64,000 nt of DNA from Muricea muricata (lineage: Eukaryota; Cnidaria; Anthozoa; Malacalcyonacea; Plexauridae): contig OY979718.1 of NCBI GenBank assembly GCA_963855995.1, forward strand, positions 59,374,564-59,438,563. The letters run 5' to 3'. The notes under the pieces are model-generated. The model saw nothing but the letters and a program-made list of their open reading frames with translations, did no database searches and was not told the DNA's origin. Made by a program: the position numbers and the translations under genes. This document shows, in pieces, positions 1 to 64,000 of this stretch (its first letter is position 1; every line of letters starts with the position of its first letter).

Positions 1-29
1 GAAAGTTATTTAATTTTCATTTGCATTAG

Positions 30-265
30 ACAAAGTTTTCTGCTCAAAAGACACGAAACGTCATACTGAATACGACACGAAACCTGGTACTGAATGGTAC
101 ATTATAGTTGTAGCATTAATGTGTGAAATTATCATTGGAGTTTTTCTTTCCTACATTGTCTGGTGTTCTCACCGTCGTTGGTTTGGATTGAATAGAAAAC
201 CTAAACAAAGCCCTGATCAACAAGCAACTGAGGCTGATGCAATGTATCCAGAGCTGGATCTATGA
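30..265 (+). CDS. Ig-superfamily receptor, last exon (TM and tail), 5' part outside window
   Basis: The 3' terminal exon of a type I membrane receptor. A splice acceptor (ttgcattag) ends at base 29, and the exon opens in phase 1 and stays open to TGA at 263-265. It encodes about 20 extracellular residues, one hydrophobic segment (WYIIVVALMCEIIIGVFLSY), a basic stop-transfer stretch (HRRW...NRKPK), and a short tail ending in AMYPELDL, whose YPEL is a YxxL endocytic or ITIM-like motif. The ectodomain lies left of the window. It is called an Ig receptor because the next gene downstream in the same orientation carries Ig exons with the same phase-1 architecture. That link is inference from neighbourhood, since no Ig domain of this gene is visible. 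The reading frame continues past the stop (see next entry), so the annotated end may not be the only one. Confidence 0.7.
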
Positions 266-445
266 AAAATGAATCAGGAAGATAATTACCAGTCCTCAAG
301 AGGAAATGTTGCAAGAATTTATAGCGTTACAAATGATCATAACTCAACTTACGCTCAGTTGAGCAAAACCAACCAGGGATTTCGAGAGTGCCTATCAATT
401 TTTAACTTAAACCTACAGCTTTCAATGACAAAATCCCATGCATAA
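266..445 (+). other. In-frame extension after the stop, with ITIM-like tail
   Basis: Directly after the TGA at 263-265 the same frame stays open for 59 codons to TAA at 443-445. The extension is polar and tail-like and holds three tyrosines in signalling-type contexts: NYQSS, RIYSVT, and STYAQL, the last matching the ITIM consensus [SILV]xYxx[ILV]. Either the receptor lost part of its tail through a recent nonsense mutation, or the TGA is sometimes read through, or allelic/paralogous copies keep the sense codon. The context TGA-AAA is not the strong TGA-CTA readthrough context. Confidence 0.5.
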
Positions 446-1912
446 TAATACATTTATCATATTTCGGGTGTTTAGCATGCATTTTAAGTTAGTATGAACT
501 ATTTGTCGTAGTGTGAACATTAGAAATGTAATTTGATGGATTATAAGGACTTGCTTATAGAGACGTCTTTGTTCAAATTGATTATACAGCTGATATAGTC
601 GGTGTGTATTTAGGTTTGTTTTGTCAGGGCTGCCCAGACAATTTTGAGGGCCCGGGACAAAATTTGCAGTTGCCCTTCCCCCCCCACGTAAAGGTACTCA
701 CGTTTAAATTATTTGTACGGCGTCAGTTATGTTAGCATTATTTTTTTGTTTTATCGTGCTTTTTTTGGGGGGGGGGCAAGCCTTGGCCCAGGGCAAATTG
801 CCCCCTTTGCCATCACCCTCTCTAGGCGGCCCTGTTGTTTGTTGATGTAGCTATTGTAAGCTGTATTATTTATTGTAATGTGTAAACTACATGTATTTAT
901 ACTTTTTAATAGAAAATCTTGCCACAGCATTTGTTGCGTGTGAGTATTCGAGATTGGCTTGCTAGATTTATTCTCAACCGGACAGAACCTGATTTACAAT
1001 AGTTCTAACATATTTTATCACAGTATTGCGTCATGTGCGAATTAAAACTAACAGTGTAGTGTGTTATCCCTGCATGCAACCTCTGCATGGGAATACATTG
1101 ACCTATGCTGAGCTCAACCTGTTTAGGTGATGCTGTTACAGAATCGAATTTGATCATGATTTATGCTTAACTATTTGTAGCCGGAAGTTAGCGTCATATA
1201 TTCAATGCCTTCAACTTTTCGGATGCACAAGAAGTCAGTTTACAGCACATAAACAACGCATTGTCTTTGCAGGAATACTTTTCTACCGTTTTGTGAGTAT
1301 GTATAACATTTCCAGAGGATAATTATAAGTTATTGCATAATAATTGTTACATTTGTTAGTCGTATTTTTGGAATGGAACAAAAACTATAATATACTTGTA
1401 CCCTCGCATGTAAATATGACATTAGACATAGTTTTTATATTCTGGATGTCTCTGGTTTGTGCATATCTCATTGATGAATGTTTTCAAGAATAAACAATCA
1501 CACATTGCACAGCTTACGACACTTTATTGTAACATATTGTAACATTTGCAAGTAGTATGGGACGTGAGTCTTCCGACTTTAAATTGTCGATGAAGCCAAC
1601 CCTTATGACCGGAAGACATTAGTTTGTCATAATATCTGAACATGAAAAGATTTTTTTTCGATACAAGAACTAGTACCAGTTTCATTGCAAAGCAGGAGTA
1701 GTGTAACAGTGGCAAAATCTTGTCTGTATCTGTAACTAAGTTCTTGAACATGGTGTACAATAAGCTTTTTATGAAAGAGATAATGAAACTGAAACACTAT
1801 TCAGAAACCTACGAGAAACAAAATCTGATCATATATCCTATCAGCGAGCTTTTGTTGCGGTGAGAAAATACATGAAGAATGTCGACGAATATTTCCAAAT
1901 GTAGACAGGCAA
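446..1912. other. Intergenic/3' region with a second ITIM-like exon candidate
   Basis: Mostly AT-rich. Around 619-833 there is a compound region with poly-C (about 680) and poly-G (about 766) tracts and imperfect inverted GGGCAAxTTGCCC-type words, probably a repeat remnant. A candidate terminal coding exon lies at 1060-1130 (separate entry). An AATAAA at 1489-1494 could be the polyadenylation signal of the upstream receptor gene. Nothing else recognised. Confidence 0.4.
1060..1130 (+). other. Candidate terminal exon encoding an ITIM (LTYAEL)
   Basis: A possible acceptor (acagtgtag) ends at 1059. In phase 1, the phase used by the other receptor exons here, the sequence reads about 23 residues ending ...HGNTLTYAELNLFR and TGA at 1128-1130. 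LTYAEL matches the ITIM consensus and resembles the TYA(E/D)LNL tails of vertebrate inhibitory Ig receptors such as SIRP and SIGLEC. It could be an alternative last exon of the receptor ending at 265/445, or a relic exon of a lost paralogue. The acceptor lacks a good pyrimidine tract. Confidence 0.35.
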
Positions 1913-2067
1913 CAGTGGCGTAGCCAGCGTCGATAATTGGAGGGGCGAATATTCATGTATCATGTTTTGCATCATTAATTTCTTTTGAAATCGATTGTTT
2001 TTAAGGTCTGTGAACACAAATATATGAATATTCGCCCCTCCAATTATCGAAGCTGGCTACGCCACTG
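1913..2067. mobile_element. hAT-type MITE (complete copy)
   Basis: A 155-bp element with terminal inverted repeats starting CAGTGGCGTAGCCAGC, extending about 45 bp inward through TCGATAATTGGAGGGGCGAA. The flanks acaggcaa and ataggcaa form an 8-bp target duplication with one mismatch, the size expected for hAT. Three decayed relatives occur in this window near 22775, 51181 and 54838. Confidence 0.75.
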
Positions 2068-2133
2068 ATAGGCAACAGCCGGCTAACAGTCCTTATTCTG
2101 TCTTCTTTTCCCTTAGGTTTGACATTCGTTTTT

Positions 2134-5100
2134 ATGATGAAACTGGTTTTCATTTTTGGCGTTTTAAATTCGCTTTATTTTATCTTTAACGAATGTCAGG
2201 GTAAGTAAATATATCCACCTGATATACATGATATGAGACCTGAAACCTGAGATCCGAAATATTCTACCTCCTCCCGCTCCCCCCGAGTCTCTCTTATATC
2301 TAGGACAAACTAAGTTGACGTTACAATGTCTAATTGATTTTGAATGAGTGTTACAAGAATATTATTTATATATTTGGGAGTTAAACCATTATTTCTCTTA
2401 TAGATTATTTAAACAGCATTTCTCAATTTGAATAGCTACATAATACAATTATTTTTATACGTAATAACATGGCTTTGAGGTTGCTTAGTTGCTTAGTGAT
2501 TAAATGTACCCTCAAGCCTCGGGAGGTTTAGTAAAAGCCCCGAGGCGCGCAGCGCCGAAGGACTTTTACTAAACCTCCCGAGGCTTGATGGAGATTTAAT
2601 CACTAAGCAACCGCGAAGCCATGTTATTACTTTGTAATATTATTGTCACCGAGACAATAGGAACGCTTTTAGGGGATTTGACTATAGCTGAAATGGCATT
2701 TGGCATAAACATTAGGTACTATTAGCTAGTAATCGTACCTAATGCATAAATATTAGGTACGATTAGTTACTAATCCTACCTAATGTATATACATCGGGTT
2801 ATTTAGTTGTTAATCGTCACTAGTAAAACATGTACAAAGGATTTCGAGGTGACTATGATATTATTCAATTTATATTGCAAATGTGGAGGACTAAAGTAAT
2901 AATATCATTCATGTCATCGTTTTTTCATCGTTTTAAATGACGATCGAAAACTAGTGCGGTCTTAACCCTGTACATCCTACTATGTTACTGTCTTGTTTAT
3001 TGAAAGAGCGTTGTCGATTCTAGAGGGGAAAAAATCAACCTTAAGCTTGTTTAAAATGAAATTAGTCGGGCAGATCCTGTTATCCTGAGTATATAAATAT
3101 ATACCCCCCCCCAATTAACACTTTAGCTTCTCCCCTGCAGAACATGCTTTTGTTAATAATTATTATATGAATATAGTTTGAATCCTTGATATTGGTTAAG
3201 CGGCTTCCTCAATATTAAAAAAATATTTTTGTTGTTTAGGAAGGATCACTTCACACCCTGATGGGACGGAGCTCGTTTTTTTACGTGGATCAACCGTGAA
3301 AATAACATGGACATTTGATGACGATATATCTAACGTGATTGTTAGAACTTGGTCTTTCACAAGTAGTGACAGCTCATCAAAACGTACAATTGCACTTGCA
3401 ATTGTCAATTCTCGAGTAGTAAATTTTTTACCTCAATTTATGGTCATACCACCAGCAACATTGGTTTTAAACAATGTTAGTCAAAGTTATGATGGAACCT
3501 ACGAGTTTAAGCTGGAAGTAAATGGTTGGCGAGCTTATAGATCTAATGTTAGAGTTTTTATTGCTAGTAAGTTTCAGGAAGAACGAATTTGTCTACATAT
3601 GTTTCTGGAAATGAGCATTTTTTCAAAACTATTGGGCGGATTTGCTTCGAATCAGAATCATTAGTATCTATGAGGTTATTTTTCTTGCATTTTAGAAACA
3701 CCAAAAATTTCAACTAATTGTTCCAGTACAACCGCATTGAAAAAAGGGGACAGCTTTGCATGTAAATGTAATGGAACAGGTGGTAATCCTCCGGCAGACG
3801 TTACCTGGTATAAAGATAACACACAGATTGTCACAGGAAAAGAAAAAGCAATTTTGATTCTCAGTAATGTTGATAAAGATGACAGTGGGACGTATAGATG
3901 TGAAGCTAAAAGTGGGATTGAGGAAGCGAAGAATGAAACATCAATGGACCTAACCGTAAATGGTAATAATACTTTTGTTGATATGCTAGAGCAAAAAATA
4001 AATGCGTTATAAACATATAATTACAGTATACTGTAGGTGCTAAAAGTATGAGTCCAGGTGATACTAGAATTGTATTTGTCATTTTATGCAAAATTAAACT
4101 TTTCATCACAATTAATTCAAATGTCTTTTCTATGGACATGAAGTAATTTAAACACGTTACATAGCATTTTGTCTTAAACCTTTACGTTATGGAAACATTA
4201 TAACTTGACTTGGCCGATTTCTCATAACTGTGCAATAAAATTCTCGTCTAGGGATTAAGTTACAAATACTATGAATACTAAAGTACCTTGGCACATATTC
4301 TCTGAGTATCAGCAGAAACGTAACTAGAGCGTTGTTTGGAGGCGGGGTGTAATTAATATATTTACGTTTTGCCGGACAAATTTCTTTTGAAATCAACTCT
4401 AATGACAAGAGATTTCAAAAGAAATTTGTCGGGCAGAACACGAATATATGCCCATCACATCTTTGAAAAAGCTAAGCTGTTTATGATTTCTAAGAACATT
4501 ACTTGTCATGTCCATATCTTTTTCCACCAAAACTAAATAAAACAACCTTACTATATAGTGGTGGGTATTTCCTTAAATATGTTTCAAGGTCAGACTGTCA
4601 TCAAAATCTCCCACTACGCCTTCGTCTCATACTTTGTACTCATAAAAACTGAAATGTCAAATGGGGCGAATTTAAAACTCCGCCTCGCCTATGGCAGACG
4701 GAGTAATAATAGTTTTGCTAACCCATCGTTTCAGACAACTAGATTATTCTATTAGTACGTAGTAGGGCCTATACCTTTATTTAAATCCTAGCTACTGTAC
4801 CTTTTATATGCACATGCGTATGTCTAAGTACCTAATGTACACATTTGAGGACCAAATATTTGTGCAGTGATCATTTATCAATAACTAAATAGTCTGAAGA
4901 TAACTGACGTCTCTAGTGTCTGCAAAAAAATTAGACTGCATGGACTCATACTTCTAGCACCTTTTGTATGTAAGTGTGATTACATGTAGCTTTTCACACA
5001 TGTAATCTCCCCTACTTTGTTCCTTCAAGTCACCTTCATGTAATTGTTTCTTCTAAGTTCTAACCTGATCACTCAGATCTAGCAGCTAAGGCCAGCACAG

Positions 5101-5747
5101 TTCGTGCGATCCCCACCTGTTTGCTTATTTTGGATTCACACTCTTCCTTTGAATTCTTCGTTTAACTACCCAAAAATAAACAAGTTGTGAAAAACACTAA
5201 TTGACTGGTATGTAATCTGTTGCATTGTTTTTATAGCTCTTAATTTAATAGACGAAAACATATCCCCACCAACTGGGTCCAGCAACATTGTTTTACCTGG
5301 AAGAACTGTGGCTATAAAATGGTCATTAAATGATGATATATCTAAAGTGTTACTTCGGGTTAGGGTTAGGGTTAGGGTTAGGGTTAGGGTTAGGGTTAGG
5401 GTTAGGGTTAGGGTTAGGGTTAGGGTTAGGGTTAGGGTTAGGGTTAGGGTTAGGGTTAGGGTTAGGGTTAGGGTTAGGGTTAGGGTTAGGGTTAGGGTTA
5501 GGGTTAGGGTTAGGGTTAGGGTTAAGGTTACATGCATAGTCTACTTTGTCATTTTATAACAAACTTATTGCAAGTGTAATTCGCGATCGTGAACCTCGAG
5601 TGTACAACAGTGGTTTATCTGGGATTTCAGTAGTAAAACCAGCAACCTTAGTTTTGAAAAATGTTAATCAAACTTATCAAGGGACATATCAGTTTGTCCG
5701 TGTAGGACCTGTTTGTAGTCGATCGAAAGTTGTTGTTTTTATTGCAA
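2134..5747 (+). CDS. Ig-domain receptor gene, probably damaged (signal peptide and three Ig exons)
   Basis: Exons read by eye: 2134-2200 (signal peptide MMKLVFIFGVLNSLYFIF, ends phase 1 at GTAAGT), 3240-3566, 3696-3962 and 5237-5747, all phase 1-1 as usual for Ig domains. The first Ig exon is V-like but lacks the canonical cysteines (TVKITWTF ... DGTYEFKLEV). The second is a standard I-set domain with CKC, WYKDN and DSGTYRCEA. The third is a paralogue of the first (AIKWSLNDDIS ... QGTYQFVRV) but is interrupted by a telomeric repeat. A further Ig exon at 7028 is decayed and no transmembrane exon was found after it. Taken at face value the gene is a pseudogene or encodes a truncated secreted form. 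It could still be functional if the telomeric tract is spliced out (see findings). It is probably a tandem paralogue of the receptor whose tail opens the window, with a role in self/non-self or cell recognition (inference). Confidence 0.7.
2461..2630. repeat. 170-bp near-perfect palindrome (foldback element)
   Basis: Long hairpin in the first intron of the Ig gene. The left arm begins GTAATAACATGGCTT and the right arm ends AAGCCATGTTATTAC, with CTAAACCTCCCGAGGCTTGA pairing inside. GC-rich centre (GAGGCGCGCAGCGCC). Most likely a MITE; no clear target duplication was seen. Confidence 0.65.
2711..2784. repeat. Two consecutive 33-bp palindromes
   Basis: Two similar palindromic units, 2711-2743 and 2752-2784, each opening ATTAGGTAC and closing TACCTAAT, 8 bp apart. 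They look like a duplicated small hairpin. No function seen. Confidence 0.5.
4371..4434. repeat. Hairpin with 24-bp arms
   Basis: GCCGGACAAATTTCTTTTGA is followed 16 bases after its arm by the inverse complement ending AAATTTGTCGGGC. The repeat lies in the 3963-5236 intron, which otherwise shows only AT-rich sequence. Confidence 0.55.
5357..5524. repeat. Interstitial telomeric array, 28 perfect TTAGGG units
   Basis: 168 bp of uninterrupted (GGGTTA)n on the + strand, followed by one degenerate unit (AGGTTA). It sits inside the coding sequence of the third Ig exon, between the codons for ...SKVLLR and STLSFYNK.... Its perfect uniformity suggests recent origin. TTAGGG is the telomere repeat of cnidarians and vertebrates. 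The open frames through the array (RVRV, GLGL, LTLT) are translations of the repeat, not genes. Confidence 0.95.
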
Positions 5748-5780
5748 GTAAGTAAATTTAATCGCCAGGGCAGCCACATA

Positions 5781-6586
5781 CAGGGTGTATGAAAAAAACG
5801 GAGTTCATCTTTTGCATGTGTCTAATTTTTTTCTAAATTACTGAAGCTTATAGCACAATTTTAGACTTGTTTTAAACCACGTTCTTTTCTCTTTCGAACA
5901 AGCCGTAATTCGTATTTTTACTCCCAGTAACGTGTGTGCTATGACAAATTTAATAACAGCTATCGATTTGAGATGCCCTCCAATTATGCAAATTCACTAT
6001 GTCTTTCATGGTCGCCAGTTAAATTTTTAATTTTTTCGCTTATTACATAAATGGTATTTCTGTTAAACTGAATAAAACTTGTTATAAGGCTTTACAGAAG
6101 ATAACGGACTGTTTACTTTAACAAAAACCTTAGATTTGTGCCAAAGTAATGATCGAAATTAGCGTTTTGTTTATCCGCGCGTGCACAATGTTGTCGAAAT
6201 TGCATAATGTCAATATTCATGTCGATACAAGCTTGAACAATCCGTTCGTAGTGCACGTTAACGGTCTGTTATCTTCTGTAAAGCTTTATAACAAGTTTTA
6301 TTAAGTTTAACAGAAATACCATTAGTATGTAATAAGCGAAAAAGTTAAAAATTTAACTGGCGACCATGAAAGACATAATGAATTTGCATAATTGGAAAGC
6401 ATCTCAAATCGATAGCTTTTACTAAATTTGTCATAGCACATACGTTACTGGGAGTAAAAATACGAATTACGACTTGTTCCAAAGAGAAGAATGTGGTTTA
6501 AAACAAGTCCAAAATTGATCTATAAGCTACAGTAATTTAGAAATAATTTGACACAAAAGATGGGCTCCGTTTTTTTATACACCCTG
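5781..6586. mobile_element. 800-bp foldback element with TA target duplication
   Basis: Termini CAGGGTGTATG and ATACACCCTG are flanked by TA on both sides. Arms of roughly 330 bp are inverted complements (for example TTTAACTGGCGACCATGAAA at the right pairs with the left arm), with a short unique loop around 6110-6250. TIR and TA duplication fit a non-autonomous Tc1/mariner-type element. It lies immediately downstream of the third Ig exon. Confidence 0.75.
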
Positions 6587-7027
6587 TAGTTTTCACCGCG
6601 ATCACGTGTCATAAGATTTTTATTTAGTATTGTTTTGAATTTCCAGAATGGAGGTAAGTAAATACTGTCATGTGTATAACTACATATATTATTTAAGAAC
6701 ATACATGGTGTATAAAAAAAGTAGACCCTTTTAAATAGCTGCAGATTGAAATTAACTGCAATCTGTTGCATTAATTTGATAGCTCGAAATGCTTCAAATT
6801 AATGATTCCAAAAGTGGCGCAAGATCTTACACAGTTGGGAAATTTAGGACCGTAGCATTGATTCCCCACGAAAAATTGTTGTTCATTCGAAGCATTCGAA
6901 CCTTTCAAATTAATACAGCAGATTGAGGCTAACTTAACTTGCACTTAAGGTGAGTGTGCATATTTGTGTGGTCATCGATAAAATAATTTTTTATTTTTAA
7001 TGAAAGTAGAGTGTCTTTTCTTCACAG

Positions 7028-7276
7028 ATAAGCCAGTTGACATACACCTTGATCTTTCAAGCAACCCTGGTATGATTGGGAATTAAAGAAGTCATGGTAA
7101 CTCCAAGGGTCAACTCAAGCTATCATATACCATCATCCGTAAATCATAATGGCAATAACATTACTAGCATTGAAAAAATGTATACTATAACAAAAACAGA
7201 GCTGGAGTGATGCTGTAAAAAAATTTGCCTTGCATTTAGTAAATTGGAAATAACCTGTCAACTACCAAGTTCTTAA
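7028..7276 (+). pseudogene. Decayed Ig domain exon
   Basis: Acceptor ttcttcacag ends at 7027. In phase 1 the exon reads KPVDIHLDLSSNPGMIGN and then meets TAA at 7084-7086. Further on, in another frame, Ig-like pieces reappear: HNGNNITSIEKMYTITKTE, a TGA, then CCKKICLAFSK and TCQLPSS. The order matches the A to G strands of an I-set domain, so this is a real Ig exon disabled by at least one frameshift and internal stops. Confidence 0.55.
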
Positions 7277-7711
7277 ATTCATGTAAACTGTTAGTTGAAA
7301 AAAGGTTAGCTTTAAACACTCGTTTATTTTTGGTTGTAGCTTGATGCTAGCGACTGCGTTGTAATATTTAGAATCAAGTCAGAAATCAGAATAGCCTGTA
7401 ACTCTAATGAGTCCTCAAACAGAATTTTGTATATTCAATATAGCAGTATTGCATGATCGTCAGTACTGAAACAGACAACTGTAGTCCATAGCGTGTGATA
7501 TATAATATATCTGCTGAATGATTTAATCATATGTGTATATATGTTGGGATTTTTTGTAAATTAGTGATACTTTGGTAGCAAGTGTGCAAAAACATGGGTG
7601 AAAGATAACGAAAACTAGAGTCACCTGGTTTGAAAATGTACTCAACATCTGATTATGGGACAAGCCAACTGCCGGCAATTTAAGCGAGAAGCAACAAGAC
7701 TTATGGAAGAG

Positions 7712-7813
7712 TAGCATGCGTGGCAGGCTCTCTGGTACGGATCCCTGCCCCCGTACCCTGGATGGATGTACGGATCACTACCCCCACACCCAGAGAGCTT
7801 GGCACGCATGCTA
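7712..7813. repeat. About 100-bp hairpin
   Basis: TAGCATGCGTGGC...GCTCTCTGG at the left pairs with CCAGAGAGC..GGCACGCATGCTA at the right. The interior has short direct GTACGGATC words. Likely a small foldback element. Confidence 0.5.
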
Positions 7814-8035
7814 GCCGAGACAAAGCAGTTTTACTCGTTCGAAGAAAAGATAGATCAACACGATCTTACGTCGTGGATTATACACATTATACACATTATA
7901 CGCATAGAATACTGAAAAAAGACTTCAATGTCGCCACCTGTTAAGCCAATACCACGAGTTCAAGTCATCATGCGTGACGTCACTCGTAGTTTTGGCAGAA
8001 ATGATCAAATTACACAAATTACCTTACAAATGTGG

Positions 8036-8603
8036 TAGTCAGGGAGGCAGGGGTAATTTTACTTACCTTCACGAGGGACAATTTTGAACATTTTGCTCTC
8101 AAATTGTCCGTTGGATGCCCAACGTAACCAGAATTGTCTGTTGAGTCCAATTTTTCTTGTGAGTTTCAGTAAACATGGTTTTCTTTACTTTCCCTATAAA
8201 ATCGTAATATTGACAAAAACTGCATAGCCATAGGAGACGTTATTACGATTACCTTGAGTTTTCGAGTGGATTTCTAGTTATTGCTGATTCAAACGATCAT
8301 AACTCAACAAGAACTTGAAAAATCGAGGTAATATCTTATAATAATCGAGGTAATAACGTCTTATATGTAGTTTTTTATGACGTTTTCGAAGTTATTTTTC
8401 AGCACAGGAATATAAAATTTTACGTTTTTTGACAACAGTAGTGAAGAAACCGTGTTGGCCGAAGCTCACAAGAAAAACTGGGCCAAACAACACTAAGAAT
8501 TGTTATGCTGGTCATCCAACGGAAACTTTGAGAGCAAAATAAAATTGTCCCTCGACAGGGTAAACATGCACTTTTGTGGTTGTACTTCCTGACTATGCTG
8601 GCC
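8036..8603. mobile_element. Degenerate foldback element
   Basis: The left arm (TGGTAGTCAGG ... GAGGGACAATTTTG ... GAGCAAAATG-type words) is inversely repeated at the right (TTTGAGAGCAAAA ... AATTGTCCCTCG ... CCTGACTA). Arms of about 150 bp with many mismatches. Central direct words ATCGAGGTAATA occur twice. Confidence 0.5.
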
Positions 8604-8604
8604 A

Positions 8605-8945
8605 GACTCGGACTGGCCCCAATTAAGGGGCCTTGCCATTCTAGCACTGAGAGGAGCCCTGAAATTTTTTGCTGTCCTGAATGTTTTAGGTGAAGATTTT
8701 ATGGTATTCTGGAGAGAGCATGATGAATTATTTAACCGCTTCCCTCAAAAGTTCAAAAATTCCAAATCATTCCCATCCGATCCCTTTTAATTTCGTTTCG
8801 TACAGCCTGATAGTCTGTTTTAAACATCTTTGAATATTTACAAATACGAAAATTGAACAACAATTGTCAAGGGCCCATTTGATGTCCCAGTAGGGGCCCA
8901 TGTGCCATGGCACAGTGGCACATAGGCCAGTCCGAGCCTGATGCT
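8605..8945. mobile_element. MITE-like element with short TIRs
   Basis: The left end CAGACTCGGACTGGCC and the right end GGCCAGTCCGAGCCTG are inverted complements. The interior is rich in GGGCCC words. It directly abuts the preceding foldback element. Confidence 0.5.
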
Positions 8946-9265
8946 GGCGAAAATTAGCTCTAGAGCTTAGTAGCTTTATACACTTTTGATTCGAAGTGTA
9001 GACATGGGAAGCGATTTACGTGAACTGGACTTCGATAAAATAGAGACCGATTTGACCTGACTTTACTCATTCTAATTAACAATAAGATTACGAGCTAGAC
9101 ATTTCTATGCGGTAATAGTTGATTCGGGCTTCGCCCTCATAGAAATCGAGAGCGGACATGGAATATTCAACAGAACATGTAATACTCAACAAAACATGGA
9201 ATATTCAACAAAAAATTTGATTTTTAAGCAATTTTTGTAAAAGAAATCTCTATAGGAAGATGATT

Positions 9266-9672
9266 GTTTCGCTACTCGCTATCTATCGAGGATTATATAA
9301 TAATACGTGTTCATTCTGCATTTTCATTGGTCGCGAGCTGTGTGTTATTAAAGTACACACGCACGGATGACGTCAACTGATGGCGTGATCTAATTTAGCT
9401 AATTTATTTCGCGGGTCTTCGCATGATTTTTGCAGTGGTTTTGTCAACTTTATTATAATATAAAACAAATAGATTTCATTTTTTTTGTGCTTCTGTACTG
9501 TAATAGATCACAGACGACGCCATAGCGTGTGAAGAACAAAAAGTCACGCACTCGACTGCGTCTCGTGCGTACTTTTTTGTTCTTTACACGCTATGACGTC
9601 ATCTGTGATCTATTGCAGTACAGACGCACGCAAAAATGAAATCTATTTGTTAAATAGATAGCGAGTAGAGTA
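9266..9672. mobile_element. Nested foldback with 190-bp inner palindrome
   Basis: Outer arms GCTACTCGCTATCTAT and ATAGATAGCGAGTAG enclose an almost perfect palindrome (about 9465-9655) containing ACAGACGACGCCATAGCG / CGCTATGACGTCATCTGTG and GAACAAAAA / TTTTTGTTC. A relative with the same plan lies at 48009-48200, and a fragment of the outer flank lies near 28645-28735. Confidence 0.6.
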
Positions 9673-10019
9673 ACCAATCAAATTACAGCATTTGCAAGAG
9701 TATACTATTATGCTATTAGTATGATTTTACCATGGTTTGACTAATAAAATATTTTGTATTGTTTGATCGTGCAGTTTGGCAATGAATTTAATAAACGAAT
9801 TATAGCCTGGACCGCCTGGTACTACTGAACTGAATTACTGAATGACTGTGTCACTGTTGCTGCATCAAAGAATGTATTAAACAAATAGTATATTGTTTTC
9901 TTTTCTCTTTATACGGTAATAATCCGGCAATGAAATATGACACCTATAAGTCGTGTTCTGGCATTTCGTAGACGTGACTACATTTGGATACTGCAGATTT
10001 TATAATTTGAGTTTCAAAC

Positions 10020-22503
<12,484 letters not shown>

Positions 22504-22774
22504 AGAAACAAGTCAGTCAGTATATAGTATTACGTCTGCGGGTATGTCTTGACTAGTCAAGAACCAAACAAATTTTATGTGTTGGTTTTTTTTTATAAAT
22601 TGAGGTTTACCGATATGGAATTATTTTAATTTTTCATGAAATTAAAGAAAACCTGACGTAATGAATAACGTGGAGGAGATATTTGTTACTTAAAAATTAA
22701 AGGCTAACTGTGGCTTGACTTCGCAGGAGTCAAAATGAAACACTGCAGGTAGCTATGTAGTTTGTTCAACAAGT

Positions 22775-22905
22775 AAGGACAGGGCGAGGATATTCAAATA
22801 TTCGTGTTTTGCGCACTTTTGAAATCGATTGTTTTGATTATAGTCTGTGAACACAAGTATGTGAATAAGTACCCCCGCCCCCATTATCGAGTTCGCTACG
22901 CTACT
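22775..22905. mobile_element. Degenerate hAT-type MITE copy
   Basis: Interior words TTTTGAAATCGATTGTTTT and GTCTGTGAACACAAGTATGT match the complete copy at 1913-2067. The TIRs are eroded (GGGCGAGGATATTCA and ATTATCGAGTTCGCTACGC). Confidence 0.6.
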
Positions 22906-22906
22906 A

Positions 22907-23142
22907 CACAGCAAAAAAACGCACAACCTGTTCTGGCCTGATGAAAACAGCATTGAACAATGTTGTGCTGCCCACATTGTTCAAGGTTTCAACAATATTG
23001 TTCAACATTGTTACACCTGACTGCAGGCTAATTCAGGCTCATCAACTTGTTCAGTATTGTTGACAACCTTGAACAATAAATACACAACATTGTTCAATGC
23101 TGTTTTCATCAGGCCAGAACAGGTTGTGCGTTTTTTGCTGTG
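22907..23142. mobile_element. MITE with TA duplication
   Basis: Near-perfect TIRs of about 55 bp: CACAGCAAAAAAACGCACAA at the left, and its complement ending TTTTTTGCTGTG at the right, flanked by TA. Interior built of GAACAATGTTG/CAACATTGTTC words. Fits a Tc1/mariner-type non-autonomous element inserted at the edge of the older hAT copy. Confidence 0.75.
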
Positions 23143-25209
23143 TACATCAGTTCATGCAGTGGAATCGAGCATTACTTCATGTAGAGGGATAGTGTGGCGA
23201 CATGTTTGTGTCTCGTTGTCCTATAAAGGCTAATTGTATTTAGCTTTTTTCTTTCATTTTCTTTATTAATTTAATCTGAGATGCTGAGTTTCTGTTTTTA
23301 ATTGTTCAACGTTTGACGTTATGCTTACTGTATTGCCAAGAAATATAAATAGTTTCCGTTTGGAAAAAGAGTAAAACTAATATTTTGTCGCCAAGAATTT
23401 TAGTGGCGATTGTTTGAGTAATTGCATAGACGGTTAGGAATTTACTTTTCTATAAGTCCCGCAATTATGCCACTGTGTTCAATAAAATTTTATTAATTGG
23501 CTTCTGGGCAGAAATTTCCTTTTTTGTAGTTTGATAATTGCTTATTTTTGAAAATTTTCGTGTTATTAGTGCAGCCCAAGTGAAAAGATTTTTTAATTTA
23601 AGCTAATTTATTTATTAAAGCATTTGATCGCTTACCCTCTAACATGCTCTGTAACTCGTGCATGCATTAGCATAAAGAGCTTTCGCTTTATTCAGCCGAC
23701 TATATAGTTTTATTAAGCGACTGTTCAATAACGGACCTAGCCACTGTAGTGCAATGTTTTATATTTTTAAATTAACACAATGAATTTCACACATTCTGGA
23801 TAAAACCCTGAAGATGCAGTAATGAATAAATTTGAGTTATATGTACTTTACTCCTTCTTTGCAAAGCTCTGCGAAAATAGTAAGCACAACATCTTATTAT
23901 ATAAACTCATTTTTTATGAAAACAAATATCAAAGCATTAGAAGTCATAAATGTCCTCAACTTAACATATAATTTGAAATTCTGTAGCCGTTCGTCAGTTA
24001 AAAGATTTAATCTAACAGTTAATTTAAAACGAGTTCATGAATTTAGCAGCAGGTACTGTATGCTCCTCTCAGTTGTATTTTTATATTAAACATTTTTTGA
24101 AAAATATACTAAAAATCGACGAATTTCGGTGGAATATAACAAGACATGTTTTAGGTTTTAATTCGTTAATTGCTGTAATCCCCTTGCCTAGACTTGAAAT
24201 GAAAAGCGCAAACATATTTTATTTTGCCTCAATTTTTTGCAGCTGCAGCATCTGCATGTGTAGATGTATATGGTATATTTATTGGATGCCTTGACGTATA
24301 CTTTTACTAAAAAGGGCCACGTTTCTAGCAAAACACTTACATTGTGAAAATAGCAGATATAGCGATAAACAAGAATTTAAAATTCCTATGTTGTAGTGCT
24401 ATATATGGTAGTAATTTATGTATTATCAGGACAAAATTATTGTCGTTCTGTTTTTGTTTTTGCTGTTCCTTGTGCGGATTGTTTTGAAACGTTTGACACA
24501 TTTTCAACAGCTGTTTCGACGCATTAGGTAAGCAGTATATTTATCACAGCTGGGGAACTTGCAAATTTTATATCCTGAAAAATAGGATAGTACATTTCAG
24601 TGCAAGCACTAGATGTTTTTAATCGAGCTATTAAACAAGTGAACACCTGTTTAGCACTTCAATGTCTTCCTAAAGCAATCTAAAACTAAAAGTTTCGAAC
24701 TACAAGGCAACATGTTGTTGTCGATTCAAATTCAAATATTTGTCCTGAGCAGACTACAAAAACATCGCCCGCCAGTACAATCAGCCATCTACATATTAAA
24801 GTGAAAATTTGACAAAACTACATTGAAGAAATGTCATTGAAAATGGAGTATGAAATATTTTACAATGATCTACCTTGACAACTTGCATGTATGATTTCTC
24901 TATATTTCTATTTTTGGCTTGCAATCGTTATTAACCTAGTTTTTTATTCATGAGATTAGTACACATGTTTACTTAGGCCTAACACTTATATAAGACACAG
25001 CACTTTATAAAAAGTATAATTATTGCATAAATATCAGATATTGCAGACACAGAACTCACAAGGACGTGAAAGTTGTTCAAAGATTTTGCCAGTAATTTTA
25101 CCGCAACAAGCGAGATTTTTCTTTTTGAATTGAATGTCGCATCGAAAATTTACACTGTCGATATAACGTGATTAAAACAAACTCCTTCTATTATTTGTTC
25201 TTTATTATA

Positions 25210-26292
25210 ATGGATGCCGACTTGCTTAACAAAAATTCAAGTGAAAATTCGTCAAGTGCAGAAGAGTGGATGAGCGAAGAACTGATCATTGCTAACATTG
25301 TGTTTGATGTTTTAATATTGACAGTGAGTGTTTTAGGAAATTTTCTAGTCATCTTCACCATAATTCATGAGAAAAAACTTCAGACTACGTGTAATTTTCT
25401 GCTCTTGCATCTCGCTATTTCTGACATTAGTTTAGTTGTCGTGAACATTCCTTTTGATCTTCATTCTCTTGTCAATGGCAGTCGTTGGAGGTTTGGTGGT
25501 TTCATGTGTAGATTACTATATCCAATAGGAACTGTGTTTTATATATCTGGGGCACTCATTCTCACTGTCATCTCTCTGGACCGCTACAGAGTATTCGTGC
25601 AAACATTTAAAGCAAAACTACGCCGTGCTCAAGCAAAGAAACTAATCGTATTGATCTATGTGATCTCAATTATCTCTGTTATTCCTTACATACGATTTTT
25701 AAAGCTTGAAGAAGACGTCTGTTTTGAAAAATGGCCAAAGTTTCTCTACAGACAGTTATATACAGCCTTTCTTTTCTCGATACAATACGCTGTACCGCTG
25801 GCTACAATGATTGTCGTATATTCAAGTATCGCCCGTCATCTGACGCAGAAAACCCAACGCGTGAATCTTTCTAGTCGACGTGGACAAGGTGAGAGAATTT
25901 CATTGTATGCAAGCACAAGCACGAAAACACGTTGCGAGAGAGAACGAGAAAAACGCAATCAGAAAGCGCTTAAAACTATCATTACCGTGGTAATAGTGTT
26001 CTCTGTGTTCATGCTGCCCTATCAATTGCTGTGGATCATTGCTGACTTCCATGGATTAAACGCAGAGAAACTCTCCAAACTCAGTAAATTGTTTGTGATA
26101 TTTTCATATATCGGGAGTTGTACCGTGAACCCTTTCATTTATGGCGTGGGAGACAGGCAGTTCAGAAAAGGTTATCGAAGTTTTTTGAATAATTTGGTGG
26201 CAAAAGCGACCAGACGAAAAGCGAGTCGTAAACTATCCAGCAACAATGGTGGTGTTCTTACTGTCACGAGTGGAGACGAAACTCATGTATAG
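25210..26292 (+). CDS. Rhodopsin-family (class A) GPCR, intronless, 360 aa
   Basis: Plasma-membrane seven-helix receptor coupling to G proteins. The first ATG of the frame is at 25210; upstream codons contain only a GTG. The N-terminus is short with N-glycosylation sites at N9, N13 and (in loop 1) N89. Hallmarks: TM1 GN at 43-44, TM2 LAISD with D72, conserved loop-1 C100, DRY at 124-126, TM5 proline in YAVPLATM, long basic third loop (CEREREKRNQKALK), TM6 FSVFMLPYQLLW (the CWxP tryptophan/cysteine pair is replaced, keeping the proline), TM7 NPFIYG. These resemble peptide receptors of the galanin/allatostatin/somatostatin type; the ligand is not deducible. A single exon is common for cnidarian GPCRs. 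AATAAA at 26324-26329 is a likely polyadenylation signal 32 bp after the stop. Confidence 0.93.
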   Translation: MDADLLNKNSSENSSSAEEWMSEELIIANIVFDVLILTVSVLGNFLVIFTIIHEKKLQTTCNFLLLHLAISDISLVVVNIPFDLHSLVNGSRWRFGGFMCRLLYPIGTVFYISGALILTVISLDRYRVFVQTFKAKLRRAQAKKLIVLIYVISIISVIPYIRFLKLEEDVCFEKWPKFLYRQLYTAFLFSIQYAVPLATMIVVYSSIARHLTQKTQRVNLSSRRGQGERISLYASTSTKTRCEREREKRNQKALKTIITVVIVFSVFMLPYQLLWIIADFHGLNAEKLSKLSKLFVIFSYIGSCTVNPFIYGVGDRQFRKGYRSFLNNLVAKATRRKASRKLSSNNGGVLTVTSGDETHV

Positions 26293-27523
26293 ATGAAAGG
26301 ATTAGGAACACGAATCTATACAAAATAAAAAATCCTAAATATAAACATCTTGTATTTTCGATAAAAACGAGTCAGTGATTCACTGGTGACGTTGCAGCAG
26401 GGCTGTATGCAGAGCGGGGAAGGGGAGGGGGGTGGGCAGTTGCCTCCCAGAGAAAATTAAACTTCCTATTTTAATATTGCTGTAAATGATCAAAATAGTT
26501 GAAATTAAATAGCTCATTAAAGCCAAATGTCGTGTACGTGTATTGTGTACAGTCCTGTCTACGGTGCTGCATTGCAGCTGCTGGGTAGATAATGCTGAAA
26601 TCTATAAATAACTGGCATAAAAAAGTGCCTGGTTGCTGCATAATCCAGATGCACTTTGTAACATTGGCCATGTGCTGTTACAGATAAAGAACAGTTTCGT
26701 TGTAGGGTCGATGTATGGGATCTTTGTAAGCTTCTTTCACTAATTAAGATCACTTTTAGTCTCTTAGGACAGGGCAGGATGGCTGGCAATATCACTCTGA
26801 TATTTTGAATATGCTAATAGACTTAACTTTAAGAGAAGGCAAACGTCGATTTTATGAACAACCCGTAAGAATACATCTGTGTGTTATATTTATGCTGGTG
26901 TCAGAAAGAATATTAATACTTTTTAAACGAAACATTTCCTAGCATGAGCGCGGATTATTTAAACGATAGACGAGGTAGAAGTGATACTTTAAATGTTGGG
27001 AAAATTATAGTTGCCAAAAGTATTGCTCAAAAGTAGGGAGTGAAGATAGAACTGTAGCGCTGTGTGTCACCTGTTTATTATTCAACATTTTGAAGGAGAC
27101 AAGAGAAAGGAAAATCGTGATTTGTGATCGTGATCATTGCTCATTCCCGTTCAATAATAGACAAGTTTATTTAAGTTTCACGAGACCTGCTATCCAAGCA
27201 ACTGATTAGTGGTTCCACTAGATATTTTCAGTTGAGATTAGGCAAAGAGCGTTTTAGTAAACGAAGAAAAATCACAAAGGAAAACCTTAACCGTCTCGTC
27301 TGAGCAGTCTGGTACAAACAATTGTTATACAGCACTGTATGTGTATTTTAATAGGATATATCACGAATTTATTTAAGTTTCCACAAAAAAATTTTCATCA
27401 CTAGCTGAAATGTATGTATTTTAAGTTATGACTGTGACGTCACAAGTTCAAACAAATATACCCATTCAATAATTGCGTCATGAACTGTTTCGGCTGCATC
27501 AAAATGGTAGTGTTTAATTGTAT
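26293..27523. other. Intergenic, convergent 3' regions
   Basis: Between the GPCR (+) and the secreted protein gene (minus), which converge here. AATAAA at 26324 (+) and TTTATT at 27368-27373 (AATAAA on the minus strand) are the likely poly(A) signals. A short purine-rich tract (GGGGAAGGGGAGGGGGGTGGG) lies near 26418. No further gene seen. Confidence 0.5.
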
Positions 27524-28231
27524 TTAAATCGCGATGATTCCGCCATCAGGTCCGACTTTTCCGTTGTGAAGTGGCGGGAAAATAGGCCCTCCTTGGTTGG
27601 ATGATCTGCCAGAACAGACAACCTGAACGTAAGCGTCCTTACGAGCGAAACGAAAATCACGTCCAGGTCTGTCTTCGTGGAGTGCTCGAATAAGAAGTCC
27701 ATTGTTTGGTTGACCGTTTTTCCAATCTCGGACCGCACTAGTGACGTCAATAGCGTACCATATTTGTCCTTTCTGGAACGGCGGGTACACAACCACACCA
27801 GAACTTGTGGGTTCTTTAACAGCATCTGTTCCTAAGCCAAGGAAACGTTGGCTCCAGTTAGCATTGGAAATTCTTTTAAATGCCGTCGCTTGTGATTCAC
27901 TCCAAGATTTTAACACACTATGCGCTACAATTGTACGAGGAAAGAGAGGTGCCTGCCGCCATGAAAATGCACTTCCTTTGTGAGCATAAACAAACCTGAT
28001 GTACAGTTTAGCGGAGTTAATTTGACAGCTGCTGGGTGGACTGGTAAATTGCAGCAGGCTGCGTTTATTTGGAAATGTTGGATGAAGACCAACTATGAGG
28101 TAAGGAATATGGTTGTTGTTTCTATTATCATCAGTTATTGTCACATCTTGAATCAGTCGTAGACGCGTTGATCTTACCAGTGTTGCCCAGAGAGAGAACA
28201 CCACTATGAGAGTCGGGAATGTTTCTTTCAT
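27524..28231 (-). CDS. Secreted protein with a DNRLRE/CBM96-like domain, single exon, 235 aa
   Basis: Starts at ATG 28231 with a clear signal peptide (MKETFPTLIVVFSLWATLVRS). The body has the spacing of the DNRLRE beta-sandwich family (CBM96-like): an early polar strand with N-rich loop, KRSLLQFTSPPS, INSAKLYIRFVY, VLKSWSESQA, then WYAIDVTSAVRDWKNGQPNN leading to NGLLIRALHED near the C-terminus. It contains two cysteines (SSCQIN and VVCSGR) that could pair, and no membrane anchor. In other phyla such domains bind polysaccharide or form parts of extracellular matrix; a matrix or mucus role here is inference. No introns are evident, although a spliced 5' UTR is possible. Confidence 0.8.
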   Translation of the reverse strand: MKETFPTLIVVFSLWATLVRSTRLRLIQDVTITDDNRNNNHIPYLIVGLHPTFPNKRSLLQFTSPPSSCQINSAKLYIRFVYAHKGSAFSWRQAPLFPRTIVAHSVLKSWSESQATAFKRISNANWSQRFLGLGTDAVKEPTSSGVVVYPPFQKGQIWYAIDVTSAVRDWKNGQPNNGLLIRALHEDRPGRDFRFARKDAYVQVVCSGRSSNQGGPIFPPLHNGKVGPDGGIIAI

Positions 28232-31166
28232 AATGAAGAATGGCAGTATACCTGCGTAATGATATTTACGTTAGCAAGTAAAAGTATAATTGAAGCCTCA
28301 GGTGAACGTTCGTGAGTCCTTCCAGGGGCCTCGTGCCGTTCGACACTGAAGTCATGCCCTTCTGCATTCACGTTGAACTTGTGACACTGTGTTAATAATG
28401 GCCGTCCTCGTAAGTTTTACTGAATTGGTTTTACTTTACTCACAAAATTTAATTACCGTAATTATTAGTTACACTTCACGAGCTCAGTCAGTCTCAACGC
28501 TAAAAGTTTGGTTATTTAAGTGTGTGTTGACAAAATGATTAGAAATAAAATTATGAGCTCAAGATTTCTATGGGGTGATGAGGTACTTTAAAAAAGTACT
28601 ACAAATTGTCTCTCAATTGATAAAAAAGGAAAATTATTGTTTTTCTAGTCGCTATCTATCAAGGAGTAGATAGCGTGCAGAGAAGCCAATCAAATGACAG
28701 CATTTGCAATAGTATACTATATGATTCTACCAATAATAGTTTCGAAACAAAGTACAAAGTACATAGTAGGGACAGATTAATTAATGTTATATTTACCTCT
28801 GCTCATTTCATTATTGTTTATATTGGCAGAGAAATTGATGTTTCTCCAAAATTCAGTTGATTATGACTGGAGCAGATAGTACACTGTTCAATGTTTATAT
28901 GCAGTTTGTTTCCTCCTTACACTACCATCCCACTTGAGCCATTCAGGGCTGTTTCCTGTGTATGACGTATAACATGAAGAGCAGGGGAAACCAGGTTAGT
29001 TTGTTTATGTTGACATGCGTCATTACTAGTTAAATTTTTGCTTTTCTTGTTATCTATTGTCACAAACTCGAAAAAGTGAGGTTATAGTATTGAAACAAGG
29101 CTGTATAATCAACTGCTTGAAACTAAAGTGCTTCTAATTCAAGTGATATGTTGGTTCATGCACTTTCAAGAATAGCAAAGTCGTTCATCTCCTTTTCTCC
29201 ACTTCATTATAAAAAAATATCAGGTTTTACCTTCCCCTTATGAATAATGGGTCCTCAAGAATGAACTATAGTACTATCAATAGCAATACAAAGTACAGTT
29301 ATTAGAATGGAAACTCCGAAAATTGACAACATAGTTACAACGAATGTTTCTTTGTACTGTATTTTGTCATAATGCTCAGTGGTTGCATGCTGAAATTTAA
29401 TACTAAAGCTATAATATTTAATAATAATTTGATGTTTAATAATAATTTGATAATAAAGCTTAAATACTAAAAAGCAATAGCAATATACTGGAGAATTAGG
29501 TTAGGTAAGAATTGTAGTTCATTTTTACACTTAAACTTAAAATCACACTAACCACGCAGGGGAAGTTTAAATTGACTCGAGACTAGCTCTCACAGAGCAT
29601 GGGAAATACAATGGACCTCATAAATAATGACGTCACTTGGTGTAGTCAAAGCATGTAAAAATGTTTGACAATGGCTGCATTAATAAACATTTTGATCAAG
29701 AAAAGGTTTAGTTGTAAACTAAATATTGTGACTTATTTTTTCGACTTGGTACTTTAAGCTTATTAAGAAGTTCAAAAGGTTCAACTGTATTGTCATTTTC
29801 AAACATTTTACTGGCGTGACTGCAAAGTGATATTATTAGGCACAAGGTGTGTGCGCCATTTACACAGTACCGGATCCGTGTGGTCACGATATCGGTTAGC
29901 CTGCAGTCATATTTACTCTTACCACTTTTTGTTTGGTTAGTTGTTATTAAATTCTGTAATTTTAGGAGTCATAATTGTCTTAAATTTATTTTATTTGATA
30001 TCGTGACCGCTGATCTGTTGCCGTGCAGACGGGATCCTGGCTTTCTCACATCCTGATCCCACATGCTGACGTGAAAGGAAATATGTGCAGGCGATTGTCC
30101 GAAGAACAAGAGCTGGAGTGTTGCCGATGGCTTGTTGGAGAAAATGATGACAACGAGATCTTGGAAAGTGGACAGAGGTCCATGGAGAATCATAGGTGTG
30201 ATCATGCACACAAAGAAACTGTTGAGTTGAGCTTGTAGAGTCTTGGCAAGTAACGAGAACTCGACTATCAGCATATACAACAGAGCGTTATAATATCCGG
30301 CAGTGACATGGTCTAATGAATACGAGTTGATTGTAATGGTTACAGAGTGGCATTTATTGGGTTCAATTCGGGATATGTAGCATCTTCAGTCGAAATTTAG
30401 AATAATCAACCTTCGAGTGAAGTGCTACAAAATCATATTTAGTTTCATTAGTTTAGTGAATATTTTGCTGCTTCAAACATGATAATATGAAATCCTTCAC
30501 TCTAAACTTGTATTTTTTAACAATATATGAATGTAGGGCACATTTTAGCAAGGTCAATGCTTGTATTGCATGTATTGCTTGTATTGTATTTTAACTGGTT
30601 TTATTGCTTTGCTAAAAGTTACATGTTTGGCCATCATATTTATAGCAAGAATTCGTTTCCCGCCTGGCAAATCTCTAGCCACGATACTTAATTATACATG
30701 GTAATAATGAAATCTTGTAGTCTTGATTCTCAATAATGCCCCCCCCCACGACACTCGCAGTTTTCAGGAGAATTATTTGGGTATGTTTTGATGGAGCGGC
30801 AGCTCCGTCGCTACAGCTGTCTTTGATTAAAATTATAATTGCTATTATAACTTTTTAAGTTTAACTTCTAAGAAATGTTTTAGCAACAAGATTTGATCTG
30901 TTTAAAAAGAAGTGAAATAAAATCAAATATAATTGTATTCTTGTGCGTAGTCAATCTCGTACCCACAGCAATGCCTGTTCGCGGGCTAGCCTAACCCGCG
31001 AACAGGCATTGCTCTGGTACGACCACTGACAGTGGGTACGAGATTGGTGCGTAGTGAGATTGTCCAGACTTCATCAATGCTTGTATTGCATTCGTTTGAC
31101 AGCTATAGTGAATGTGCGACAAATAGACCGGTATTAGTATAGTTTACTTATCTTTGTAATGTCACT
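28232..31166. other. Intergenic stretch with repeat fragments
   Basis: Contains a fragment (about 28645-28735, GATAGCG...CCAATCAAATGACAGCATTTGC) related to the flank of the 9266-9672 foldback, short AT-rich direct repeats around 29400-29450 (TTTAATAATAATTTGAT twice), a poly-C run at 30740, and the hairpin at 30952-31049. ORFs of 60-100 codons near 30000 lack recognisable domains and overlap one another, so they are not called. Confidence 0.45.
30952..31049. repeat. Double hairpin
   Basis: Inner palindrome 30968-31013 (AGCAATGCCTGTTCGCGGG and its complement around CTAGCCTAACC) inside an outer pair CAATCTCGTACCCAC / GTGGGTACGAGATTG. Probably a small MITE. Confidence 0.6.
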
Positions 31167-31317
31167 ATACCTACGTTTCAATTAAACAAACAATATTACA
31201 GTCAAACCTCTAATTAGCGGACACCAACGGGGAACGTTCCTAGTGTCCGTTAATTAGAGGTGTCCGTTAGATGGAGGTCGAGTTGAATATTAACTTTGAT
31301 AAACCACTTCCGTGTGG
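31167..31317. repeat. Left copy of a 151-bp target duplication, containing Tigger left end
   Basis: Repeated at 36089-36239 with only two mismatches by eye. It includes the flank ATACCTACGTTTCAATTAAA and the Tigger TIR beginning CAGTCAAACCTCTAATTAGC at 31199. The two copies bracket the LINE block, so they are read as the target site duplication made when the LINE entered the Tigger element. Confidence 0.8.
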
Positions 31318-32404
31318 TATTAAACAAGAAATTAGTGCTAATTTAAAATCTATAATTGGAAAAGATCAGTTCGCATATAGGACAGGATCAAATACCACCA
31401 TGGCCATTATTAAATGCCAACATCAGTGGCTGAAATGGTTGGAAGATAAAGAAGTCGACTTTGTTAGAGTGATCTCGTTCGATTTCAGTAAGGCTTTTGA
31501 TTCGGTTCCGCATGATATTTTGTGTGAGAAGTTAAAGAGAACATGTCTAAATCCGTATATTACCAACTGGATTATAGATTTTTTAACTAATCGGAGACAA
31601 CGAGTGGTTGTAGACGGAATTGAAACAGATTTTCTGGAGATTAATAGAGGTGTACCACAGGGAACAGTTATAGGACCTTTCTTATTTTCACTTATGGTTA
31701 ATGACATCAGTCTTGAAGATCCTGAGAAGAATCTTTTGACCAAGTTTGCAGATGATTTAACTGTTAGTCCTCCTGTTAAAATTTCTAAAGATTCCGCCAT
31801 TGAAGAAGTCAAGAACATAAAAGTGTGGGCAAGTGAAAATAGGATGACCCTTAATGTGTCAAAGACATGGGAAATGGTTGTGCGTGGCAGAACAAACAAA
31901 CTACCTCCACCCCAAATTGACAATATCGAGCGAAAAAGCTGGTTGAATCTTCTGGGAATGCTCCTTCAGGACGATCCTTGTAATTGGGACATGCAAGTTG
32001 ACAACCTTTTATCGAAAGCTGCTAGTCGGATGTATATTCTTAGAGTGTGTAGATTATATGGTTATATGAAGGAAAATTTAAATTTACTGTTCGAATCTCT
32101 AATTCTGTCGTTATTTTACTATGGAATTGAAGTCTGGGGATCTGCCTTACAAAATAAGTATCTACAACGCATTGATAAATTTTTTCGGCGTGCTTACAGA
32201 TTTGGATACACCTTGCAAGAGTATAAAATATCGCACCTGGTTGAGGAAAGGGATAAATCGTTATTCGCAAAAATTGTGAACAGTGATTCAGATCATATTT
32301 TATATGATCTGCTCCCCGAGAAGAAAAGCAGATACTTAAGAGAAAGAAACATTCTTTTATCTTACCTAAAATTAAAACTGAAAGATTTAAACGTTCATTC
32401 TTAA
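31271..32404 (+). CDS. LINE reverse transcriptase, 5'-truncated (CR1/L2-like)
   Basis: Part of a non-LTR retrotransposon polyprotein. The ORF's first 15-16 codons (to about 31317) come from the Tigger end, and the LINE begins at ...GIKQEISANLKS. RT motifs: QFAYRTGS, SFDFSKAFDSVPHD, RGVPQGTVIGPFLFSLMVND, FADD (catalytic), followed by thumb/connection sequence (SKTWEMVVRG, LGMLL, YGIEVWGSA) and a C-terminal tail to TAA. The endonuclease and RT motifs 0-1 are missing, so the copy is 5'-truncated and cannot move on its own. The RTs of the CR1/L2/Rex group look closest; the clade assignment is by eye. The body has no internal stops, so the insertion is fairly young. Confidence 0.85.
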   Translation: MEVELNINFDKPLPCGIKQEISANLKSIIGKDQFAYRTGSNTTMAIIKCQHQWLKWLEDKEVDFVRVISFDFSKAFDSVPHDILCEKLKRTCLNPYITNWIIDFLTNRRQRVVVDGIETDFLEINRGVPQGTVIGPFLFSLMVNDISLEDPEKNLLTKFADDLTVSPPVKISKDSAIEEVKNIKVWASENRMTLNVSKTWEMVVRGRTNKLPPPQIDNIERKSWLNLLGMLLQDDPCNWDMQVDNLLSKAASRMYILRVCRLYGYMKENLNLLFESLILSLFYYGIEVWGSALQNKYLQRIDKFFRRAYRFGYTLQEYKISHLVEERDKSLFAKIVNSDSDHILYDLLPEKKSRYLRERNILLSYLKLKLKDLNVHS

Positions 32405-32552
32405 ATCGATGTCTATTTGACTATTTTAATTAGATATTTTTACTCATAAATTTTTACTGTAAATATAGCGTATAAATTTATTCTGCAATTTTTCTTTTTA
32501 CCACTGAAATGTAAAGGCACACGTTTATTGCGCCTCTATTTATTAAAGACTC

Positions 32553-32594
<42 letters not shown>
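31318..32594 (+). mobile_element. 5'-truncated LINE with (AAT)n tail
   Basis: Runs from the end of the 151-bp duplication to the (AAT)n tract (32553-32594). The 3' UTR is about 150 bp. The second copy of the duplication begins at 36089, directly after a matching (AAT)n tract at 36059-36090, indicating that the tail was later split by another insertion. Confidence 0.75.
32553..32594. repeat. (AAT)n microsatellite, left half
   Basis: 14 units ending the + strand LINE and abutting the 3' end of the minus-strand LINE. Its counterpart is at 36059-36090. Confidence 0.9.
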
Positions 32595-32595
<1 letters not shown>

Positions 32596-35500
32596 GAAAC
32601 TTTATTTACTATTTTCTTATATATTATATACAATTGTAAATCTCACTAAATAAGGTAACTTACAATTGGCTATTTGAATCGAATGAATTGATAACCCCCC
32701 CCCCCCAAAAAAAAAACCTCAACAAAATACATGCAAATATATATACACGACAATCAGGTATTTTAAATAGTTAACAAGTCTGGGCTTTCCCATTCCTTGT
32801 TTCGGCGGCAGAAAATATAATAAGTACTTCTAATGGCAATATTCATCATTCTTCTAATACAGTACGTTTGGTGCTTTGTGTCAAGACCAACATTAGCTAA
32901 CATTTCTAGGAATGAAGAACACTCTTGTGCAAAAATACCTAGGGAGCTCATCGAAAGATTTACAAATTTTACTTCATTAAAATCTTGATTTAGCTGCTTT
33001 ACTAGTTCTCTATATTTAGCTTTTTTCCGCTTCACGTTATTCTCAAGATTTGTTTCGTAACCAACAGTGAGCTCGACCACATATAGAGAGCCATTGGAGC
33101 ATGATAACAACAAATCCGGACGATACGTGTCACCAGTAATTATTGATGGACTTTTGAATCCAGGTATATCAACATAGAGTGTAGCACCGTTCACAGTTTG
33201 CAAAGTATTAGCAACAAAGTTCAGGATAGAATTGTGTCTCCATGTAAATCGATCGAGATAAAACTGACATCCAGCGACCACGTGTAGTAATGATTCTGGG
33301 CTGAGACAAAAGGTGCATCCTGGACTTGAAGATATACCCCATCGGTTAAGGTTTTTACCTGTCGGAAGAGAGTTATTAATATCGCGTATGGTAAAGTTAA
33401 AAATGTTTTTCGGGAGTTTTGACTGAGCAGTAGACCACATCTTGTTCAGCTTCGACAAGGAAAACTTTGTAACACTCGAAAAAAAGGATCCTTGACAAGT
33501 TAATTGGTTTTGCAGTTTTTCTTCATGTTCAGAGCGAAAATCTTTAAGTACTTCTTTGGTTGAGTTATAAACGTCATATTGGATATTCGTATGAGTATTA
33601 GTAGATTTCCACAGTTCGTTAATTGATTCATTTGGAGATAGTTTTAAAGCTTGTCGAAGAACTGTTTGGCATTGGATAAATTTCACCGATGGAGGATAAA
33701 TACTTTGACCAAATTTGCTGCAGGTTAGGAAAACAGAACTTAATGTCCCCGAGATTGGAATTTCAAGCCATTTACGGATGTATTGGTTGACTACGGGATC
33801 AATATTTTCAATAACCCATGTTTTAGAAAGTGTTGCAACGGTGAAGTGCCAGGACAATTTAGATAAAACATAACGACTGTACACGAGAAGCTTATTTCTT
33901 GGGTGGAGTGGCTTTGAGTCAATATCAGTCATTAGATCATTAATGAGTTTGGTTAGTTCCATCTTATGGTTATCATTCGACATGTTAAAATCAAAATAAC
34001 GCCCTAAATATTGAAATGGTTCTCCAATCTTTGTTGTTGGTATCAGTTTATTGTTGATGATGAGTTTTGGCAAATATTGGACCGATTTTGAGATTGCTTT
34101 CTTGATGCCAAACGTACTGCACTTATCAACTCTGATAATCATATTGGACCATTGGCACCAGATGGAAAAACGATTTAAGAGATGCTGGTTCTCAGATTCT
34201 TGGCCAGTGACTACGGCTGCGTCATCAGCGAATTGGAACCAGTGGATTGGGTTTAATAATTTGAAGGAGAACCCAAATTGACGGTACTTCTCAGCTTTGA
34301 TATGTTGGATGAAAGTGTTGAAGCACATATTAAAGAGAAGAGGACTGAGGCAATCTCCTTGCAATACGCCACGGCCAACAGATATGAAGGGGGTGCAGAA
34401 TTCTGAGGTAATTATTGAGGTTTGGAAATCAGTGTATAAACTTTTGATAACAAATTTGATGTGATCAGGGATATGGTGATAGTCGAGTACCGATTGGATG
34501 AGATTGTGATGAACTTCGCCGAAAGCATTCTTCAGATCAAGCAAGGTGATGACAATAGACCGTTGTCTGATCCGGGCCTTATTGATGATGTCGGCCATTT
34601 GCGCTGTGTGTTCTAGAGTGCCAGACAGGTTAGGTGTGAAGCCTTTTTGTATGCTATGTTCGATGAAGTTATTAGATGCGAGGAAGGAATACATTGCGTT
34701 TCGCAGACAAGATGTAAATACTTTTAGGGGTATGGACTCGAGTGTTATTGGACGGAAATTTGAAGGGTCATTAGTGTTGCCTTTTTTATGGATTAAAATG
34801 GTACATGCTTTTTTCCATTCAGTTGGGACAGTTCCAGATAGCCAAATTTCATGAATTAGTTCACTGAGGTAGGTTCTCAGATACGGACATCGTTTAAAAC
34901 ATATTATTGAAAGCTGGTCGAGAGGGCAGGGAGAGCCAGACGATTTCATTTTACGTATAATATTGGAAATTTGTTGATATGTTGGGGGGTCAAGGTTAAA
35001 TTGAACTTCGGGATCAGATAACTTTGGAATCCAGCTGGGAATATTAAAGAGTTTAGTCGGATTAATTTTAGCCAGAGATTTAGAAAAATAAGTAAAGCAA
35101 TCTGTCACGTTAAATGATGGCAATATAGAGTCTTTCTTATTGATAACTTTTTTAATATAGCCCCAAAAGCTCCGTCCGATATAATTGTCGTGATTGAATG
35201 ACTCATTGCTGCTAGAGGTTAACTCATTGTTGTTGTTATTACGAAGCTTGTTACGCAATGTGCGGGAGACGTATTTAATTTCACTTAGGTCACCATGGTT
35301 GGACTTTAAATTTTGTAAAGCTTTCTTTAACTCCTTTACGGTGCATTCTTTATATTTACCAACCATACATTCGTCAGGTACAGTTTCGTTATGACCAAAA
35401 TTATCTGCAAAGTAGTTGTATATAACGTCATTTAGTAGCTTGATTTTTGAGTTCACGTCAGGCAATCTGATTGGATCATATAACTGGAGCGTACATTTAA

Positions 35501-36058
35501 AATAATCGTTAGCCGTTAGCCATCCAGAGTCATTTTTGGGTAAATTTATGCCTTGTTTCAGTTCGGGAAAACTTTCATCATTAGTTATATCAGTATCAGT
35601 ATCAATATCATGACTATAGGTTTCAGGAAAATCTGTGGTGTTATCCGTCGTTATTTGCTCTTCAATATCAGCAGACAGTTCGTCGTTAAGGCCGTGTATC
35701 ACTTGACAACTTCGCTGATGCATCTTAAGGCCCCGTGCACCTTTGCATATCTTACCACAACAACATTTTACAACAGAGCGGCTTTGTACAGCAACATTAG
35801 GCGACTGCATAACAGGCACTTCTCTTGATGAAGTATTAGGACGATCTTGTTCAGCATGATTAAAGCGTTGCTTGCAACGCCATGTATGGCGACCAAGGGA
35901 GACGAAATCTTGATCACAAAACGAACAAACGACGCAAATCGATAATATAGCGATAATACTTGAACGAATCATTATGTTATTCTTTATATAATTAAAAAGA
36001 TCAAGATTTGTTAGGAAATACTGTGATTCAAATACAAAATAGCGATAAAACTGCTGAC
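32595..36058 (-). mobile_element. RLE-type LINE (R4/Dong-like) inserted in an (AAT)n tract
   Basis: Boundaries are set by (AAT)n on both sides. 5' UTR about 86 bp, one ORF (32763-35972), 3' UTR about 170 bp including a T10/G10 homopolymer junction (C/A runs at 32695-32717 on the + strand). Dong and R4-clade elements are known to target TAA repeats, in agreement with this placement. Confidence 0.75.
32763..35972 (-). CDS. Intact LINE polyprotein: zinc fingers, RT, restriction-like endonuclease (1,069 aa)
   Basis: Single ORF of an R2-superclade non-LTR retrotransposon; binds DNA, nicks the target and primes reverse transcription there. Domains in order: N-terminal CCHC-type fingers (CSFCDQDF...HTWRC at about 17-34; CCGKICKG...HQRSC at about 71-89); RT at about 350-650 (RPITLESIPLKVFTS, LLDLKNAFGEVHHNL, GVLQGDCLSPLLFN, catalytic FADDAAVV); thumb; then a CCHC knuckle (CTFCLSPESLLHVVAGC) and a PD-(D/E)xK endonuclease (YRPDLLL ... 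VVELTVGYE ... KRKKAKY). ATG at 35972 precedes the first finger closely, as in R4/Dong. No stops or frameshifts and all catalytic motifs present, so this copy may be recently active. R2, NeSL or R4/Dong are the alternatives; flanking (AAT)n favours Dong. Confidence 0.92.
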   Translation of the reverse strand: MIRSSIIAILSICVVCSFCDQDFVSLGRHTWRCKQRFNHAEQDRPNTSSREVPVMQSPNVAVQSRSVVKCCCGKICKGARGLKMHQRSCQVIHGLNDELSADIEEQITTDNTTDFPETYSHDIDTDTDITNDESFPELKQGINLPKNDSGWLTANDYFKCTLQLYDPIRLPDVNSKIKLLNDVIYNYFADNFGHNETVPDECMVGKYKECTVKELKKALQNLKSNHGDLSEIKYVSRTLRNKLRNNNNNELTSSSNESFNHDNYIGRSFWGYIKKVINKKDSILPSFNVTDCFTYFSKSLAKINPTKLFNIPSWIPKLSDPEVQFNLDPPTYQQISNIIRKMKSSGSPCPLDQLSIICFKRCPYLRTYLSELIHEIWLSGTVPTEWKKACTILIHKKGNTNDPSNFRPITLESIPLKVFTSCLRNAMYSFLASNNFIEHSIQKGFTPNLSGTLEHTAQMADIINKARIRQRSIVITLLDLKNAFGEVHHNLIQSVLDYHHIPDHIKFVIKSLYTDFQTSIITSEFCTPFISVGRGVLQGDCLSPLLFNMCFNTFIQHIKAEKYRQFGFSFKLLNPIHWFQFADDAAVVTGQESENQHLLNRFSIWCQWSNMIIRVDKCSTFGIKKAISKSVQYLPKLIINNKLIPTTKIGEPFQYLGRYFDFNMSNDNHKMELTKLINDLMTDIDSKPLHPRNKLLVYSRYVLSKLSWHFTVATLSKTWVIENIDPVVNQYIRKWLEIPISGTLSSVFLTCSKFGQSIYPPSVKFIQCQTVLRQALKLSPNESINELWKSTNTHTNIQYDVYNSTKEVLKDFRSEHEEKLQNQLTCQGSFFSSVTKFSLSKLNKMWSTAQSKLPKNIFNFTIRDINNSLPTGKNLNRWGISSSPGCTFCLSPESLLHVVAGCQFYLDRFTWRHNSILNFVANTLQTVNGATLYVDIPGFKSPSIITGDTYRPDLLLSCSNGSLYVVELTVGYETNLENNVKRKKAKYRELVKQLNQDFNEVKFVNLSMSSLGIFAQECSSFLEMLANVGLDTKHQTYCIRRMMNIAIRSTYYIFCRRNKEWESPDLLTI

Positions 36059-36090
<32 letters not shown>
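36059..36090. repeat. (AAT)n microsatellite, right half
   Basis: Resumes exactly at the 5' end of the RLE-type LINE and leads directly into the second copy of the 151-bp duplication. Confidence 0.9.
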
Positions 36091-36092
<2 letters not shown>

Positions 36093-36424
36093 CTACGTTT
36101 CAATTAAACAAACAATATTACAGTCAAACCTCTAATTAGCGGACATCAACGGGGAACGTTCCTAGTGTCCGTTAATTAGAGGTGTCCGTTAGATGGAGGT
36201 CGAGTTGAATATTAACTTTGATAAATCACTTCCGTGTGGGATTCGCATTATAGTCTTACCGAAAAATGAAAACTTGTAAACGCTTCAAGCAACGACCTTT
36301 ACTCAGAGGAGTTCTCATTCAAACTGTCGAAAATTTAGACACCAGTTTTTGTTTATACCGCGGCTCACGTTGCTCTACCGAAATTTTTAAAAAGAAAAAA
36401 TTTAATAGGCATAATAGACCTAAT

Positions 36425-36564
36425 GCATAAGTCGTGACCCGGGCAGTGTATCCTAGGAAACAGGAATTTAGGCATTGCTATTGGTCACTGTTTGCAACGA
36501 GTGACCAATAACAATGCGTAAATTCCCGTTTCCTAGGATACACGGCCCGGATCACGACTTATGC
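36425..36564. repeat. 140-bp palindrome inside the Tigger element
   Basis: Arms beginning GCATAAGTCGTGA and ending TCACGACTTATGC, continuing through TGTATCCTAGGAAAC and ATTGGTCACT words. A foldback MITE inserted between the TIR and the transposase stop. Confidence 0.65.
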
Positions 36565-36638
36565 ACAGGGTCTATAAACACTGCTGTTGAGTACAGTTGA
36601 CTCTATATTTGTCAGTGTAGCTAGTTATGTAGGAAACG

Positions 36639-38196
36639 TCATGCTGGTGAAATATTGTTAGCTAGTTCCTCGCCACCGTGATGCAATGCAAACATTGCAA
36701 TGCCTTCAGCGGCTTGAAGAGCTTCGTTTCTTGTCATCATGGATTCGTCTTTGCTCATTGCTTCTTCCTCGGGCCCCTCAGAGTCAGAGTTGTCCGACTC
36801 TCTCTGAATCGAATTTTCTTCACCCAATATTTCATTTCGAACTTCCTCTCGCCAGTTTTTACTTGCTGTGTCAATCGTGAAATCACATATAGAAAGACCA
36901 TCCTCGTCACAAATGTATTCTTCAATAGAAGTAGACGGATCTATAGTATGTACAAGATCTTGAACATCACCAGTTTCTTCGCAGACAAAAGGATCATCGT
37001 CCTTGCCTTCGGGTAGCGTGCGAGGACAAAGACCGACTTTCTTGAAACATTTCACCACTGTCTCCGACTTAACGTCATCCCATGCTTGTTTTCCCCATTG
37101 AATGCTCATCAACATATTTACTGATAACGTCGCTTGCTGTATTTTTACCATCTAGCTGACTGCAGACATATCGAAGAAGCTTTCTTCTGACGTTAACTTT
37201 CCAAACTTGTATGATTCCCGCGTCAAGTGGCTGTGTTTTTGATGTTGTGTTACAAGGAAGCCAAACTAGTATCTTAATGTTTGAGAATTCGAGATCTCTT
37301 GGATGACCTGGGGCATTATCCATGAACAAGATGATGTTGCGGTGTTCCTGTCGCAGTCTATTGTTTAATTTGTTCAAAATTTGTGTTAGTATGTCAGCTC
37401 TCATCCATGCTTTGGCATTTGAAAAATATGAACATTTGAAAGGCTTTGTCTTATTTTTCAATCTTTTAAAAGAACGAGGATTCGCACTTTTGCCGATCAC
37501 GATGGGATCTTCCTTTCCTCCAGCCGCGTTTGCGAAGAAAGCCCATGTATTTCGGTATTTGGAATTTTTACCACCTCGACACCGCTTCCTTTTCTCGTTT
37601 AGACTTTTTTCGGGCAATGCTCGCCACATCAAACCAGATTCATCAAAATTCCACACGTCTTCTGGTTTGCAATCGTTTACCAGTTCTCGTGCTCGTTCTT
37701 CCCAGCTGTTGACTACTTCTTTATCAACATCACCTTCCTCACCCGCAACGTTCATGTGTACGATATTATAAGGCTTCTTCCATTTTTCTAGCCAGCCGTT
37801 GGACGCATGGAAATCGCCTATGTTTAATGCTTTAGCAATTTCTAAAGCTTCTTCTTGCAGTAACGGACCACTGACGGGTACGTTCGATTGTCTCAATCGG
37901 TCATACCATTCTTTTAAGCGAGTGTTAACGTCATCGTAAGTTTGCTTTCTACCTCTCTTTTTTGTTTCCGAACCTTCGTTAGACTCCCATTCATCCAAAA
38001 ATTTGCGTTTGTTGTTCACAATTGTGTTTGCTTGCGTTTTGCTGCAAGAAAACTTTTTGCCGAGTGATCTGCATCCTATTTTGGGATTTGCCTCGGCAAA
38101 TTTGATGAGATCAATTTTTATTTTAAGTGGGAGCTCATTCCTGGGATTTGCGTTTGTCTTCTTTCTTTTGTAGCTGTCTTTAGGGTGGTTTGTACT
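36639..38196 (-). pseudogene. Tigger transposase, frameshifted
   Basis: CENP-B/pogo-type transposase in two overlapping frames. Frame 1 (38196 to 37075) is open without an early ATG. It carries an HTH_psq-like segment (KIKIDLIKFAEANPKIGCR), a CENP-B-type HTH (RLKEWYDRLRQSNVPVSG ... ALNIGDFHASNGWLEKWKK), and the DDE_1 catalytic triad: D in WNFDESGL, D in FMDNAPGH and D in QPLDAGII. Frame 2 (37151 to 36639) continues from WGKQAWDDVKSETVVKCFKK to an acidic C-terminus. The switch near 37105-37125 is a one-base indel. The N-terminus may join to the small zinc-finger ORF upstream through another frameshift or splice. Inactive as it stands. Confidence 0.85.
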
Positions 38197-38389
38197 TTAC
38201 TTGGATCTGTACGTTTCTATTGATACAATGACGGCAAATAGAAACTTTTTTCATCGCCTCCCATCCTTCTGCTTCCTCAGGCGCAGGCGTTGAACAGTCC
38301 AGTGAAAAATTACATGTAGCATGCAAGCATTTAATGCATTTATACTTTGTTTCCTGACCACAGGAACAACATCTATCTTTGTTGTCCAT
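38180..38389 (-). CDS. Small cysteine-rich zinc-finger ORF at the transposase N-terminus
   Basis: 69 aa with CCSCGQETKYKCIKCLHATC and CRHCINRN, a CxxC/CxxC zinc-ribbon pattern. It overlaps the 5' edge of the transposase frame, same strand, and may be the real N-terminus of that protein with a one-base shift near 38185-38195. Alternatively a separate accessory ORF. Confidence 0.45.
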   Translation of the reverse strand: MDNKDRCCSCGQETKYKCIKCLHATCNFSLDCSTPAPEEAEGWEAMKKVSICRHCINRNVQIQVKYKPP

Positions 38390-38605
38390 AGTAATCTACC
38401 CAACGTTTTCGTGACTGTTGATATTATAAATACATGTTATGGGCGTCGTCGTGAGGCACGGTTCAGGCGGATTAAAATTACAACGAATTCGGTTGTGTTA
38501 GTTGTCTGTCATTGGTAATTTAACTTGTATTAATCAACAAAATATCAACAATAATTTCAACAGACATTTCGTGTTCGATCGTATATAAGAGGCTACCACG
38601 TCTAT

Positions 38606-38928
38606 ATGGATATTTGGTCACCTGAGGTTGGAGATCAACTAATTCTACGTCAAGAACCAGAGAATGTGGTTGCTGTTAATGCAGTTTCAGTGCTTACCGA
38701 GATGGACCACGTGGTTGGCCAATTGCCGAAGCTGATGGCGCGCTGGGTTTCAAAGTTTTTGAAGCGATTGACAAATCACGGAAAAGTTGTTGTTGCAGGG
38801 AAGAAGTTAATAGAGGAGGAGGATACGGGTTAGAAATACCATGCGAGTATGAATTTGAGGGAGCTAACTTCTCCTGTATTTGGCTTAAAGATAAAATGCA
38901 GTATGAAAAGTATGATATTATAGACTGA
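38606..38928 (+). pseudogene. Divergent accessory ORF in Tigger, HIRAN-like, frameshifted
   Basis: On the opposite strand to the transposase. From ATG 38606 it reads DIWSPEVGDQLILRQEP ... MDHVVGQLPKLMARWVSKFL. The matching continuation (VNRGGGYGLEIPCEYEFEG ... CIWLKDKM) is in another frame, ending TGA at 38926-38928. The frame change lies around 38795-38805. The pattern (basic start, VVGxLP, late GYGLEIPC) resembles HIRAN-like proteins common in invertebrate genomes, in which HIRAN binds DNA 3' ends. Family call is from memory of the pattern and moderately uncertain. Confidence 0.5.
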
Positions 38929-39463
38929 AGTACTGTTAACATGTTCCGTCACATTTCTGTTAATTAAAACCTTATCTACGTAATTATAGTATAATCTGGC
39001 GCCAGCACGCACACGTATATATCGGAATTTTCCCTTTCGTTACTTAAATTTCCGCAAGAAAATTAAACCGCACTTGTAGATAGTTTTTATATAATAAATT
39101 TGGCACTGAGAAGTCTTTTTTCAGGACAATAATGAACTCACTGTCCGATATTTAGAGGTAATTTTTCGTGTTTGCATTGTGAAAAAGTGCCCGCGTCCGC
39201 TATAAGGAGGTGTCCTTTGGATGGAGGAATAAAATAAAGGAATGAAATTGCGTGTTGTTTGGGAACTGAGATAAATGTCCGGTAGTTGGATGTGTCCGCT
39301 GGATAGAGTGTCCGCTAATTGGAGGTTCGACTGTATTTTGATAAAGAGTAACCTGAGCTGAGCTATGTAAGAGCTGTTAATGGGGTAATCTGTTGTGACG
39401 CGTGTGATATTGAGTCATTACGTTGAGTACTGATAGTTTTTAGCTTAACGCCACCCTTATGTC

Positions 39464-42400
39464 ATGGCCTTCATCTCAATATTTGAAATCGCTTTCCTGT
39501 ACCTACTTATGTCTTTAATCCCTTGGGCAGCTAACATTCAAAAGAATGGAAAAAAAATTGAAAAATGGGCAGAACAATTTTCACTCGAGGTAAACAATAT
39601 CGTGAACAAGAATTCTGGTGTAGCCAAATTTCAGAGTCTCGTCGATCAAGCTTCATATCATACCATTTCAATCCAAGGGAATGAGCTTCTCGATAATATT
39701 TCAACTGGAATAGATGAAAAACTAAAAGATGTTGTTAGAACATTGATTTCAAATAAACTGTTATTGGAGTCTGAATTTCTCCACAACGATCAGTCATTCA
39801 GAACTGTACACTGCTGTGCTTCAAGAGACAATTTGAGATATGATGCAAGATTTAAAAACAACGTTGATACAAACTCATCATGTGTCATTGCACCAGGAGG
39901 AAATACATATTTGACGTCAAGCTTAGAGGACAATTATAAACGAAATGTTTTAACTTCAAGCGCCATCAAATGGCAATATTTTGGATCTAGAAATGGATTT
40001 TATCATCAATATCCTTCATCTGAACACCTTTGTTCTAAAGAAGAAAAATTTGATCCGCGATTAAGGTAATCAGACTGCTTGTAGAATTAATTTACAGAAA
40101 AAAAACATTTAATTGTGTAATTCATGTATTCCGCAGTCAGCATGCAACATTCCTACCCCAGATAGTAGATGGATATCTTGACTTCATTCCATAGTTGTAT
40201 TTTACAGTTTTATCACTGTTAATTTAACCATGCATATATGTTTCTAAAACGTTTTTCATACATATAGATTTCGATTTCTACGCATTTAACTTACTCTATG
40301 GTATTATAGTGTGCTGTTTGTTTTCTTGCAGGTTCTTTATGTTTTAAAATTTATACATTGTGTTGTTTTAAAATTAAACTGCGTGATTAAAATCATTGAT
40401 TTTAATACTGTTTAATGTTTTTTCTCTGTGACGTGCGACATCTAGTAAAGCCGAATCATGGCCATAATGATAATGAAAAGTATTTCACGTTCTATGCCCC
40501 GGAGAATATTTAAGTATTAATTTCCAGACCATCATGATATTCGTGCTTTTCACTCAACACTGTTTGTAGATATTTTGCAAAGTGATCTTGACAAATTCTG
40601 AGCATTTAGTAACATAACGAATGAAGTTAGCGTCCTGCGTGTTTCAAGAAAAGCAAGACGATTGCAAACACCCAATATTCGGTTAAATGCATTACCGTTT
40701 TTTTTTCACTGATGTTTAATATGAACAAGCCTCATTGTGTGCAGATCAGTGCCACGCTGCTATGGTAATGCAAACATGACCACTGTCATGTGTACGATAA
40801 CTCAATGCGTTTCATCTAATTGTTTTTCTTTTGATTAGATCAAGCGAACACAAAATGACAGGAGAAAGTATGCAAAACATTTTAACAGGAAAAAATATGC
40901 TTCTGAAACAAGACAATCGTCATAAGAAAATATTTTGAAAAGAAGCAATATAGCTATATGTACCATAGCTATTCTATATACTGTCTATAGACATTCCTTT
41001 CATTTGCTCTGATTCCTATTTGGAAAATTAAGAGAACAAGGCGTCATTTTTTGTCTGGTTTATCACAGTTTGGTCTTGGTGTGAGTTCGCTTAATAGCAA
41101 TAACATCTGGCAGTTTTTATTAGCTGAAATCCAACCATTGTGATATATACGGATCAGGCAGCCTCGTACCCAGGCGTCTCTTAGTGCAAAGTAAAACGCA
41201 TATATTAATTAAGTAATTTGATATGCAAGATATAACCGCGTGAGGAATTATGGGGAGGATGCGATGAATGAGCTTCCTTTCCCGCATGCTCCCCAAGCAC
41301 CCCTGCACGCTCAATCTGTAACTGATCTGCATATATGGTACTGGATTAACTGATGTCGTTGGCAACCAAAGCTGAGAAATGTTGTAACATTTTAATTTAG
41401 CTTTGTTTTCATATGGTAGCTTTTGGTTTCATCTATAAACAAACACCACAATCAACGAAATTACGAAAACCCTGCATTTTATATTACTGGAGAACAACTT
41501 TGTATGTTAAACGTTTAAACACTATGCCAAGTTTCATGACAAAAGAAGTAGAAAACTTATTGGAGTTTCCATACGGAGAACCTATAAAAACAGGCCCTGT
41601 GGTGTATACAGTATAAGGCGAGTTGTTTAACCGCTTAATGTGAATTGAACCTAGTCCTCACGTGAAAATACTGCGAGTTAACAATCTGCTGAAAGTTGTG
41701 GAGTAGTAATGTAGGGGCCGATCGACCAGGATTTTTAAGGTGTGGCAAGGTAGTACAAGGGGGCGCACGGTCGTGCATGAGGTGGTGCACCCTCATTAGC
41801 CGTTTTCACACTAGTTGACGAACAAGTCGTCTAGACGAACAAATCGTTTCAGACGGACAAATCGTCTGACGTGAAAACGGGACGGACAAATTTTCACACG
41901 ACTAAGTCGTCTGAATTTGTCCGACTATTTGTCCGTCGGTCAAGACGACTTTTAAGAGACGATTTGTTCGTCTGAATGAACAAGTCCTCAAAAATCGTCT
42001 TGAATTCATGTGAGTCGAACAAATCACGGACAAATTAAAATGTCGCTGCCGGAAGAGTCGTGGAACTAGCTCTAACAAAACAAAGTAACAACAATGGCGT
42101 CCAACGAGACAAGAACAAAGACCGCACACAGATATACTTTCTTTGCTACCTATTCTCCGAATTCAAATTACACGGACAAAGTAATAGACGATTCGTTCGT
42201 CTAGACGACTTGTTCGTCAACTAGTGTGAAAAGGGCTATTAAAATACTGCACTCTGACTGGTCTAGCAAGTGCGTGTGACGCAACGGGTGTACGTACAAG
42301 GTGAACAATATTTTTAAGGTGAGCAATATTTTTAAGGTGGTCAGGCAGGGTGATACATGAGGCTTCGCACCTTCATTAAAATACTGTGCTCTGATTTGTC

Positions 42401-45400
42401 GATTGATCGATCCGAAGATTGAATCATTGAATCCTAAGATTGAATAATTGAATAGTACGATTGAATTATTGAATTATGTACCCCCGTTACGTACACCCCA
42501 TGAAGTCACACGCAGTTGCTGGGCCAATCAGAGCACAGTATTTTAATGAGGGTGCACCACTTCATGCACCACCTCATGCACGACCTTGCACCCCCTAACC
42601 AACTTCAAAATTTCGTATAGTTCATGGTATGTGGATGCAGCAATGGCAACAAGGAAAAACCTAGTCATCATAATTGACCGAAGTGGGTCAATGAGTAGAG
42701 CCGGACGAATAGTTTTAGCAAAGGATGCTGCCTTAACTGTTCTGGAGACACTGACTGCTGATGATTACGTGAGTACATCTGTCAACAATAACAACAATAA
42801 AAATGCTGGTAAAGGCAGCAACAACAGTTTACTTTGACAATCACTGCTTTCAAAATTTACAGGTGACCGCGATTGCATTTTCGTCCTCTACTTCATTTCC
42901 TCCGGGATGTTTTGGAAGCACTCTAGCCAAGGCTACTGTTTCAAACGTGCAAGTTCTCAGAGATTGGATTCGTAACCTACATCCTAGTGGTACGTATGCC
43001 CAAAATTATTTTAAAATTATTATAAGAAAGGTAAACTATGTTGTGTTGATGGTAAGTGTTGGTTAACCGTGCAAAATTTGTCTAGCGGTTAAAAGGCCAG
43101 GAGTAATTATTTTTAATTTAATCAGAATTGTGAAACATATAGACGGACGTAGGGAAATTTGGGAAAGAAAACAAACCTAATAATTTTTCACTCTTCCATG
43201 GATACTTCTTCCTTGCAATTGATTACTTGATTTGATATGTCAGTTTGCATTACGTTGTTATTCTCTAAAGTAAGTGTGTTTGATAAAAAGTGATATTAAT
43301 TTTCTAACAAAGCTAGACATCTGTATACATCCTGAAATTATTAATATTTAATAAATTAATATATCATACATTCATTTTGCAATCTTTCTTCAGGAGGTAC
43401 GATGTATTCCCTGGCATTTAAAACTGCGTTTGATTGCTTGGTCAATTCTACTTCAACGAACAACGTAAGTATCTTCGATCATGCTATATTATACATTCAA
43501 CTCTGACCCGGCGGATGGCACCCCGCTGTGCAAATACCTGGCTAAAACTATTGGAAATTGTATTGGAAAAGCTATTACGGACTCTCGCCATTGCGACACT
43601 TTATATTACATAAACAAACAGTTTTATTCTTCTGCTCTCGCTGCAACAGACACATCTAACATTATCCAAACTCAACATCAATAGTGTATTTAATTTTTTT
43701 TACAAACCTCAACTATAGAAGCTGGAATGAATTTTCTACTGACATTTTAATTCCATGACAGGCGAGGGTATGCATGCATATCGCTCTCTGGGACCACTCT
43801 CTGCGTCTCTAAACCTGAACATCGCATTTATCGAATGAAAAAAGTTTCAATGATATTTCAATCTCAATAACTCGATAAGCGAGGTCATCATCATTTGAAT
43901 AGAACTTTGCACCATTAAGTTGTGCACGCATTCCAATCAAAAACGTTTTACAGAATGCAATTGTTATAAAATGAATTGTAGATTAATTAATGAATTGCGA
44001 ATGGTTTGTATTCGTTCAAATGAAACTCAAATGCACTCACTATGACGGTGATCATGACGTAAAAAGTGATACACGTCAAAACTGAAAAACATGTACACAT
44101 ACAAAATTAGTTCACTTGGTAGAGCGGGAAGGCAAACCCTAGAGTTGTTCCCCGGATAGCTCATCGACCAACTCTTACACTTTTTCTCGCTTTCGAAAAT
44201 TCCTGCATGCTCAATGGAGCACGTAAAGTCATGCATATTTACATTATTTCTCAATGAAATGCGGGAATGTCCCAATGGGTAGCGGTATTCAGTTGCGTAG
44301 ATTTCCTCTGTATTATTAACTTGCGCCATTTTATATAGGGAAGGAACATCATATTATTTCTTACTGACGGTGAACCATCGGATAATGCCCAAACAGAAAT
44401 ATATCCATCTACCAATCGAGGACAGCAACGAATGGTAACTCCTTATATAATTATTTCAAGCATAATTGGTGCATAATTACTCTATTTCTGCATTTACTGT
44501 TCTCAAAATGTTTGCTAATTTAAAAAATACACCATGAGTAAAGCTGCGTATGCTAATCGTCACGATTTGTAGCTAAAAGCTGAGCGAACGCGGCGAGTCC
44601 AAAGCTTCCAACCTTGGCTATTTAAACCAAGTCTTTCATCCGGCGTCTCTTGTAGCCACTTTATCTTTGTAGCTCATATAATTATGATCAGAAGCCCAGT
44701 TGTACGGTAGAACGACCGGTTACGACCGATATTTCAAAACTCAGAGCATTTGAAAAAGAGTGCAAGATGAGTGCCACGTATACGACTCAGAGGTGAACAG
44801 CGCTTGCTATCTTTACGATTTCACCACCAGAAATAAAATATACCGTGTTATTCCATCTCAAACCTAATTCAATCCACACTCACGGTAATTTATAGTATTT
44901 TATTATGGGGAAAGTCTGATCCCCATTTATTGCAGGCGTAGCAATAGTTTTGTTCTTTCTGAAGTTAATTAACATTTCGTTGCGTTTCTACATTTTGACT
45001 TTCATATTTTGCCCCTCGTGAGTTGTAGCACATACACTGTCTACGTTTTGTGAGTTTTTAATACAATAATAAAAAGGAGGTTCGATTTTACAATCCTGAG
45101 GGACGCCCACTTTTACTGGAAGGAAAACTAAATGACGTTGGGTTATCTGCTCATGTGCTATGTATACCAATACATAATATACATCTCGTCATTATTGTCT
45201 CTTCATTCTCTTAATTTAACTAATGGTAGTTGCGAGCCTCCTTAATTATTAATTAATTCTTAGTAGAGTAAAATACCGAGAACAAAGTTTCTTAGCAAGA
45301 TATAACTCGAGAGGCGTGTCTCGAAGAAAGCGTCCTGAGAGCCCAAGGCCCGAGGGGTGCTTTCTGAGGGCTTCGCACCCGAGGGGTGCTTTCTGAGGGC

Positions 45401-48400
45401 TTCGCACCCGAGGGATGCATTTCGCTAAGAAACTGACATCCGAGGTAATCAAAGAACTTACATACACACGAGGGCGCTTTCATTCCGAATTATTTCAAAA
45501 AGCTCCCGACTTGTTGACATAATTTAACGAAAACCAACATAAACCTCATCTAAGGACAAAAAGTAAAAACGAACCTGCACAAAATCTTCAACTTGAAATA
45601 TTCAAATTTGTGAAAATGCTGCAGGTCTCGAGATTTTGGTAACATAGTTGGTGAACATTAGATTCCTTGAGTGAAGTAGTTGCCAAAGGATCTCCGAAAT
45701 ATGACTGCCCAAGCAGTGAATCCCTTTATGACACAAAGTGGTTTCAAGCATGCAGAAGAAAACTTAATTGAGCAGCGTCTGTTTGGTGATGCGAAATAAC
45801 AACAGCTAAGTTTAAAAGAATTCGGGATTACGTTGCGAAAATACTGCTAAGGATTTGCCATGTGATAGAATGGAAAGCAGTAGGGAAAGTGCACGGCTTT
45901 GACTGCAAGAGAAGGGAAATTTTAATTACTGCACATTTAACTTTAACTAAATTGAGGGTTCTATTTTGTTGTGTGACATAAAAGAGAAGAAGTTTTGATT
46001 GTTTTTTGTATTTTTTAGACTGCATTATCCTTATAAACCCTCTTTTGTGGGGTTTTGATTATCAATTCAGTCAAATTCATCAACCCCGCTTTTCCCTGGA
46101 GAGATATCAAATAGAATCTTAGCCAAATAAAACCCTATTGAGAACAATAAAAATTCGCGCAAATTTAAACTAATATTATTTAGAGTTTAGAATTAATATT
46201 ATTTAGAACCACAGCGTAAGCATTCTGGCGTACGGCCTGGGTACGGGTATCAGCAGGAACAGAAATGCGATGGGAATTTTGAGAACAATCACAGAGAAAA
46301 ATAATGGACATTTCACTATGATTGAGGATGGGAGTAAAGAGAAATTAAACTCAGCTTTTGGAAGTTATTACCAATATTTTGTAACTGCCACAGGTAAACT
46401 GCAACTTTGATTGTCTTGAACTATAAATTTCCATGCCGTGTGTTCTTTGGTGAATTTTGTATAAATCAGTAGAAATATATATAGTATGTAAAAATAATGC
46501 AATTATAGGGATCCTTTCCTCATTCAATCTTCGAAAAGTGTTCATTAAAATTTTCTTTCTGTTTGCCGCTTATTTAGGACCGAGTTTGGCATGTCTGCCT
46601 CCTTTAACAGGATAAAACCGGAAGGTTTCACCAACATTTTACATTCGTGTCTTATTTAAAACACGAATAAGAATTTTTGTGCGATATAAAACGTGTTGGG
46701 CATTTCTTTTGTGTTTTGATCTCACTATAATTTCCTGGAAACACCACGTTTATTGCCGCAATTACATGGTGTTTCTACATAATTGTAGTGATATTGGTTT
46801 TCACCGTGCAAACTTAGGACTTAATCTGTCATCTATATAGGACAGTGAAAGAATATTAAGCTGCTAACTTCCTACTAAAATTCCCAATAGTCAAATATGC
46901 AATGTGAGCGCCCAAAAAATGAAGGAAAAAATATTATTTCAAATAAAGTTAACACATCAGTTGCCTTGCAAGACTACAACTATAACATTAAGCGTGATAT
47001 TTTTGACATTTGAATGTAAAACCGTGATTTTTCCATCGTTTTTTGTGCTCACATGGTACATTTGACTCTTATCAATGTCAATCTCACTGATTGAATTAGC
47101 TTTATAATGTTTTCTTGCAGGGAACGTCGCTCTTGGTAAACTAGCAAGTCAGTCAAGCGTAACGTTGAAACACTTTGCCAGTCTTGCTGTCGATGGTCGT
47201 TTAGATGGTAATTGTTCGCAAACAAATTATGAAGAAGATCCGTGGTGGAGAGTGGATTTACAAAGTGAATACTATATTATGGCTATTGTTATCCTAAACT
47301 GCTGCGATAATATCATGGAGAATGTTGAAGTTCGTATTGGGAGTAATGAAAACGGAGAATTAAACCAGTTATGTGGACATGTAGATGCTGTAGAAAATAA
47401 TAAAAACGCCATTATTCTCTGCTCTACTGACTTGTCCGGCCGTTATGTTCATCTGAATGTTCGAGGCAAAAATAGCAGCCTTTCAATGTGTGAAGTGAGA
47501 ATTTATGAAACTCTAGGTAATACATTATGCATGCATGCATTTTGTATTTGCGGCATGCAACATTATTTCACCCTGCTGTTTTTTTCAACTTATTTCAACT
47601 TAGGCATCCCGACCTGTCCTTTCTTTTCGCGTCAAGTCATGTTAAGTTGTTCTGTAGAGTCTCGAAAGTAAACGCCCTTCGAAAGTAAGCGCTTTTTTCA
47701 ACACTTGCTGGAGAATCTTAAAAGTAAGCGTCCTCTCGAATGGTTCGAAAGTACATGATCCCTCCCTTATGTAATGTAACTCTCTAAAAGCCATATGTAT
47801 ATCACATATACTCTAGCATGGATTTAAGCTTAGCCGATGCTGAAAATAACAAGTCGAAAGTAGGCGCCCATTGGAAATAAGCGCCTTCTCTAAAGCCACT
47901 AATATCAAAAGTAAGCAGGTCACCTACTTTGGAGACTCTACGCTACATACCATGATAAAATGAAGAATATCTTATAATTATTAGTTGACGTTATAAAATA
48001 ATCTAATTAACAAACAGATAACATTTTGCCACTGTCTGTCCAGTTATAGATACACGGTATGACGTCATAATGTGGTAAGAACAAAAAAATTGGCCCACGA
48101 GCCGCCTAGGCCAGTGGGTCACTGATGTTCTTACCACATTATGACGTCTACCGTGTATCTATAACTGAACAGACAGCGGCGAAATGTTATCTATTTGTTT
48201 TATATAATAAAAATGTGAAAATTTTTGCCAGAATAAGCTTTGTAGCGCGACGAAAAGACTTTAGCACGCCATTTGACGTGATCATGATCTAAACAAAACA
48301 AAGCACGCCATTGGCTGTCGATAATTCTAAAATTGCTGTGATTGGCTTGTCGCTGAAATGGCGTCAGCGTGCGTCTGTCCTCTTTTAGATCACAGTTCTC

Positions 48401-51400
48401 GACCAATGAAAATCCAGAATGAACTCTGATTATTATATAAAACTTTTTTCACTTTAGCGCCTTCATTAACTCTTTCCATGCCGTGCACAAGCGAAAATGG
48501 TACAATGTTTGGTGTCAGTGCTGTTGATATGGCATTGATTCACATTTTTTCACCACTGATCTCATTTTTATATGGACAGTACTCCTATGCTGTAGTCATT
48601 GATGTCGAAGGTAAAACATGCAACTGTACGTTATACCTATAGAGTCCCAGATGTTTCTAGAAATCATGTACCTAAGACATTTTATTATATATAACATGCA
48701 GACACCACAATAAAGTGTTTTTTGATATTACGTTTTCTGTCTTTAAAACCGGTGTAAGTCCGAATCGGTGTTAACGTAGCTATTTAAAATCACTTTTTCC
48801 CCCGAAGGAAGAGTGTGGATTCATCCAAGATCAGCAAATCCTGAAGGTAGTACCTTAGGACCTTCACTACTGCCTTTAAAAATCTATGAATCATGGGCAA
48901 ATGGTAAAGTCATGAAAACAATTTTAAACCAACCTAGCGGATACGCTAAGTTGAACAAGGTATGTTTCATTTGTAAGTTAAGATAAAATATCAATAACAA
49001 GTAATGTGTCTTTATAATGACGTGAACATGTAGCCATAAACAATAACTGGACATCTAACCACAAGACTAGCTCGCACTAAAGAGTCTAGTGTGATTTAAA
49101 CACGCAGATTAAATTCAGCCCGGAAAGAGATAAAATTAAATAAGATTACGATGTAAGGTAATTAACTGTAGGCAGTATAAAGTAGCTAGTATAAAGTAGC
49201 TAGTATACCCATATCCATAAGAACAATAAAATTTTAATGTGATGCAATTCATGCTAAGATTTTGAAGACGGCTAAAACTATCAAAACAATTAGACAACGT
49301 ACATGACATCACTGTACCTGTCGAAGACTGCAGACTGGCAGTCGAAAGCTCGTGTTATAATAAATTTTACGATCAGAGAACGTTTTCAGAAACTTATTAT
49401 GAATCCTGGTTGCGCATCTAGCATTTTTAATTTTAAAATAGCTCGATCGACAGATATATAAACGGCTGCGAGTATTTGTTCTCCATTGTTCTTTTTACGG
49501 ATTTTGTGGTTCTTGTGAGCATTGAAAACTGTAAATAAAAGCAAACTTTTGTATTATGAGTTTTAGATAGTTGGTTAAAAATATATATATGTACCCAAAC
49601 CTCTACTATTAATCTGAGAATTATGTTGCATTAATGCTATATTTTTTTTTCAGATTTTACTACAGATTTCTAACGGTTATTCCAGTGCAAATGGTATAGA
49701 GACAAAAGAAGTAAATGCTACAGTTCACTGGAAAAGACTCAGAAACATGTTTATTTTAATGATAGTTATGGTGCAGGATGAATTTAATATGTGGCTGGTA
49801 GGTTACTATCTCGACCGTGTTAAACGTAAGTTAAGTAGAGGAACATGTGTTTACAATATAATTGTTTTATGCGTTATGCAAGGAGGATTTTTCATGGGTA
49901 TATTATTTTTGTACTAACTGTTGTGATACCCTCTTTAGGTACCGAGAAACGCTGTTGGGGAAAAACCGTCTGTTAAAAAAGAATTCAAGTCTGTTGACAA
50001 AGGTTTTACTGTATGCCAGGTTAATGGCACCCCAATATTTACTCAACTTTCCTTAGTAAAAGTAAGTACCGGTATAATAACACGATATAACAGTTACGTG
50101 ACCAGGATTTCGATTTTGTTTCATGACAAATTCTCACCTTTACCAGTACTGTAGACGCAAGTGACATTTACTTCCGCATAAATCTCGGGGAAAAAAGAAA
50201 AGTTTACCTCGCCCATGTTTGATACCTAATGTTTCATTTGTACACGACGTGATTTTGGTAGAGTGCTAATGTGATGTGTAAATGTCCACATGTTACATAT
50301 TCTATTGTTATAGCTTACGTCACAAAATGCAAATGGTACTGTGGAATCGAAGAGCTTCGTTGGAACAAAACCCGACGATGATATATTTAAGAAAGTGGAA
50401 GGTATAAGACCGATACATTTAGGTATTTTGTTGAAAATCCTGCGTAAGTGTCGGCGTCTTTAGAGGAACTGCATTTAATGCAGTAGCATTAATACATGAG
50501 ATAAATGGGTTATTTTCCTGACATTCATACGAAGTGTCGACGTGAAGAAATACAAACATGTATGAGTATTTCATTGCTTGTTTCAGCCTTGCATCCAGGT
50601 ATTGTGCCTGACATGATAATTACTAGTTATCTTGAAAAGAACTGGAGAGCAAGTGAAAAGGAGGACGATGACTATATTATGTGGAGGTAAACGAAATAAT
50701 AAATGAAAAGTTCGACAACTGGTCTTTGTGTACCTGCTTTTTATTCGAATATCCGTATGCGATGATTGACTTTGCGTCGTAAAGTATTTGGAGTATAAAC
50801 AATATTGAATATTTATTGCGATAGCATTATTATCCCATATGATATAGCTTTATTTACCGAGCAAAGTGTTGTTTTTTCAGATACGTGGGTACAGAGTCTG
50901 GGGCTTACAGGAGATATCCTGGAGTTACATTGGTAGAAAATGTGAACCACAAACACAGTCCATGGTAAGTTTGTATATCATTTCTCATGGGAAGTGACCT
51001 TGTAAAAGCTATTTGAATAAGATTAAAATCAGGGATACAGGTGATACTTAAGCATGTTAATGAACTAATCATTGAAAGGAAATTTTTTGTGTCAGAAATT
51101 GAGCAATGAACACCATTTCGCATGTAAAAATCAAAAATGGGAAAAGAGAGAAAAGAGGAACATTGGCCGTGGAAGAATGACGTATTAATTGTTTTGAAGT
51201 AGATTGTTTTTTTCGGTCTGTATAGTCACAAATATATGAATAGTACATATTCCCCTCGCCCAATTATCAATCTTTTGCGGTAACCGAAAAGGAATGAAAA
51301 CAATGATGTAGTCAGGGCTTCTACAAAACTTATAGAAAGAAAAGATTGCATAATACACGCTATTGACCCCCCCCCCCCCCCCTCTAACGTAAAGTACCTT

Positions 51401-54400
51401 AAGTACTTTATAAACACTAAACGCCAAACAAAAGACGTGAACTTTATGTTGAAAACTGCTAAATTCCTTCTTTTTATGGTGACGCAAAATTTATGCGCAA
51501 GCACGCCAGAAGTGACACATAAATTCATGTTGCTGTTAGCGTATCTCTTTTTGATACAGTCACTGTCAAAGCTAGCTTATATAGGAAAACTTACGGCCTC
51601 TGTACAAAAAATATCCCATTATATTTCCTTTCCTTCAAACGCAACTATTTTATCCTTGCACACATCTTGTGTGTGTGTGGGGACCCATATTAATAGCATG
51701 CTTCATTTATGCAATATATTCACAATTCCCTCTTTCGCTTAATTCCACTTCACCCCCTAGGTGGGTAGTACTCTATAAATTATCAGTGGAAGCTCTGGTT
51801 AATTGCTCGAAAACCAGTTGTGAGTCAGGTGGTTGCATAGTAAGATGTATGGAAATAGAAGTGCCAGAAAATATTGAAGGGGTTTTTTTCAATCATTTAG
51901 GTATCGTCAAGCCGTGATGAATCCTGGCAAATCGGTTTTGTCACATTCCTTTGCTGATCCTTTTGGTCGAGGACAAGTTATCTCAATCAGTAAAGCAGTT
52001 TTTAAGAACAGGTTTTAGTGAACGGCAAAATAGGGCATCACGGGTAACCTGGGAAAATTTGTATATTTTGTCGTCAAAGAAATAATCAAAGCATTTTTTC
52101 GTGGTCCTTTTAAAGTAAATTAAATTTTCCCTGATTGCCCCTGATTCCCGGATTGAATGGACGCCCTTCATCAGGAGGTAATAGTAAGCTCTCAAGGTAT
52201 AGGTAAATATGCTATTAGCTATATAGATATTTTATTTACCGCTACATCTCATGTATATTTGTATAGAAAAACGCCTTATCACAATAATATGAAACATTCG
52301 CGGACAAGAATCATGGGAGTGGCTGGTATAGACATGTCATTTGTCTCTTTTAAAAGAATGGCACTGAATGTGGTAAATTAACTCAAATGCATGAAAATAA
52401 ATTGAAATAATTTTAAAGTAGATTACTTTTTCACACAATATTTGGATCATCCTTTTTGACAGATGCCAGGTTGTCTGGATGACTATGATTGTTTCTTAAT
52501 GGATCAAAGTGGGTAAGTCCGTTGACCGACCTCTATGCACTTGTTTTTAGCAATATATAACATCATGAGTTGAACGGGATCATTGTAGATATCTGTTTGT
52601 CAGTTTGAATGAAAATGACCAACCAGTTCATGTCACAGAAAAATTTTCTTGGATTGGAAAACTGCTGGTTGACACGATACCAGTTTTGAAGGTATATTGA
52701 TCGGAGCGAAATGTCTGCAATTTTCTAAATATTTTTTGAACAAGCCAGCAGTTCTTGCCGATATACGACGGCGGGATCACTGGGAATAACATATTATATT
52801 TTTGCTATATTTTATTTATTACAGCCCAGATGGTGTAACGATTTTGTGGATTTTAAAATCCAGTTCTCTTACGAAGCCATTGTCTCAACAACAATAATTT
52901 CCCAATCACCCGATAATTGTCGCCAATATATTCTTGTTCCCTTGGAAAATGTTAGCTCTTCATTATTGGCTATACCCTCTAGAAGAATTCACATCAATTG
53001 TGACGACACATTGTATAACGGCCATTTTGAGGTATTCAGATATGAAAGTTATAGAAGTAGTTAATTACATTCATTAAATGATAATATATAGCGAAAATAT
53101 AATTAAAGGGAAATGGCAACAAAAATTTTTGTCGTCTTATTTGAAAGAGACTCCAAAACAATGTATAGAAGTCAATTACAGAGTTTTTATATCTGCCTTA
53201 TTTGGTGAGATATTTTGACTTGAAATCTTTAGTTGTCCGCCATCTTGGATATTTGTTGATATGCATGACACGTCACAACTTGGGTCACGCAATTTTTTTT
53301 CTTAGGACACAATGATTAATCTTCTCGAATGACCACACACATAGTAAGTGTTTTGGATGTCAGCACGGACTGAAAAGGTTTCACAAATATTCTATTGGTG
53401 GTAGGTATTTAGGAGAAGCTTTGAATCGCTTATCCCTGTTGTGACGTCACTAAAACATTGTTAATGAGGTTAAAAATTAATCCAAGATGGTGGACAGTTC
53501 GATTATTTAGGTGAGAATATCTCTCGAAGTAAAACAGATATAAAAATTTTGTAATGGACTTCTATATATTATTTTAGAGTCTCTTTCAAATGAAAAAATA
53601 ATTTTTTTGTTGCCATTTCCCTTTAAACACAAATTATAATTCATGTTTTGTACAGGCTTGTCACTCATCTCAACCGTGTAAATCCTGTTTCGAAAACATC
53701 GCTAAGTGCCAGGTATTTCAAATTAAGTAAAATATACATTATTAGTAATTTTGGGGGCTAAAATGAACAAATTTATAATGAAAATGAACAAATTAATGAA
53801 TTTAGCCTGTGTTTCAGTCTGGTGCGCTGGCTGGCTGAATTTTAACTTGTCTTTTTGAGCAAGTAATTTTTGTATCTTTACGCACAAAATGACGACAAAA
53901 AGATCATCTTGTTTCTATAATTTCATTAAATAAATCCTTTCTTTTATTCTTATGAAGGGATATATGGCTATGAATTAAAAACAGCAAGAATTTGTTTTTG
54001 CAAAAAAGTTTATTTACATGTAAGCTTGTCGATGTTCGCTTGTTTTTAACACATAACATCATAATACCTGCTTTTTGAAACACAATATAAACTGAATTTG
54101 TAGTAAATGGTTTGTAGCGTGAACTGACGACATTGCAATTGATATTTTGTTCTTCGACTATTTCTTGTTCATTTGTTGTCTTTTATCTTGTAATTGCCCT
54201 CTAAAATTATTATAATATTAATAGAGTTGTATTCTTGGGCATAAATATGTTTTTGACTCTTCTCTTGTTCAGCCTTCACGGGCCAAAACATATTCATGCC
54301 CGCGAACATTGATCCATTGTTATAATATGCAAAAAAATTACCAAATATGTAAATTTGATTGTTTTTCGAACTGTGCTGAATGCACAGGTCAAAAAATCTA

Positions 54401-57400
54401 ATTGATTTAGTTTAATCTAATATGCTAGACGCTATGTTCATGTCCCATGTCGTTTGATCGATGCAGCAATTCACTAATGGACACATTTGCAGATATAACA
54501 TGTCCAGGTGAGTGTGAAATTCAGAGAGCCCCTTGAAACATGTAGTTAATTATATTTCGATTCTTCCTATATTCAATAAATAGTGTAAAAAGATTATAAT
54601 CATTTAATTTTCTTCACAGTGGAGCAGAACGTTTATTTTGGTTGCATTTTTATTTTATCTCGAATATATTAATGAACAATTCATCATTTTTTGTAGCTCC
54701 ATCTACGAACACAAGTCTGCTGAACGCTGATAAATCTGATCATAAAACTTTTAATTTAACAAAAATAGCAGAATGTCGGAAAGTTTGTAACACTGCGTAA
54801 GTAGTATGTGATAAACAATCATTAGCGCGATTACTAGTGTCGATAATTAGACGGAGGGGTGCTTATCAGTGGTGCATATACCTAATCTGCGTCCACAGAC
54901 CGTAGCTAGAATCAACATATGAATACCCCCCTCCCAATTACGCCACTCTTTACAGTTTTATGATCTGTTTATACCAATTACTAGTTTATAGTTTAGTGTG
55001 TGCACATTGACTCTTTATATGCACAAGAATAGCGAGACGCTCGAACTTCTTATCTCAGAACTATTTCAATTCTATTAACAGATCAAACAAAGAAAAATGT
55101 TCTGAAATGTCTCATTGTACATGGTGTGAAAATATCCTAGATTCATGCGAGAGCTTTTGTCCATTAAACCACAGGTATCGACAGAGCCGCAGCTATATAG
55201 CATAGCAGGACTAGGCCACTACGATTGAAATGTACTTTAACTATACAACTCCCACACTAGGCACCTCACTAAAAGGTCTAAAATGATTTTCTGTTTTTTT
55301 TAGTCAACGCATTGGTTTAAAATTTACTCTTGACTTGGATACATTAATAATCCACACATTAAATGAGGATGAAAAAACTGAAATCAAGAAAAATCTACAG
55401 CAGACGATGTACAATATTCTTGAGGAAAAGTTAGAAAATAATATTCGTGATGTTACATTTAAGAAGGTAACAGATAATCATCTGCTGTATGCAGGTCGTT
55501 CAAAAAATATGCATGTATTTGATGCATCATTTCGTAAAATACCCGAATGTATGTCTCTAAAGACACCTGATTTTCAATAGGGTTTGTCTCATTTCTCTAC
55601 AGCGAAAAATGTAATTTCGACAGGAAATTTTTATAGGGATCATATTGGCTTAAGTTGCCTTAAACCCTGCGGTTGGTTGTACGAAGGTAAATAGCGCTAC
55701 CTACCACAGATAGTAATTTTCTCAAGCTGTCTAAACATGTTTCAGGAAATAGCAAAACTCATATCAAAGTTCAGCATTTTCGAATTATTTATCTCTTGCT
55801 AGTTCAGTATCCCTATACTGTTACTGCTTTTTATGTCTTTCTGCGGCATCCCGCTCTTTATGGTGACGGAAAAAATTACGTTAATACATTATAAAGTTTC
55901 TTGAATGGATTAGCATTCAAGATATATTACATCCTAGACTATCTAGAAGAATGCCTGTGGTATTTGAAACAAGACTTCGGCAATTAAGAATAATTTCTTA
56001 GCATATAACATTTTGTGTAATGGACGTAACTCACAGAACATTGTATCATTTGGATTATTTTCTAGCATTCTATTACCGCAACAATTCAAGGATCTAGCAT
56101 GGCTGAAATTTATGAGAAACTGGACAAAATTAACGACACAATTGAGTCGAAAACGTTTTCCATAGACGTACCAGAGAATAAAGGGCGCAAGACAATTATT
56201 CCACAACAATTATTTATTTTAGGTACTCTATATATAATGTTTAGTATATGATGATGTTATTTAATCACTGTCTTATTTAGCAATTAGTCCAATTCCTGCT
56301 CACTTTTACTTGGTTTAAATTTCACCATGGGTTCACTGTATTTTACTTTATATCATAGATGTCAATGAATGTTTGACAAACGTGCATCATTGTCACATCA
56401 ATGCGACTTGTATTGACACTGAAGATTACTATAAATGTTTTTGTCAATTTGGTTTCATTGGCGATGGTAGAAACTGTACAGGTAGACTGTCTTGATCTCT
56501 TCTTTTATTTAGTGTCCTAACTACGTGCATTAATGTTTGGGAGAACAAACTCACACGCAGCCGTTTCAATTGTTAACCAACATATACATACATAAATACA
56601 TACAAATTGTTGATATTTTGGAGAACATCGCCACGTATGTTGCAGTACCAAATACTATTATAATTCGTGGCAACAACACTTGCACAACATAAAATATTTA
56701 ATTTTATCAAATTGGCTACCTAGTACAGATGCAGATATATACTATGAGTAAAGAACACGAATATCTGAGACAAACGTTGGAGCGGATAATGTTATAAATT
56801 GTCATTTTCACTCTTTACTCATTAAAATATAGGTTGTAAAATTTGAAATAATTTACTGTTTTAAAAAAAGGTAAAGTGGGAAATCCTAATACCACTTAGA
56901 GGCCATATTCTTAATGAGGTGGAAGACAAATTCTTGTCACTCATGGATCACCTGCAAATTGCGTCATGTTACATAATTATAATACTTATTATAATAGCTA
57001 ACATTTTTGAATGCCGATAGGGTTTCTCTCATTTCCAATATGCAGAGGACTTTTGTAAAAGTGTCCTACTCCTTCTAACTCTTTTTAACCATGCTCGTGA
57101 TATTTTTATCAGACAACAAGCACCTCATCTAGACTAAATTTAACGCATAATATGCTGTATTCCTCTAATTATTATTGGAAATTTAATTCATACCAGCACG
57201 CTACAATCGAGCTCTATACAAAAAAATTGTAATTTTTTTTATTTGGAAAGAATATGATTTCTATTTTTGTGTTTGTTGTCAGCTCCTAGCATAGTCCTTG
57301 AAGAAGTTCATTGTTTATTATCATTCTTTTTCCTTTAGATAAAAATGAGTGCCACCAACGACCTTGTCACCCTAATGCCACCTGCGCCAATTTTCCTGGT

Positions 57401-60400
57401 TCATTTTATTGCTCTTGTTTAAGTGGTTTTACTGGTAATGGAACATTCTGTGAAGGTAAACGTATAAAGAACAGAAGTATAGCTAAAATATCATTTTGCT
57501 ATGCGCAAGAAAGATTAACTTATGTATTAGTCGACTGCGCCGAAATTTCCAAAACAATGTATTTTTTATTCCTGTTTGTAATTTGGTAACTGCATGTTTG
57601 ATAAATTCGTGAATATATTGCCATATATTGCTAATTGATTTTCATCTGATAACAATACAACATGCATATATCAATAAATTATATCTTTTAAAAATACGTA
57701 ATGATTTATAGTTTTAATGTGCTTACAATTTAGCATTGTTTTTTTAGATCAAAACGAGTGCAATCAGAGACCTTGTCATTCCAATGCCACCTGTACAAAC
57801 GTTCCTGGATCGTTCAACTGCTCATGTCTGGATGGTTTTTCGGGTAATGGTACATTTTGTCAAGGTAAACACATAATATAGATACGACAAAAATCGACCT
57901 ATGCTTGCTTGTCGACGCTTATTTCTATTCCGTAGATCATTGTACCCCTTCGGCATTGTTGGACCCCTCATTGATCTCGTTCCGAGACTGCTCTGACTCA
58001 TTGAGATGAATTTGTATTATAAATACAAATTGTCTCGACGGCTTCCAGCACACTGTTAATTTCAGGGAGTAATTTTAACTCCACGTGGGGAGTCAAAATA
58101 ACTCCTTATAGGAGAGTAAAACTAGTGGAGTTAAATTTACTCCAAAAATGGAGTTAAAACTACTCTAGAATCCAAACTTTACTCCACCAAGAGTAAATTT
58201 AACTCCACTAAAGGAGTAAAAATAACTACAACTAATGGAGTAGAAATACCAGAGTAATTTTTACTCCAAAAAAATTACTCCCGGAGTTATTTTCACTCCA
58301 CTATTAATTGTAGTGAAAGGAGTAACTTACAGAATACTCTGTGTAGAGATCTACAGACATGTATTCATTTAAAATTATGATAAATGCACCATATCTATGT
58401 CACAAAGACGACTCAAAATATCGGGCATAGATTTGTTTTCGCAAGATTGCGTTATTTGTGCAGCCAAAATGTGATTGAATCTCTTGTAAGTTCGTGTTGA
58501 AATGAATATATGTTGTCCGTTTGTCCAATAGCAGTATGATATGAATGTTGCTGATTAAAAAATATAAACTATTTTGATTACGCTGACAAGTAGCTTTGTG
58601 TCCAGTTAATTACACAGATCAGTGGCAGTGCTACGCGCGCAAAGCTCGGCGGGATAGCGTCATTTCGAAGCGACGCCATATTTATATTTTCCACAATTAA
58701 AAGGTTTTATACAGCGAAGAAAGATACCATTTCAACCAAGATGAACGATGAAATAACTCCGTATACATCACGAAGGACGGCGTAAAACTCAGGTAAGCAA
58801 ATTCTTGTGGTTTTTGTATAGATAAAACAATTTAAATGTTTGATATTTACTGCCTCCCTTCCATGAGTGCATCGAAACACGTGTTCCATATTATAAATTT
58901 GAATTTCGCGCGATAGTATTTGGATTTAAAAAGAATTTATACGTTGAAATAAATAAATGCTTTTGCTTTCCTTGATGCATGGAATTCGGCTCAATATTAT
59001 TAGGATCAGTACTGTTAGAACCTTATCTTGTATTCCTAACTGTTAGAACCTTATATTGTAATGTGGCCATGACACAATGACTGAGTGCCAATCTAATGGG
59101 GAAGCCGGCGATAATATGTGCATTATTTCGTGAGTGTGTTGTTGCGTGTCATGGAAGTATAGCCAAAATTTGTTAGCTACCTAGCTTAAGGTAATATTGT
59201 AGCAGGGAAATTTGTGTGTTGCTAATTTGCTATGATGACTCAGCTTTAATGTGCTCAACCATTTCCTTCTCAGCAAAACACTACAATACTATCTTTATAT
59301 ATCTTGTTATACGGAGTATTTTGTATTTTTGATTGCCAAGGCTCTCCTCTTGATGAGCAAAATTCTCTGCTGTAAAAGATACAGCAAAATATAATAATAG
59401 TCAAAACTATTTATACTGTTAATTATCCTATTAGCATTGCTGCTGATATTACTGATATTATTAAATAGGAGAACAATGTTCATGAGTATTATAAGTAAGA
59501 CTTGCGTAACAAGAAAAGAGATATAAGTAATATATTTACCCAAGGAGCTGCAACCTCCAAGAAGTGATATTAAATCACCAAGTTTAAAAGTAACAAAATA
59601 CTAATTGCCCTATTGTCAACATCTTGTTACTGAATAGTCCTTAATGCAATCCATGTTTTACACCACACTACTTGAATTCGGGTCATTCCAATAAAGATTT
59701 GCAGGCCCTCTGGTAAAATTTGCTGTCCTTTAGGGAGGAAAGGAATAACATTGACTCATGGTAATAATGAAAGACAGTGGAACATGTAATTCACCATTAA
59801 TTAGTCTCACTGCACTTTTAGAAGTACCAGTAGTGCATCTTGTGTGTGACAATATAAACCTTTTTTGCCATACTGTATTTTTTCCACTCTCGGTCTCATA
59901 TACTGGATTTGTTATAGGGCCAATTTGTCTTACACCGGACTATTCTACTAATCAATAAAAGTGCTACTTTTTAAACTTTTAACCAAGCAGTCTGTTCATG
60001 TAAACTTTGCTATTTTATTCTATTTAATATCAAATAATTCTACTAGGAAAAGTGCTGACACACTAGAACATTTTGCATAGAAAAATTTATGATTGCCTCA
60101 TGTGTTATTGCATTAAAAGGTCATTTGAGAAAAGATCTATACCCCTCAGAGGAAATTTCTACCATTCAAGGAGTGGGATGTCTTGAGATGCCCAAAGGGA
60201 AAGTGAGGCATGTATAAGTTTGCCCAAGGGGTTACACTTTTTAAAAAGCCATTGTATTTATCAAGCAAAATGTTTGTAAATTAAAACGAAAAATAAATTG
60301 AATCATAGATGACGATGATGCCCTGGAAGGGGGAAGGTTGAATACCTGTGTGATATCTGAAGAGGCTGGGGGTATTTTTAATTTCCTCTGTGCAGGATCT

Positions 60401-63400
60401 TTTCTGGAATGATCCAATGCCCAAGATATATCCTTTCATGTATGGTAGATAGCTATTTGATTATCTTGACTTACGACTTTACTTATCTTATTGCAGCCTT
60501 ACAAAATTTTGATTACATACAATTGCCTGGAAACACCATTGGTTGAAAGGAGTCAAAGCTAATGATGCAAGGCTTGGACAATTGGGTGCAATATATTTTG
60601 ATTTATGAAAGATACTCAGCCTTGGAAAATATGGGGCTCATGTAAGCAGTTTCACAGTATTCGAACAGCTACTTGGAATGTATGAGACAATACAACATTT
60701 CGAAATCTACAATAGTTAGCAATAACCTTATTTAATAATATTGTTATAATTACCTATTCATAGTTAACTGATAAACCTAAAGCCATTGAACAGAATGATA
60801 TACATGCATGAAGACAACAAGTTTTATCAAAGAAACTAACATGTTGATCAAATTGTCTATAAATTGATTGGTTTAAAACAGCCCAAAACATTTTATGTGT
60901 TGGATGATTATGTTTAGAACTGTATTTTATAATTCTGTAGAATAGCATAAAGTGACTTAATTAAGTGTGTATAAAAACTCAATTCTTTCTTTTTTAAATA
61001 AATGTTTTAACTTCACAATATTTCATCTGATTTTATAAGTATTGAAATTATTGCAATTTTTACTCCACATACTATTTTAAGAGTAATTTCTGGAGTCAAT
61101 ATTACTCCACTTATGAGTGTAAAATTTACTCTCCCGAGGGGAGTACATTTTTAATAGGAGTAATAATGACTCCTATCAGTAGTAAAATTCACTCTACTTT
61201 TGAAGTAAAAATTACTCTGAAAAGAGAGTTAAAATACCGGAGTAAAAAATACTCTCAAATTGGAGTGAACTGGGGCCTTTTTTTTTTACTCCACTTTTAG
61301 AGTCAAATCTACTCCTTGAAAATAACAGTGCAATCTCGTTGTTAGCTCAGTCGTCCTGGCGTATGATTTCTAGTTCAACAGGTGGGGGTTCGAATCCCGG
61401 CTGGAGCTCAATTATTTTTTTAATTCGTCAAACTTCTTTATCAACTTTAAATTTTTACGATTTTGTGTTAGGGTTAGGTTTAGGGTTACGGTGGAGGTTA
61501 GAGATTCAATTGTTTAAAAATTCTGGAAAGCAAAATCTAAGTTTCGTCAGATAACTAGGCTTGGAAACGAGATCAATGAGGGGTGCGACCATTTTGGAGG
61601 GGTTCCACTGTCTACGAAAAAAGAATTGCCCTGTCGACCACTGAAATTTATGCACAATGTAACTTTGATCTTTTAAAGTGCTTATGAAACGAAATTATAT
61701 CAAACAATTTTGACTGCATTGTAAAGATCCCTTAAAATGACAATGTAATGTCTGCAATCTAATTTTGTTATCGTTTTACTTTGCTTCTTCTCCTTTAAGT
61801 TAGGTTCTAAGGATTTATAGAAAATTATTTTCAGCGTTTAACAAAATCACAGTAACATTCCTACATTCAGATGACAATGAATGCTGTTTTCTTCACTTAT
61901 TTTATTACGAAAATACGAAACTTTTAACAAACAAACAAATTACAAAAATATATATAGGATTAAAAGGTACTTTTGCTTTGTTTTTGTATTCGAGGAACCC
62001 GAGCCCCTGCTCTCGAACCCAGGCCTCGAGAACATCCTTCAGCCTGATGCAGGAAGTGCATCACAGTTAATATCAACAATAAAATACAAATGTCAACAGC
62101 TTCTTTCAACGTTCAATGCTTACTTTAGTCCTGCTGCAATATCAGCGTCACAGGTTTCTAAAAGATGCAACTTTTGTACAGGACGTCTGTTGTCGCGGCC
62201 TGATGACAAGCGTAGTGTTACAGATCTGATTCACATCTTTCAAATGTGTATAATTTGTTGGGTTGATCTCAACAGCCTGAGCTGGATGACATATCTCTGC
62301 AGTGGCAAGAGCCTCAAACTCTCGTGAGCACCTTCGCCTGTCCACTGGTGCTAGTTTACAGGATACTCTCTTTCGAAGACACGCCTTGTCTTGCTTCCCA
62401 CCAAAGCCAGACACAGAAATTCTAACACTTGGACCATCAAGATCAAGCTGTTCAATAACACTTTGCTTTATAAAGGAGGTTTGAGAACCAGAATCAAGAA
62501 AACAACGAGCAACCATGGAATTACCATTTGAACCACACAACACAGCTGGGACTTTTTGCAAAATCACTTTTCCAACTTCACTAGTTCCAACTGAACTAGC
62601 TGTTACATTACTTGTATCATCTTTTGGCACTTCTCCTTGACTTGGAGACCGAGACTCGAGGGGTCCAGTCTTTTCTGTGGGTGGTTTTTCTTGAGGTGGT
62701 TTATCTTGAGGTGGTTTATCTGTATGGAGAAGGTTTATCTGTATGGAGAAGGTGGTGGCGTTGACCTTTACAATGTTTACATAACGTCTTTCGACCACAG
62801 CTGGTTGACCTATTACCACTTTTCAGGCATAGAAAACAAAGACCTTTAGCACTCGCTCTTCTAAACCTTTCTTTCACCGTCAATGAAAGAAAATTGATAC
62901 AAGACCACTCATTGTGATCTTTACCACAAAACGCACACAACTTTTCTTCGGTCTGGGTAGACGAACACAATGCTGATGTGGATGTCCTTTTGAACCATGG
63001 ATTTTTTGGGAACCCTTCTTTTAAGCCACTCTTTGGAGGGTTGTGATCTACATTAGGTACTTGGGTACTAGATTCTTTTGCTCTTATAACTTTTTTCAAA
63101 AAGGAGAAGAGTTTTTTTATAGGCGAACAATCTTCTTTCTTATCCCCAATTTCCAGCTCCCACTTTTCTACAAGCTTTTTGTGTAGTTTATCCACTATCA
63201 AGGGAACCAATACAGGTGCCAGAATTTCAGAATTATATTTCTCCCCCATGCATTCTATTGAACGAATATGTCCAACTACTTTATCATAAAATACTCGCAT
63301 TGAGGTTGCATCTTCAGAAGTCAAACTGGGTAAATGGATCAAACCCCTCATGTGGGCATCCAATATCAATCTTGAATGTCCAAATCTTTCCTGGATGGTT

Positions 63401-63846
63401 GTCAAAATAGGCTCATAATTTTCAGCTACAACTGAAAATCCTTTGACTGACTCTGCAGCTGCACCTCTCGATGAACGCATAATGTACTCTAATTTCTGTA
63501 CATCAACTAAAGCACTGTTGTCTACAATGGATACTTTAACAGACTGATAATATGACTGCCAACACAAAATGTCCCCATCAAATGTTCGTAACTCAATCTT
63601 TGGTAGTTTAACTTGCACATTACATGTAGCTCCACTCGCATTGCTACTCTCAACATGATTATTAACACTTAAACATTGCATCATTCTAGCATTTGATGAA
63701 CAAAATCAGCTTATCATTTTTACGTTTAGATGAAAATGAGTGCAATCAAAGACCTTGTCATTCCAAAGCCAGTTGTGAAAATTTCCCTGGATCATTTAAT
63801 TGTTCATGTCTAAATGGTTTTTCTGGAAATGGCACATTTTGTCAAG
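39464..63846 (+). CDS. CACHD1/alpha2delta-like VWA-lectin-Cache-SEA-EGF protein (29 exons, 3' end outside window)
   Basis: Exons: 39464-40065, 42621-42768, 42863-42989, 43394-43464, 44339-44434, 46207-46393, 47121-47516, 48458-48610, 48808-48959, 49654-49797, 49939-50061, 50314-50401, 50587-50686, 50881-50964, 51901-52011, 52267-52372, 52463-52512, 52589-52691, 52825-53031, 53656-53712, 54429-54507, 54697-54796, 55082-55174, 55304-55466, 56066-56222, 56359-56481, 57339-57455, 57748-57864, 63730-63846; all in frame, 1,390 codons so far. Signal peptide, then VWA_N (AIKWQYFGSRNGFYHQYPS). VWA about 201-410 with intact MIDAS (DRSGS; LTDGEPSDN). F-type lectin 411-542 on one phase 1-1 exon. dCache to about 1016 (YAVVIDVEG, RYVGTESGAYRRYPG, MGVAGIDMSF). 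Cys-rich/PSI-like (CSEMSHCTWC) to 1126, SEA to 1232, then four EGF domains. Cell-surface or secreted. Relatives modulate voltage-gated Ca channels; the added lectin and EGFs suggest adhesion (inference). Least certain: the exon ending 49797 and the exons at 52267 and 54429. Confidence 0.88.
41758..42593. mobile_element. Outer MITE, split by a second element
   Basis: The left piece (GGGGGCGCACGGTCGTGCAT...GGTGCACCCTCATTA) and the right piece (TAATGAGGGTGCACC...GCACGACCTTGCACCCCC) are inverse complements. Inside, AAAATACTGCACTCTGA and TCAGAGCACAGTATTTT also pair. Lies in intron 1 of the CACHD1-like gene; its right end is 27 bp before the exon 2 acceptor. Confidence 0.7.
41799..42235. mobile_element. 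Inner foldback element (GACGAAC-rich)
   Basis: TIRs GCCGTTTTCACACTAGTTGA / TCAACTAGTGTGAAAAGGGC with dense internal AGACGA/TCGTCT words. Inserted into the outer MITE at TTA, probably duplicating TTA or TA, which fits PIF/Harbinger or Tc1/mariner-type non-autonomous elements. An internal stretch (42040-42180) is unpaired. Confidence 0.7.
45335..45425. repeat. Short tandem repeat, about 32-bp unit
   Basis: CGAGGGGTGCTTTCTGAGGG...TTCGCACC occurs in two full copies and one partial copy in intron 5 of the CACHD1-like gene. Otherwise introns 4-6 (43465-47120) show nothing recognisable. Confidence 0.6.
47653..47941. mobile_element. MITE with GTAGAGTCTC termini
   Basis: Left end GTAGAGTCTCGAAAGTA and right end TACTTTGGAGACTCTAC are imperfect inverse complements. 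The interior holds several AAAGTAAGCGC-like words on one strand. Lies about 140 bp after the lectin exon. Confidence 0.55.
48009..48200. mobile_element. 190-bp palindromic element
   Basis: AACAAACAGATAACATTT at the left pairs with AAATGTTATCTATTTGTTT at the right, continuing through GATACACGG, GACGTCATAATGTGGTAAGA and its complement. Same plan and similar motifs (GACGTCAT, AAGAACAAAAA) as the inner palindrome at 9465-9655. Confidence 0.65.
49319..49385. repeat. Possible retroelement 3' hairpin fragment
   Basis: GAAGACTGCAGACTGGCAGTC followed by GAAAGCTCG and an AATAAA-like run resembles the stem-loop found near the 3' ends of some cnidarian Penelope/LINE elements. No coding remnant is attached. 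Confidence 0.3.
51181..51290. mobile_element. Degenerate hAT-type MITE copy
   Basis: GAAGTAGATTGTTTTTTTCG, GGTCTGTATAGTCACAAATA and CCCCTCGCCCAATTATCA align with the interior and right arm of the 1913-2067 element; the left end is eroded. Lies in intron 14 (50965-51900) of the CACHD1-like gene, which also carries a poly-C run at about 51367 and no gene. Confidence 0.5.
53107..53622. mobile_element. 516-bp MITE with TTAA duplication
   Basis: TIRs AGGGAAATGGCAACAAAAA / TTTTTGTTGCCATTTCCCT flanked on both sides by TTAA. Arms extend about 120 bp (TTTGAAAGAGACTC; ATAGAAGTC; GCCATCTTGGAT / ATCCAAGATGGTGG). TTAA fits Kolobok or piggyBac-type elements. Confidence 0.75.
54838..54950. mobile_element. 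Degenerate hAT-type MITE copy
   Basis: GTGTCGATAATTAGACGGAGGGG at the left and CATATGAATACCCCCCTCCC near the right correspond to the arms of the element at 1913; the interior has TCCACAGACCGTAG. Located between exons 22 and 23 of the CACHD1-like gene. Confidence 0.55.
58051..61330. mobile_element. 3.3-kb transposon with CACTGTTA ends and GGAGTAAA subterminal repeats
   Basis: Ends CACTGTTAATTTCAGGGAGTA and, inverted, CACTGTTATTTTCAAGGAGTA. Each end has about 270 bp packed with direct and inverted copies of GGAGTAAAATT/AATTTTACTCC. CACTG ends are seen in CMC/Chapaev-type elements; the target duplication is unclear (possibly CA). The 2.7-kb interior has only short ORFs without recognisable domains, so this is presumably non-autonomous. 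Confidence 0.6.
61335..61410 (+). tRNA. tRNA-like sequence (probable pseudogene or SINE head)
   Basis: TTAGCTCAGTCGTCCTGGC resembles an A box/D arm, and GGTTCGAATCCC is a perfect B box/T arm at correct distance. The putative acceptor strands (CTCGTTG and CTGGAGC) do not pair, so it is not a functional tRNA as read. No anticodon is assigned. Confidence 0.35.
62148..62762 (-). pseudogene. BEL/Pao retrotransposon protease region
   Basis: After a proline/lysine-rich repeat linker (KPPQDKPPQEKPP), the frame carries an aspartyl protease domain of the Pao type with the catalytic triplet in CFLDSGSQTSFI, followed by GFGGK and a stop at 62148. No reverse transcriptase follows in the minus direction, so the copy is truncated downstream. 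Separated from gag by a frameshift caused by a 19-bp duplication. Confidence 0.8.
62713..62750. repeat. 19-bp tandem duplication at the gag/protease junction
   Basis: GGTTTATCTGTATGGAGAA is present twice head to tail (62713-62731 and 62732-62750). 19 is not a multiple of three, so it accounts for the frame change between gag and protease. Confidence 0.9.
62716..63684 (-). pseudogene. BEL/Pao retrotransposon gag
   Basis: 322-codon ORF starting ATG at 63684. It shows the gag pattern of BEL/Pao elements (DUF1759-like): LPKIELRTFDGDILCWQSY near the start, then FGHSRLILDAHMRGLIHLP, and zinc-knuckle-like cysteine clusters near the C-terminus (CAFCGKDHNEWSC, CFLCLKSGNRSTSC, CKHC). Assembles the particle core in the parent element. 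Reads out of frame into a stop just after the 19-bp duplication. No LTRs were identified, so the copy is truncated at both sides. It lies in the last intron of the CACHD1-like gene in the opposite orientation, 46 bp from EGF exon 29. Confidence 0.82.
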
Positions 63847-64000
63847 GTAAAAATATAAAATTGTTTCACGATGAACTTTAATGTGCGTTAAATTATACCG
63901 AAATTTCGTCTAGATATAAGGATCAAGAACCTTATGAGCTTTCGGCCTACATTTTTGGGCAAGCAAGCACTTATTATGAAGTAAGCACTTATTATGTGAG

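What the first reader, a model, noticed from the sequence alone, without database searches (positions are those of the whole stretch)
39464..63846. New domain architecture: a CACHD1/alpha2delta-type protein carrying an F-type lectin, SEA and EGF repeats
The exons give signal peptide, VWA_N, VWA, fucolectin, dCache, Cys-rich/PSI-like, SEA and at least four EGF domains. Established alpha2delta and CACHD1 proteins have VWA_N-VWA-Cache and then a membrane anchor. A lectin inside and SEA-EGF behind suggest a Ca-channel-subunit-like fold reused for sugar-dependent adhesion or recognition. All 29 exons are in phase with intact MIDAS, so this is not a random fusion of neighbouring genes. This is the best candidate in the window for an undescribed system.
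Basis: partly seen in the sequence, partly recalled or inferred. Interest (0 to 1): 0.82.

Follow-up and report, generated by a model that had tools for sequence, protein, structure and literature searches.

The report
Octocoral CACHD1-like receptor with built-in lectin
In a soft-coral-type genome, a relative of a brain protein that tunes calcium channels and Wnt receptors seems to have gained a lectin-shaped module and an EGF stalk; the lectin has lost the usual fucose-holding residues, so it probably recognises something else.

Summary
The gene is real and mostly as described. A spliced model of 33 exons (30 in the window) is open and in phase from ATG 39464 to a TGA about 2.3 kb beyond the window. 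It encodes a signal peptide, VWA_N-VWA with intact MIDAS, an F-type lectin domain on one phase 1-1 exon, the rest of the Cache region, a Cys-rich region, a SEA-like stretch, six EGFs, a transmembrane helix and a cytoplasmic tail. The mitochondrial contig marks the genome as an octocoral. Without the lectin the protein matches CACHD1 best (2.1e-39; alpha2delta-1 4.1e-25); the genome has a separate alpha2delta gene. Corrections: the lectin lacks the fucose motif, so 'sugar-dependent' is unsupported; SEA is not confirmed by Pfam; the amino-acid-binding Arg of dCache1 is Ser; homology of the FZD-binding region is only moderately supported. An in-phase alternative end (TM exon at 55808, stop soon after) could make a short, CACHD1-like isoform. 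This is a new variant of a known kind, with domains added by exon shuffling. Splicing and function are inferred, not shown.

The parts
39464..40065 (+). exon 1: signal peptide and VWA_N region
   Evidence: VWA_N 1e-11; hydrophobic start
42621..42768 (+). exon 2: VWA start, MIDAS DRSGS
42863..42989 (+). exon 3: VWA
43394..43464 (+). exon 4: VWA, MIDAS Thr (GGT)
44339..44434 (+). exon 5: VWA, MIDAS Asp (TDG)
46207..46393 (+). exon 6: VWA end, intron phase 1 after it
47121..47516 (+). exon 7: whole F-type lectin domain, phase 1-1, no fucose motif
48458..48610 (+). exon 8: Cache 1, second part
   Evidence: aligned to CACHD1 from chain residue 481
48808..48959 (+). exon 9: Cache 1
49666..49797 (+). 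exon 10: Cache region
49939..50061 (+). exon 11: Cache region (borders less certain)
50314..50401 (+). exon 12: Cache region (donor uncertain: 50401, 50422 or 50443)
50587..50686 (+). exon 13: Cache 2 (acceptor 50587 or 50599)
50881..50964 (+). exon 14: Cache 2
51761..51828 (+). exon 15: Cache 2
52175..52202 (+). exon 16: Cache 2 (short, less certain)
52267..52372 (+). exon 17: Cache 2
52463..52512 (+). exon 18: Cache 2
52589..52691 (+). exon 19: Cache 2 (acceptor weak, chosen by homology)
52825..53031 (+). exon 20: start of the C-terminal stretch compared with the CACHD1 region that holds FZI
53656..53712 (+). exon 21: Cys-rich region
54429..54507 (+). exon 22: Cys-rich region (acceptor weak)
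54697..54796 (+). exon 23: Cys-rich region
55304..55466 (+). exon 25: SEA-like, first half (unproven)
55808..55904 (+). possible alternative last exon: transmembrane stretch, short tail and stop, in phase with exon 24
   Evidence: 1 of 53 background windows has a phase-compatible one
56066..56222 (+). exon 26: SEA-like, second half (unproven)
56359..56481 (+). exon 27: EGF 1
57339..57455 (+). exon 28: EGF 2
57748..57864 (+). exon 29: EGF 3
63730..63846 (+). exon 30: EGF 4; EGF 5, EGF 6 and the TM/tail exon follow outside the window at G000:C3:59438726-59440851

Best explanation
A single-pass type I surface receptor of an octocoral, built on a CACHD1-like ectodomain. An exon-coded F-type lectin domain was inserted by exon shuffling (phase 1-1 exon) directly behind the VWA domain, that is, between the two halves of the first double Cache domain. 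A SEA-like stretch, six calcium-binding-type EGFs and a transmembrane-plus-tail exon lie behind the Cys-rich region. Most likely it works as a cell-surface adaptor or co-receptor, as CACHD1 does (binding Wnt receptors and/or modulating Ca channels), held further from the membrane by an EGF stalk. The lectin fold probably serves as a protein- or non-fucose-binding surface. Shown: open, in-phase sequence, domain identities and loss of the fucose motif. Inferred: splicing, surface location and partners.
For: One open in-phase path of 33 exons with GT-AG introns; coding signal far above resampled sequence. Pfam VWA_N 1e-11, VWA 1.9e-10, F5_F8_type_C_2 2e-11, EGF_CA 8.2e-34 with six stretches. CACHD1 is the best solved relative, 2.1e-39, aligned over chain 60-423 and 481-1057; an earlier model gave 5.5e-20. 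The last exon has a hydrophobic stretch (KD19 2.03) and a charged tail. The lectin has no ATG ahead of the domain in its open frame and fills one symmetric exon. An alpha2delta gene lies elsewhere (C10) and shows the reverse ranking. FZD/LRP6 bridging by CACHD1: PMC7615972 (passages).
Against: No transcript, expression or binding data. A possible alternative TM end at 55808 is in phase with exon 24. The Cys-rich part alone is no better than shuffles that keep Cys positions (310 of 2000 reach the score; last part 117 of 2000); the whole C-terminal stretch is moderately better (18 of 2000), and alone it finds no CACHD1 in the PDB up to E 10. SEA is not found by Pfam. The Cache segment that in the genome's alpha2delta reads TWSPPYLDALGLG was not found next to the lectin exon by eye. 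No same-order relative could be searched.
Confidence: 0.6

Rival explanations
1. The CACHD1-like gene ends, always or in some transcripts, at its own transmembrane exon (55808-55904), as vertebrate CACHD1 has its membrane helix directly behind its ectodomain. The SEA-like/EGF/TM part is then an alternative 3' end or belongs to a second gene.
For: Acceptor 55808 is in phase with exon 24, and acceptor 55803 with exon 25; KD19 2.47, stop soon after. Of 53 background windows 3 hold a TM stretch with acceptor and 1 a phase-compatible one; of 15 introns of this gene scanned, 1 (57865-63729) does. EGF exons are all phase 1-1 and could join many partners.
Against: No signal-peptide first exon was found feeding the SEA-like second half or EGFs 1-4; two weak ones could feed 55304, but they lie inside introns of this gene. 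The screens are simple consensus scans and strict.
Confidence: 0.25
2. One reading: a sugar-dependent adhesion or recognition protein using an active lectin domain.
For: True F-type lectin by sequence, with the contiguous Cys pair kept. The review says that domains deviating from the motif may have other specificities rather than none (PMC5712786 passages).
Against: His, Arg and Arg contacts and the Asp of HX24RXDX4(R/K) are replaced or deleted; the calcium motif reads AVDGR, not AVDG[N/D/S].
Confidence: 0.08
3. The lectin exon is an optional cassette or an intronic fossil, so the usual protein is CACHD1-like without a lectin.
For: A symmetric 396-base exon can be skipped without changing frame; a Cache segment expected next to it is missing from my model.
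Against: 396 bases open, strong acceptor (5.2), many lectin core residues kept.
Confidence: 0.12

Closest known systems
[quoted passage not shown]
   Same: VWA_N, VWA, Cache regions and a Cys-rich region in the same order; type I membrane protein with cytoplasmic tail; best PDB relative (PMC7615972 passages)
   Different: Here: intact MIDAS (vertebrate Cachd1 disrupted, PMC6231325 passages), lectin behind VWA, SEA-like stretch and six EGFs before the membrane
[quoted passage not shown]
   Same: VWA with intact MIDAS in the Cache region
   Different: Lower score than CACHD1; TM plus tail instead of a hydrophobic C-terminus; third Arg of the amino-acid motif is Ser; the genome has a separate alpha2delta on C10
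F-type lectins (eel agglutinin, MsaFBP32)
   Same: Domain-length match, 2.3e-12 and 6.8e-31
   Different: Fucose motif lost; nested in a receptor. F-type lectins joined to other domains, such as furrowed with CCP domains, and members with a broken motif are known (PMC5712786 passages)

Membership tests
CACHD1 | sequence closer to CACHD1 than to alpha2delta over the whole ectodomain | tested here: met
   2.1e-39 over two stretches against 4.1e-25 for the VWA part; reverse order for the C10 gene. No tree was made, so orthology is not shown
CACHD1 | type I transmembrane protein with cytoplasmic tail | tested here: met
   hydrophobic stretch and tail in the last exon; a hydropathy reading only
CACHD1 | FZD-interaction (FZI) region | tested here: inconclusive
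   18 of 2000 Cys-keeping shuffles reach the score for the whole stretch, 310 of 2000 for the Cys-rich part; no CACHD1 match alone; exact FZI borders not known to me
CACHD1 | disrupted MIDAS (reported property of vertebrate Cachd1) | tested here: not met
   DRSGS/GGT/TDG intact; a vertebrate property, so I call the protein CACHD1-like, not CACHD1
CACHD1 | binding to FZD/LRP6 or calcium channels | not testable with these tools
   needs experiments
alpha2delta | amino-acid-binding motif YxxxRxWY ... Y...D in dCache1 | tested here: not met
   FDPRLSSWY: Tyr to Phe, Arg to Ser; second-part Tyr segment not found (motif from PMC9901441 passages)
alpha2delta | short hydrophobic C-terminus (GPI type; recalled) | tested here: not met
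   TM plus tail; the C10 gene ends in a hydrophobic stretch. The possible short end at 55808 would have a tail of about a dozen residues
F-type lectin | domain-length sequence match | tested here: met
F-type lectin | fucose motif HX24RXDX4(R/K) | tested here: not met
   motif from PMC5712786 (passages)
SEA domain | match to Pfam SEA | tested here: not met
   no match up to E 1 for two splice versions; none at this locus
Calcium-binding EGF | match to EGF_CA | tested here: met
   8.2e-34, six stretches

The most novel reading that the evidence does not exclude
An octocoral turned its CACHD1-like Wnt-receptor/Ca-channel adaptor into a long-reach recognition receptor by inserting a fucose-blind lectin domain into the split first Cache domain and adding an EGF stalk, while keeping an older membrane exon for a short isoform. 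Two alternative ends of one gene would then give a near-membrane adaptor and a long cell-cell form.
Probability: 0.15. Interest if true: 0.72.

Novelty: new variant of a known kind. Interest (0 to 1): 0.5.

Why it matters
A review (PMC9901441, passages) says that in animals Cache domains are found only in alpha2delta proteins and Cachd1. A non-bilaterian animal with a CACHD1-like protein carrying extra recognition modules would show this scaffold being rebuilt by exon shuffling. It would make testable whether Wnt-receptor binding by CACHD1 is older than bilaterians, and whether the disrupted MIDAS of vertebrate Cachd1 is a later loss.

Tried and rejected
Gene-finder exons 61301-61381 and 62023-62323 were dropped: the second lies partly opposite the minus-strand gag-like ORF 62148-62822; the first was dropped by judgement only. 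A stretch reading FLPHYDVYR (about 48126-48153) looked like the missing Cache segment but lies in an inverted-repeat element. Exons 55304-55548 plus 55603-55686 were replaced by 55304-55466 plus 56066-56222; neither version gives a Pfam SEA match, nor a PDB match better than E 0.2. The choice rests on a recalled likeness to the SEA strand order, which was not tested. Pfam VGCC_alpha2 gave nothing in the genome or in its controls, so it says nothing. AlphaFold2 of the lectin exon alone was poor (mean pLDDT 54.3) and is not used. The first motif counts were faulty: one search read minus-strand loci on the wrong strand, and the loosened half-motif (18 of 29) also caught matches away from the site; one search recounts. 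The first signal-peptide scan missed the known start; one search corrects it. The global alignment failed and was not repeated; only local alignments are used. Paper searches touching this architecture; I saw no description in their listings, in a library that lacks most subscription journals.

Full report
Setting. The window is G000:C3:59374564-59438563 of a 453 Mb assembly in 74 contigs. Contig C74 (19,292 bases) is mitochondrial. The 4.3 kb of it that I hold has cox1 and the start of a frame I read as nad1 on the minus strand, and frames I read as cox2, atp8 and atp6 on the plus strand; C74 also carries a MutS gene (2.3e-32). By established knowledge (recalled) a mitochondrial MutS and this order mark octocorals. 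Only cox1 and MutS were named by a search.

Observation. A dynamic-programming gene finder starting at ATG 39464 gave a chain of exons, which I corrected by hand with homology in view. The final model has 33 exons, 4788 coding bases, no stop inside, GT-AG introns and consistent phases; 30 exons lie in the window. As a control, the same finder, started from codon use of exon 1 and retrained on its own output, with splice sites at 61900-63720 masked, gained 254.9 bits (37 exons, low penalty) and 126.9 bits (17 exons, high penalty) on the real sequence; on 20 resampled sequences each the means were 64.6 and 8.0 and the maxima 98.2 and 26.2. Resampling keeps dinucleotides only on average, and these runs are not my hand-corrected model.

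Domains. Pfam finds VWA_N (1e-11), VWA (1.9e-10), F5_F8_type_C_2 (2e-11) and six EGF stretches (EGF_CA 8.2e-34); Cache only as a sub-threshold sCache match (0.041). Against solved structures the model without the lectin gives CACHD1 2.1e-39 in two stretches, chain 60-423 and 481-1057, and alpha2delta-1 4.1e-25 in the VWA_N/VWA part; an earlier model gave 5.5e-20 for CACHD1. The lectin alone gives MsaFBP32 6.8e-31 and the eel lectin 2.3e-12.

The right-hand end. Outside the window come EGF 5 and EGF 6, partial or frame-broken remnants of further EGF exons, and a last exon with a hydrophobic stretch (KD19 2.03), a charged tail and TGA at window-scale 66286-66288, which is C3:59440849-59440851.

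The lectin. It fills one 396-base exon with phase 1 on both sides, so it could have been added, and could be skipped, without a frame change. F-type lectins hold fucose with His, Arg and Arg in HX24RXDX4(R/K); the cation motif is h2DGx (PMC5712786, passages). In the alignment with MsaFBP32 the His is Gln, the Arg-x-Asp falls in a gap and the second Arg is Ile, while the contiguous Cys pair is kept. No form of the motif is found in the window lectin. One search listed 33 lectin matches in the genome, the window's own included; three had no locus, so 29 others were examined. Of these, 14 contain RxDx4(R/K), 11 of them at the expected place (RxDCCxxR); 3, which are near-identical copies and one of which has a stop, also have the His at a spacing within 22-28; none has it at exactly 24. 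Many of the 29 are partial matches that do not reach the His. The same review notes other family members with a broken motif, with changed or lost specificity, so a different sugar is not excluded.

CACHD1 or alpha2delta. The VWA query found this gene and one place on C10. The C10 gene is an alpha2delta: joined pieces give alpha2delta-1 5.9e-29 ahead of CACHD1 1.2e-23; it has TWSPPYLDALGLG and DPRVRPWY, and ends in a hydrophobic stretch. No second CACHD1-like gene was seen: the Cache query found 12 places in this gene and one non-significant hit (E 0.949), and the Cys-rich/SEA-like query found this gene only. The Cache query did not find the C10 gene either, so its reach is limited. The window protein has an intact MIDAS, unlike vertebrate Cachd1 (PMC6231325, passages), but Ser in place of the Arg of the amino-acid-binding motif (motif: PMC9901441, passages). 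CACHD1 bridges FZD5 and LRP6 through a C-terminal FZI domain and the first Cache domain (PMC7615972, passages). The matching C-terminal stretch here scores 81 against CACHD1. Full shuffles reach this 1 time in 2000 and 0 in 2000; shuffles keeping Cys positions 18 in 2000. For the Cys-rich part alone the figures are 29 and 310 in 2000, for the last part 8 and 117 in 2000. Alone the stretch finds no CACHD1 in the PDB. So homology is likely for the whole stretch and unproven for the Cys-rich part. CACHD1-annotated transcripts have been reported in Acropora (PMC4320547, one passage).

SEA. Pfam SEA does not match either splice version up to E 1, nor this locus, while 25 of 74 listed matches elsewhere pass the cut-off. 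The label SEA-like rests on position and an untested, recalled likeness.

One gene or two. A TM-coding stretch at 55808-55904 is in phase with exon 24 (and, from 55803, with exon 25) and ends in a stop. Of 53 background windows, 3 held a TM stretch with an acceptor and 1 a phase-compatible one; of 15 introns of this gene, 1 did. This is the best evidence against a single long product, and it would give vertebrate-like CACHD1 topology. On the other side, no first exon with a signal peptide feeds the SEA-like second half or EGFs 1-4; two weak candidates feed 55304 from inside this gene's introns. That scan is strict: it finds the known start but nothing in 19 background windows. The two ends may be isoforms.

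Conclusion. A real, apparently intact, domain-shuffled CACHD1-like receptor of an octocoral: a new variant of a known kind. The sugar-recognition reading is not supported. Mechanism is inferred.

Noticed in passing
G000:C10, about 13029710-13045776, minus strand: A separate alpha2delta gene with DPRVRPWY and PYLDALG motifs and a hydrophobic C-terminus; no lectin or EGF part was noticed among its open frames.
   Followed up: partly
G000:C3:59488527-59504000 (L006-L007): About 50 kb downstream lies another F-type lectin, split over exons, in front of many fibronectin-III-like frames, a discoidin-like stretch and a TM-like stretch: perhaps a second lectin-bearing receptor gene (my reading).
   Followed up: no
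G000:C3:59438923-59440361 (L001): Partial or frame-broken EGF exon remnants between intact ones: EGF exons seem to be gained and lost.
   Followed up: partly
G000:C5:16229963-16294159: Cluster of F-type lectin stretches; two with a locus (L038, L042) have a stop in the matched part.
   Followed up: no
G000:C1:38414782-38416095: Second cox1 match in a nuclear contig, with one stop: looks like a nuclear copy of mitochondrial DNA.
   Followed up: no
window 25129-26289: Single open frame that reads like a rhodopsin-type neuropeptide GPCR (my reading).
   Followed up: no
window 31271-38395 and 62148-63705: Transposon-like open frames (reverse transcriptases, a DDE-type transposase, a gag-like frame); listed only.
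   Followed up: no
window 48050-48155: Inverted-repeat element in the intron after the lectin exon.
   Followed up: no
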